Assembly (NCBI GenBank): GCA_900315845.1
Contig: OOHK01000003.1
Location: forward strand, 1 to 44,783
DNA length: 44,783 bases
Origin: Candidatus Avelusimicrobium luingense
Lineage (GTDB): Bacteria; Elusimicrobiota; Elusimicrobia; Elusimicrobiales; Elusimicrobiaceae
Direction: 5' to 3'
Part shown: positions 1-44,783 of the stretch, one piece after another
How the letters are laid out: each line of letters starts with the position of its first letter
Numbering within the stretch: position 1 is the first letter of the stretch
Translations under genes and position numbers: made by a program
The notes under the pieces: model-generated
Seen by the model: the letters and a program-made list of their open reading frames with translations, nothing else
Database searches by the model: none
Told to the model about the DNA's origin: nothing

Positions 1-183
1 ATACGCCCCTTGGTATATTTCGGTGATGGCTTTTAAACTTTCCGCTACATATTTTCCGGTATTGGCACTCGTTACCAAAGCGCGGCCTATCTCAACAGGA
101 ACGGTCACCGCCTGCGCCATTGCAGGGGACACGCTGCTGACGAGTAGACAAATACTCAAACATCCGGCGATTAACGATCTCAT
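1..183 (-). CDS. Exported protein, N-terminal part only (runs off left edge)
   Basis: An open frame starts with ATG at 183 and stays open to base 1 (61 codons). A strong ribosome-binding site (AAAGGAGAT) lies 5 nt upstream. The N-terminus MRSLIAGCLSICLLVSS, followed by PAMAQA, is a typical Sec signal peptide with likely cleavage after AMA. The remaining residues (TVPVEIGRALVTSANTGKY...) match no family I recognise. The gene shares an unusual inverted-repeat element in its upstream region with the exported ankyrin-like gene at 2258-2926, so the two may be co-regulated. Function is unknown and the C-terminus lies outside the window. Confidence 0.75.
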   Translation of the reverse strand, partial: MRSLIAGCLSICLLVSSVSPAMAQAVTVPVEIGRALVTSANTGKYVAESLKAITEIYQGAY

Positions 184-508
184 AAGATCTCCTTTCTTAT
201 ATTATTGCGAAAAAGCACATAAAAAACTAGGCCCAAAAGACCTAATTTTTCTTGTCTTTTGGGCCTAGTTAGAAATAGGCACTTATTTATAAAACTATCT
301 TGTATTAAAAACACTATGGGCTGATAAAAAGGAAACAGTAATTCCGCCCCTTTAAGCCGACTACTGTACGGCTTGGGCTTGCACTGGTACTTCCGCTTGA
401 AACGGCTACAGTACATAAAATACTCCTTATCACTAGCTCCGTATTTATTGTACCAAAAACCACAAGCCTTGTGCAAGTTTTTATGATTTTACGACGACAG
501 ATTAAGCG
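184..508. other. Intergenic stretch between coaD and the left-edge gene
   Basis: About 325 nt without a convincing gene. It holds the inverted repeat at 225-270 and a -10-like box serving the minus-strand gene at 183. A 98-codon minus frame ending at 180 has only a TTG start, no ribosome-binding site and runs through the inverted repeat, so it is not called. Positions 300-500 show nothing else recognisable. Confidence 0.5.
225..286. promoter_or_regulatory. Large inverted-repeat element upstream of exported-protein gene
   Basis: A perfect 17-bp inverted repeat has arms at 225-241 and 254-270, core TAGGCCCAAAAGAC, and a 12-nt loop. To its right is AAATAGG at 273-279. On the minus strand it lies about 25 nt upstream of a TATAAG -10-like box (201-196), so it would cover the -35 region of the gene starting at 183. 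A related element lies at 2995-3046. It could be an operator or activator site, or a terminator for coaD; the shared motif upstream of a second gene favours a regulatory site. Confidence 0.5.
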
Positions 509-985
509 TTAGCCCAACTTGCTTTTTACCGCTTTGGCCACCACTTGCGGCACAAAAGAAGAGATATCCCCCCCGGCCCCAGCGGCTTCTTTTACCAAGG
601 ACGAACTAACGTATTTCCACGTCAGAGAAGTCGGCAAAAAGACGGTTTCCAACCCGGGATAGAATCGGGAATTAAAGTGCGCCGCGGCGAGTTCCGGCTC
701 TATGTCTTGCGGCCCGCGCACCCCGCGTACTAAAATCTGTACGTTATGTTGACGGGCATAGTCGGCTAATAATCCGTCTGCCGTTTCTACGCATACCCCG
801 GGGATATTAGCCGTTACTTGGCGTAACAGTTCCACCCGCTCTTGTAAGGAAAACAACGATGTTTTATTCGTATTTTGCATAACAAGCACGGTTAACCCGC
901 CAAAAAGTTTAGCGGCGCGGGTAATAATATCCAAATGTCCGTTCGTAACGGGATCAAAACTGCCTGCATAAAGGGCGCGTATCAT
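509..985 (-). CDS. coaD: Phosphopantetheine adenylyltransferase
   Basis: Transfers AMP from ATP to 4'-phosphopantetheine, the penultimate step of coenzyme A synthesis, in the cytoplasm. The 158-residue product has the nucleotidyltransferase signature near the N-terminus (YAGSFDPVTNGH, containing the T/HxGH motif), the LVRGVRGPQD segment and the conserved C-terminal WKYVSSSLVKE region. Length is normal for the family. The frame is open further upstream to 1087, but the ATG at 985 matches the family start and has AAGGAG 6 nt upstream. It is divergent from the dGTPase-like gene at 1040, with only about 54 nt for both promoters. Confidence 0.95.
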   Translation of the reverse strand: MIRALYAGSFDPVTNGHLDIITRAAKLFGGLTVLVMQNTNKTSLFSLQERVELLRQVTANIPGVCVETADGLLADYARQHNVQILVRGVRGPQDIEPELAAAHFNSRFYPGLETVFLPTSLTWKYVSSSLVKEAAGAGGDISSFVPQVVAKAVKSKLG

Positions 986-1027
986 AAAATTCTCCTTGTA
1001 TTGTAGCGGGCGACTTCTTATATATGG

Positions 1028-1042
1028 TATCATAATTTTATG
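1028..1042 (+). promoter_or_regulatory. Extended -10 promoter placing the start site at or near the ATG (leaderless candidate)
   Basis: An extended -10 (TGG then TATCAT at 1028-1033) is followed by exactly 6 nt and the ATG at 1040. There is no Shine-Dalgarno sequence. The usual distance from -10 to transcription start would put +1 at the A of the start codon. The same geometry occurs at ruvA and at the small lipoprotein gene (42232). Confidence 0.5.
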
Positions 1043-2194
1043 ATTAAAAATCCGTTTTCCGATGAAATTTATACGCGCCGCACCCACCCGCTAACGTCCG
1101 ATTTGCGCGGGGAGTATTTTAGAGACCAAACGAAAATTATTCACTCGTTACCGTTTCGGCGGCTGAAACATAAAACGCAAGTGTTCTTTGCCCCCGATAA
1201 CGACCACATTTGCACCCGCATTGAACACGTTTTACACGTGGCCACGATTGCCGCCACCATTTGCCGCGGGCTTAATAAAAGCGGAAATTGGGACTTAAGC
1301 GAAGATATGGCGTATGCTATCGGACTCGGGCACGATATCGGTCATGCACCGTTTGGGCACGAAGGAGAACGGGCCATCAATATGTGTTTGCCCAAAGGCC
1401 ATAAACCGTTTTTACATGAAGTGAACAGTTACCGCGTGGTAGAGCATTTAGCCAACTATGGGGAAGGATTAAATCTTACTTTTGCGGTCAAAGACGGTAT
1501 CATCTGCCATTGCGGAGAAGATTATGATAATAACCAACTTCGCCCCGGCAAAACCCCCAATGATTTGGAAAAAATCTTCGGGCGCAATCAAATGCCTTCT
1601 ACTTATGAAGGATGTATTGTACGGTTATCGGACAAAATCGCCTATTTGGGACGCGACATTGAGGACGCTATCAAGGCCGATTTAATTACATTAGAAGATA
1701 TCCCGCAAGACGTGCGCGAAGAACTCGGTGAGAAAAACGGGGAAATCATCAATACGCTTACTTTAGATTTAATCAATCATTCCAAAGATAAAGATTGTAT
1801 CGGATTTTCGGATGAAAAGTTTGATTTATTATCCAAATTGCGGGTATTTAATTACAAACGCATTTACGATAACGAACAAATGCGCCAACGCAAGGAAACG
1901 ATTTGCAAGTGTATCGCCGATTTATTTACGTATTTCCGCCACATTTTCGGCCGGTATCAATTTGATTATGACGGCTATGAAAAAGAAGGAAAACAAACCG
2001 CGCATAATTTTGCTAATTACATGAAATCTATGCAAAAGGTGTATAAGCAAGACGTCACCCAATTAGATACGATTATCGCCGATTACATTTCCGGCATGAC
2101 CGATTCGTATGCGCTAGACGTAATGGAAGATGTGATTTTGCCCAGTTCCATTAAATTCTTAAATTACAATCACGCTAAAGCACCCGCGAAATAA
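1040..2194 (+). CDS. dgt: Deoxyguanosinetriphosphate triphosphohydrolase-like HD protein
   Basis: A 384-residue HD-superfamily hydrolase of the dGTPase-like type, which cleaves dNTPs to nucleoside and triphosphate and helps balance the dNTP pool. The metal-binding residues are visible: H63 in TRIEH, H98-D99 in GLGHDIGHAPFGHEGE, and a downstream SDKIAYLGRDIEDAI segment carrying the final aspartate. The N-terminal RRLKHKTQVF block is typical. Length fits the shorter dGTPase-like subgroup. The gene lacks a ribosome-binding site and appears leaderless. It ends at a bidirectional terminator shared with the convergent gene at 2258. Confidence 0.88.
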   Translation: MIKNPFSDEIYTRRTHPLTSDLRGEYFRDQTKIIHSLPFRRLKHKTQVFFAPDNDHICTRIEHVLHVATIAATICRGLNKSGNWDLSEDMAYAIGLGHDIGHAPFGHEGERAINMCLPKGHKPFLHEVNSYRVVEHLANYGEGLNLTFAVKDGIICHCGEDYDNNQLRPGKTPNDLEKIFGRNQMPSTYEGCIVRLSDKIAYLGRDIEDAIKADLITLEDIPQDVREELGEKNGEIINTLTLDLINHSKDKDCIGFSDEKFDLLSKLRVFNYKRIYDNEQMRQRKETICKCIADLFTYFRHIFGRYQFDYDGYEKEGKQTAHNFANYMKSMQKVYKQDVTQLDTIIADYISGMTDSYALDVMEDVILPSSIKFLNYNHAKAPAK

Positions 2195-2211
2195 CAGTTT
2201 GTTCACAAGCA

Positions 2212-2243
2212 AAAAACACCCTGCCGAAAAGCAGGGTGTTTTT
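2212..2243. terminator. Bidirectional intrinsic terminator
   Basis: Stem AAAAACACCCTGC (2212-2224) pairs with 2231-2243 around a 6-nt loop, giving a T-tract on each strand. It lies between the convergent dGTPase-like gene and the exported ankyrin-like gene. Confidence 0.9.
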
Positions 2244-2257
2244 ACATTAAATCTCAA

Positions 2258-2926
2258 TTAGAACAAGTAGGGCGCGTTGGCTTGGAAATACCGGATCACG
2301 TTATCCATACCGGGTTGATTGGCGTTGGCCAAAGCAACTTGGGCGATGGTGCGGCCCGCTTTATCTTGGCTCAGGGAACGGACACGTTCTTTTTCCAGCG
2401 TAGTAGAAATCGCAATCGGCCCGGTTAAGTGCATCGTAGGGCGGAGTTTAGAAATGGCCACCGCCAAATCGGAACTGGCTTGCAAAGTACCTTTTTCGCT
2501 GGCGAATAATAAGGCAAAGGTATCCGTTTTTCCTACGCTTAAATGCGCTTGAGCCGGCGTTTCGTCCATCGTTTTATTTTTCTGGTTGATTAAACCATGT
2601 AAAATACCCGGGGCTTGTTCTTTATATATGCGGCGGATAGCGGCGGATAAGGCCTGTACCGTAGCAGCGTTTTTGGCACGGTGGAAGCAGTTGTTACCGA
2701 ATTTATCCGTTTTGGTAAGCAACACCGCATCTTCCAGTTGATCAATAAAAGCGATATCCCCTTTATCTACGGCTTCCCAGAAGCGGGATTCTAACGAATG
2801 TTTAGACACATAGCGTTGCACCATTTCTTGGCGGCGCGAATTGGTAGGAATCGTGCTAAAAGACGGAGCGGCTTGTACCGCAGATACGATTAAGGCTACT
2901 AATACTAAACTTAAAAATTTTTTCAT
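2258..2926 (-). CDS. Exported ankyrin-repeat-like protein
   Basis: A 222-residue protein with a clear signal peptide (MKKFLSLVLVALIVSAVQA, probable cleavage after QAA). The body contains about three degenerate ankyrin-like units: FWEAVDKGDIAFIDQL...DKFGNNCFHRA, then INQKNKTMDETPAQAHLS, then LSQDKAGRTIAQVALANA. These follow the usual pattern of a helix pair, then a D-x-x-G-x-T turn. Ankyrin repeats mediate protein binding; an exported version probably acts in the periplasm or outside the cell, with partner unknown. The start is supported by AAAGGAGA 6 nt upstream. Its upstream region shares the TAGGCCCAA inverted-repeat element with the left-edge exported-protein gene. Confidence 0.7.
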   Translation of the reverse strand: MKKFLSLVLVALIVSAVQAAPSFSTIPTNSRRQEMVQRYVSKHSLESRFWEAVDKGDIAFIDQLEDAVLLTKTDKFGNNCFHRAKNAATVQALSAAIRRIYKEQAPGILHGLINQKNKTMDETPAQAHLSVGKTDTFALLFASEKGTLQASSDLAVAISKLRPTMHLTGPIAISTTLEKERVRSLSQDKAGRTIAQVALANANQPGMDNVIRYFQANAPYLF

Positions 2927-2994
2927 AAGAATCTCCTTTACTGCGTTTTCTTACTTATATAGTAGGGAATTTGACGGGTTAAAACGAGGGTATT

Positions 2995-3046
2995 TAGGCC
3001 CAATGCAAGTGATTTTTGGGCCTAGGAAAAAATAGGTCTTTTGGAC
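2995..3046. promoter_or_regulatory. Inverted-repeat element related to that at 225-286
   Basis: A 9-bp inverted repeat, TAGGCCCAA at 2995-3003 and TTGGGCCTA at 3016-3024, is followed by AAATAGG at 3029-3035 and TCTTTTGG. Aligned with the left element from TTGGGCCTAG to AAATAGG, 18 of 21 positions agree. It lies about 36 nt upstream of a TATAAG box (2959-2954) of the minus-strand gene at 2926. Spacing between the core arms is 12 nt here and 22 nt in the left element, a difference of one helical turn. Confidence 0.45.
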
Positions 3047-3062
3047 TGGAATATGGTGCATA

Positions 3063-3093
3063 AAAAACCCCGGGAATAAATCCCGGGGTTTTT
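3063..3093. terminator. Intrinsic terminator downstream of tRNA-Gly
   Basis: A 13-bp stem (3063-3075 with 3081-3093; GC core CCCCGGGA) with a 5-nt loop and T-tracts on both strands. It lies just past the 3' end of the minus-strand tRNA-Gly. Confidence 0.88.
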
Positions 3094-3096
3094 AAA

Positions 3097-3170
3097 TGGA
3101 GCGGGCGAAGAGAATCGAACTCTCGTCTCAACCTTGGCAAGGTCGCGTTCTACCATTGAACCACGCCCGC
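3097..3170 (-). tRNA. tRNA-Gly(GCC)
   Basis: On the minus strand the sequence begins GCGGGCGTGG and ends CGCCCGC-T-CCA. The 7-bp acceptor stem is perfect, the anticodon loop reads TTGCCAA (anticodon GCC), the T-arm has GTTCGATTC, and the CCA end is encoded. It decodes GGC/GGU. A terminator follows directly. Confidence 0.95.
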
Positions 3171-3228
3171 AAAAAATCGGTTACTGCTGACATAAATATT
3201 ATAACAAAAAATTTTAACCCGCACAACT

Positions 3229-4200
3229 TTATTTTCTGGTTTTGCTTTTTGAAGCACGCGAAGTTTTAGTATTTTTGGGGGTTGTTTTCTGGGTTGTCGT
3301 CGTCGGTTTGGCAGCCGGTTTGGCCGCCGCAGACTGCGCAGATGCGCCCAGCAAAATATCGGCAATTTTCTTTAAGTACGGGTTTTCTTTTACAGCAGTT
3401 ACAACGCCCTCATTTTGGCGCAAGGCGGCTAATTGCGGATGTTGGCGGATAATGTTAGCGGCCTCTTGCGGATGATCGCGATAGTATTTAACGGCTTTAC
3501 TGATAAGCAAATAACTCATAAACCGGCTACCCGCTACCGTACGTACCAGTTGCGGATCAGCCAATACGGCCTTTACGGTTTCGTTATTAAAAAATTCTTC
3601 CATACCGGCTTGATCTTCGGTAAGGGCGAGCAATAATTGCGGATCATTAAGTAACGGCTCCACATCCGGGCGGGTAATAAATGCCTGGATCATAATGTCA
3701 TTAGAAAGCAGATAACCGATCATTTCCGCATCGTCCAAGTTAGAGGCAAAGTTAGTTGTCAACGCCCAAGGGGCTGCACCGATAATTTCGTAATTTTTCG
3801 GCGTCATTGTTTTATAATTAAAACGGCTGATAATAGGCAACGTAGAACCCAAGTTAGCCGCCGATACGTTGCGGTTTTGCCCTTCGCGGATTTCCACATA
3901 GGTTACTTCGGTATTGGGATTAAATTCTTCTTGTCCGATAAGCCCTTGCAGTTGGGAAGGATCCAATGCGGCCGTTAAATTTTCTGCCCGGTTTTTAGAC
4001 AAAATTAAAAAGAAAAGCGTTACAAGCACCAGCAAAAACACCGCGCCGCCCAAAACAACCTCCAGGCCTTGTTTAGCCTGTTTTTTCGGTTTGTTTTCAA
4101 GTGGAACCGAGGCATTATCTTGTGCCTGCTGCTGCACTTGCTCTTTACGGTATTGTTGCGGGTTTTTAAGCCGCTTAATAATTTCATCTGTTTTTAACAT
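3229..4200 (-). CDS. Single-pass membrane protein with DPQL/NPxL repeats
   Basis: Not a family I can name firmly. From the ATG at 4200 the protein has about 323 residues: a charged cytoplasmic N-terminus starting MLKTDEIIKRLKNPQQY, one transmembrane helix (VVLGGAVFLLVLVTLFFLIL), and an extracytoplasmic region. That region has four repeats with DPQL/HPQL/NPYL cores (LLNDPQLLLAL, VLADPQLVRTV, IIRQHPQLAAL, VKENPYLKKI), followed by a Thr/Lys-rich tail. The repeat pattern recalls STI1/HOP-type DP motifs, which bind other proteins. An in-frame TTG at 4236 would add 12 residues; neither start has a clear ribosome-binding site. It is divergent from the thioesterase gene at 4291 across an AT-rich promoter region. 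Confidence 0.6.
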   Translation of the reverse strand: MLKTDEIIKRLKNPQQYRKEQVQQQAQDNASVPLENKPKKQAKQGLEVVLGGAVFLLVLVTLFFLILSKNRAENLTAALDPSQLQGLIGQEEFNPNTEVTYVEIREGQNRNVSAANLGSTLPIISRFNYKTMTPKNYEIIGAAPWALTTNFASNLDDAEMIGYLLSNDIMIQAFITRPDVEPLLNDPQLLLALTEDQAGMEEFFNNETVKAVLADPQLVRTVAGSRFMSYLLISKAVKYYRDHPQEAANIIRQHPQLAALRQNEGVVTAVKENPYLKKIADILLGASAQSAAAKPAAKPTTTTQKTTPKNTKTSRASKSKTRK

Positions 4201-4290
4201 AACTGGTAAATGCGGTTTTTTGTTACGCGTAATCAAGTATAATTTATTATATGAAATCTAATTGATATTTTGTAGCAACGGAGAATTTTT

Positions 4291-4680
4291 ATGCAAAAAA
4301 CTATTTTTTATCACGATACGGATTGCGGCGGAGTTGTCTATTACGGCAACTACTTAAAATTTTTTGAAGAAGCCCGCACCTTATATATGCAAGAAAAAGG
4401 TTTTAGCATACCTGCCCTGATGAAAAAAGGATTATTCTTTGTGGTGGCGCGGCAAGAAGTGGAATATAAATATCCCGTCCGCTACGCTGATGTAATTGAG
4501 ATAGATACAAAAATTTTAGAAACGTCCGATATCAAAATTATATTTGAAAACACTATTAAAAACCAAGACGGCAAATTGTGCACCAAAGGCAAAACAACAC
4601 TTGTATGCATCAATGCACAAGGCATGCCTACCCCGATGGGGGCAGACGTCAAAACCGCCATGGGGCCGGACGCAAAATAA
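4291..4680 (+). CDS. ybgC: YbgC-type acyl-CoA thioesterase (hot-dog fold)
   Basis: A 129-residue single-domain 4HBT hot-dog thioesterase that hydrolyses acyl-CoA thioesters in the cytoplasm. The N-terminal signature YHDTDCGGVVYYGNYLKFFEEAR includes the catalytic Asp (DTD) and the family's YxNY segment; VARQEVEYKYPVRYAD is the usual second block. In many Gram-negatives ybgC lies beside tol-pal, but here it stands alone between a divergent membrane-protein gene and a terminator. ATG 4291 follows GGAG at a normal distance. The symbol is by family resemblance; the natural substrate is not evident. Confidence 0.82.
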   Translation: MQKTIFYHDTDCGGVVYYGNYLKFFEEARTLYMQEKGFSIPALMKKGLFFVVARQEVEYKYPVRYADVIEIDTKILETSDIKIIFENTIKNQDGKLCTKGKTTLVCINAQGMPTPMGADVKTAMGPDAK

Positions 4681-4696
4681 AATTTATTTCAAACAA

Positions 4697-4727
4697 AAAA
4701 CGGCGCACTTTTTAAGTGCGCCGTTTT
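4697..4727. terminator. Bidirectional intrinsic terminator
   Basis: A 14-bp stem (core CGGCGCACTT, arms 4697-4710 and 4714-4727) with a 3-nt loop and T-tracts on both strands. It separates the convergent thioesterase gene and the gene at 4745. Confidence 0.9.
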
Positions 4728-4744
4728 ATTTTCCTCAAACTATT

Positions 4745-5311
4745 TTACGAGAACAGCCACATGATTGCCCATACAAAAAACACACCCGTCAGCATGACAA
4801 CCGCCATCACCGGGACAACAGTAAACACCCATGCCCCAAAAGCGCGGCTATACGAAATGTGATAGGCACGTTTAATCGCGCGCGTCAAATAGCCCAGTTG
4901 CAGGCCAAACACGCCTAAAAGGGCTAACGGAGCCAGCCACCCTAAATGCGCGGAAGGTACTGCCGCGGAAATAAGGGCAAAAGCAATCAAAAGGCTTTTA
5001 ATAAATCCGGCAGAGCCAATCAGTACAAACAATTTTGCGGGGGACGTTTGCACGTTGGAAAAATCTAAAAACAATCCGCATAACGACGCGATAAAATAAC
5101 CGGCCGTTAATTCGGCCGCAAACACAATGGCCAATTTAACCACTAACGAAACCGGGGATAATCCGTCGCCGATATTAAAGAACAACACCCACCCTAAAGC
5201 GGCCACAAAATAACCCGCACACGCCAGTGCAAACGAACGTTCGTGTAAAAGCGTTTGCACCGCTTTTGCCGGATCGTTCATATAATCAAAATATAATTTG
5301 AATAAATGCAT
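4745..5311 (-). CDS. Yip1-like integral membrane protein
   Basis: A 188-residue hydrophobic protein with about five predicted membrane segments (for example FALACAGYFVAALGWVLFF, LVVKLAIVFAAELTAGYFI, AWVFTVVPVMAVVMLTGVFF). The N-terminal arrangement, a short amphipathic stretch with FDYMNDPAKAVQTLL and then a hydrophobic helix, resembles bacterial Yip1-domain proteins, whose role is unclear. It lies 9 nt downstream of sppA on the same strand with a GGAG site, so the two are almost certainly co-transcribed. The family call is moderate; a generic membrane protein is the alternative. Confidence 0.6.
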   Translation of the reverse strand: MHLFKLYFDYMNDPAKAVQTLLHERSFALACAGYFVAALGWVLFFNIGDGLSPVSLVVKLAIVFAAELTAGYFIASLCGLFLDFSNVQTSPAKLFVLIGSAGFIKSLLIAFALISAAVPSAHLGWLAPLALLGVFGLQLGYLTRAIKRAYHISYSRAFGAWVFTVVPVMAVVMLTGVFFVWAIMWLFS

Positions 5312-5320
5312 AACGCTCCG

Positions 5321-6463
5321 TTAATTAACCCACAAATACGATACGCTGGGCGTAGCAAGCGTTTGTAATTGTTTGGCGAGAGTTTGGTTTTCCATACTGG
5401 ATCCGAGCGAGAACACAAACTCACGCAAGTTCGCCCCGCGTTGGTTGATAATTTCCGGGTCGGTTAATCCGGCCAGTTCTCCGGCCAGTTTGCGGGCTTC
5501 CTCTTCGCCGCCGAGTTTATCTACAAACCCTAAATTAAAGGCGCGTTGCCCGGTGAACACACGTCCGTCGGTATATTCCGTTAAATCTTCCGCTTTTACA
5601 TTGGGACGTCCGGCTTTAACAGCCGCAAAGAATTGGGTGTACGTATCGTTTACCATGTCTTGCAATAAGGCTTTTTCGGCATCGGTCATGGGACGGAAAG
5701 ACGAACCCATATCTTTGTATTTGCCCGATGTAATCGGTATAACTTTTACACCGATTTTTTCAAATAAACCTTCTACATTGCTTGTTTGCATAATGACACC
5801 GACCGAGCCGGTAATCGTACCCGGTTCGGCCACGATTTTATCAGCCGCCATAGCAATATAAAACCCGCCGGAGGCTGCCACATCACGCATAAGCGCCACA
5901 ATTTTTTTACCTTGTTCCTTGGCTTTTATCAACTCATCATAAATGTTTTGAACGGAAGCCACCGTCCCGCCGGGGGAGTTAATATCTAACACAATGGCTT
6001 TAACGTTTTTGTCTTCTGCTGCTTGACGAATGCGTTTGGCAATAGCCCCCGCACCTGACGGGCGCGAAAAGGCACCGGAATCATTATCTTGCGAAATAAC
6101 ACCGCGCACTTTGATCCAGGCGATACCCGGTTTAGACGATTTTGACTTGGAAATAGCCGTAAACAAAGGGCTATCTTCTTTTTCTCCTTCCGTTTTGACA
6201 GGAGCAGCAGTCTCGCATTTCTCAACGGGGCGCACCGCCAAAAATATCCCGCAACAAGCCGAGATTAAAAAAGTCAACAAGACTAAACTGGACCATATAT
6301 TGCGCGAATGTAACGGATGACGCGGCTCAGGCTCGTTGGTAAAAATTGCCGTTTTTTCATTTTCTTTCAGCTTTTTCTCCCACTGTTCGGTAGGCAAACT
6401 GGTATCGGTATCTTCAAAGATAGAGAATGTATCCTCTTTTTTTTCGTTTTCGTTTTCAGCCAT
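5321..6463 (-). CDS. sppA: Signal peptide peptidase SppA (36K type, S49 family)
   Basis: A membrane-bound serine protease that degrades signal peptides left in the membrane after secretion. Of its 380 residues, 1-55 form a charged cytoplasmic tail, about 59-78 one transmembrane helix, and the rest the S49/ClpP-like domain. The motif DINSPGGTVAS (about 160-170), catalytic Ser198 in AASGGFYIAMAADKI, and the general-base Lys in SGKYKDMGS (about 248-250) are visible. Single-domain length fits the short SppA form rather than the 67K E. coli type. GAGGAA supports the start. It is the first gene of a two-gene operon with the Yip1-like protein. Confidence 0.92.
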   Translation of the reverse strand: MAENENEKKEDTFSIFEDTDTSLPTEQWEKKLKENEKTAIFTNEPEPRHPLHSRNIWSSLVLLTFLISACCGIFLAVRPVEKCETAAPVKTEGEKEDSPLFTAISKSKSSKPGIAWIKVRGVISQDNDSGAFSRPSGAGAIAKRIRQAAEDKNVKAIVLDINSPGGTVASVQNIYDELIKAKEQGKKIVALMRDVAASGGFYIAMAADKIVAEPGTITGSVGVIMQTSNVEGLFEKIGVKVIPITSGKYKDMGSSFRPMTDAEKALLQDMVNDTYTQFFAAVKAGRPNVKAEDLTEYTDGRVFTGQRAFNLGFVDKLGGEEEARKLAGELAGLTDPEIINQRGANLREFVFSLGSSMENQTLAKQLQTLATPSVSYLWVN

Positions 6464-6551
6464 AAAATTCCTCTTTTGTAAAATAGTATCTAAATTATAG
6501 CAATTAAATTGCTAAAATATGAGCAGTTATTCTTTAATAATAGGTACGATT

Positions 6552-7439
6552 ATGTTTAATGGAATTTTTACAGCATTGGCTACGCCTTTTTTGCCCGACG
6601 GGAAAATTGATTTCTCCGCCTTAGAAAATTTACTTTCTGCCCAACTCGCCGCGCACATTGACGGCGTGGTATTATTAGGCACAACCGCCGAAACCCCGAC
6701 GTTATCGGCGGATGAAAAAAAACAAATTTTAGATTTTTGCGTACCGCGCTTGGCAGGTAAATGCAAAATCATCATCGGCACCGGAGCCAATAATACGCAA
6801 GTTGCCGTAGAAAATACGCGCGCCGTTGCCCCATACAATCCCGACGCTGTTTTGGTGGTTACACCTTATTATAATAAACCCAATCCCGCCGGACTAATTG
6901 CCCATTATCAGGCAGTGGCCGAAGTGGGGTTGCCTATTATTTTATACCACATCCCCGGGCGCACCGGCTTAAAACTGCCGGACAATGTACTGGCTGATTT
7001 GCTCGCCAATGTGCCGCAAATCGTAGGGATAAAAGAATCGGATTACGACGCTTCCCACGTCATGCAAACGGCCGTCAGTTATACTGAAAATTTAGACTAT
7101 TTGTGTGGAAACGATGATTTATTTCCGCAATATTTGGCCATTAACGCTTCGGGCATTATCAGCGCGGCGGCTAACGTGTTTGCACCGGCTTTCGTGCAAA
7201 TTTATCAGTTATTTCAAGCGGGAAAGACGAAAGAATCGTTTGCCTTGTTTGCGCAACTTTATCCGTTTATCAAAGCCTGCTATGCCGAAACAAACCCCAC
7301 ATGTATTAAATATATGTTAGCAAAGTTAGGATTTGGCTCTGCCACCGTACGTTTGCCGCTCGGTGAAATTTCCGCCGCACATAAAGAACATTTAGACACG
7401 TTATTTCAAACGGCAAACCCGTCGTGGCTGATTAAGTGA
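6552..7439 (+). CDS. dapA: 4-hydroxy-tetrahydrodipicolinate synthase
   Basis: Condenses pyruvate with aspartate semialdehyde, the first committed step of the lysine/DAP pathway. The 295-residue TIM-barrel protein carries the Schiff-base lysine in GIKESD, the LYHIPGRTG block and the substrate loop LLGTTAETPTL (most family members have GTTGE; here the Gly is Ala). The frame is open to an ATG at 6519, but that codon directly abuts an extended -10 (TGC-TAAAAT, 6513-6518), so transcription would start after it. The ATG at 6552 gives the family-like start MFNGIFTALATPF. It is the first gene of the dapA-asd-dapB-mur-ligase operon. Confidence 0.93.
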   Translation: MFNGIFTALATPFLPDGKIDFSALENLLSAQLAAHIDGVVLLGTTAETPTLSADEKKQILDFCVPRLAGKCKIIIGTGANNTQVAVENTRAVAPYNPDAVLVVTPYYNKPNPAGLIAHYQAVAEVGLPIILYHIPGRTGLKLPDNVLADLLANVPQIVGIKESDYDASHVMQTAVSYTENLDYLCGNDDLFPQYLAINASGIISAAANVFAPAFVQIYQLFQAGKTKESFALFAQLYPFIKACYAETNPTCIKYMLAKLGFGSATVRLPLGEISAAHKEHLDTLFQTANPSWLIK

Positions 7440-7446
7440 GGTCTGT

Positions 7447-8325
7447 ATGAAAACAGTAGGTATTATCGGAATTAACGGGATGGTCGGTCAAAAAATGTTG
7501 GCCGAATTACAAAAAGTAAAACAACTTTTTGAAATCAAAACTTTCGGACGAAATGATGAAATTCCCGCGCTGGATATTGCGGTATTATGCACCGACAATC
7601 CTGTCAGCCGCGAATTAGCCCCCGCACTCAAAAACCGCGTGAAATTTATCGTAGATATGTCGTCCGAATTTCGCATGACGGACGGCGTACCGCTTGTCAT
7701 TCCGGAAATTAACCCGCACGCCATTACCAAAGATACGCCGCTGATTGCCAGCCCCAACTGCACGACGACAGGCTTGGTGATGAGTTTGGCACCCTTAAAA
7801 CCATTTTACGATTTTGAAGAAGTATTTTTCTGTTCGTATCAAGCCATCAGCGGCGGCGGGAAAAAATTATTGGATGATTTCAATACGCCCGGTTCGTATT
7901 ACGAAAAAAATTGCGTACCGCTTATCGGCTCATTACTCCCCAACGGACACACGAGCGAGGAATTAAAAGGACTTTACGAAAGCCGCAAAATTTTGGAAAT
8001 TCCCCACTTAAAAGTATATTGTCATACCGTGCGCGTGGGGGTGGAAAACTGCCACTCGCTGGGCGTAAGCGTGAAGTTAAACAAAAAAGCCGATTTGGAA
8101 CAAATCAAAAATGCGTGGAATCAATTTCCTCATTTAACTTATTCCGCGGCCGTCGTTACCCCTAAAGAAGTCAGCGGCAAAGAAACCACATTTATCTGCC
8201 GCTTACGCAAAGATGTAGAAGAAGAAAACATCATTCATTATTTTATTACGTTTGATAATTTACTAAAAGGTGCTGCTATGAACGGTCGGCAAATTGTAGA
8301 ATTATTGTTGGAGCGTTTTGTATGA
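7447..8325 (+). CDS. asd: Aspartate-semialdehyde dehydrogenase
   Basis: Reduces aspartyl phosphate to aspartate semialdehyde with NADPH, supplying the DapA substrate. The 292-residue protein has an N-terminal Rossmann motif (GIIGINGMVGQKML), the nucleophilic cysteine in ASPNCTTTGLVMSLAPL, the SGGGKKLLDDF loop and the RVGVENCHS segment with the active-site histidine. It is shorter than the usual 330-370 residues, mainly through a compressed N-terminal domain. ArgC-type reductase is the closest alternative, but the operon context and GGGKKLLDDF fit Asd. It follows dapA by 7 nt with a GAGGT site and overlaps dapB by 4 nt. Confidence 0.9.
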   Translation: MKTVGIIGINGMVGQKMLAELQKVKQLFEIKTFGRNDEIPALDIAVLCTDNPVSRELAPALKNRVKFIVDMSSEFRMTDGVPLVIPEINPHAITKDTPLIASPNCTTTGLVMSLAPLKPFYDFEEVFFCSYQAISGGGKKLLDDFNTPGSYYEKNCVPLIGSLLPNGHTSEELKGLYESRKILEIPHLKVYCHTVRVGVENCHSLGVSVKLNKKADLEQIKNAWNQFPHLTYSAAVVTPKEVSGKETTFICRLRKDVEEENIIHYFITFDNLLKGAAMNGRQIVELLLERFV

Positions 8326-9011
8326 AGAACACCGAACCGAAAAAAGTACTTATCAACGGAGCCAACGGCAAAATGGGCCGCGCACTGGCGCGTTTAATCG
8401 GCGAGAACCCGCAACTGGGTTTAACAGTAAGTGCCACCCGTAGTGCCGGACAGGAAATCAATACCGATTTTGATATTGTCATTGATTTTTCAACTCCGCA
8501 AGGCGCTCAAGAAGCGTTTGCCCTTGCCAAATATCATCATAAACCCTTTTTAACAGGAACAACTAATTTACCGGCGACATTTTTATTTCAAATGCAACAG
8601 GAAGAAAAAATTCCGGTATTTTTTGCTCCAAACGTCAGTTTGAGTGTCTACTTTTTTACACAACTTGCCAAACAAGCCGCGCAAATGTATAACGGATATA
8701 ATCTGCGTGTGCACGAAATTCACCACATTCATAAAAAAGACGCTCCCAGCGGCACCGCCAAACGGTTAGCCGATGTGTTGAATTTTCCGACGGAGCAAGT
8801 AACTTATGAGCGTATCGGAGAAACAGTCGGTACGCACGAAATTCAATTTTCGTCCCCATTCGATGAAATCACCCTCACGCACAAAGCAACCAACCGCGAT
8901 TTATTTGCTAAATCAGCCTTAGAAATCGCGGCGTGGCTTGTAGCGCGCGAAGGCGGATTTTATACCATGTCGGACTATGCAAAATTCAAATTAAAGGAAC
9001 TTAAAAAATGA
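8322..9011 (+). CDS. dapB: 4-hydroxy-tetrahydrodipicolinate reductase
   Basis: NAD(P)H-dependent reduction of the DapA product to tetrahydrodipicolinate on the way to meso-DAP and lysine. The 229-residue protein begins with a dinucleotide-binding motif (INGANGKMGRAL) and has the diagnostic catalytic segment EIHHIHKKDAPSGTAKRLAD. DFSTP and TGTTNLP are further family blocks. Starts and stops overlap by 4 nt with both neighbours (ATGA), so translation is probably coupled along the operon. Confidence 0.94.
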   Translation: MKNTEPKKVLINGANGKMGRALARLIGENPQLGLTVSATRSAGQEINTDFDIVIDFSTPQGAQEAFALAKYHHKPFLTGTTNLPATFLFQMQQEEKIPVFFAPNVSLSVYFFTQLAKQAAQMYNGYNLRVHEIHHIHKKDAPSGTAKRLADVLNFPTEQVTYERIGETVGTHEIQFSSPFDEITLTHKATNRDLFAKSALEIAAWLVAREGGFYTMSDYAKFKLKELKK

Positions 9012-10423
9012 AAATTCATTTTATTGGAATCGGCGGAGTAGGCATGAGCGCGCTTGCGCAACTACACGCCATGGGTAACGACGAAGTAACCGGCTCGGAT
9101 CGGTTGATCAGCAAAGGATACACCGATATGGCCTTGTGGGATTATTTGAAAAAATTAGGCGTCAAATTATTCCCGCAAGACGGAAGCGGTATTGATGAAA
9201 AAACAGAACTTGTGATTTTGTCTTCCGCCATTGAAGAAGATAACCCCGAACTTCAAAAAGCGCGGGCGCTCAACATCCCCACCATGCACCGCTCGGAACT
9301 TTTAGCTAAACACGTAGCCACGCACCGCACGATTGCCGTTTCCGGCACGAGCGGCAAGAGTACCACCACCGCCATGGTATATGATATTTTAGCGTTTGCC
9401 GGGTTGCAACCGTCGGTGATTACGGGTGCGGCTATTTTATCGTTACAAAAAGAGCAGGGCGTTTTCGGAAATGTATATAAAGGAGATTCCGATTTGCTCG
9501 TCATTGAAGCCGACGAAAGCGATGGGTCTATCGTCAAATACAAACCGTATTTGGGGCTGTGTTTGAACTTACAAAAAGACCATAAAGAAATTGAAATTTT
9601 ACAAGGATATTTCAAAGCATTTATTTCGCATTGTAAAACGGCTATCGTCAATGCGGAAGAACCCAATTTGCAAGCGATTTCTTCGGGCGCAAAAACTTTT
9701 GGCATGTCCTACGGGGACATTCACCCCACGGAAATTAAAGTGGACGGTTTCGGTTCGGACTTTACCATTAAAGGCCAACCGTTCCGTTTGCAAGTGCCGG
9801 GGCTTCACAACGTGGCCAACGCTACCGCCGCAGTAGCCGCCGCATTAGAGTTAGGCGTAGATTTGGAAACGTGCGCTAAAGCCTTGCACAAATTCCAAGG
9901 AATTGCCCGCCGGTTTGCAAGTATCGGCAGTTATAACAAAATTGAAGTGGTGGACGATTTTGCGCACAACCCGCATAAACTCGCGGCTACTATTGCCGCC
10001 GCACACTTACGCGGCAAACGGGTACTTGCGTTTTATCAACCGCACGCGTTCACTTCCATTAAATTATTAACAAATGAATTTGTGGAAAGTTTCGCGCGCT
10101 CCATCGGCCCCAATGACCACTTGTGGTTAACCGAAGTATATTATCCGGGCGGAACAATCCCGCCGGGTGTTTCGTGCCGTACTGTTTATGAAGGATTAAA
10201 AGCACGCGGCGTGAACGTAAGTTACGACGGGTGCCGCGAACATTTGCTGGCCGAAATGGCGGCCGCCGCAAAGCCGGGCGACATTATGCTGGTACTCGGC
10301 GCGCGCGATCCGACACTGACGGACTTTGCCCGCAAATTACTTGCGGCTTTGAAAGAACATCAACCGTCATCCGCGTGCAAAAACTGCATGCTCGGAAATT
10401 GTTGTATGGCCTTTAGCAAATAG
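9008..10423 (+). CDS. murC: Divergent MurC-like Mur ligase with Cys-rich tail
   Basis: A 471-residue Mur ligase of the MurC/Mpl branch, which joins UDP-MurNAc to L-alanine (MurC) or a recycled peptide (Mpl). The N-terminal domain starts with the MurC hallmark FIGIGGVGMSALA. The ATP loop is GTSGKSTTT (about 113-121) where MurC normally has GTHGKTTT; VIEADESDGS and NLQKDHKEIE follow. The C-terminal domain has DDFAHNPHK and QPHAFTS in place of the usual DDYGHHPxE and QPHRYTR. The protein ends with four cysteines (C457, C460, C465, C466; C-x2-C-x4-CC). Coupled to dapB by a 4-nt overlap. It may be the cell's only MurC or a specialised ligase, so the symbol is tentative. Confidence 0.72.
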   Translation: MKIHFIGIGGVGMSALAQLHAMGNDEVTGSDRLISKGYTDMALWDYLKKLGVKLFPQDGSGIDEKTELVILSSAIEEDNPELQKARALNIPTMHRSELLAKHVATHRTIAVSGTSGKSTTTAMVYDILAFAGLQPSVITGAAILSLQKEQGVFGNVYKGDSDLLVIEADESDGSIVKYKPYLGLCLNLQKDHKEIEILQGYFKAFISHCKTAIVNAEEPNLQAISSGAKTFGMSYGDIHPTEIKVDGFGSDFTIKGQPFRLQVPGLHNVANATAAVAAALELGVDLETCAKALHKFQGIARRFASIGSYNKIEVVDDFAHNPHKLAATIAAAHLRGKRVLAFYQPHAFTSIKLLTNEFVESFARSIGPNDHLWLTEVYYPGGTIPPGVSCRTVYEGLKARGVNVSYDGCREHLLAEMAAAAKPGDIMLVLGARDPTLTDFARKLLAALKEHQPSSACKNCMLGNCCMAFSK

Positions 10424-10440
10424 TATTGGAAACAACAAAA

Positions 10441-10474
10441 AAACCGCCCCGCTTATACAAAAGCGGGGCGGTTT
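10441..10474. terminator. Bidirectional intrinsic terminator
   Basis: A 14-bp stem (AAACCGCCCCGCTT at 10441-10454 with 10461-10474) and 6-nt loop. It closes the DAP operon and, on the other strand, pilin 1. Confidence 0.9.
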
Positions 10475-10489
10475 AGTTTTAGCGAAAAA

Positions 10490-11038
10490 CTATTTCATTT
10501 CGTAATAGCGTGCGCTCCACTGCGTTAACTTCAAATCATTGGTACCCCATACTTTCGTGCAAAAACTTCCGGCGGTACTTACATAGTTGGTGCGTTCTAC
10601 ACAATAAATTTTCTGATCCAGGGTATTGGTAGGATCTACATGCACAAAGATAAACCCGGCACCCAAATAAGGCCCCGTTTTGAAAAATGCCGAACTCAAT
10701 ACAAAACTATTAGCGGCATTGTTAATACTTAACTCCATATTTTCGTTGGTGCGTATAGCATCCGATGACAACGTACTTACACCAACGACAGGGGAGGTGG
10801 TGCTTTGCAAATTATCAAAGCCAAGAGATAATTCTTCAAAAGAATTAGCATACGTTCCGTTGGCCATATGGTAGGCTTCTTGGGCAGTAGCCAAACTTCT
10901 TACCGAAGTAAAAAGTTGTGCCGCGCGGCTTTTCCAAACCGCTTTTTGGTATTGCGGTAAGGCGACGGCTGATAAAATACCGATAATAAGAACAACGACT
11001 AATAATTCAATAAGCGTGAATGCCTGATTATTTTTCAT
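10490..11038 (-). CDS. Type IV pilin-like protein (pilin 1)
   Basis: A 182-residue prepilin. A short leader MKNNQA precedes the processing site and the helix [18 protein letters not shown], with Glu5 of the mature form present. [14 protein letters not shown] completes the conserved module. Position -1 is Ala, not the usual Gly. The C-terminal domain (EAYHMANGTYANSFEELSLGF..., with a CVERTNY...SFCTKV cysteine pair) is distinctive. AAGGAG precedes the ATG, and a TATACT box (minus 11083-11078) suggests its own promoter. No assembly genes are nearby. Major pilin, minor pilin or type II pseudopilin cannot be told apart from sequence. Confidence 0.88.
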   Translation of the reverse strand: MKNNQAFTLIELLVVVLIIGILSAVALPQYQKAVWKSRAAQLFTSVRSLATAQEAYHMANGTYANSFEELSLGFDNLQSTTSPVVGVSTLSSDAIRTNENMELSINNAANSFVLSSAFFKTGPYLGAGFIFVHVDPTNTLDQKIYCVERTNYVSTAGSFCTKVWGTNDLKLTQWSARYYEMK

Positions 11039-11121
11039 ATCCGGGCTCCTTTTTATAAGTAGGGATATCCTTTAACAAGTATAGCAAAAACGAATCAAAA
11101 CATTTGCGTTTCTTTTATGAC

Positions 11122-12510
11122 TTATTTTTTGGAAGAAGAAGTGCGGTCTTTGAAAATGCGTGCGTCCACCAAGCGCTTAAACACACGGCCGCGGTCTTCA
11201 AAACTTTTGAATTGGTCGAACGAAGCGCACGCCGGAGAGAGTAGCACAATATCGCCTTTTTGCGCGTTTTTCATGGCGGCGTCCACGGCGTTTTCCAACG
11301 TTTCGCAACGCACCACCGGATAGCCGTTTAGTTCGCGCTCGATTTTATCCATCGCTTCGCCGATAGTTAACACGCGCTTGCAGTAATCTTTCAAATAGGG
11401 TAACAGAATTTCATACGAAGCGCCTTTATCGCGCCCGCCTAAAATCAGCCAGATATTATTACACTTATCAAAACTTTTTAAGGCGGTAATCGTAGAATCT
11501 AAATTGGTGGCTTTGGAATCATTAACATACACAACACCGCGGTGATACGCAAATTGCTCAATGCGGTGTTCCATCGCCTTAAAATTATCAAACACGCGTT
11601 GTATCGTATCCGACATGACGCCCGCACTTAAAGCCATCAGCGCAGCCGCCATGGCATTTTCTATATTGTGCATGCCTTTTAATTGCGGAGGACGCAGTTG
11701 TTGCCCTTCGCTGAAAATCAGTTCATCTCCGTCAAAAAACACATTGGTTTTAAGCAAATGTTTGGGATAGGTGGAAAAGGCAAGCACCCGGCTTTTGGCT
11801 TTTTCGGCCAGTTCGGCACACGACACATCCGCCCCGTTGACCACAAAAATATCATTAGAGCGTTGATTCTTGCAGATTTTGCCTTTGGCTTTGATATAGT
11901 TGCGCATGCCGCCATGATGTTCCAAATGATCCGGCGTAATGTTTAATAAACACGCCACATGCGGACGGAAATAGGTACTATCTTCTAATTGGTAACTGGA
12001 AACTTCTACCACAATATCATCACCGGGTTGTACTTTATCCGCGATATGAGAAATCGGGTTGCCGATATTGCCGCAAACAAACACATTGCGCTTGGGCAAT
12101 TTTTCGGCGGCATCTGCCTTCAAAATTTCACCGAGCAATGCCGTTGTAGTTGTTTTCCCGTTGGTACCGGTAACGGCAAACACGCGTACTTTTTTAGGCA
12201 TAAAGGCAATCGCCACTTCCAACTCGCTAAATACCGGAATTTGGCGTTTGCGGGCTTCTAAAAGTACCGGGGAATGCGGCGACATGCCGGGGCTTTTTAT
12301 CCAAAAATCACAGGCAAATAATTTTTCGCTGTGCCCGCCGGTCTCCACTTCTATACCGGGAGAAAAAGTTTTAACGTGCGCCACAGGGGCATCTTCGCTA
12401 ATTAACACCGGGATATGATGCGCGGCAAGCAGTTCGGCTACCGCACGCCCGCTTTTACCCAAACCGAGCACCCCCGCTTTTTTATGTTGCCATACGGCTA
12501 ATTTAAACAT
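11122..12510 (-). CDS. murD: UDP-N-acetylmuramoyl-L-alanine--D-glutamate ligase
   Basis: Adds D-glutamate to UDP-MurNAc-L-Ala in the cytoplasm. The 462-residue protein has the N-terminal GLGKSGRAVAELL motif, the ATP loop VTGTNGKTTTTAL, NITPDHLEHHGG, MEHRIEQFAYHRGVVYVNDSKATN (the MurD-type catalytic block) and LSPACASFDQFKSFEDRGRVFK at the C-terminus, all diagnostic. The start has GGGAG upstream and overlaps the murE stop by 8 nt, so it is coupled to murE. Third gene of a tilS-murE-murD minus-strand set. Confidence 0.95.
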   Translation of the reverse strand: MFKLAVWQHKKAGVLGLGKSGRAVAELLAAHHIPVLISEDAPVAHVKTFSPGIEVETGGHSEKLFACDFWIKSPGMSPHSPVLLEARKRQIPVFSELEVAIAFMPKKVRVFAVTGTNGKTTTTALLGEILKADAAEKLPKRNVFVCGNIGNPISHIADKVQPGDDIVVEVSSYQLEDSTYFRPHVACLLNITPDHLEHHGGMRNYIKAKGKICKNQRSNDIFVVNGADVSCAELAEKAKSRVLAFSTYPKHLLKTNVFFDGDELIFSEGQQLRPPQLKGMHNIENAMAAALMALSAGVMSDTIQRVFDNFKAMEHRIEQFAYHRGVVYVNDSKATNLDSTITALKSFDKCNNIWLILGGRDKGASYEILLPYLKDYCKRVLTIGEAMDKIERELNGYPVVRCETLENAVDAAMKNAQKGDIVLLSPACASFDQFKSFEDRGRVFKRLVDARIFKDRTSSSKK

Positions 12511-13951
12511 ATTTTTTCTCCCGCAAAAAATCTAAAATTTCTTCTTGATCGGAAAAGTGCTTTTTCTCCGTTCCGACCAGTTGGTAATTTTCATGCCCCT
12601 TTCCCGCCACAATGACGATATCATCTTTATGTGCAGCCGTTAATGCGCGGCGGATGGCCTCGGCACGGTCGGGAACGATTTCATAATTGGTGCAACCTTG
12701 CATACCCGCTAAAATATCATTAAAAATCTGTTTTGGATCTTCGCAACGCGGGTTATCGTTTGTCAGAAAAACGTAATCGGCATTGGTACAAGCGGTTTTA
12801 CCCATTAAAGGGCGTTTGGTTCTATCACGCTGTCCGCCACACCCGAACACTAAAAACACTTTGCCTTTTTGAAAGGGTTTAATCGTGGCAAAAGCACGTT
12901 GCAATGATTCATCGGTATAAGCAAAATCTACAAACGCAAAAAAATCTTGCTTGCCGGCAATTCGTTCCATCCGTCCCGGCACTCCGGGCAGTGCGGCCAG
13001 CCCTTTCAAAATTACTTCTTCCGGTATATTGTTGGCAACCGCCGCGGCCCAAGCGGCCAGCGCATTATAAACATTGTGCTTTCCTAATAAATTGATACGT
13101 GCTTTGTGGCCGTTAACTTCAAATTCCGTATGCGTTAAAAACTCGCGGATATTCGTTGCACGGAAATCGGCTGCGTTTTCTTGCGCAAAAGTAATCACGC
13201 GCACGCGGCCTTGCAACATATCGGCTAATTTTTGTCCGTACGGATCATCTATATTGATAATAGCGGCCCGGTGTGGTTTAGGGTTATTGGTATCGGCGAT
13301 ATTTTCAAACAGTTTTACTTTGGCCTTGAAATAGTTTTCAAACGTTTGGTGAAAATCTAAATGGTCGCGTTGCAAATTGGTAAAGATAGCGGTATCGTAC
13401 CAAATATGCCGTACCCGCTGGAGTTCCAACGCATGGGAAGACACTTCCATCACAACGTTTTGGCAATTTTCCGCTTTCATTTGCGCCAGCAATTTGAATA
13501 ATACTAATGCGGCGGGTGTGGTGTTGGGCGCGTCGCAAATTTTGCGTCCCGCAATGCGGTAACTAACCGTTCCCAACGCACCGACCTTACGTCCGGCTTG
13601 TGTTAAAATACTTTCCAAAAGATACGCAATTGACGTCTTACCTTTTGTGCCGGTTACGCCGATCATTCCCAAAGAATCCGACGGACGGCCGTAAAATTCA
13701 TAAGCGGCATCGGCCATATCTTTATCTATATCGTGCGAGAGCAAAAACGGAACAGATAACGCTTGCTCTTGTGCGGAAACAATAAGAGCGGCCCCGTTTT
13801 GAACGGCTTGTGCAATAAAGCGGTTACCGTCCACATTAGCCCCTTTGAGCGCAAAAAAGACAAACCCCGGCTCAACTTCTTGCGAGCGGAAAGTAAGCCC
13901 TGTAATTTTGATACCCAATTTACGGGATTCTTCTAACACGATACTAGCCAT
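12503..13951 (-). CDS. murE: UDP-MurNAc-L-Ala-D-Glu--meso-DAP ligase
   Basis: Adds the third stem residue. The 482-residue protein has the ATP loop GVTGTKGKTSIAYLLES, the substrate block DAPNTTPAALVLFKLL, TNLQRDHLDFHQTFENYF, GVPGRMERI and the specificity motif DNPR in LTNDNPRCEDP. DNPR is the signature of meso-DAP-adding MurE, and it agrees with the DAP operon 2 kb away. It lies 12 nt after the tilS stop and overlaps murD. No ribosome-binding site is obvious before the ATG. Confidence 0.95.
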   Translation of the reverse strand: MASIVLEESRKLGIKITGLTFRSQEVEPGFVFFALKGANVDGNRFIAQAVQNGAALIVSAQEQALSVPFLLSHDIDKDMADAAYEFYGRPSDSLGMIGVTGTKGKTSIAYLLESILTQAGRKVGALGTVSYRIAGRKICDAPNTTPAALVLFKLLAQMKAENCQNVVMEVSSHALELQRVRHIWYDTAIFTNLQRDHLDFHQTFENYFKAKVKLFENIADTNNPKPHRAAIINIDDPYGQKLADMLQGRVRVITFAQENAADFRATNIREFLTHTEFEVNGHKARINLLGKHNVYNALAAWAAAVANNIPEEVILKGLAALPGVPGRMERIAGKQDFFAFVDFAYTDESLQRAFATIKPFQKGKVFLVFGCGGQRDRTKRPLMGKTACTNADYVFLTNDNPRCEDPKQIFNDILAGMQGCTNYEIVPDRAEAIRRALTAAHKDDIVIVAGKGHENYQLVGTEKKHFSDQEEILDFLREKKYV

Positions 13952-13963
13952 ATTTATATGGTA

Positions 13964-14686
13964 TCAAATTAGGCGGGCAATTTCCTGAGCCATTTGCGCT
14001 AAATGCTGTTTGATTTGCGGTTGCTTGGTTTCCAACAACGGCAGTAACGTACCGCGCACCCAGTTGCGGGTGAATTTATCATCAAAGTTGGTTTGGTCGG
14101 TAACATAGGAAAGACCATTCTGTTTAACATAGGTTTCCGTTTCTTCGCGCGTGATACAGAGCAAAGGCCGGACGATTTCTACCGACGAAGTTAACGGACG
14201 GCGCACCGGAATTCCCGTTAGCCCTTTGGCTTTCGTGCCGCGCAAGAGATTAAGCAAAATGGTTTCAACGTGATCGTCCAAATGGTGACCCAGCGCCAGT
14301 TTGGTGGCCCCCCATTTGCGAGCCACTTGCGACAATTTTTGATAACGCGCTTTACGCGCGGCGTGTTCGGGGGACAAATTATACTCACGTGCAATTTTTT
14401 TCACATCGGCTTTTTCTACAAAAAATTCAATGTGATGGGCGGCGCAAAACTGTTTACAAAAGGCGGCATCTGCCGTAGCCGCGCGCCCGCGCAAGCCGTG
14501 ATTGATGTGCACAGCCGCTAACCGGAAATGTTTTTCGCGGGACAGATAATTCAAAAAATGCAACAGGCAAACAGAGTCCGCCCCGCCGCTAAAGCCGACG
14601 AGAACCGCATCTTTTTGGTTGATAAGCCGTGCACAAAAAGCACGCATTTTGGGCAATACAGATGCATTAAAACTTTTTTTTGTCAT
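13964..14686 (-). CDS. tilS: tRNA(Ile)-lysidine synthase (short form)
   Basis: Modifies C34 of tRNA-Ile(CAU) to lysidine so that it reads AUA. The PP-loop motif VGFSGGADSVCLLHFL, the HINHGLRG block and GHHLDDHVETILLNLLRG are diagnostic of TilS. From the ATG at 14686 the product has only 240 residues, the catalytic N-terminal domain with a short tail, against about 430 in E. coli; short versions exist in other phyla. The frame runs on upstream to 15088 but there it is antisense to the response-regulator gene. No clear ribosome-binding site; a TTATAC box lies 8 nt before the ATG. Confidence 0.9.
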   Translation of the reverse strand: MTKKSFNASVLPKMRAFCARLINQKDAVLVGFSGGADSVCLLHFLNYLSREKHFRLAAVHINHGLRGRAATADAAFCKQFCAAHHIEFFVEKADVKKIAREYNLSPEHAARKARYQKLSQVARKWGATKLALGHHLDDHVETILLNLLRGTKAKGLTGIPVRRPLTSSVEIVRPLLCITREETETYVKQNGLSYVTDQTNFDDKFTRNWVRGTLLPLLETKQPQIKQHLAQMAQEIARLI

Positions 14687-14732
14687 ATAAAAAAGTATAA
14701 TAAATAATAAGAGAACAAAGGAAACGAAAACT

Positions 14733-15098
14733 ATGAAAAAGAAAATTTTAATTGTGGAAGATGAACCCGCTATCGTAGAACTCCTACGCATTGTGTTGGT
14801 ACGCGCCGGGTATGATGTATATACCTGCCAAAGCGGACGTGACGCTATTGCCATGATGAAACAAGTCATGCCGCATTTAGTGATTTTAGATGTAATGCTC
14901 CCCGGATTAGACGGTGCGAGCATTGTGCGCATTATGCACGAAGACGAAATTTTATCGTCCACTCCGGTTATTGTGTCGTCAGCCTTGTTGGAATCGGAAA
15001 AAATGTTCATGCCGTATCCGCAAGTTAAAGGCTTTTGCGCCAAACCGTTTGTGCTGAAAGACTTTATTGCCAAAGTCAAACGCGCCATCGGCGACTAA
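14733..15098 (+). CDS. Single-domain response regulator (CheY-like)
   Basis: A 121-residue receiver domain without an output domain. The acidic pocket E9-D10-E11, phospho-acceptor D53 in LVILDVMLPGLDG, Ser82/83 in the Thr/Ser position and K104-P105 are all present, so it should be phosphorylated by a histidine kinase encoded elsewhere. Possible roles include pilus or motility control by protein-protein contact; nothing local decides this. AAAGGAAA precedes the ATG, with GTATAAT near 14694-14700 as a -10, and an intrinsic terminator follows, so it is a single-gene unit divergent from tilS. Confidence 0.92.
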   Translation: MKKKILIVEDEPAIVELLRIVLVRAGYDVYTCQSGRDAIAMMKQVMPHLVILDVMLPGLDGASIVRIMHEDEILSSTPVIVSSALLESEKMFMPYPQVKGFCAKPFVLKDFIAKVKRAIGD

Positions 15099-15121
15099 AA
15101 CTAATCTTTACTTAAAAAAAG

Positions 15122-15146
15122 CCCGCGAGTTTTTCGCGGGTTTTTT
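15122..15146 (+). terminator. Intrinsic terminator of the response-regulator gene
   Basis: Stem CCCGCGA/TCGCGGG (15122-15128, 15134-15140), loop GTTTT, then a run of six T. Confidence 0.9.
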
Positions 15147-15186
15147 GTTGTTATTGTCGTAAATTTACAGGCTTACTAAATCGCTC

Positions 15187-15214
15187 TTGACAAATCAAAA
15201 AAAAAAACGATAAT
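15187..15214 (+). promoter_or_regulatory. Probable promoter of pilin 2
   Basis: A consensus -35 TTGACA (15187-15192), a 16-nt A-rich spacer and GATAAT (15209-15214), about 30 nt before the ribosome-binding site of the pilin gene. The 11-A run in the spacer could vary in length by slippage and so change promoter strength. Confidence 0.6.
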
Positions 15215-15250
15215 AAAGGGACGGTAAAAAACAACAAAGGAGCAAACAAT

Positions 15251-15769
15251 ATGAAGAACAAACAAGCATTTACGCTTATTGAACTATTAGTAGTTGTTTT
15301 GATTATCGGCATTTTAGCCGGTGTGGCCTTGCCGCAATACCAAAAAGCAGTATGCAAAAGCCGAGCAACGGAAGCCATGAATATGGTGCGCGCTATTGCC
15401 AATGCACAAGAAGTGTATTTTATGGCCACCGGCGATTATACAAACGATATCAATGAATTAGATATAGAAATTTCAAGCAATCTCATAGGAACGTGGCCCA
15501 ACCCCTTATTTGAAAACAAATATTCCTATGCCTGCTTTGAAAAACGTGCTTGCGGGGCTATAGCATCCAGCCCAAATCTTCCCGCTTTTGAAATTGATTT
15601 AGAAAATAAGGGAAATTATGGAAATTCCGGAAAGTTTTATTGCCACGTCGCAGATGCTATTCACAAAAACAATCTGGCCAAACAAATCTGCCAAAGTTTA
15701 GGTAGAGAAGACATCGCTTTCGGGCAACAATACGGATTCAATGCCGGAAAGTATTTTATCTTAAACTAA
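15251..15769 (+). CDS. Type IV pilin-like protein (pilin 2)
   Basis: A 172-residue prepilin starting MKNKQA before [18 protein letters not shown], with Glu5 present and Ala at -1. [20 protein letters not shown] follows. The C-terminal domain has the family's YFMATGDYTNDINELDIEIS segment and several cysteines (for example CFEKRACGA and FYCHVADA). Its first 45 coding bases of the conserved module differ at a single position from pilin 3, while the 3' halves are unrelated. AAAGGAG supports the start, and a good promoter precedes it. It ends 2 nt from the convergent birA stop with no terminator between. Confidence 0.88.
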   Translation: MKNKQAFTLIELLVVVLIIGILAGVALPQYQKAVCKSRATEAMNMVRAIANAQEVYFMATGDYTNDINELDIEISSNLIGTWPNPLFENKYSYACFEKRACGAIASSPNLPAFEIDLENKGNYGNSGKFYCHVADAIHKNNLAKQICQSLGREDIAFGQQYGFNAGKYFILN

Positions 15770-15771
15770 TT

Positions 15772-16359
15772 TTACCGCACCGAAGCCAGCCAACACGCAT
15801 ATTCGCGCCAGAAATTTTCTAAAAGTTCTTCCAAGAAAATTTCTTTAAGGACTTCTTCGCCCACCAGTTGTTTAACGCTGACCGCACTGTCTTTTAACGA
15901 AGCGGGCAAGCGGTTGTTGACGTTCACTCCAACGCCCACCAACATCCAGTGATCGGCACATTCTCCGGCGGAAGTTTCTATTAAAATACCGCAAATCTTT
16001 TTCCATTTGCGGGCCGCATTATCCCACACGAGCACATCGTTGGGCTCTTTAATTTTCGTTTTGAAACCAAACATGTCCGTTAAAGTTTGGGCGACGGCCT
16101 CGCCGACGCGCACGCTGAGTGACGCATTACACGCGGCAGGTTTTTGCGGACGCAAAATCAAAGTGAAATATACCCCGCCCTCGCCGGAGTCAAAACTCCG
16201 TTCATACCGGCCGCGTCCCGCTGTTTGGCTGCAGGAAAGCACCATCGTGCCTTCCGGCTCGCCGGACAAAGCAAGTTCTTTGGCTAAATTTTGCGTGCTG
16301 TCTATACTTTCCAGCCCGATCACTTTTGTTACTGATTGTACGGTTAATGTATCTTGCAT
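15772..16359 (-). CDS. birA: Biotin--[acetyl-CoA-carboxylase] ligase
   Basis: Activates biotin with ATP and attaches it to the carrier-protein lysine. The 195-residue product has the biotinyl-adenylate loop AGRGRYERSF, GGVYFTLILRP, the IKEPNDVLV substrate segment (KWPNDV in most members), KICGILIET and GVGVNVNN. It lacks the N-terminal winged-helix domain of repressor-type BirA, so it should be a ligase only. It lies 9 nt downstream of uvrB with AAGGAAG before the ATG, implying co-transcription. Confidence 0.93.
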   Translation of the reverse strand: MQDTLTVQSVTKVIGLESIDSTQNLAKELALSGEPEGTMVLSCSQTAGRGRYERSFDSGEGGVYFTLILRPQKPAACNASLSVRVGEAVAQTLTDMFGFKTKIKEPNDVLVWDNAARKWKKICGILIETSAGECADHWMLVGVGVNVNNRLPASLKDSAVSVKQLVGEEVLKEIFLEELLENFWREYACWLASVR

Positions 16360-16368
16360 AAATCTTCC

Positions 16369-18360
16369 TTATTTTAATTTCATTTGTCTTAGTTCAAACA
16401 AACGGTCGCGCAGTTCGGCGGCCAGTTCAAAGTTAAGTGCGTCGGCGGCTTGGCGCATTTGCGCTTCAATATCTTTTTCCACCGCTTTAATGTTTTTGGC
16501 CGTCGGCACCGGTAGCGAATCTGCCAAAATACCGAAAGCACTTGTTTTAGTTTGTTGTTCAAATTCTTTCAGTTCCACTTCCGCTTTTTGAATGGTTTTA
16601 GGCGTAATGTGATGTTCTTTATTATACGCTTCTTGCAATTCACGGCGGCGGTTCATTTCGGTTAAGGCATATTTAATGGAATCGGTTTTTCGGTCGGCAT
16701 ATAAGATTACTTCGCCGCCCGCATTACGCGCCGCACGGCCGGAAATTTGGATAAGCGTGGTAGTGTTACGCAAAAAGCCTTCGTTATCAGCACCTAAAAT
16801 CGCCACCAGCCCCACTTGCGGAATATCAATTCCTTCGCGCAGCAAGTTAATACCGACAAGAACATCAAATTTCCCCTGCCGAAATTCTTTCAAAATTTCC
16901 ACGCGGTCCAAGGCTTCAATATCGGAGTGCAAATAACGCGTTTTGATGTTATGTTCGGTAAAATAGGTACTTAAATCTTCCGCGGTTTTTTTCGTTAAAG
17001 CCAGCACTAGCGTACGTTCGTTTTTAGCGGTATGTTCCTTGATTTTTTCCACCAAATGGTCAATTTGCCCGGCGGTGGGATGTACTTCCACTTTCGGGTC
17101 CACGAGCCCGGTGGGGCGAATTACTTGTTCCACAATGTTATTACCGCAAACGGTCAGTTCATACGGGCCCGGCGTAGCCGACACAAACACGGTGGAGGGC
17201 ATTAAACTTTCAAATTCTTCAAATTTAAGCGGGCGATTATCTAATGCGGACGGCAAGCGAAAACCGAAATCTACCAACATGGTTTTGCGGGCCCTGTCTC
17301 CGTTAAACATACCGCGCACTTGCGGCAAGGCCACGTGTGATTCGTCCACCATTAACAAAAAATCATCATAGCGTTTGAAATAATCTATTAACGTGGATGG
17401 CCGTTCTCCGGGTTTGCGCCCGTCCATATAACGCGAATAATTTTCTATACCGCTGCAAAACCCTGCCTGCTCCAGCATTTCCAAATCGTACTCGGTGCGT
17501 TGTTTAATGCGGTAGGCTTCCATTTCTTTGCCTTGGGCCAACAGTTCTGCGTGGCGCACTTGCAAATCGGCACGGATTTGTTCAATGGCGTTTTGGGTAT
17601 CTTCATCCGTCGCCACAAAATGTTTAGCAGGGTAGATCCACGCTTCTTTTAATTCGGCCATGATATTTCCCGTAATGGGGTGAATTTCGTAAATATGTGC
17701 AATCGTCCTTCCGGCAAATTCAATACGGATAGCGTTTTGACTATATGGTGTCATTACATCTATATTCGGGCCGCGAGTGCGAAATTGCCCCGACGTAAAT
17801 TCCATTTCATCACGGTGATATTGAATTTTAATCAGATAGCCCGATAGTTGCGCGCGCGTCATTTCCATACCTTGTTTGACGTAAATACGCATTTCGCGGA
17901 AACTGTCCGGCGAGCCGATGTTGTAAATGCACGACACCGATGCCACCACAATTACATCTTTGCGCGACGTAAGCGAAGTCGTTGCTTTCAAACGCAACTT
18001 ATCAATATGTTCGTTGACGGCGGAATCTTTTTCAATATAAGTATCCGTCTGCGGGATGTACGCTTCGGGCTGGTAATAATCGTAATACGAAATAAAATAC
18101 TCTACGGCATTTTCCGGAAAGAACTGCTTAAACTCGGCATATAACTGCGCGGCTAATACTTTGTTGGGTGATAAAATAAGTGTGGGTTTATTCAAACGGG
18201 CAATAACGTTTGCCATTGTAAATGTTTTGCCCGACCCGGTTACCCCGAGTAACGTTTGCCGCGTCTTGCCGGCTAATACGCCTTTGGTAAGAGCGTCAAT
18301 GGCTTTGGGCTGATCGCCCGCCGGACTAAATTTGGAAACGAGTTTGAACATAGACGTCAT
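16369..18360 (-). CDS. uvrB: Excinuclease ABC subunit B
   Basis: DNA-damage verification helicase of nucleotide excision repair, loaded by UvrA and recruiting UvrC. The 663-residue protein has Walker A TGSGKTFTMA, the beta-hairpin segment YYDYYQPEAYIP, Walker B-like VDESHV, the helicase motifs NLLREGIDIP and QISGRAARN, and the C-terminal UvrC-binding coiled coil (EKDIEAQMRQAADALNFELAAELRDRL). Length is normal. The ATG at 18360 lies just beyond the T-tract of the upstream terminator and has no ribosome-binding site; an ATG at 18351 (MFKLVSKF) is the other candidate. Confidence 0.96.
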   Translation of the reverse strand: MTSMFKLVSKFSPAGDQPKAIDALTKGVLAGKTRQTLLGVTGSGKTFTMANVIARLNKPTLILSPNKVLAAQLYAEFKQFFPENAVEYFISYYDYYQPEAYIPQTDTYIEKDSAVNEHIDKLRLKATTSLTSRKDVIVVASVSCIYNIGSPDSFREMRIYVKQGMEMTRAQLSGYLIKIQYHRDEMEFTSGQFRTRGPNIDVMTPYSQNAIRIEFAGRTIAHIYEIHPITGNIMAELKEAWIYPAKHFVATDEDTQNAIEQIRADLQVRHAELLAQGKEMEAYRIKQRTEYDLEMLEQAGFCSGIENYSRYMDGRKPGERPSTLIDYFKRYDDFLLMVDESHVALPQVRGMFNGDRARKTMLVDFGFRLPSALDNRPLKFEEFESLMPSTVFVSATPGPYELTVCGNNIVEQVIRPTGLVDPKVEVHPTAGQIDHLVEKIKEHTAKNERTLVLALTKKTAEDLSTYFTEHNIKTRYLHSDIEALDRVEILKEFRQGKFDVLVGINLLREGIDIPQVGLVAILGADNEGFLRNTTTLIQISGRAARNAGGEVILYADRKTDSIKYALTEMNRRRELQEAYNKEHHITPKTIQKAEVELKEFEQQTKTSAFGILADSLPVPTAKNIKAVEKDIEAQMRQAADALNFELAAELRDRLFELRQMKLK

Positions 18361-18362
18361 AT

Positions 18363-18386
18363 AAAAAAAGGCGGCCCAAAGCCGCC
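18363..18386 (-). terminator. Terminator of marC abutting the uvrB start
   Basis: On the minus strand GGCGGC-TTTGG-GCCGCC is followed by seven T (18369-18363), and the uvrB ATG begins three bases later. It should end marC transcription, or act as a 5' attenuator or hairpin for uvrB. Confidence 0.8.
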
Positions 18387-18401
18387 AGAAAAACTATCCG
18401 A

Positions 18402-19085
18402 TCAGTGTGTAGCCGGAGTATGAATAAACGCGGTATCCAACACGCCGGGGAGTAATTGCGATACACCGTCAATCATAAACTGCATGGCAATCGCACACAA
18501 AATCATACCCATAAACCGGATGACGATTTGCGTACCGTTGCGGCCGATTTTTTGGAACAAATACGGCGCGCCCACAAGCACCAGCGCTACAATACACGAA
18601 CTGACAAACAATACTAAAATCATCATAAGCGACATCAGCAGCGAGTCGCTTTTCTCCGCATACAAAATAACGGTGGTAATACTGCCGGGGCCGATAAAAA
18701 GCGGCATGGCTACCGGCACCAAAATATGACTCAAACTGTTACGCGCTTGGTCAAATGTATTGCCGGCGGGAGCCGTTGTTTCAATGCCGTGTTGTTCAAA
18801 TTTGCTTTTCCCCTGCAACATGCGAAGCCCGATCAGTAAAATCATAATGGAGCCCGCCAGTCTAAACGCCGGCAGCGTAATACCAAACATCGTTAAAATG
18901 CGGTTACCGAATAAAAAGAAAATAAGCAATAAAACAAAAATAGAAAGGGACATTAAAAGCCCGACCGCACGTTGCACGCGCGGAGATTCGTTCTCTACAT
19001 ATTCCAAAAAAATCGGCATGTTACCAATCGGGTTCAAAATGGCCAAAACACCGATAAATGCGTTAAATAATAATCCCCATTCCAT
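18402..19085 (-). CDS. MarC-family membrane protein
   Basis: A six-helix inner-membrane protein of the MarC/UPF0056 family; its biochemical role is not established. Typical blocks are LNPIGNMPIFLEY near the N-terminus and VPVAMPLFIGPGSITTVILYA in the middle. The ATG at 19085 (MEWGLLFNAFIGVLAILNPIG) gives the usual start and about 227 residues. The frame is open to a TTG at 19139 with a charged, non-family extension, and a TATACT box just upstream of that TTG suggests transcription begins there. AAGGAG lies somewhat far (about 15 nt) from the chosen ATG. Confidence 0.87.
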   Translation of the reverse strand: MEWGLLFNAFIGVLAILNPIGNMPIFLEYVENESPRVQRAVGLLMSLSIFVLLLIFFLFGNRILTMFGITLPAFRLAGSIMILLIGLRMLQGKSKFEQHGIETTAPAGNTFDQARNSLSHILVPVAMPLFIGPGSITTVILYAEKSDSLLMSLMMILVLFVSSCIVALVLVGAPYLFQKIGRNGTQIVIRFMGMILCAIAMQFMIDGVSQLLPGVLDTAFIHTPATH

Positions 19086-19266
19086 AGATTTATTTTCTGT
19101 CTCCTTGTTATTCTGCTTACTATGCGAATTTACAGACAATTATAGTATAACAAATTCGTATGTACTGCAAAATGCAGTTCTCTTATACTTATTGGCAAAT
19201 TAAAATCCCACATTGAGAAAAGAATGATACTATGATAGCAACCACAAACCCGCAAGGAGATTGTTT

Positions 19267-19734
19267 ATGAATAACAAAGCATTTACGCTCATTGAACTAT
19301 TAGTAGTTGTTTTGATTATCGGCATTTTGGCCAGCGTAGCGTTACCGCAATATCAAAAAGCAGTGGAAAAAGCCCGCATGGTTGAAGCCGTTTTGTTGGT
19401 GCGGAAAATTGCCGAAGCCCAACAACGCTATTTCCTAGCCAACGGCGTATACGCCACTTTTGACGAAATGGACAGTTTAGATATTGAAATTCCGCACGCG
19501 TCCACTTCTTTAGTGGTCGGGCAAAACCGTTTAGTGACGAAAGACTTTGCCTATACATGCCGCGGTACGGGAGACGGACAAATTGCCGTAGCCGAACGCG
19601 TGCCGACGCAACAGCGTTATTATATTCTCATAGACAGATCGGATCCCGAAAAAATCGTCTGCCAATCTTATTCCACGGGGACGAACGTACAAAAGAAATT
19701 ATGTTCCCAATTAAATACGAATGGTATCCTGTAA
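19267..19734 (+). CDS. Type IV pilin-like protein (pilin 3)
   Basis: A 155-residue prepilin starting MNNKA before [18 protein letters not shown], Ala at -1 and Glu5 present. The conserved module continues [55 protein letters not shown]-terminal cysteine pair is likely (FAYTCRG and IVCQSYST). It is closest in plan to pilin 7: the two share EKAR, the KDFAY/TDFAY block and the [20 protein letters not shown] block. The chosen ATG has AAGGAGA 6 nt upstream; an upstream TTG would add only two residues. tRNA-Val lies just downstream. Confidence 0.88.
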   Translation: MNNKAFTLIELLVVVLIIGILASVALPQYQKAVEKARMVEAVLLVRKIAEAQQRYFLANGVYATFDEMDSLDIEIPHASTSLVVGQNRLVTKDFAYTCRGTGDGQIAVAERVPTQQRYYILIDRSDPEKIVCQSYSTGTNVQKKLCSQLNTNGIL

Positions 19735-19759
19735 ATATGATATAATAAAATATATTTCC

Positions 19760-19826
19760 GGGCAGTTGGCGCAGCGCTTGTAACACAAAGTTCGTCCGCC
19801 TTAGCGGACCGCTACTAAAGCGCCAA
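19760..19826 (+). pseudogene. tRNA-Val-derived palindromic relic
   Basis: The first 17 bases (19760-19776, GGGCAGTTGGCGCAGCG) are identical to the 5' end of the intact tRNA-Val at 19856. The copy then departs and folds back. TTGGCGC (19766-19772) pairs with GCGCCAA (19820-19826), AGCG (19773-19776) with CGCT (19810-19813), and GTCCGC (19794-19799) with GCGGAC (19804-19809). No anticodon or T-arm remains. It lies about 7 nt after the likely start site of a TATAAT box (19741-19746), so it would be transcribed with the tRNA. Decay product, template-switch inversion, structured RNA and assembly error are all possible. Confidence 0.6.
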
Positions 19827-19855
19827 TGAAAAGAGAAATAAAAATTTGTATTTTA

Positions 19856-19927
19856 GGGCAGTTGGCGCAGCGGTAGCGCGTCCGCCTCACACGCGGAAGG
19901 TCACAGGTTCGAACCCTGTACTGCCCA
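19856..19927 (+). tRNA. tRNA-Val(CAC)
   Basis: Acceptor stem GGGCAGT pairs with ACTGCCC. The D-arm is GCGCAGCGGTAGCGC, the anticodon loop CTCACAC (anticodon CAC, reads GUG), and the T-arm CACAGGTTCGAACCCTGT. CCA is not encoded. A promoter-like TATAAT lies upstream of the partial copy at 19760, and a terminator follows. Confidence 0.93.
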
Positions 19928-19934
19928 TATTTAG

Positions 19935-19963
19935 AAAGCATCCCATAAGGGATGCTTTTTTGT
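19935..19963 (+). terminator. Intrinsic terminator after tRNA-Val
   Basis: Stem AAAGCATCCC (19935-19944) with GGGATGCTTT (19949-19958), loop ATAA, followed by T residues. Confidence 0.88.
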
Positions 19964-20016
19964 TGAGCGTTACAAATTCCGCTCGGTATGCTATACTAAT
20001 TTTATAGGAGAAAACT

Positions 20017-21033
20017 ATGTCTTTTAAGTCTGCTACCGAAAAATTAGCCCCCATCAATAACATTTGTCTGATGATCCTAGCCGGGACGGCGGCTACCGCC
20101 GTACTCGTCTACACTAAAAGTATTTTAATGCCGTTTATCATTGCGCTTTTTATTTCCACCTTGGCCGGCGCATTGGCGGAAAGACTGAAACGCAAATGGC
20201 ACGTTCCATATACGTTGGGGCTTATCATCAGTTTTGTAGCGTTTTTAGCGTTGGTATCGGCAGCGGTATTGTTTATCTCAAACTCTATTGAAAGTTTTAT
20301 CCACGGCGCGGATATTTACGCCGACCGTTTGAACGATTCGTTAGATTGGTGTTTAGGCCATGCGCAAAAATACGGGGTGAACATCAACGCCCAATTCGTC
20401 TTGGAAAATGCGGCCAAGCTGCCTGTGTTTAACTTCGTCAAAAGTTTAGGCGGAACTTTAATGAGCATTATTACCAATTTAATGCTGATTACGCTATTTG
20501 TTATCTTTATTTTCATGGGCAAAGCCACTACCGACAAACCCTCTCTCGTCGGTCATATCCAACAGCAAATTGCGTTTTATCTGATGATTAAAATTTTCGT
20601 TTCTTTATTGGCGGCGGTATGCACGTGGTTGGTGCTTGCCTCGGTCAAAACCGAACTGGCTTCCATGTTAGCCGTACTGACTTTTGTACTGAATTTTATT
20701 CCCAACATCGGGCCTTTTATTTCCACCGTACTGCCGATGCCCGTATTATTTTTGCAATACGGGTTTGATTGGCGCATGGTGCTTGTGCTTGTTTTACTGA
20801 CTACTATTCACTTTGTTATCGGTAACATTTTAGAAACAAAATGGTTAGGAAAAGGAATGGATTTAGACCCTATTATCGTGCTGGCATGCTTAATTTTCTG
20901 GGCACTTGTTTGGGGCGTGATGGGGGCTTTACTCGCCGTACCGCTTACGGCCATTATCAAAATGATTTTTGAGAAAAACGAAACCACCCGACCGCTGGCT
21001 AATTTGCTGGCCGGGAAATACGCATTCAAATGA
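20017..21033 (+). CDS. AI-2E family transporter (PerM-like permease)
   Basis: A 338-residue polytopic inner-membrane protein of the AI-2E/PerM/TqsA family with about eight hydrophobic segments. The C-terminal block FIPNIGPFISTVLPMPV and NILETKWLGKGMDLDPIIVLACLIFWALVWGVMGALLAVPL are the family's most conserved parts. Members export diverse small molecules, so the autoinducer label should not be taken literally. It is the first gene of an operon: its last four bases overlap the ampG start. Given the rest of the operon, a role in handling wall-derived or other small metabolites is possible but not shown. TAGGAGA supports the start. Confidence 0.85.
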   Translation: MSFKSATEKLAPINNICLMILAGTAATAVLVYTKSILMPFIIALFISTLAGALAERLKRKWHVPYTLGLIISFVAFLALVSAAVLFISNSIESFIHGADIYADRLNDSLDWCLGHAQKYGVNINAQFVLENAAKLPVFNFVKSLGGTLMSIITNLMLITLFVIFIFMGKATTDKPSLVGHIQQQIAFYLMIKIFVSLLAAVCTWLVLASVKTELASMLAVLTFVLNFIPNIGPFISTVLPMPVLFLQYGFDWRMVLVLVLLTTIHFVIGNILETKWLGKGMDLDPIIVLACLIFWALVWGVMGALLAVPLTAIIKMIFEKNETTRPLANLLAGKYAFK

Positions 21034-22328
21034 AAAAGACAACTTCCCCTTGGGGTTTTATCCCCACTTTATATTTAGCCGAAGGATTCCCCTATATCGT
21101 TATTAACACGGTATCGGTTTTGTTGTATGCAGACTTAAAACTCCCCAATGACGCTATCACGTTTTGGACGGGGTGGCTGTATTTACCGTGGATACTTAAA
21201 ATGTTTTGGAGCCCTTTGGTAGATGCGCACTCTACCAAACGCCGGTGGCTGTTGGGGGCGCAAACGTTGCTTTCCGCGGTGTTTTTGGCCATTGCGGGGA
21301 TAGTAGGAATTATTACCTTCTTGCATGCACAAGAAAGCGGCCTTCAAACTATTTTTACACTTACCTTATTTGGTTTCTTTTTCGGTGCATTTGCATCCGC
21401 CACTTTGGATATTGCGACCGACGGATATTATTTGTTTGCACTCACGCCGACAGACCAATCTAACTTTGTTGGGGTGCGTACCATTTTCTATCGCTTGGCG
21501 ATGATTTTAGGTAGCGGAATTTTCATTTCGCTGACCGGGGCTTTAGCCGAGCGCGGATTAGTAGCCAAACCATATAATTGGGTATGCTTATTCGGCTTTT
21601 TAGGCATTTTGTTTTTAGTGTTTGCCGCGTTTCATGCATACATTTTACCCCGGCCGGAACAAGACAAACCCGTTTCGTCTTCCACCGCCACCGCGTGGAA
21701 AGAAGCGTTCGGTTCCTACTTTACACAAAAAAACATTCTCTATATTTTGCTATTTATTCTGGTGTACCGTTTCGGTGAAGCATTGCTGGAAAAAGTCGTT
21801 CCGCTATTCTTATTAAAACCCGTTACCGACGGTGCCCTCGGCTTAAGCATGGAAAAAGTGGGGCTTATTAAAGGCACGCTGGGACTCGGCGGCATTATCG
21901 TAGGCAATTTACTGGGCGGATGGTTGCTCGGCAAATATGGTTTCAAAAAATGTATTTGGCCGTTTGCGTGCTTACTTGTACTGCCGAATTTCTTTTATGT
22001 TTATTTGGCCGTTGCCAAACCGGGAATTGCCGTAATTGCCACCTTAATTACGTTAGAGAATTTCGGCTATGGGTTAGCCATGATGGCGCTAACCGTATTT
22101 ATTATGTATGTCTCGCAAGGGGCTTATAAAACATCCCACTATGCCATTTCAACCGGTATTATGGCCTTAGGTATGATGGTGCCGTCTATGTTATCCGGCA
22201 AAATGCAAATGGCCCTTGGCTACGAACAGTTTTTCTGGGTAACGGCATTGATCAGTTTATGTTCATTTGCCGTCGTACCGCTTTGTTTCAAAATCAACGT
22301 ATTAGATGAAGCGGAAAAACAAAAATAA
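21030..22328 (+). CDS. ampG: AmpG-like muropeptide permease (MFS)
   Basis: A 432-residue major-facilitator protein with 12 or more hydrophobic segments. The start GFIPTLYLAEGFPYIVINTVSVLLYADLKL and the loop WLYLPWILKMFWSPLVDAHSTKRRW are characteristic of AmpG, which imports GlcNAc-anhydroMurNAc-peptides. DIATDGYYLFALTP is another conserved block. It is translationally coupled to the permease upstream and followed one base later by murQ, then anmK and nagZ. That is the complete sugar branch of peptidoglycan recycling, which strongly supports the assignment. Confidence 0.88.
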   Translation: MKKTTSPWGFIPTLYLAEGFPYIVINTVSVLLYADLKLPNDAITFWTGWLYLPWILKMFWSPLVDAHSTKRRWLLGAQTLLSAVFLAIAGIVGIITFLHAQESGLQTIFTLTLFGFFFGAFASATLDIATDGYYLFALTPTDQSNFVGVRTIFYRLAMILGSGIFISLTGALAERGLVAKPYNWVCLFGFLGILFLVFAAFHAYILPRPEQDKPVSSSTATAWKEAFGSYFTQKNILYILLFILVYRFGEALLEKVVPLFLLKPVTDGALGLSMEKVGLIKGTLGLGGIIVGNLLGGWLLGKYGFKKCIWPFACLLVLPNFFYVYLAVAKPGIAVIATLITLENFGYGLAMMALTVFIMYVSQGAYKTSHYAISTGIMALGMMVPSMLSGKMQMALGYEQFFWVTALISLCSFAVVPLCFKINVLDEAEKQK

Positions 22329-22329
22329 T

Positions 22330-23214
22330 ATGAAAAATTTGTCGCCAACCGAACAAATCAATGCTAGCACTACGCACTTAGACCGCCTTACTCCGCGGCA
22401 GTTGGCGCGTGTATTAAATGCAGAAGATTTCAATGCGGCACGCGCTGTCAAAAAAGCAAACCGCGAAATTGCAGCCGCTATTTCTTTAGCCGCAAAAACC
22501 TATCAAACTAAACATAAAATTATTTTTGTAGGAGCAGGCACCAGCGGGCGGCTGGGCGTATTGGAAGCCGCCGAGTGCGTGCCCACGTTCAGCACATGCC
22601 CGACGGAAATTTTTGGAATTATCGCCGGCGGAAAACCGGCTATGTTTCGCGCGCAAGAAGGGGCGGAAGATAACGCTAAACAAGGGGCGGAAGATATCCG
22701 CAACACCGCCGCGCAAGATGATTTTATTATCGGCATTACGGCAAACGGTCACACGCCCTATGTGTTAGGCGCGTTGCAACAAGCAAAAAAATTACGCGCC
22801 CATACCGCACTCATTTCATGTAATCCCGAGGCCGACACATCCCATGCGGATATTCATATTTATTTATGCACCGGGCCGGAAGCATTAAGCGGTTCTACAC
22901 GCTTAAAAGCGGGAACCGCCACTAAAATGGCCTTAAATGCTATTACCACCGGAGCCATGGCTTTGTGCGGAAAGACATACGGTAATTTAATGGTGGATGT
23001 TAAACCTACGAATAAAAAATTGGTAGCGCGTGCCGTGCGGCTAATTGAACAAATCGCCCGAACCGATGAAAAAACCGCGGCTAAATTATTGAAAAATTCC
23101 GGCGGAAAAGTCAAAACGGCTATCGTAATGCACCGCAAAAATTTATCACGCCAAGAAGCACAAAAAAAATTAAACCGCGCCAACGGTTTTTTGGGGGAAA
23201 TAATAGATGACTAA
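22330..23214 (+). CDS. murQ: N-acetylmuramic acid 6-phosphate etherase
   Basis: Removes the lactyl ether from MurNAc-6-P to give GlcNAc-6-P. The 294-residue SIS-domain protein has VGAGTSGRLGVLEAAECVPTF (carrying one catalytic Glu), RAQEGAEDNAKQGAED (carrying the second) and GSTRLKAGTATKMALNAITTGAM. One usually conserved stretch, ASGRTPYV, reads ANGHTPYV here. An ATG at 22306 inside ampG would add eight basic residues; the ATG at 22330 gives the family start MKNLSPTEQ. Its 3' end overlaps anmK by 8 nt. Confidence 0.94.
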   Translation: MKNLSPTEQINASTTHLDRLTPRQLARVLNAEDFNAARAVKKANREIAAAISLAAKTYQTKHKIIFVGAGTSGRLGVLEAAECVPTFSTCPTEIFGIIAGGKPAMFRAQEGAEDNAKQGAEDIRNTAAQDDFIIGITANGHTPYVLGALQQAKKLRAHTALISCNPEADTSHADIHIYLCTGPEALSGSTRLKAGTATKMALNAITTGAMALCGKTYGNLMVDVKPTNKKLVARAVRLIEQIARTDEKTAAKLLKNSGGKVKTAIVMHRKNLSRQEAQKKLNRANGFLGEIIDD

Positions 23215-24289
23215 ACTAGCACTGGGACTCATGAGCGGCACAAGTGCCGACGGTTTAACCGTCTGCGCAGTGCAGATTCGTCCGTTTCGTGTGCTATTTT
23301 TTCATAACTATAAATATACTCCGCAATTACAACAAAAACTATTACACGCCTACGAATTAAACGCCGCGCAACTCAGCGAACTTAACTATGAACTCGGTGC
23401 ATTATATGCCAAAACAGTCGCGCGATTTTTAAAACAATTTCATCTTTCTCCTAACGATATCAGCGTTATAGGCTCGCATGGTCAAACTATCGTACATGCG
23501 CCTAACGCAAAAATTCCGCATACCTTGCAACTGGGCGTGCCGGAATTTATGGCCGCTAAATTTAATGTGCCGGTAGTGAGTGATTTTCGTGCGAAAGATA
23601 TGGCACTGGGCGGGCAAGGCGCGCCGTTAATACCGTTTTTTGATGAATATATTTTCGGACAGGGAAAGCCGAAAATATTACTTAATTTAGGCGGTATAGC
23701 CAATATATCGCTCGTCGGTAAAAAAGTAAAAACGCAAGGGTTTGATGTGGGGCCCGCTAACAGTTTAATTGATTTATGCGCACAACTTTTATTTCAAAAA
23801 CCGTTTGATAAAAATGGTGCTCTTGCCGCCAAAGGAACGCCGGACAAAGCCCGTGTAAAAAATTTACTCACTCAACCGTTTTTTAAGCAAAAGCCGCCCA
23901 AGAGTTTAGACAAAAACGATTTCGGGCGTGCGTATTTAGCCCGTTATTTCGGGCCGATTATCAACGCATACGACCAAATTTCCACCGTCACGTATTTTAC
24001 AGCCGCCGCGATAGCCGAGCAAATTGGCCGGTTTATTCCGCACCGCTACCAACAAGAAATGATTGTGTCCGGCGGCGGATGTTATAACAAAACCTTGCTT
24101 GCGTTTTTGCATGAAGAACTTCCGCATATAAAAATAGTTTCTTCGCAAGATTACGGTATAGATCCGCAAGCCAAAGAAGCCGCGGCGTTTGCGCTGTTTG
24201 CATGGCTGGCGTTACACCGAAAAATCAATCACTGCCCGTTGGCTACCGGCGCCAAACGTGCCTGCATATTAGGGAAAATTACACTATGA
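23207..24289 (+). CDS. anmK: Anhydro-N-acetylmuramic acid kinase
   Basis: Phosphorylates and opens 1,6-anhydroMurNAc to MurNAc-6-P, the MurQ substrate. The 360-residue ASKHA-fold kinase shows LMSGTSADGL at the N-terminus, GSHGQTIVHAP, DFRAKDMALGGQGAPLIPFFDEYIF, LLNLGGIANIS, DVGPANSLID and VSGGGCYNKTLLAFL, all diagnostic. The GQGAP block carries the catalytic-base region. It overlaps murQ (8 nt) and nagZ (4 nt), indicating coupled translation. Confidence 0.96.
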   Translation: MTKLALGLMSGTSADGLTVCAVQIRPFRVLFFHNYKYTPQLQQKLLHAYELNAAQLSELNYELGALYAKTVARFLKQFHLSPNDISVIGSHGQTIVHAPNAKIPHTLQLGVPEFMAAKFNVPVVSDFRAKDMALGGQGAPLIPFFDEYIFGQGKPKILLNLGGIANISLVGKKVKTQGFDVGPANSLIDLCAQLLFQKPFDKNGALAAKGTPDKARVKNLLTQPFFKQKPPKSLDKNDFGRAYLARYFGPIINAYDQISTVTYFTAAAIAEQIGRFIPHRYQQEMIVSGGGCYNKTLLAFLHEELPHIKIVSSQDYGIDPQAKEAAAFALFAWLALHRKINHCPLATGAKRACILGKITL

Positions 24290-25701
24290 ACATTGCCCGC
24301 TTAATTCACCCCGGTTTTTGGTTTGATAAAACCCCGCTAGAGCAAGCCCTCGCCTTAGCCAAACGCGGGGTGGGCGGGTTTTGTATTTATGGCGGCACAC
24401 GCGAAAAAATAACTGAATTTACAAAAGCGGTACGTCAAGTTTCTCCGTTAGAAAATTTACTCATTTCTGCCGATTACGAAGACGGCCTTGGGCGCTGGTT
24501 GCCAGACGCGCCGCTGCTTCCGTCCAACATGGCTTTGGGGGCGGCGAACGATGAAAATTTAGCGTATGAAAAAGGTCTTTTAACGGCGCATCAAGCGCGC
24601 AGTTTAGGCGTAGATTGGGTCTTTGCTCCTGTTTTAGATTTAGCCGATAATGCGCTTAACCCGATCGTCAATACGCGCGCCTTTAGCAACGATCCGCAAC
24701 AGGTTATCCGCCTCGGACGCGCGTTTTTACGCGGTCTTAACGACGGCGGGGTGTTATCCAGCATAAAACATTGCCCGGGACATGGCGACACCACCACCGA
24801 TTCGCATGTATCTCTCCCCGTTTTACATAAAACAAAATCTCAATTGCTCGCGCGTGAATTGGTACCATTTTCTGCCTTGTTAGATGCTACCGACAGCGTA
24901 ATGTTTGGGCATTTACTTATCCCGGAAATTGACGCTGAAAACCCGGCTTCTCTTTCGCCAAAAATCGTAAAAGAAATTGTACGGGGCCAATTCCGTTACG
25001 ACGGGTGCATACTCACCGATGCGCTTTTAATGAAAGCCATCGGCGACGAAAAAACCGCCGCCTTAAAAGCCTTACAAGCCGGGGCGGACATTTTACTTGT
25101 TCCGCAAAATCCGTCTGAACTTTTAACGTTTTTGGAAGAAACAAAAATATCACCGGAAATTATTTCACGTGCACTCCGTCATCAAGACGTCTTATGTAAA
25201 AAAATTCAAACGCGTCCGGCAATGACTTCTCCCGTTCTTTGGCACACCGATTTTCCGCGCCGCACGGCCCAAAAAGCCATCGTCAAACGCGGGGATTTAT
25301 CGTCGTTCAAGCCCGGGCAAACTGTTTCATATATCGTCGTAGGAGATGACGGAAAGACTTCCGTTACACCTTTGCTCAACACGTTAAAGAAAAACGGTGT
25401 GAACGTAATTCCTTTTACAGAGCGCGCAGAAAATTTACTCATTATTTGTCTGCGCCGCTATCAGGCGTTTGCCGGAAAAATTGCGTTGGAAGAAAACGAT
25501 ATTGTCCGTCTAAAAAAAGCGGTAGAAAATGCGGAAAATTGTGTAAGCGTTTTGCTTGCCAGCCCGTGGGCGTTGCCCAAAGAACTCAAAATTAAAACTT
25601 CGTTATATACGTTCAGCCCCGCCCCCGAATTTCAGGAAACCGCGGCCGAAATTTTGTTAGGACAACGAACGGCGCAAGGCTCTTTGCCGGTGACTTTATA
25701 A
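24286..25701 (+). CDS. nagZ: Beta-N-acetylhexosaminidase, GH3 (NagZ-like)
   Basis: Cleaves GlcNAc from anhydromuropeptides. The N-terminal GH3 barrel holds DYEDGLGRWLPDAPLLPSNM, VDWVFAPVLDLADN, IVNTRAFSNDP, the catalytic His loop KHCPGHGDTTTDSH and the nucleophile Asp region GCILTDALLMKAI. There is no signal peptide, fitting cytoplasmic action on material imported by AmpG. At 471 residues it is longer than E. coli NagZ (about 340) and carries a C-terminal extension resembling the GH3 C-domain seen in two-domain NagZ proteins. The ATG at 24286 overlaps the anmK stop (ATGA). The frame is open to 24202, but that would overlap anmK by 88 nt. Confidence 0.93.
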   Translation: MNIARLIHPGFWFDKTPLEQALALAKRGVGGFCIYGGTREKITEFTKAVRQVSPLENLLISADYEDGLGRWLPDAPLLPSNMALGAANDENLAYEKGLLTAHQARSLGVDWVFAPVLDLADNALNPIVNTRAFSNDPQQVIRLGRAFLRGLNDGGVLSSIKHCPGHGDTTTDSHVSLPVLHKTKSQLLARELVPFSALLDATDSVMFGHLLIPEIDAENPASLSPKIVKEIVRGQFRYDGCILTDALLMKAIGDEKTAALKALQAGADILLVPQNPSELLTFLEETKISPEIISRALRHQDVLCKKIQTRPAMTSPVLWHTDFPRRTAQKAIVKRGDLSSFKPGQTVSYIVVGDDGKTSVTPLLNTLKKNGVNVIPFTERAENLLIICLRRYQAFAGKIALEENDIVRLKKAVENAENCVSVLLASPWALPKELKIKTSLYTFSPAPEFQETAAEILLGQRTAQGSLPVTL

Positions 25702-25703
25702 AT

Positions 25704-27518
25704 TTACCACCATGTTTTTACGGTAGCGTTAGTGGATGCGGCAACTGTTTTTTCGTCCGGAAGGACTAAAAACCGCGCTTGCGAACCGATACAAATTTCC
25801 CGTGCGTTTGTTTCTACACAATAGGAAATACTTTCATCTTTTCGGCCTGTATATCCCGTATCTTCATACACACGACCGTCTTGCGTTTGTTTAAGTCCCC
25901 ACGTTGCCCGAACGGTAATTCCGGGCAGCGAAAATGTATCCCCGGGCCACACTTCGTCAAACAAATGGTCTCCTGACAACGGCAATATCAGTTCCGCGCG
26001 GGAAATCCCCAACGCCGCCAAAGCACGTTGTATTTTCTCCGGCGAAATTCCCGCATTAAACACAATCGCTGTTTTGCCATTTGTACGAACAATAGCGGCA
26101 CGGTTATTCCACTCGCTAAGCAAGTAGGCCGTTGGACGATTTTGATACCAACGCCCGCCGAAAAATGCTACCAGCATCACGAACAAACAAGGCACAAATA
26201 AGCGACGTGCAAATGTTTTATGGGGAAGTTGGCTGATCCAAAAAAGCCCCACATAATAAGCCACTATACTTCCCGCGTTCCACGCCGTAGCCGAAATAGA
26301 AGATAATGAAAAAGAAGCGAAAAATTCCACCAATGTTTGGAAAATTTGTAATCCCCATAAACACGGATAATAAAGAATTACTCCCACGTGTAACGATGCT
26401 AAAAACGCATACAAAAACCCAAGCCCCATTAACACGGAAGCCATCGGCACGAGTATCATATTAGACACTAGCCCCATTAAGGAAACGCTATAAAATACGT
26501 TCGTGAACACAGGAAGTAAAACAAGTTGGCAGGAAAGTGTCGCCAGAAAAATCTGCGCAAAAAACCGCACTGTTTTTGACCACGAAGCAGGTATGCGGTA
26601 ATTATTCAAACAAATTACAATCGCAAGCGTGGCCAAAAAAGACATTTGAAAACCGGTATCAAATACGGCAGACGGCGTAATCCCCAAAATAATCAAACAC
26701 GCCAAGAGCAAACCCTGAAACACACCACTGTTTCTACCCAGAAAATAACCCACGCAGGCACAGCATGTCATCAGATATGCACGCAACAACGGGGCGTCCG
26801 CTCCGGCTACCAACGTATAAATGCCTGCCGTCAACAAAGACACAATCAGTAACGGGCGGCGGCTAAAGCCTAATGCAAAACCCAATGCAAGCGTAAGCAA
26901 TGTTACAAACCCGACGTTCCCGCCCGAAGCCACCAGCAAGTGTATTGCCCCGCTTTGCTGAAAAGCCGCATATAAATCGGCCGGAAATTCCCCGCGTTCC
27001 CCCAACAGGATACCACCTGCTATACCGGCAATTTGAGGTGGGAAAGAATCGGTCAGTTCCGTTAATATCTTTTGACGTACCGCACGCACGGCACGCCAAA
27101 ACCACGCAGCCTTTTTAACAACTGTTACCTGTGAAGTTTTAACTTCGGCATAGGTATGCTTTTGAGCCAGATAAGAACGCCAATCAAAATTCCCCGGGAT
27201 ATCTATTCCGTACGGTTTTTGCAAGCGTCCGGTTAGTTGAAGCGTATCTTTCCATTGGGGCGAAAAATTACCGATGCGCGCATATACACGCCCGGTTGCT
27301 TTCTGTCCGTTCACAGAAAACACATCTATAAAAACATTTTGTGTATCTTTTTTAATTACCGGGAAAGTAACTGCTTGACCGGTTAAAGTTACCTCTTTTT
27401 GCGGCAAAAAACGCGAAACGTCCTGCGGGGAAATGGCAGGACGATAGAACAAAGATAAACCAATCACAACCGCTACTACCAGCCACAACAGCGGCCGCTT
27501 ATATACCGACGGATGCAT
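25704..27518 (-). CDS. comEC: ComEC/Rec2 competence channel, reduced C-terminal domain
   Basis: Inner-membrane channel for single-stranded DNA uptake during natural transformation. Its 604 residues comprise two N-terminal membrane segments, an OB-like region (VTLTGQAVTFPV...VYARIGNF...LQLTGRLQKP), then the competence domain beginning LGERGEFPADLYAAFQQSGAIHLLVASGGNVGF and a long series of membrane helices. The usual C-terminal metallo-beta-lactamase domain is not recognisable. About 150 residues remain (RAAIVRTNGKTAIVFNAGIS...LILPLSGDHLFDE) without the HxDHDH metal motif. The start overlaps the recR stop by one base (TAATG). It faces nagZ with a 2-nt gap. Confidence 0.9.
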   Translation of the reverse strand: MHPSVYKRPLLWLVVAVVIGLSLFYRPAISPQDVSRFLPQKEVTLTGQAVTFPVIKKDTQNVFIDVFSVNGQKATGRVYARIGNFSPQWKDTLQLTGRLQKPYGIDIPGNFDWRSYLAQKHTYAEVKTSQVTVVKKAAWFWRAVRAVRQKILTELTDSFPPQIAGIAGGILLGERGEFPADLYAAFQQSGAIHLLVASGGNVGFVTLLTLALGFALGFSRRPLLIVSLLTAGIYTLVAGADAPLLRAYLMTCCACVGYFLGRNSGVFQGLLLACLIILGITPSAVFDTGFQMSFLATLAIVICLNNYRIPASWSKTVRFFAQIFLATLSCQLVLLPVFTNVFYSVSLMGLVSNMILVPMASVLMGLGFLYAFLASLHVGVILYYPCLWGLQIFQTLVEFFASFSLSSISATAWNAGSIVAYYVGLFWISQLPHKTFARRLFVPCLFVMLVAFFGGRWYQNRPTAYLLSEWNNRAAIVRTNGKTAIVFNAGISPEKIQRALAALGISRAELILPLSGDHLFDEVWPGDTFSLPGITVRATWGLKQTQDGRVYEDTGYTGRKDESISYCVETNAREICIGSQARFLVLPDEKTVAASTNATVKTWW

Positions 27519-28111
27519 TAAATTTTAGTACGCCCTTTGAGTGAGTACCCAAGCGTCATTTCGTCTATATAATCAATATCGCCGCCAAGCGGTACACCAT
27601 ATCCGATACGGGTAATTTGTTCCACTTGACCGCGCAACAAATCGGCTAAATATAAGGCAGTTGTTTCACCCTCGCTATCCGGATCGGTAGCGATAATAAT
27701 TTCGCGCACCGGAGGTTGAGCATTTTGTACGCGGGTTAATAATTCACGCACTTTAACGTGTTCGGCGCTGCGTCCGTCTAACGGAGAAATCGCCCCGTGT
27801 AACACATGATAAACACCCTTATAGGCTTTTGTTTTTTCAAGCACTTCAATATCTTGCGGATCTTCTACCACACAAATTTGGCTATGATCGCGGTCTTTAT
27901 CTGCACAGATGGGACATTGTTCCGTTTCACTGTAACAAAAACACGTTTGGCATAATTTAATATCTTGTTTCAAGGACGATAATGCACTGATAAATTCTTC
28001 CGTTTCACCTTGTGAAGCACGCAAGAAATACGCGGCAAAACGTTCTGCCTGCCGAGGGCCAACCCCGGGCAAGCGACGCAAAGCGCGAACAAAACGGTCT
28101 AAACTTTTCAT
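27518..28111 (-). CDS. recR: Recombination mediator RecR
   Basis: Works with RecO/RecF to load RecA at gaps. The 197-residue protein has a helix-hairpin-helix (LRRLPGVGPRQAERFAAYFL), the four-cysteine zinc finger (CQTCFCYSETEQCPIC), a Toprim domain (CVVEDPQDIEVLEKTKAYKGVYHVLHGAISPLDG) and the Walker B-like IIIATDPDSEGETTALYL. Length is normal. It is coupled to dnaX (4-nt overlap) and comEC (1-nt overlap). dnaX-recR is a common arrangement; comEC in the same unit links recombination to DNA uptake. Confidence 0.97.
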   Translation of the reverse strand: MKSLDRFVRALRRLPGVGPRQAERFAAYFLRASQGETEEFISALSSLKQDIKLCQTCFCYSETEQCPICADKDRDHSQICVVEDPQDIEVLEKTKAYKGVYHVLHGAISPLDGRSAEHVKVRELLTRVQNAQPPVREIIIATDPDSEGETTALYLADLLRGQVEQITRIGYGVPLGGDIDYIDEMTLGYSLKGRTKI

Positions 28112-29871
28112 GCGTTATCCTGCACAACTTCTCCGGAAAACATATCTAACACATCTTTAATTTCTTCCGGGGCTCCGTCGGAAGGTTTGGCTGCATGTAC
28201 TACTTCAGGCATAGCAAGCGGTTTTTCATCTAAAATTTTAACCGTTTTTCCGACTTTAGTCGCAGACGGTGTTTTTTTCGCCCGTGCGGCTGTTTGGCCG
28301 GTAGGAGTATTTGCAGCCAGATTAATAGTTATTTTCCGGCCGCCTAAATCTAACGCGGCTTTCTCTATTTCCGCAATTTTACTTTGGGCCGGAATTTGAT
28401 AAAACGCTTTTTCTGCCGAGAAAGACATCGTCCATTCATTGTCTTGGAACGACACATCACAATTTAACATGACATCATATACGAACGGACTTTTCTCAAA
28501 ATACTTCACCATTTTTTCCCACAATGCCTTGTTGGAAAGCGGCATTGCGGAGTTCGCAGCAAATGTAGCCGGTTTTTGTTCAACCGGTGCAGACGATTTG
28601 GCGGGTACAGCAGCGGAAGTCGGAGATGAATGTTTAGTAACCGCCTGGCGAGGAGCCGAAGCAACCGGAGTCGGGCGTGAAGCGGGAGAAGCCGTCGGGC
28701 GCGCAGTAGAAGGCGGTAAAGCCGCTTGTCCGTTTTCCAACGCTTCCAACCGCCGCACAAAATCGGCAATATCCAAACAACTATCCATCACCGTAAACAA
28801 ACCGACTTCGGCACTGATAAGCGCGTTATCGGCAAATTTTACTTCTTCGCAAATCTTGTTAATTTTGCGGGATACTTGCGCCAAAAAACCGGGACTTACC
28901 TTTCCCAAGACTTCGCTTGCTCCGGCAAAAGGCTCGGCGCCTTGGCCCAACGTAAAATAAAACGCTTCGCCTAACGCATTTTTCAAATCTTTCAAAAAGG
29001 AATTGGCATCAAATCCTTCGTTTTTAATAGTTTCAAATACTTGATGCAGCGAATCATTATCTTTTTGAATTAACGCACCGATGGCTTGTTTAATTAACTC
29101 ATCCGGCGTTAAGCCGAGCATATCACTCACCATTTTTTCGTCAATACGGTTACCGCCGTAAGCAATGGCACGGTCCAAAATCGTAAGAGCATCACGCATA
29201 GCCCCGCCAGCGTTTTTAGCAATAATTTTAGCCGCGGCCGGAGTTAATTCTATATTTTCCGCCCCGGACAAATCTAATAAATGCTCGGTAATTTCATCTA
29301 CTGTCAGCGGGCGGAAACGAAATGTTTGGCAACGGCTGACAATAGTGGCAGGTACTTTATGTTTTTCGGTGGTTGCTAAAATGAAAACAACGTGAGCCGG
29401 CGGTTCTTCTATCGTTTTGAGTAACGCATTAAAAGAACTGGCAGACAACATGTGCACTTCGTCTAAAATAAATACTTTAAAACGGTCGCGCGCCGCGGCA
29501 TACGCCACCGTATCAATAATGGCTTCGCGAACTTTTTCTACTTGTGTATTACTGGCAGCATCTAATTCCAACACATCCATATCGCCGCTTTGGGCAATTT
29601 CCAAACACTGGGGACATTTTCCGCAAGGTTCGGCGGTGGGTTTATTATCCGCGTGCCCGGTGCAGTTAAGTGCTTTTGCTAAAATACGGGCGGTAGTTGT
29701 TTTACCGCAACCGCGCGGACCGTAAAATAAATAGGCGTGGGCCACGCGTCCTAACTTAAGTGCGTTTTGAAGAGTCTTAGAAATACTTTCTTGTCCGACC
29801 ATGTCTTCAAATTTTTGCGGACGATATTTATTTGCCAAACTAATATAGGTAGAATTTTCTGCACTTGCCAT
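28108..29871 (-). CDS. dnaX: DNA polymerase III subunit gamma/tau
   Basis: Clamp-loader ATPase of the replisome. The 587-residue protein starts with LANKYRPQKFEDMVGQE, then Walker A GPRGCGKTTTARI, a zinc site (CTG...CGKCPQC), Walker B ILDEVHMLSASSFNALLKTIEEPP, sensor I LATTEKHKVP and SRCQTFRFRPL. Residues from about 370 on form an Ala/Pro/Ser/Thr-rich linker followed by a tau-like C-terminal domain. I see no obvious slippery A-run to produce a separate gamma form. First gene of dnaX-recR-comEC; it follows the DoxX-like gene by only 2 nt. Confidence 0.96.
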   Translation of the reverse strand: MASAENSTYISLANKYRPQKFEDMVGQESISKTLQNALKLGRVAHAYLFYGPRGCGKTTTARILAKALNCTGHADNKPTAEPCGKCPQCLEIAQSGDMDVLELDAASNTQVEKVREAIIDTVAYAAARDRFKVFILDEVHMLSASSFNALLKTIEEPPAHVVFILATTEKHKVPATIVSRCQTFRFRPLTVDEITEHLLDLSGAENIELTPAAAKIIAKNAGGAMRDALTILDRAIAYGGNRIDEKMVSDMLGLTPDELIKQAIGALIQKDNDSLHQVFETIKNEGFDANSFLKDLKNALGEAFYFTLGQGAEPFAGASEVLGKVSPGFLAQVSRKINKICEEVKFADNALISAEVGLFTVMDSCLDIADFVRRLEALENGQAALPPSTARPTASPASRPTPVASAPRQAVTKHSSPTSAAVPAKSSAPVEQKPATFAANSAMPLSNKALWEKMVKYFEKSPFVYDVMLNCDVSFQDNEWTMSFSAEKAFYQIPAQSKIAEIEKAALDLGGRKITINLAANTPTGQTAARAKKTPSATKVGKTVKILDEKPLAMPEVVHAAKPSDGAPEEIKDVLDMFSGEVVQDNA

Positions 29872-29873
29872 AA

Positions 29874-30314
29874 TTAACCTCTAAATGTCTGATTTGCGCG
29901 GCGTTGCGCGTTTTTATAATCTAAACTGATCTTGCCCGGGCCTAATAACACCGAAGGAAGAAGTGCGGTAACTAAAAGGATAATTAACGCAATATAAATA
30001 CGGTTGAATTCTCCGGCAAAAAACACAAAACCTACTGCCACTGCGCCTAGCACACTCAGGCCCGATACTAAACGCGTAAACCAACCCAACAGCAACATTA
30101 ACGATAATAATAATTGCACTACAAGCAGTCCGACACCTACCGTAACAGGCATCGGCACACCCAAGGCGGCAACATTGTATAAAAATCCACGATAATATAA
30201 TAAACAACCGATAACGGTATATGCTAAAACACTTCCAATAAAAAGCCGCGTTAAAAACAATGTCCATGAGAATGCTTTTTCATCAATTTGACAATGTAAA
30301 TCTAATTCTGTCAT
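29874..30314 (-). CDS. DoxX-like four-helix membrane protein
   Basis: A 146-residue protein with four predicted transmembrane helices (FLTRLFIGSVLAYTVIGCLL, TVGVGLLVVQLLLSLMLLLGW, LVSGLSVLGAVAVGFVFF, RIYIALIILLVTALLPSVLLG). The C-terminal LLGPGKISLDYK motif is typical of the DoxX/YphA family, whose members are linked to redox stress or quinone partners, though most are uncharacterised. The ATG at 30314 has GGTGA upstream; an ATG at 30323 would add three residues. It lies between the barrel-protein gene and dnaX with short gaps, so one long minus-strand transcript from 32.2 to 25.7 kb is possible. Confidence 0.72.
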   Translation of the reverse strand: MTELDLHCQIDEKAFSWTLFLTRLFIGSVLAYTVIGCLLYYRGFLYNVAALGVPMPVTVGVGLLVVQLLLSLMLLLGWFTRLVSGLSVLGAVAVGFVFFAGEFNRIYIALIILLVTALLPSVLLGPGKISLDYKNAQRRANQTFRG

Positions 30315-30327
30315 AAAATTCACCGGG

Positions 30328-31182
30328 TTAAAAATCTACTTCTACCGACATGGAAAAGAAAGTCTTGCGCGTTTCTTCGCGCCGCGGTTCAAACACTTCT
30401 ACACCGCCGGAAAACGAAAAGGCTCCTTGTTTAAGTGTTAACCCCGCGCTAACGGCTACCGCCGGGCGGCCTGTTTCGGCATATTCATACCGTGCCGCCG
30501 ATGCATAAGGCGTTAGCAAATACGTCGGGTAACTGACACGCAAGGCCGTAGCCGAACGCAAAAACCCTTGTACCACCGCCGTCATATACGGGATATCTGC
30601 CCAACTAAACGAAATACCGGGTTGGACTTGGTTATTATATTGTATCACTTTATGCCACGCGGCTTTCAAGTTCCAGGGACCCACTTCCGTTCCACCCTCT
30701 ACCCGGACGTTTGTTTCTACTTGTTTGTACGGTTCATCCAACCAAACACCTATGCTGTCTATGCGGGTGCGGGTACGGCCTTGTCCGATACGCACATCTA
30801 TAAACGGATCTTTGAAAATACCATGGCGGAAAAAAGGATGATATCTCCCCCCCGCAAAATAACTGACGCCCCGGTTTCCTACCGCTTCGGGCAAAAAATA
30901 CCCTTGCATATATACACGCCAATCATCGGAAAAATCATACGAGCCGCGCAAACCGTAACGATAAGTGGCACCTGTTTCTTCCACATCGGGAGCATCCGAT
31001 TGACGGTAAAATTCATACGACGGAGTAAAAATAAAATTGTTATCTAAATCCCACACGTACGTTCCGCGTACGGCAGAATAACCGCGTTCGCCGTTTACAC
31101 CCAAAAAACTGAGCTGCCCGTAGCATAACGCACACGGGCAGATCAGTAAGATGAAACTTAACAACGCAGTTTTAAGTTGCAT
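30328..31182 (-). CDS. Probable outer-membrane beta-barrel protein
   Basis: A 284-residue protein with a signal peptide (MQLKTALLSFILLICPCALCYG). It has many alternating, aromatic-rich strands (TYVWDLDNNFIFTPSYEFYRQ, YRYGLRGSYDFSDDWRVYMQGYF, FSFSGGVEVFEP) and ends in Phe (SMSVEVDF), the usual signal for outer-membrane assembly. No family was recognised and no transport motif is visible; with about 12 strands it could be a small porin or structural barrel. Its start overlaps the upstream deoxyhypusine synthase-like stop by one base (TAATG), so the two are translationally coupled. Confidence 0.75.
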   Translation of the reverse strand: MQLKTALLSFILLICPCALCYGQLSFLGVNGERGYSAVRGTYVWDLDNNFIFTPSYEFYRQSDAPDVEETGATYRYGLRGSYDFSDDWRVYMQGYFLPEAVGNRGVSYFAGGRYHPFFRHGIFKDPFIDVRIGQGRTRTRIDSIGVWLDEPYKQVETNVRVEGGTEVGPWNLKAAWHKVIQYNNQVQPGISFSWADIPYMTAVVQGFLRSATALRVSYPTYLLTPYASAARYEYAETGRPAVAVSAGLTLKQGAFSFSGGVEVFEPRREETRKTFFSMSVEVDF

Positions 31183-32246
31183 TATTTTTTGCGGGCTTTG
31201 GCGATTTTAGCGTCTTCGTCTTGTAAGAATTTTACATAGTTAGACGCTTTGCGTTTTTTCCACGCCCCTTTGTGATAACCGTAACCGATAATCAGCGGGA
31301 TAAGCGTGGTGCATTCGCCATACACCATTTGTTCAAGCGCGGTAGAAACTTTCCCCCAAGAGGAGGCTTCTTTTAAGGTAGAACCGGAGAGTGCCCCGTC
31401 GCGCACGTCGGCTACCGTAATTTGTACCGCATATTTGTGCATCGGAATTTCCGCGCCTAAAATTTCAGCGGCCACTACGGTATCTTGCGCAAAGTTTTTC
31501 GGCACGCCGCCCGACCACATCATAAGGCCCGTTTCTTTGGCTTTAATTTTGATTTTGGTCAGTTCCAAGAAATCTTTGGCACTGTCAATGGACACATGGG
31601 CACCCGGATGTTCCGTTTGGTGCGCTACAAAGCCGAACCCGGCCGAGCAGTCGCTAAACGCAGGAACAAATATCGGCACACCGTGTTTATACGCGTTATA
31701 GACGATAGAATCTTTACCTTTTTTATTTTTTTCCAACCATTTACCCATTTCCCAAATAAATTCGCGGGAAGAATAAGGGCGGGGCTCTAAATAATTGCAG
31801 ATTTTGTGGATGGTTTCATCGCAATTTTTGAGTTGGTCTTCGTCAATATAGGTGTCGTAGATGCGGTCAATGTGCAAATCGCGCAGCAAGTTATCGTCTT
31901 GATTGTAAGGAGTACCGATATAATGTTTATATCCTAAGGCTTCAAAGAAGTCTTGGTCCACGATATTGGCTCCGTTGGAAACGATAGCATCTACCATGTT
32001 GTTTTGAATCATATCCACCACTACTTTTTTCATACCGGCGGATACTAAAGACCCAGCAATACACAAAATAACCGAGCATTTCTTATCGGAAAGCATCATA
32101 TTATATATTTTGCTTGCTCTGGCCACTTCGCGCGACGCATAGGCCATACCCTCAAACGCTTCTACCATGGGGACCACATTGTATTTTTTCATATCAATGT
32201 GTTTGATGGTGTTTTTGAGGAAGTCTTTTTTTGTCAATTTTGCCAT
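31182..32246 (-). CDS. Deoxyhypusine synthase-like protein
   Basis: A 354-residue member of the deoxyhypusine synthase family, NAD-dependent enzymes that transfer the aminobutyl group of spermidine. NAD-site segments IAGSLVSAGMKKVVVDMI, VSNGANIVDQDF and FSDCSAGFGF are present, and K299 in EASSWGKV aligns with the catalytic lysine of the eukaryotic enzyme (EAVSWGK). Bacteria lack eIF5A, so another acceptor is expected; bacterial homologues are associated with homospermidine-type polyamine synthesis or related aminobutyl/guanidinobutyl transfer. It starts a minus-strand unit with a barrel protein and the DoxX-like protein, and is divergent from glyA. Confidence 0.88.
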   Translation of the reverse strand: MAKLTKKDFLKNTIKHIDMKKYNVVPMVEAFEGMAYASREVARASKIYNMMLSDKKCSVILCIAGSLVSAGMKKVVVDMIQNNMVDAIVSNGANIVDQDFFEALGYKHYIGTPYNQDDNLLRDLHIDRIYDTYIDEDQLKNCDETIHKICNYLEPRPYSSREFIWEMGKWLEKNKKGKDSIVYNAYKHGVPIFVPAFSDCSAGFGFVAHQTEHPGAHVSIDSAKDFLELTKIKIKAKETGLMMWSGGVPKNFAQDTVVAAEILGAEIPMHKYAVQITVADVRDGALSGSTLKEASSWGKVSTALEQMVYGECTTLIPLIIGYGYHKGAWKKRKASNYVKFLQDEDAKIAKARKK

Positions 32247-32338
32247 TTGTTTTCACACCTCTTGCTGAATTTAACTTCTATTTAGTAAATTATAGTAAAT
32301 AACGTAGATTTTTCATAGTAAAAAATCAAGGAGTTTTT

Positions 32339-33586
32339 ATGTATCCCGATTTGCACAAAACCGATCCCGAAGTGTTTAACGCCGTAGAAAAAGAACTTGC
32401 CCGCCAACGCGAGCGTATTGAACTGATTGCCTCGGAAAATTTTACCTCACTTGCCGTCATGCAAGCGCAAGGCTCGGTGCTGACTAACAAATATGCCGAA
32501 GGGTACCCTGCCAAACGTTATTACGGCGGATGCGAATATGTGGATATCGTGGAAACACTGGCCCGGGAACGCGCCAAAAAATTATTCGGAGCCGAACATG
32601 CCAACGTGCAACCGCACTCCGGAGCGCAAGCCAATATGTCGGTTTATTTTGCGTTATTAAAACCCGGTGATACGGTGCTGGGGCTAAACCTTTCCCACGG
32701 CGGGCATCTTACCCACGGTCACCCGCTTAATTTTTCCGGCAAACTTTATCATATGATTGCCATGAACGTGCGCAAAGATACCGAAGAAATTGATTACGAC
32801 GAAGCCGCCGCGCTTGCCAAAGAACATAAACCGAAACTCATTTTGGCGGGAGCCTCTAACTATTCACGCGTGTTTGATTGGAAACGCTTACGCGAAATTG
32901 CCGATAGTTGCGGTGCGTATTTAGCATGTGACGTGGCGCATTATGCGGGCTTAATTGCCGCCGGGGAATATCCTTCTCCCGTACCGTATGCAGATGTGGT
33001 TACCACGACGACGCACAAGACTTTACGCGGGCCGCGCGGCGGGCTGATTTTATGCAAAGAAAATTTGGCCAAAGCCATTGACAGCGCCGTTTTCCCCGGC
33101 GTGCAAGGCGGGCCGTTAATGCATGTGATCGCCGCCAAAGCGGTATGTTTCGGTGAAGCGTTAAAACCGGAATTTAAGACGTACCAACATCAAGTAAAAC
33201 TAAATGCTGCCGCCCTTGCGAACGCGCTTAAAAAACGCGGCTACCGGCTGGTAGCGGGCGGCACCGATTCGCACGTCATGTGTGTAGATTTACGCTCTAA
33301 AAATATGACGGGAAAAGTAGCCGAAGCCGCGTTAGATAAAGCGGGCATTACGGCTAACAAAAACACGATCCCGTTTGATCCGGAAAAACCGTTTGTAACC
33401 AGCGGACTACGTTTAGGAACACCGGCGGTAACTACGCGCGGAATGAAAGAAAAAGATATGGAACAAATTGCCGCGTTTATAGATGATGCACTTGCTCACC
33501 ATGATGATGAAAATTACTTGGTGCAAATTGCGCAACAAGTAAAAACTTTCTTAGAGAAATTCCCGCTGTACGAAACATTGAAATAA
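32339..33586 (+). CDS. glyA: Serine hydroxymethyltransferase
   Basis: PLP enzyme interconverting serine and glycine and charging tetrahydrofolate with one-carbon units. The 415-residue protein shows [19 protein letters not shown] at the N-terminus, [37 protein letters not shown], the PLP-binding lysine in [14 protein letters not shown] and [16 protein letters not shown]. Length is normal. AAGGAG precedes the ATG and a bidirectional terminator follows, so it is a single-gene unit. Confidence 0.97.
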
Positions 33587-33600
33587 GAAAAGACTTTACA

Positions 33601-33633
33601 AAAAACACCCCGCTAGCTACGGGGTGTTTTTTA
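33601..33633. terminator. Bidirectional terminator between glyA and pilin 4
   Basis: A 13-bp stem (AAAAAACACCCCG at 33601-33613 with 33621-33633) with a 7-nt loop. The right arm includes the stop codon of the minus-strand pilin gene. Confidence 0.9.
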
Positions 33634-34134
33634 CGGATATATCCAACGCAAATAATCGCTACCCGTCTCGCTCGGGGTTGCCAGGCCCGTTTCAGCCTTA
33701 CATATTTTATTAACCAAATGGGAAGTGTCTGTCGTATAACCGATACATTGTTGCTCCCCTTCCCCTTCGGAAAAAGCCATCCCTTTTCCTCTTATCACCA
33801 TATAACAACTCACTCCCCCGGTTTGCCATAAAACGCAATGCCCCCACGAGAAATTGCGATGCGGGCGATTAACGCCTGCATTAAAATCATCTGTTTCACT
33901 GATGTATGCGGGTGTATCCACATCCAACTCATCATAAGAATGTGCATAATCGCCATTGTTCATATGATATATCTGTTGGGCTTGCGCCAAGGTATGCGCC
34001 AACGTTCTGGCTTGTACGAAACGACTTTTCGCTACTGCTTTTTGATATTGCGGTAAAGCCACACTCGCCAATATACCGATGATTAGAACGACTACCAATA
34101 ATTCTATGAGTGTAAATGCTTTTATGTTTTTCAT
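33631..34134 (-). CDS. Type IV pilin-like protein (pilin 4)
   Basis: A 167-residue prepilin with leader MKNIKA, then [18 protein letters not shown], Ala at -1, Glu5 present. The conserved module continues [51 protein letters not shown]. The C-terminal domain has four cysteines (GHCVLW, VSCYMV, QQCIGY, NKICKAE), permitting two disulfides. It lies 33 nt downstream of pilin 5 on the same strand and shares the longest 5' nucleotide identity with it, so the two form a tandem, probably co-transcribed pair. AAAGGAA precedes the ATG. Confidence 0.88.
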   Translation of the reverse strand: MKNIKAFTLIELLVVVLIIGILASVALPQYQKAVAKSRFVQARTLAHTLAQAQQIYHMNNGDYAHSYDELDVDTPAYISETDDFNAGVNRPHRNFSWGHCVLWQTGGVSCYMVIRGKGMAFSEGEGEQQCIGYTTDTSHLVNKICKAETGLATPSETGSDYLRWIYP

Positions 34135-34167
34135 ACAAAATTCCTTTATGATGCTACGGTGTTACTT

Positions 34168-34611
34168 TTACAATTTGATAATCCAATAACTGCTATCCAA
34201 CGATCCGCCGGCAGGAGTTACATTAAACACCGTCTTGCAGTCCTTTTCGGTTCCGCGACAATAAAGCGTACCGGCCGGGTTTCCTTCAAAATAAGGAGTG
34301 CTTCCGTCCTTTGTAATAGCATAACAACAAGCACCATCGCAATTATGACAATGAAACCGATAAAACCCTTCGGGGATTTCTATATCCAACTCGCTTATAT
34401 CGGTAGTACGTTTTCCGTTAGCCATTTCATAAACTTGCTGGGCTTGATGGATTTTTTGGAGCATAAGAATGGCTTCCGTAGCGCGCGATTTCTTCACGGC
34501 TCTTTGATATTGCGGCAACGCCACGCTCGCCAATATACCAATGATTAAAACTACTACCAATAATTCTATGAGTGTAAAACCGTTTGCTCGGGTTGACGTT
34601 ATTTGTTTCAT
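34168..34611 (-). CDS. Type IV pilin-like protein (pilin 5)
   Basis: A 147-residue prepilin. The leader MKQITSTRANG is longer than in the others and ends in Gly, the canonical residue at -1; it is the only one of the eight with Gly. [18 protein letters not shown] follows, then VALPQYQRAVKKSRATEAILMLQ. The C-terminal domain includes YEMANGKRTTDISELDIEIP and a cysteine-rich patch (FHCHNCDGACCYA, LYCRG, KDCKT). The ATG at 34611 follows GGGA; the frame extends upstream to 34674 without support. TATAAT on the minus strand (34653-34648) may drive this gene and pilin 4. It is divergent from ruvA. Confidence 0.88.
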   Translation of the reverse strand: MKQITSTRANGFTLIELLVVVLIIGILASVALPQYQRAVKKSRATEAILMLQKIHQAQQVYEMANGKRTTDISELDIEIPEGFYRFHCHNCDGACCYAITKDGSTPYFEGNPAGTLYCRGTEKDCKTVFNVTPAGGSLDSSYWIIKL

Positions 34612-34694
34612 ATATTCCCTTTTTCTACTAGTAAAAATCTTGGTTATATTATACAAAAACCGTCCAAACAGCAAGGACCGATTTAGACCAATTA

Positions 34695-34709
34695 TGCTAA
34701 AATAGAGAA
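34695..34709 (+). promoter_or_regulatory. Extended -10 promoter of ruvA (leaderless candidate)
   Basis: TGC-TAAAAT (hexamer 34698-34703) followed by exactly 6 nt and the ruvA ATG at 34710, with no ribosome-binding site. The expected transcription start coincides with the start codon. The -35 region shows no clear consensus, as is common with extended -10 promoters. Confidence 0.6.
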
Positions 34710-35321
34710 ATGATAGTTTATCTGCAAGGTAAAATTTTAGAAGTCAGCGACGGTAGCGTCGTCGTCTTGTGTAACGGGATCGGATACGAGGTGAATATCA
34801 CTAAAAACTCCGCGCAGGAACTCGTTGCCGGACAAGAAGTGGTGCTTTATGTAGCGGAATCTATCTCGCCGTACGACGGCACCATGCTCTACGGTTTTTT
34901 ACACAAAGAAGACAAAGAGTTATGGCAACTGTTCCGTGACGCTATCCCCAATACAGGAGCCAAAAAAGCGTTAGATTTACTAAATAAAGCCTTGCGTTCG
35001 GTGGCTGATTTTCACCAAGCCATTATTAAGCGCGACCCTAAAATTTTAACGGGCATTTTCGGTTTTACGTCCAAAACCGCGGAAAAACTGATTAACGCCT
35101 TGAAAGATAAAATGGATACAATTACCGTTCAAGGTGAAAGCAAAATTAAAGTGTTGGATGATGCGCCGTACTTATCTAATGTATTAGAAGCGTTAGGGGC
35201 GCTGGGTTATTCCGCTACGGAAGCGCGCCGTGCGTTAGACACCTTGCATACACAAGGAATCGGCCCGAACGAAAAAATTGAAACGATTATTAAAGAAGCC
35301 TTACGGGTGCTGAAAAAATGA
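34710..35321 (+). CDS. ruvA: Holliday junction branch-migration subunit RuvA
   Basis: Binds four-way junctions and positions the RuvB motors. The 203-residue protein starts [12 protein letters not shown] (domain I OB fold), has the loop [22 protein letters not shown], a helix-hairpin-helix region ([17 protein letters not shown], which is less standard than the usual GVGPKxAL), and a C-terminal domain ([20 protein letters not shown]) that contacts RuvB. It overlaps ruvB by 4 nt. The lack of a leader suggests translation by a different initiation route from its SD-led neighbours. Confidence 0.93.
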
Positions 35322-36340
35322 GCAATCAAAACGAAATTTTAGACGTTACCCAACTGCCTGACGAGTCTGCCGGACTTGAAGCCGCGCTTCGCCCGGCGAC
35401 GTTAGATGAATTTGTCGGGCAAGAAAAATTAAAAGACAATTTACGCATTTTTATCAAGGCCGCCAAAACCCGCAAAGAAGCGCTGGACCATTGTTTGTTT
35501 TATGCCCCGCCCGGTTTAGGTAAAACCACGCTTGCTAATATTTTAGCGCATGAAATGGGCGTCAATATCAAAGTAACGTCCGGCCCGGTGCTGGCTCGCC
35601 CCGGCGATTTGGCCGCCATGCTCACGACCGAACTGGCCGAAGGCGACATCTTATTTATTGACGAAATACACCGCTTAAATCCCGCCGTAGAAGAAGCCCT
35701 TTATCCGGCGATGGAAGATTTTACGTTTTTTATCAACACCGGCAAAGGCGCCGGATCTACCACCTTAAAATTAGCCGTTCCGCGTTTTACGCTCGTCGGT
35801 GCGACAACCCGCTCCGGTCTTTTAACGGGGCCGCTTCGCGACCGCTTTGGCATTGTGTTTAATCTCGGTTTTTACGAAACGCCGGAAATTACCGATATCT
35901 TGGAACGCTCTGCGCGGCTGTTAGATATTTCCGCCGAGCGCGAAGGTCTTACCGAACTGGCCAAACGTTCCCGCGGCACGCCGCGTATCGCCAATCGCTT
36001 ACTGCGCCGCGCGCGCGATTTTGCCCAAGTAAAAGGAAATGGTATCATCACGCAACAAATTGCCCAAAGTGCCATGGATTCTTTAGATATTGACGCCGAA
36101 GGATTAGACAGCGTGGATAAACGCATTTTAGAAGCCCTGATTGACCGCTTTGGCGGCGGCCCGGTAGGCGTAGAAAATTTAGCCATCGCCGTTTCCGAAT
36201 CTATTGATACGTTAACAGACGTCATTGAACCCTTTTTAATTAAAGCCGGATTTATTGCACGCACCCCGCGCGGGCGCGTGGCGACGCGCAAAGCCTATGA
36301 ACATTTAGGCCGTAAATTGCACGCCGATTTATTATTTTAA
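35318..36340 (+). CDS. ruvB: Holliday junction helicase motor RuvB
   Basis: AAA+ ATPase that drives branch migration with RuvA. The 340-residue protein has [19 protein letters not shown], Walker [16 protein letters not shown], Walker [26 protein letters not shown], sensor [18 protein letters not shown], the arginine-rich sensor [21 protein letters not shown] and the C-terminal winged-helix ([21 protein letters not shown]). Length and motifs are standard. The coupled start (ATGA) ensures balanced synthesis with RuvA. Confidence 0.98.
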
Positions 36341-36360
36341 TTAACGTAAAATTAAACCGC

Positions 36361-37653
36361 ATGAAAAAAGAACTTCGGGTATTTTATGTCGCTTGTTTGG
36401 CCGCGTTAGTAAGCGCGGCGTGTATGGTTCCTTCCGCAAAAAAAGCGCAAAAGGTACCATCCGGCACGTCGGCGGTAAAGGCAGAAACCGCTACCCAAAA
36501 AACAACTTCCACCGCACCGACATCTTCGGCAGAAGCAACCGAACAAGAGCCGCCCGCACAAGCACCCGCGGCGGATCAATCGGCTGAAACAAAGGCATTA
36601 AAAATCGTGCGCGTGTTGTTGGCCGACAATCAATCGGAAACAAAAATCGAACACTCGGGGCGCGTTTATATTTACACACAAAATTTAGATAAAAAATATA
36701 AAGTATCGTCGGAAGGGACGTTATCTGTACGTTTTGCGGGAAACGGGAAAGTGCAAGTCGGCACGTTAAAAAGCGACCAACCCATTATCATTGAGCCCGC
36801 CAAAGAAACACTTTTAACATGGAGCGGAAATATTTATAGCGGAAAAATTTTTGTTGTCCCCGCGCAAAACACTTTTATTCTGGTGGAACACGCCGATTTG
36901 GAAACATACTTATATGGCGTGCTTCCATACGAGATGAGTTATTCGTGGCCGGCCGAAGCGTTAAAAGCGCAAGCGGTAGCCGCGCGCACATACACCTTGC
37001 GCACGTTAGAAACCGTTAAAAACAAATACTTTGATTTATACAGCGACGTGCGCAGCCAAATGTATAAAGGCGGCGGCAAACAATATCCGTCGGTAAAAAC
37101 CGCCGTGGACGCAACCAAAAGCCAAGTGCTTATGTATAACGATAAACTCTTTTATACATATTATCACGGTAATTGCGGCGGTGGGACCGACGATGTAAAA
37201 AGTTGGAACGAATCGGCCCGCACCATTAAACCGCTTTCCGGCGCATCTTGCGCGTACGATTCACACTCTAAAACATACAGTTGGAAACAAGATATTGCGC
37301 ACAGTAAAATTTTGAATTATATGAAAACGGTGGGCCTCACCGGAAAATTAAAAAATATCCGGATTACCCAACGTACCAAAACCGGCCGCGTTACCCGTTT
37401 AGCCGTACAAACCAATAAAGGGGTAAAAATTGTAGCGTGCAATCCGTTACGTTTAGCCATCGGGCTGAAAAGTTGTAAGATTACCAAAATGCAAGTGGAT
37501 TCGTCGGTCGTGCACTTTGCCGGACATGGCTACGGGCATGGCGTGGGCATGTGCCAAGACGGGGCCAACGGCATGGCCAAAGCCGGTAAAACATACGAAC
37601 AAATTTTGAAGAACTATTATCCAGGGGCCAAACTGACCACCCTGAAAAAATAA
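36361..37653 (+). CDS. SpoIID/LytB-domain lipoprotein
   Basis: A 430-residue exported protein. The N-terminus MKKELRVFYVACLAALVSAAC has a lipobox (VSAAC, lipidated Cys21), followed by a low-complexity Ala/Thr/Pro/Glu linker to about residue 80. The SpoIID domain holds VEHADLETYLYGVLPYEMSYSWPAEALKAQAVAARTYTL, YSDVRSQMYKGGG and the C-terminal GHGYGHGVGMCQDGANGMAK...YYPGA. SpoIID proteins act on peptidoglycan (lytic transglycosylase or amidase enhancer); outside spore formers they probably trim denuded glycan. It lies 20 nt after ruvB and 2 nt before queA in one plus-strand unit. Confidence 0.9.
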   Translation: MKKELRVFYVACLAALVSAACMVPSAKKAQKVPSGTSAVKAETATQKTTSTAPTSSAEATEQEPPAQAPAADQSAETKALKIVRVLLADNQSETKIEHSGRVYIYTQNLDKKYKVSSEGTLSVRFAGNGKVQVGTLKSDQPIIIEPAKETLLTWSGNIYSGKIFVVPAQNTFILVEHADLETYLYGVLPYEMSYSWPAEALKAQAVAARTYTLRTLETVKNKYFDLYSDVRSQMYKGGGKQYPSVKTAVDATKSQVLMYNDKLFYTYYHGNCGGGTDDVKSWNESARTIKPLSGASCAYDSHSKTYSWKQDIAHSKILNYMKTVGLTGKLKNIRITQRTKTGRVTRLAVQTNKGVKIVACNPLRLAIGLKSCKITKMQVDSSVVHFAGHGYGHGVGMCQDGANGMAKAGKTYEQILKNYYPGAKLTTLKK

Positions 37654-37655
37654 TT

Positions 37656-38693
37656 ATGGCTTTTGAACGATTCAAACAATTAGACCTTGATCCATTAATT
37701 GCAAAACAACCTGCTACTCCGCGCGACAGTTCGCGCCAAATGGTTTTACACCGAGACACACACACGATTGAACACCGTATTTTCCGTGATATCCACGAGT
37801 ATTTTAATGCGGGCGACGCTCTTGTTATCAACAACACAAAAGTTTTCCCCGCAAAACTTTTTGCCCATAAACCTACCGGCGGCAAGGTGGAAGTGCTGCT
37901 TGTCCGCCCGACAACAAATCCCCGCACATGGGCAGTTTTAACACGTGATTATAAAGAAGGTATTACGTTAGACTTCGGCGACGGACTTTGTGCAAAAGTG
38001 CTAGGTAAAACCGACGCCAATGAAGCCATTTTGGAATTTAATACAGATGATATTTTGCCGTTTTGCGACGCGCACGGTTTAATGCCTTTACCGCAATATA
38101 TTGAAAAAGCCCGCAAACACAGCGGGATGAGTGCGAGTATTGAAACTGATAAAGAACGCTATCAAACCGTTTATGCCAAATATAAGGGATCTATTGCCGC
38201 TCCGACGGCAGGTTTTCACTTTACCCCGGAATTACTGCAAAAATTAAAAGATAAGGGTGTGCAGATTTGTTACATTACGTTACATGTGGGGTGGGGAACA
38301 TTTAAGCCGCTTCGCGGAGAACCGCAAGACCACAAAATGCTGGCCGAACTCGGCGAGGTTTCCCCCGAAACGGCGGATACGTTAAATAACGTGCGCGCGG
38401 CGGGAAAGCGTGTTTTTTCGTGCGGGACGACCAGCACGCGCACGCTGGAAAGTTTTACGGACGAAAAACATATCACACATGCTGGCAAAAAATGGACAGA
38501 TTTGTTTATTTATCCCGGTTACAAATTCAAAGCCATTGATTGTTTGATTACCAATTTTCACTTCCCCGATTCCACGCCTTTGTGTATGACAAGTGCGTTT
38601 GCCGGCGAAGATTTTATTTACGAAGCATACTTGCAAGCCGTAGAGAAAAAATACCGTTTTTACTCATTTGGCGACAGCATGATGATATTATAA
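37656..38693 (+). CDS. queA: S-adenosylmethionine:tRNA ribosyltransferase-isomerase
   Basis: Adds the epoxycyclopentanediol moiety from SAM in queuosine synthesis at tRNA position 34. The 345-residue protein shows LVINNTKVFPAKLFAHKPTGGKVEVLL, HGLMPLPQYIEKA, the diagnostic AAPTAGFHFTPELLQKLKDKGV, LHVGWGTFKPL, SCGTTSTRTLES and NFHFPDSTPLCMTSAFAG. Length is normal. It is followed 17 nt later by pilin 6, which could be read through from this operon. Confidence 0.96.
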   Translation: MAFERFKQLDLDPLIAKQPATPRDSSRQMVLHRDTHTIEHRIFRDIHEYFNAGDALVINNTKVFPAKLFAHKPTGGKVEVLLVRPTTNPRTWAVLTRDYKEGITLDFGDGLCAKVLGKTDANEAILEFNTDDILPFCDAHGLMPLPQYIEKARKHSGMSASIETDKERYQTVYAKYKGSIAAPTAGFHFTPELLQKLKDKGVQICYITLHVGWGTFKPLRGEPQDHKMLAELGEVSPETADTLNNVRAAGKRVFSCGTTSTRTLESFTDEKHITHAGKKWTDLFIYPGYKFKAIDCLITNFHFPDSTPLCMTSAFAGEDFIYEAYLQAVEKKYRFYSFGDSMMIL

Positions 38694-38710
38694 CGTATAA
38701 GGAGATCTGT

Positions 38711-41633
<2,923 letters not shown>

Positions 41634-41723
41634 AGTTCCTCTTACCGTTATGGAGTTACTTTATTTTAGCAAATTTTACGTCGTTGTGCTGAAGTGAATT
41701 TTAGCATAAATATACTATGCGCG

Positions 41724-42176
41724 CTACAACTGTTGTGCGTATGCACACATTTTTGCATCTGAAGGTTGCGAGGTGCTGTATGTTCCGCAAATAATGTTTG
41801 TTTCTCCGGGATTGACATAAATATAATAGCGAGTCCCTTGCGGAAGCCGTTGAGCAATAGCCCCCGCCGCCTCCCCGCTCGTGTGCCGGACATCATAGGC
41901 AAAATCCGTTGTTTTGGTTCGTGCACGTCCGGAATATGTATTTGTCACTCCGCGAATTTCAATATCTAAATCATCCAGTGTTTGGGCATATTCGTTATTG
42001 GCTAAATAATAGGCTTCGTTGGCTTTGGCAATTTGACGCACTAATAATACTGCTTCACTCAAACGCGCCTTTTCTACCGCTTTTTGATATTGCGGCAAGG
42101 CTACGGCCGCCAAAATACCGATAATCAGTACAACTACCAATAACTCAATAAGTGTAAATGCTTTTGTGTTTCTCAT
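41724..42176 (-). CDS. Type IV pilin-like protein (pilin 7)
   Basis: A 150-residue prepilin with leader MRNTKA before [18 protein letters not shown], Ala at -1, Glu5 present. The module [51 protein letters not shown] follows. The C-terminal half resembles pilin 3 ([35 protein letters not shown]), so pilins 3 and 7 look like a subfamily although they lie 22 kb apart. AAAGGAA lies about 8 nt before the ATG. It is divergent from the small lipoprotein at 42232, and their -10 boxes overlap. Confidence 0.88.
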
Positions 42177-42219
42177 AAACTAATTCCTTTTAATTTATTC
42201 TATAAAATTTCGGTTTTAG

Positions 42220-42231
42220 TATAATATAATT
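42220..42231 (+). promoter_or_regulatory. -10 box of the small lipoprotein gene (leaderless candidate)
   Basis: TATAAT (42220-42225), 6 nt, then the ATG at 42232; no ribosome-binding site. On the opposite strand TATACT (42223-42218) could serve pilin 7, so the divergent promoters would compete for polymerase. Confidence 0.5.
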
Positions 42232-42405
42232 ATGAAACAAATACTGATAATGATGGCGTTGTTAGGGTTAGCCGCCTGTGCTTCCCCCGAAAAAAGACCG
42301 TTGGTCGGGGCAGATCGGGACGCACACGGGTGTATCGGTTCTGCCGGATATACATGGAGCGAAACATTACAACAATGCGTGCGCCCTTGGGAAGTAAATA
42401 AATAG
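42232..42405 (+). CDS. Small lipoprotein with GCIGSAGYTW motif
   Basis: A 57-residue protein. The signal sequence MKQILIMMALLGLAAC ends in a lipobox (GLAAC, lipidated Cys16). The mature part is short: ASPEKRPLVGADRDAHG, then the motif GCIGSAGYTWSETLQQCVRPWE with two cysteines that could pair. From memory, similar D-x-HGC-x2-SAGYTW-x5-Q-x-C-x-R tails occur in small lipoproteins of several Gram-negative groups, without a known function. Translation probably starts on a leaderless mRNA. It is followed by the infC promoter with no terminator visible. Confidence 0.8.
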   Translation: MKQILIMMALLGLAACASPEKRPLVGADRDAHGCIGSAGYTWSETLQQCVRPWEVNK

Positions 42406-42409
42406 TCAT

Positions 42410-42460
42410 TTGACACTATATTTGCCAACTTAGTATAATAATAAAGTCCCCAGAGGGGAC
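42410..42460 (+). promoter_or_regulatory. infC operon promoter and 5' hairpin
   Basis: TTGACA (42410-42415), an 18-nt spacer, then TATAAT (42434-42439). Transcription would begin near 42446, where GTCCCC-AGA-GGGGAC (42446-42460) forms a hairpin at the very 5' end, followed by ATTTTT. This may stabilise the mRNA or act in autoregulation of the translation-factor operon. Confidence 0.65.
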
Positions 42461-42482
42461 ATTTTTACCAAAAGAAAATTGA

Positions 42483-43022
42483 ATGGCAAGATTTGATACT
42501 AGAAGAGTGTACAAGCAAGACTTGTACTGCCGTAACCAAAATATTCGCGCGGACGAAGTACGCGTCATCAATTCGGATGGCACCATGTTGGGTGTTTTTC
42601 CGACGCGTGAAGCCATTGCGATGGCAAAAGAACAAGAGTTGGACTTAGTGGAGATTTCTCCAAACGCCCAACCTCCTGTCTGTAAAATACTAGATTACAA
42701 CAAGTATGTTTATGAACAGGGAAAGAAGGCCTCGGAAGCCAAGAAAAAACAAGCGAAAGTGTCGCTGAAAGAATTGCGTATTAAATCACGCATTGCGCCA
42801 CATGATTTGGAAGTAAAACTTCGTCAAATTGAAGAGTTTTTACGTAAGAAAAACCAAGTTCGCTTTGTAGTGGTATTCCGCGGGCGCGAAAACCAGCACA
42901 AAGATCTGGGTATCCAGATTCTCAACGACACGGCCAAACGGTTAGAACCGTTAGCAACCGTGGACGGCGGCCTGCAACAGTTGGGCAACCGTATGAGCAT
43001 GACCTTTGTGCCTAAAAATTAA
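42483..43022 (+). CDS. infC: Translation initiation factor IF-3
   Basis: Binds the 30S subunit, blocks 50S joining and checks the initiator codon. The 179-residue protein has the N-domain (NQNIRADEVRVINSDGTMLGVFPTREAIAMA, VEISPNAQPPVCKILDYNKY), a lysine-rich linker (KKASEAKKKQAKVSLKELRIKSRIAPHDLEVKLRQIEEFL) and the C-domain (VRFVVVFRGRE...). The start is ATG rather than the rare AUU used in E. coli, with no strong Shine-Dalgarno, so codon-based autoregulation is not evident. The classical infC-rpmI-rplT order follows. Confidence 0.97.
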   Translation: MARFDTRRVYKQDLYCRNQNIRADEVRVINSDGTMLGVFPTREAIAMAKEQELDLVEISPNAQPPVCKILDYNKYVYEQGKKASEAKKKQAKVSLKELRIKSRIAPHDLEVKLRQIEEFLRKKNQVRFVVVFRGRENQHKDLGIQILNDTAKRLEPLATVDGGLQQLGNRMSMTFVPKN

Positions 43023-43102
43023 AACCGATTTTTCGGCTCTTTTTGTAGTGACTGCGTTCGGGGCTTGACCGGCTCCCGCCGCAGGTTGTGTAAATAAGAG
43101 CC
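43023..43102 (+). promoter_or_regulatory. Candidate structured ribosomal-protein leader before rpmI
   Basis: Between infC and rpmI, GGCTCTT (43035-43041) pairs with AAGAGCC (43096-43102), CTGCG (43052-43056) with CGCAG (43080-43084), and GGGG (43060-43063) with TCCC (43074-43077). The RNA would be a long rod with internal loops placed 22 nt before the rpmI start. L20 represses this operon in other bacteria by binding mRNA, so an L20 or L35 autoregulatory site is a reasonable inference. Confidence 0.5.
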
Positions 43103-43124
43103 AATTTAATAAAGGAAAATAAAA

Positions 43125-43331
43125 ATGCCTAAATTGAAAAATCACGCAGGCGGTAAAAAGCGTTTCCGCAAAACCGCCACGGGTAAATTCACCCACAGAA
43201 AAGCCGGCAGAAAACACTTGCTAACGCCTGTTTCTGCCTCGCGCAAGCATGAAATGCGTAAGACTGGGGTTATCACGCCTGAGTCTAACAAAGGGAAGAT
43301 CTTGAAAAAATATCTCCCCATGGCTAAATAA
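43125..43331 (+). CDS. rpmI: 50S ribosomal protein L35
   Basis: A 68-residue basic protein beginning MPKLKNHAGGKKRFRKTATGKF, with the family blocks HRKAGRKHLL and KILKKYLPMAK. It binds 23S rRNA in the large subunit. AAAGGAAA precedes the ATG, and rplT follows after 11 nt. Confidence 0.97.
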   Translation: MPKLKNHAGGKKRFRKTATGKFTHRKAGRKHLLTPVSASRKHEMRKTGVITPESNKGKILKKYLPMAK

Positions 43332-43342
43332 GAGGTTGAAAC

Positions 43343-43693
43343 ATGAGAATTAAATTCAGCGTTCCCAGACACGCAAGAAAGAAAAAAGTATTGAAAAGAG
43401 CCAGCGGCTATTACGGAGATAAATCCCGCCGCTTGCGTATGGCTACGCAGCAACTCGGTAAATCCGGTGTGCATGCGTATGTTGACCGCAAAGACAAAAA
43501 AACCACCTATCGCCAAACGTGGATTATGCGTATTAACGCCGCGGTACGCGAAGAAGGGTTGTCTTACTCTAAATTCATCAGTGGCTTAGCCAAAGCGAAC
43601 ATCACGCTTAACCGCAAGATGCTCAGCGAAATGGCCATTAAAGACCCGGTGTCCTTCAAGAAATTGGTGGACGTGGTCAAAGCCGCCAAATAG
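43343..43693 (+). CDS. rplT: 50S ribosomal protein L20
   Basis: A 116-residue early-assembly protein of the large subunit and, in several bacteria, the translational repressor of this operon. Typical blocks: ARKKKVLKRASGYYGDKSRRLRMATQQ, DRKDKKTTYRQTWIMRINAAVREEGLSYSKFISGL and NRKMLSEMAIKDPVSFKKLVDVVK. The N-terminus (MRIKFSVPRHARKKK) is close to the usual MxRVKxG start but slightly divergent. GAGGTT precedes the ATG, and an intrinsic terminator ends the operon. Confidence 0.97.
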   Translation: MRIKFSVPRHARKKKVLKRASGYYGDKSRRLRMATQQLGKSGVHAYVDRKDKKTTYRQTWIMRINAAVREEGLSYSKFISGLAKANITLNRKMLSEMAIKDPVSFKKLVDVVKAAK

Positions 43694-43714
43694 TTTAGTA
43701 AGTGCAGGCAAAAA

Positions 43715-43743
43715 CAGCCACGTGAAAGCGTGGCTGTTTTTTT
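43715..43743 (+). terminator. Intrinsic terminator of the infC-rpmI-rplT operon
   Basis: CAGCCACG (43715-43722) pairs with CGTGGCTG (43729-43736) around TGAAAG, followed by seven T. It may also work on the other strand (AAAA upstream) for pilin 8. Confidence 0.92.
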
Positions 43744-43760
43744 ATGAAAAGTTATACTTG

Positions 43761-44264
43761 TTAGCGTTGATAGATTTTATAAACGCGACACGCACCCAAC
43801 ATACAACTGCTTTGCGAATGGAAAGTCCCTAGGCTGGCGCAGAGTTTATCATACCGCGACCCTTGCACGGTGGTAGCCGCCGTGCAAAACACACCACCGG
43901 GGGTCATCGTGTCATTCAGATAATGAATAATATATTCGTTTTTCAAAGTGGTATTGTTGGAACATTGTACTTCTTGCTGTCCATACAAAATACAACGGCC
44001 CCAATCAAAATTAGCCTGATTGCCCGCAATACTGGTGGCCGGGACATCAATAGATAATTCGTCAAAATCGGTGGCGTAAGATCCTGTTGCCATATAGTGC
44101 GCCTCGTTGGCATCGGCGAGACTTTTGGTTATCGCCATTAAATTGGAAAACCGGCTTTTATCTACCGCTTTTTGATACTGAGGGAGCGCGACCGATGCCA
44201 AAATACCGATAATCAAAACTACCACTAACAGTTCTATTAACGTAAATGCTTGATTGTTTTTCAT
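43761..44264 (-). CDS. Type IV pilin-like protein (pilin 8)
   Basis: A 167-residue prepilin with leader MKNNQA before [18 protein letters not shown], Ala at -1, Glu5 present. The module [51 protein letters not shown] follows. The C-terminal domain has six cysteines (GRCILY, VQCSNN, VFCTAA, KLCASL, SSCMLGACR); its GRCILYGQQEVQC block aligns with GHCVLWQTGGVSC in pilin 4, so these two share a C-domain type. GAGGAG supports the ATG, and TTAACA with TATAAA 17 nt later upstream gives a plausible promoter. A candidate small RNA lies further upstream. Confidence 0.88.
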   Translation of the reverse strand: MKNNQAFTLIELLVVVLIIGILASVALPQYQKAVDKSRFSNLMAITKSLADANEAHYMATGSYATDFDELSIDVPATSIAGNQANFDWGRCILYGQQEVQCSNNTTLKNEYIIHYLNDTMTPGGVFCTAATTVQGSRYDKLCASLGTFHSQSSCMLGACRVYKIYQR

Positions 44265-44334
44265 CTTGTTACTCCTCAGATACTATATTTATAAATATAG
44301 CAAAAAACAATGTTAAGTTTTACCTTTCACAGAC

Positions 44335-44407
44335 AAAAAAATAGGGGAAGCCTCGCTCCCTACGGAGCATCCCCGTCCATAACGCGGGTTTCTTTGGCCT
44401 TCCCCTA
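44335..44407 (-). ncRNA. Candidate small structured RNA with own promoter and terminator
   Basis: On the minus strand, TTGAAA (44440-44435), a 16-nt spacer and TATACT (44418-44413) form a good promoter. The predicted RNA starts near 44407 and has an 11-bp closing stem (44399-44409 with 44340-44350; AATAGGGGAAG/CTTCCCCTATT). The stem encloses two hairpins: GCTCC-GTAG-GGAGC (44368-44355) and a bulged CCCGCGT/ACGGGG hairpin (44388-44371). Seven T follow the closing stem (44341-44335), as in an intrinsic terminator. No open frame fits. I cannot match it to 4.5S, 6S, tmRNA or a riboswitch that I know. An attenuator for pilin 8 is the alternative. Confidence 0.6.
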
Positions 44408-44509
44408 TTGCTAGTATAAGTGGTTTTGTAAAAATTTCAAGACCTAATTTTGAAAATTTCCGCAATACGTCTTTTTTTGGTATAATAGATATATAATTAA
44501 AGTTGTTTT

Positions 44510-44581
44510 GGTGCGGTGGCCAAGTGGTAAGGCGTCAGTCTGCAAAACTGATATTCGTGGGTTCGATTCCCGCCCGCACCT
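44510..44581 (+). tRNA. tRNA-Cys(GCA)
   Basis: Acceptor GGTGCGG pairs with CCGCACC, discriminator T. The anticodon arm CAGTC-TGCAAAA-CTG carries anticodon GCA, and the T-arm is GTGGGTTCGATTCCCGC. CCA is not encoded. TATAAT at 44481-44486 is a likely -10, and a strong hairpin terminator follows. Confidence 0.94.
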
Positions 44582-44595
44582 GATTTTTATGAAAT

Positions 44596-44620
44596 AAAAA
44601 CCGCCGAAAGGCGGTTTTTT
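44596..44620 (+). terminator. Intrinsic terminator after tRNA-Cys
   Basis: AAAAACCGCC (44596-44605), loop GAAA, GGCGGTTTTT (44610-44619) and a further T. The symmetry extends outward (TTTATGAAA on the left, TTTCATAAA on the right) with one mismatch, giving a stem near 20 bp. Confidence 0.92.
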
Positions 44621-44642
44621 GTTTCATAAATCGGGCGTGGCA

Positions 44643-44763
44643 GCAACACCAACTGCTTGGTGTTGCGTCGGGAAGCGAAAGGCGCAGCGATGTACGAGTT
44701 TTGCCGTTAGGCAAAGGCGAGTACCGCGAGCCCGGCCTGCAGAAAAATTCCGTCAGGAATTTT
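44643..44763. repeat. Hairpin-rich non-coding stretch at right edge
   Basis: Three perfect hairpins, each with a 4-nt loop: GCAACACCAA/TTGGTGTTGC (44643-44666, loop CTGC), TTTGCC/GGCAAA (44700-44715, loop GTTA) and AAAATTCC/GGAATTTT (44744-44763, loop GTCA). GCAGA (44739-44743) and TCTGC (44778-44782) could close the last one. No gene with a plausible start was seen. It could be an interspersed repeat or the start of a structured RNA cut by the window edge. Confidence 0.4.
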
Positions 44764-44783
44764 ATCGGAAGGCGATATCTGCC

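Follow-up and report, generated by a model that had tools for sequence, protein, structure and literature searches.

We propose, with a probability of roughly 0.6, that the genome of Candidatus Avelusimicrobium luingense carries a dispersed set of about 100 type IVa-like pilins that would use one assembly machine and whose promoters, containing runs of A or T, would switch single pilins randomly. Type IV pili are usually built of one major pilin and a few minor ones, and this gut bacterium, which has a reduced genome, seems to join expansion of paralogues with promoter slippage on a scale unmatched in the literature searched. In that literature, which excluded most subscription journals, no paper was found on expanded pilins with slippage promoters in Elusimicrobiota, and nothing on the promoter runs or the site turnover described below. 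If the proposal is true, the pilins would rank among the largest families in which one structural protein is switched by slippage, and they would provide a testable system for the drivers of pilus diversity in the gut (i.e., host antibodies, pilus phages and choice of attachment surface).

Pilin repertoire and assembly machine

The window, i.e., the whole stretch of 44,783 nucleotides analyzed here, contains eight pilin genes:

10490..11038, minus strand: core pilin 1, 182 aa
15251..15769, plus strand: core pilin 2, 172 aa
19267..19734, plus strand: core pilin 3, 155 aa; head akin to that of pilin 7
33631..34134, minus strand: core pilin 4, 167 aa; immediately 3' of pilin 5
34168..34590, minus strand: core pilin 5, start corrected; head akin to that of pilin 2
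38711..39241, plus strand: core pilin 6, 176 aa; head akin to that of pilin 1
41724..42176, minus strand: core pilin 7, 150 aa; head akin to that of pilin 3
43761..44264, minus strand: core pilin 8, 167 aa

An earlier note, made from the DNA alone, had taken these genes for pilins, and each of the eight proteins exceeded the cut-off of the Pfam profile N_methyl, which identifies them as true type IV pilins. The near-identity of their N-termini reported in that note was also found, but the length of 35-40 residues given for it was too high: in an alignment of all eight, the invariant columns extend from F7 to K36, i.e., over ~30 mature residues, with divergence beyond. Among the C-terminal domains said to recur in pairs, the heads of pilins 3/7 (44% identity over 113 aa) and 1/6 (28% over 143 aa) are indeed related, the pair 4/8 is weaker (32% over 74 aa), and pilins 2/5 form an additional pair (39% over 97 aa). 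For pilin 5, a start at TTG 34674 was set aside, and the most likely start is ATG 34590; pilins 4 and 5 are possibly on one common transcript.

The 34 kb with the pilin genes were described as free of pilus assembly genes, and none was present among 30 scanned ORFs of the window; when the whole genome was searched for T2SSE, secretin and Peptidase_A24, no match fell inside the window either. The other scanned ORFs are mostly housekeeping genes (e.g., murC/D/E, uvrB, ruvAB, ligA, and dnaX), and a ComEC-like competence gene is found at 25704-27518. Assignment of the ORF at 13964-15088 to tilS in full was dropped, as its first part overlies a CheY-like ORF (14733-15098) on the opposite strand. 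Because of this overlap between the tilS-like and CheY-like ORFs, the CheY-like ORF and birA are used below to designate the pilin 2 site.

The eight genes of the window are a mere sample of the repertoire of the genome that holds it (G000; 1,463,713 bases, i.e., 1.46 Mb, in 8 contigs). A profile search of the whole genome returned 125 N_methyl matches, far beyond the needs of one type IV pilus (T4P) locus. A common N-terminal module is found in 103 of them, which are referred to as core pilins; the remaining 22 lack it and were left out of the core: they comprise divergent pilins and the minor pilins encoded at the assembly locus, together with one truncated copy and one gene found at two contig ends. 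The dispersed subunit repertoire suggested by the earlier note is thus much larger than is visible in the window, and the opposite outcome, in which the genome would hold only these eight genes beside an ordinary T4P locus, was looked for genome-wide and did not occur. The core pilins have 147-200 aa (median 176), and their genes total ~54 kb of coding sequence, or roughly 4% of the genome. Most are solitary, as 82/103 lie >1.5 kb from any other such gene, and a terminator-like hairpin follows the stop codon within 70 nt in 50/103. Closed reading frames of >100 aa were found for 122 of the 125 matches; two of the others run off contig ends and one is truncated. Truncated copies were seen at C6:193589 and as a remnant behind C5:4402.

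Over all pairs of core pilins, a 24-residue module at the N-terminus is 96.0% identical in protein and 51.1% identical at third codon positions; its four-fold sites are 39.1% identical, compared to 27.7% expected from composition. The low third-base identity indicates selection on the protein, as for a filament core, rather than recent copying, and recent gene conversion of the module is ruled out by the values at third positions (51%) and four-fold sites (39%). The heads belong to one family, with 100/103 linked at E<1e-6, and the identity of a head to that of its best paralogue varies from 27 to 73%. Glu5 and two Cys (C146 and C160) are invariant across 23 aligned pilins from several species. 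The predicted model of pilin 1, one of the eight window pilins, has a pilin fold (pLDDT 82.8); the top rows of its comparison with VIA-align are type IV pilins, with Neisseria pilins closest, and Foldseek alone gave a weak match (E 3.9e-3). Consistent with type IVa pilins are the prepilin N-terminal methylation motif with Glu5 and, as predicted by the model, the long N-terminal helix, the beta-sheet head and the C-terminal Cys pair.

A single assembly locus (C2:139-150 kb) encodes a secretin, a PilB-type ATPase with MshEN, a T2SSF platform protein and minor pilins. At its end is a PilN-like protein, whose match is slightly under its cut-off, and two unmatched proteins sit at the positions of PilO and PilP, neither of which was recognised. 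Two more ATPases (C2:164 kb and C7:117 kb) are assigned to PilT by family and size, one prepilin peptidase was found genome-wide (C4:139 kb), and a Tad-type locus lies separately at C8:182-190 kb. PilB, PilC, PilD, PilQ and a retraction ATPase are therefore all represented in G000. Given that there is one secretin/PilB/PilC-type locus and one prepilin peptidase, both outside the window, the ~100 pilins probably share one common machine.

Homopolymer runs in pilin promoters

Promoters assigned to window pilins include the following:

11078..11098, minus strand: class B-like promoter of pilin 1, TTGATT-CG-T5-GC-TATACT, with a short run; putative function
15187..15214, plus strand: class A promoter of pilin 2, proposed slip-prone switch
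44294..44316, minus strand: class B-like promoter of pilin 8, TTAACA-TTG-T6-GC-TATATT, with a short run; putative function

The sorted upstream sequences of the pilins gave two consensus forms, TTGACA-AATC-A(n)-C-GATAAT (class A) and TTGACA-TCG-T(n)-G[C/T]-TA(A/G/T)ATT (class B), and variants of both exist. The promoter of pilin 2 consists of TTGACA (15187-15192), AATC, A11 (15197-15207), C and GATAAT (15209-15214). The whole genome contains 41 A/T runs of ≥9, and 37 of them sit 20-110 nt upstream of a pilin start, compared to 0.3 expected under an even spread that ignores the preference of such runs for intergenic DNA. In a 329,581-base subset there were 38 A/T runs of ≥9, including the same 37 pilin-linked ones. 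Of the four non-pilin runs (gene identities by eye), two are in coding sequence and one precedes a peptidase-like gene; the fourth is part of a terminator in front of a pilin, slightly past the 110-nt limit. TTGA is found within 16 nt before the run in 36/37 cases, and most runs are then followed by a -10-like box, which places the homopolymer between the -35 and -10 boxes as in the Mycoplasma vlp promoters discussed below.

Such runs do not accompany every pilin. Runs of ≥9, ≥8, and ≥7 are found at 37, 48, and 63 of the 103 core pilins, respectively, and in the window a run of ≥9 is found at 1/8 pilins. The 55/103 core pilins without a run of ≥8 are either under other control or have lost the switch.

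Similar promoters occur throughout the genus. Across 37 genus genomes, the pattern TTGAC-N(1-6)-T9 had 340 forward-strand matches and the reversed pattern 19; for the A9 form, the forward-strand numbers were 113 and 0. The strict T pattern was absent from 6 of the 37 genomes, yet all of them have many pilins, and one of these six, G028, contains a TTGATTCG-T11 promoter that the strict T pattern missed. In G012, 10 of the 14 listed places with the pattern were examined; a pilin follows in 10/10, and those stretches contain no other run of ≥9.

Among the 37 pilin-linked runs of G000, A runs of 9, 10, 11, and 12 are found in 2, 4, 9, and 3 cases, and T runs of 9, 10, 11, 12, and 14 in 3, 5, 9, 1, and 1 cases, respectively. 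The promoter of C8:32819, for instance, has A11. Additional class B-like promoters of the same genome contain shorter runs of 6-8. With our own assignment of the -10 box, a spacer of 16 is found in 8/17 class A and 9/32 class B promoters, and the rest vary from 8 to 19. The frame TTGACT-[CT]G-T(n)-GATA of G012 has n = 9 (one), 10 (three), and 12 (six). In stretches of G014 chosen by pilin matches, runs are found at 12/17 pilins, with lengths of 12 (nine), 11, 16, and 17; for the runs of 16 and 17, the -35 boxes are altered too (TTGATT and TTGCTT). The spacer of 16 is the commonest in G000, G012, and G014, being composed as 3+11+2 in G000 and as 2+12+2 in G012 and G014, and the T11 promoter of G014 has one extra flank base and one T fewer, which again gives a spacer of 16. 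Tract length therefore differs between copies and species within a constant promoter frame, another vlp-like feature. The spacer pattern fits a slip-prone spacer around a working length, but plain selection on promoters could also give a mode of 16.

No same-locus polymorphism in run length was found in comparisons of G000 with its relatives, of G012 with six genomes, or with G014, nor did the genomes compared have a shared pilin with differing tract lengths at ~95% identity. The lack of same-locus polymorphism is attributed to the scarcity of shared pilin sites, of which there are hardly any even between genomes with ~95% DNA identity. At the one site where two species (G000 and G031) have a pilin with the same head, the run is A11 in both.

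Distribution and turnover among relatives

The nearest relatives by UvrB (90-96% identity) are rumen or faecal MAGs of Elusimicrobium or Elusimicrobiaceae. The number of N_methyl matches varies from 22 to at least 112 in the 36 other genus genomes and from 3 to 11 in 24 genomes of another family in the order. Named genomes include RUG129 (at least 150, from 238 candidates), RUG11187 (145), the termite Elusimicrobium Ehx436 (70), RUG11046 (56), UBA1202 (53), and fen_1175 (25), and the MAGs RIFOXYA2, RIFCSPLOWO2, and NC_groundwater have 6-8 each. In a by-eye tally of 149 genomes sampled from the phylum, 30 of the genus had at least 35 matches and 13 of other genera in the family had from 12 to at least 51, with at least 51 in G104, a genome of 1.6 Mb in one contig that belongs to the same family and another genus. 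Outside the family, 105 of the 106 genomes in this sample had 0-17 matches, and the exception, G158, had at least 51. The pilin expansion marks the family. Many pilin-like genes are said to exist in Elusimicrobium minutum, and the expansion as such may therefore already be known in part.

The comparison of presence and absence across relatives, which the earlier note had called for, showed a large expansion throughout the genus together with variable occupancy of individual sites. It should be noted that pilins in relatives were located with a pattern that misses divergent or broken copies. At the site of C8:261547, the pilin of G031 has the same head, and that of G004 has the same module and a different head. 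Among the genomes listed that have both flanking genes on one contig, these genes are 43-144 bases apart in 21/26 (read by eye), which leaves no room for a pilin. A stretch resembling the 3' end of the gene remains in G029, which suggests gene loss, and in G011 the alignment continues through the site with no open copy detected by the pattern, which misses broken copies. The site of pilin 2, between the CheY-like ORF and birA, is empty in RUG11187, RGIG9917, RGIG6754, and RUG11790 and has a different pilin sequence in RUG129. Between G012 and G014, pilin content differs at 4/4 sites compared, while the flanks that the two genomes have in common show 94-97% identity for the most part (88% in one 2.4-kb piece). 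The occupancy of sites changes rapidly. A local terminator is duplicated on both sides of one cassette in G012 (~40 bases) and one in G000 (29 bases). A stretch of ≥14 bases is shared by the two flanks in 2/103 pilins (29 and 20 bases), compared to 2/611 shuffled pairs; with only 2/103 cassettes affected, flanking repeats are not general.

Proposed mechanism, alternatives and known systems

In the proposed mechanism, each pilin gene is a small cassette with a promoter, a leader, the near-identical core-helix module, a variable head and often a terminator. Given that the core helix and Glu5 are kept and the heads have diverged, any of the subunits is expected to fit into the filament in place of another, and since the core helix is conserved and a single assembly locus is present, we infer that different subunits may be mixed in one filament. 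In roughly a third to half of the cassettes, the -35 box is separated from the -10 box by a long A or T run; replication slippage would make the spacer longer or shorter and bring the promoter closer to its working length, mostly 16, or farther from it. Single pilins would then be turned on or off at random, giving different pilus surfaces among clonal cells. Over evolution, cassettes are gained and lost at intergenic sites and heads exchanged. The benefit may lie in choosing the surface to attach to, or in evading pilus phages or host antibodies. The repertoire, the conserved module, the machine genes, the promoter anatomy with its enriched runs, the length differences between copies and the turnover of sites are observed in the sequences, and co-assembly, slippage within a strain, its on/off effect and its benefit are inferred. 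The proposal in its fullest form is a combinatorial pilus in which ~100 cassettes, dozens with a homopolymer switch, would supply one machine, clonal cells would differ in their subunit mixtures, and cassettes would come and go between genes, in some cases duplicating the local terminator; we hold this form tentatively, at somewhat less than even odds.

It is unlikely, although to be taken seriously, that the A/T runs are instead a fixed architecture, i.e., a rigid or curved spacer that one regulator or sigma factor would recognise; the pilins would then be co-regulated and not randomly switched. The clustering of run lengths at 10-12, the spacer of 16 as the commonest in G000, G012, and G014 and the A11 run that one pilin has in both G000 and G031 would agree with such an architecture. 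It is harder to reconcile with the existence of A and T forms that differ in flanks and -10 boxes, with pure runs whose spacers are far from 16 in otherwise similar promoters, and with the rarity of runs elsewhere, as just 4/41 in the genome are non-pilin.

Of the uses suggested in the earlier note, surface variation is backed by the slip-prone promoters and the fast turnover of sites, and DNA uptake gains little. For DNA uptake, the pilins would be DNA-binding minor pilins of a competence pilus that feeds a ComEC channel. The window does contain a ComEC-like gene, the ComP_DUS cut-off was passed by 2/8 window pilins, and the accessible part of a study of the related Endomicrobium proposes a role in competence for pilins and comEC (PMC8809381). 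The ComP_DUS matches, however, cover residues 27-67 and 28-97, i.e., only the helix and the beginning of the head, and a search of 330 kb, in which the promoters and starts of pilins had been masked, gave no conspicuous DUS-like word: no 9-, 10- or 12-mer was strongly overrepresented, the excess being weak only and one frequent 12-mer reading as the pilin coding motif MANG. These 330 kb are thus not rich in uptake sequences as would be expected with ComP-type pilins, and a DNA receptor would leave a hundred diverged heads unexplained, which makes this use quite improbable. Slightly less probable still is that most copies are a decaying or selfish family, spread by duplication with no individual function. 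The truncated copies and the rapid gain and loss at sites are in its favor; against it are the 122/125 closed frames of >100 aa, the module with 96% protein identity and 51% third-base identity, and the two Cys that are invariant in 23 aligned pilins of several species.

The logic of random switching by slippage would be close to that of the Mycoplasma vlp genes and related to that of sabA, and would differ in that type IV pilins spread over the chromosome are involved. The proteins resemble type IVa major pilins (Neisseria PilE and kin) in having a prepilin leader, a Glu5 helix and a head with two invariant Cys, and their best PDB matches by sequence and fold are Neisseria pilins; unlike those, they form ~100 complete, dispersed paralogues with diverged heads in one genome. 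In the Neisseria pilE/pilS system, many variant heads are joined to a conserved N-terminal part, and silent partial copies feed a single expressed locus. Variant heads on a conserved N-terminal part are found here too, but nearly every copy is complete with a start codon, and many have a recognisable promoter. An arrangement of silent, promoterless copies is therefore rejected, as all but 3/125 are complete frames, many with promoter-like sequence.

In the vlp genes, the A tract is located between the -35 and -10 boxes. These genes of Mycoplasma hyorhinis encode a family of surface lipoproteins, and each promoter has a homopolymeric A tract, according to the accessible part of the review PMC10502178. 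To the extent of that description, the pilin genes are alike in forming a surface-protein family with its own homopolymer-containing promoter per gene; they differ in encoding pilins and not lipoproteins, in being dispersed and not clustered, in being many more, in having both A and T versions and in that their switching is presumed. The promoter of the Helicobacter pylori adhesin gene sabA is tuned by the length of a T run, from T5 to T22 in natural strains, and this run lies beside the -35 box, outside the spacer, as stated in the accessible part of PMC4081817. Compared with sabA as described there, in which one gene has its run outside the spacer, dozens of genes are concerned here and the run is inside the spacer.

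Ends and remnants of the pilin cassettes

A direct repeat of the terminator was found to flank a pilin cassette on both sides in one of the two genus genomes compared, G012 (L207:4190-4930), and in the C8:32819 region of G000, the genome that holds the window. The repeated terminator is about 40 or 29 bases long and looks as if it had been duplicated by cassette insertion. Headless remnants of the N-terminal module are also present in G000, at C6:193589 and directly downstream of the pilin at C5:4402. An identical pilin start of 49 residues lies at two contig ends of G000 (C4:142439 and C7:61), with a few bases differing; the assembly may have broken at a repeat here, or the genome carries the gene in two almost identical copies.

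Promoters and leaders

In the pilin genes of G012 and the second genus genome, G014 (L207, L210, L213 and L245-L255), only a few bases separate the -10 box from the start codon, and many of the pilin transcripts may therefore be leaderless. Among these pilins, a leader peptide resembling YQKxLPAGKNA recurs. At the birA site of the relative RUG129 (L042:8560-9300) lies a pilin with an inverted-repeat-like sequence in place of the expected -10 box and leader; in our reading this sequence resembles REP elements.

Neighbouring genes in the window

13964-15088, minus strand: ORF of 374 aa taken as tilS
14733-15098, plus strand: response-regulator receiver ORF
21030-25701, plus strand: cell-wall recycling gene row (AmpG-like transporter, MurQ, AnmK and beta-N-acetylhexosaminidase-like protein)
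25704-27518, minus strand: ComEC-like competence channel protein, amid housekeeping genes
31182-32246, minus strand: deoxyhypusine-synthase relative, matching the 1,9-bis(guanidino)-5-aza-nonane synthase model with a score far over the cut-off

Because the first third of the ORF taken as tilS overlies the receiver ORF on the opposite strand, the real tilS start is probably further inside.

Another pilus locus and a possible further pilin expansion

G000 also has a separate Tad-type pilus locus (C8:180500-194500, L163), which encodes an ATPase, a secretin, a T2SSF protein and TadE. In the 149-genome phylum sample, G158 of family f10 had at least 51 matches to the prepilin domain N_methyl and the other sampled members of that family had 0-14; G158 possibly underwent a separate pilin expansion.
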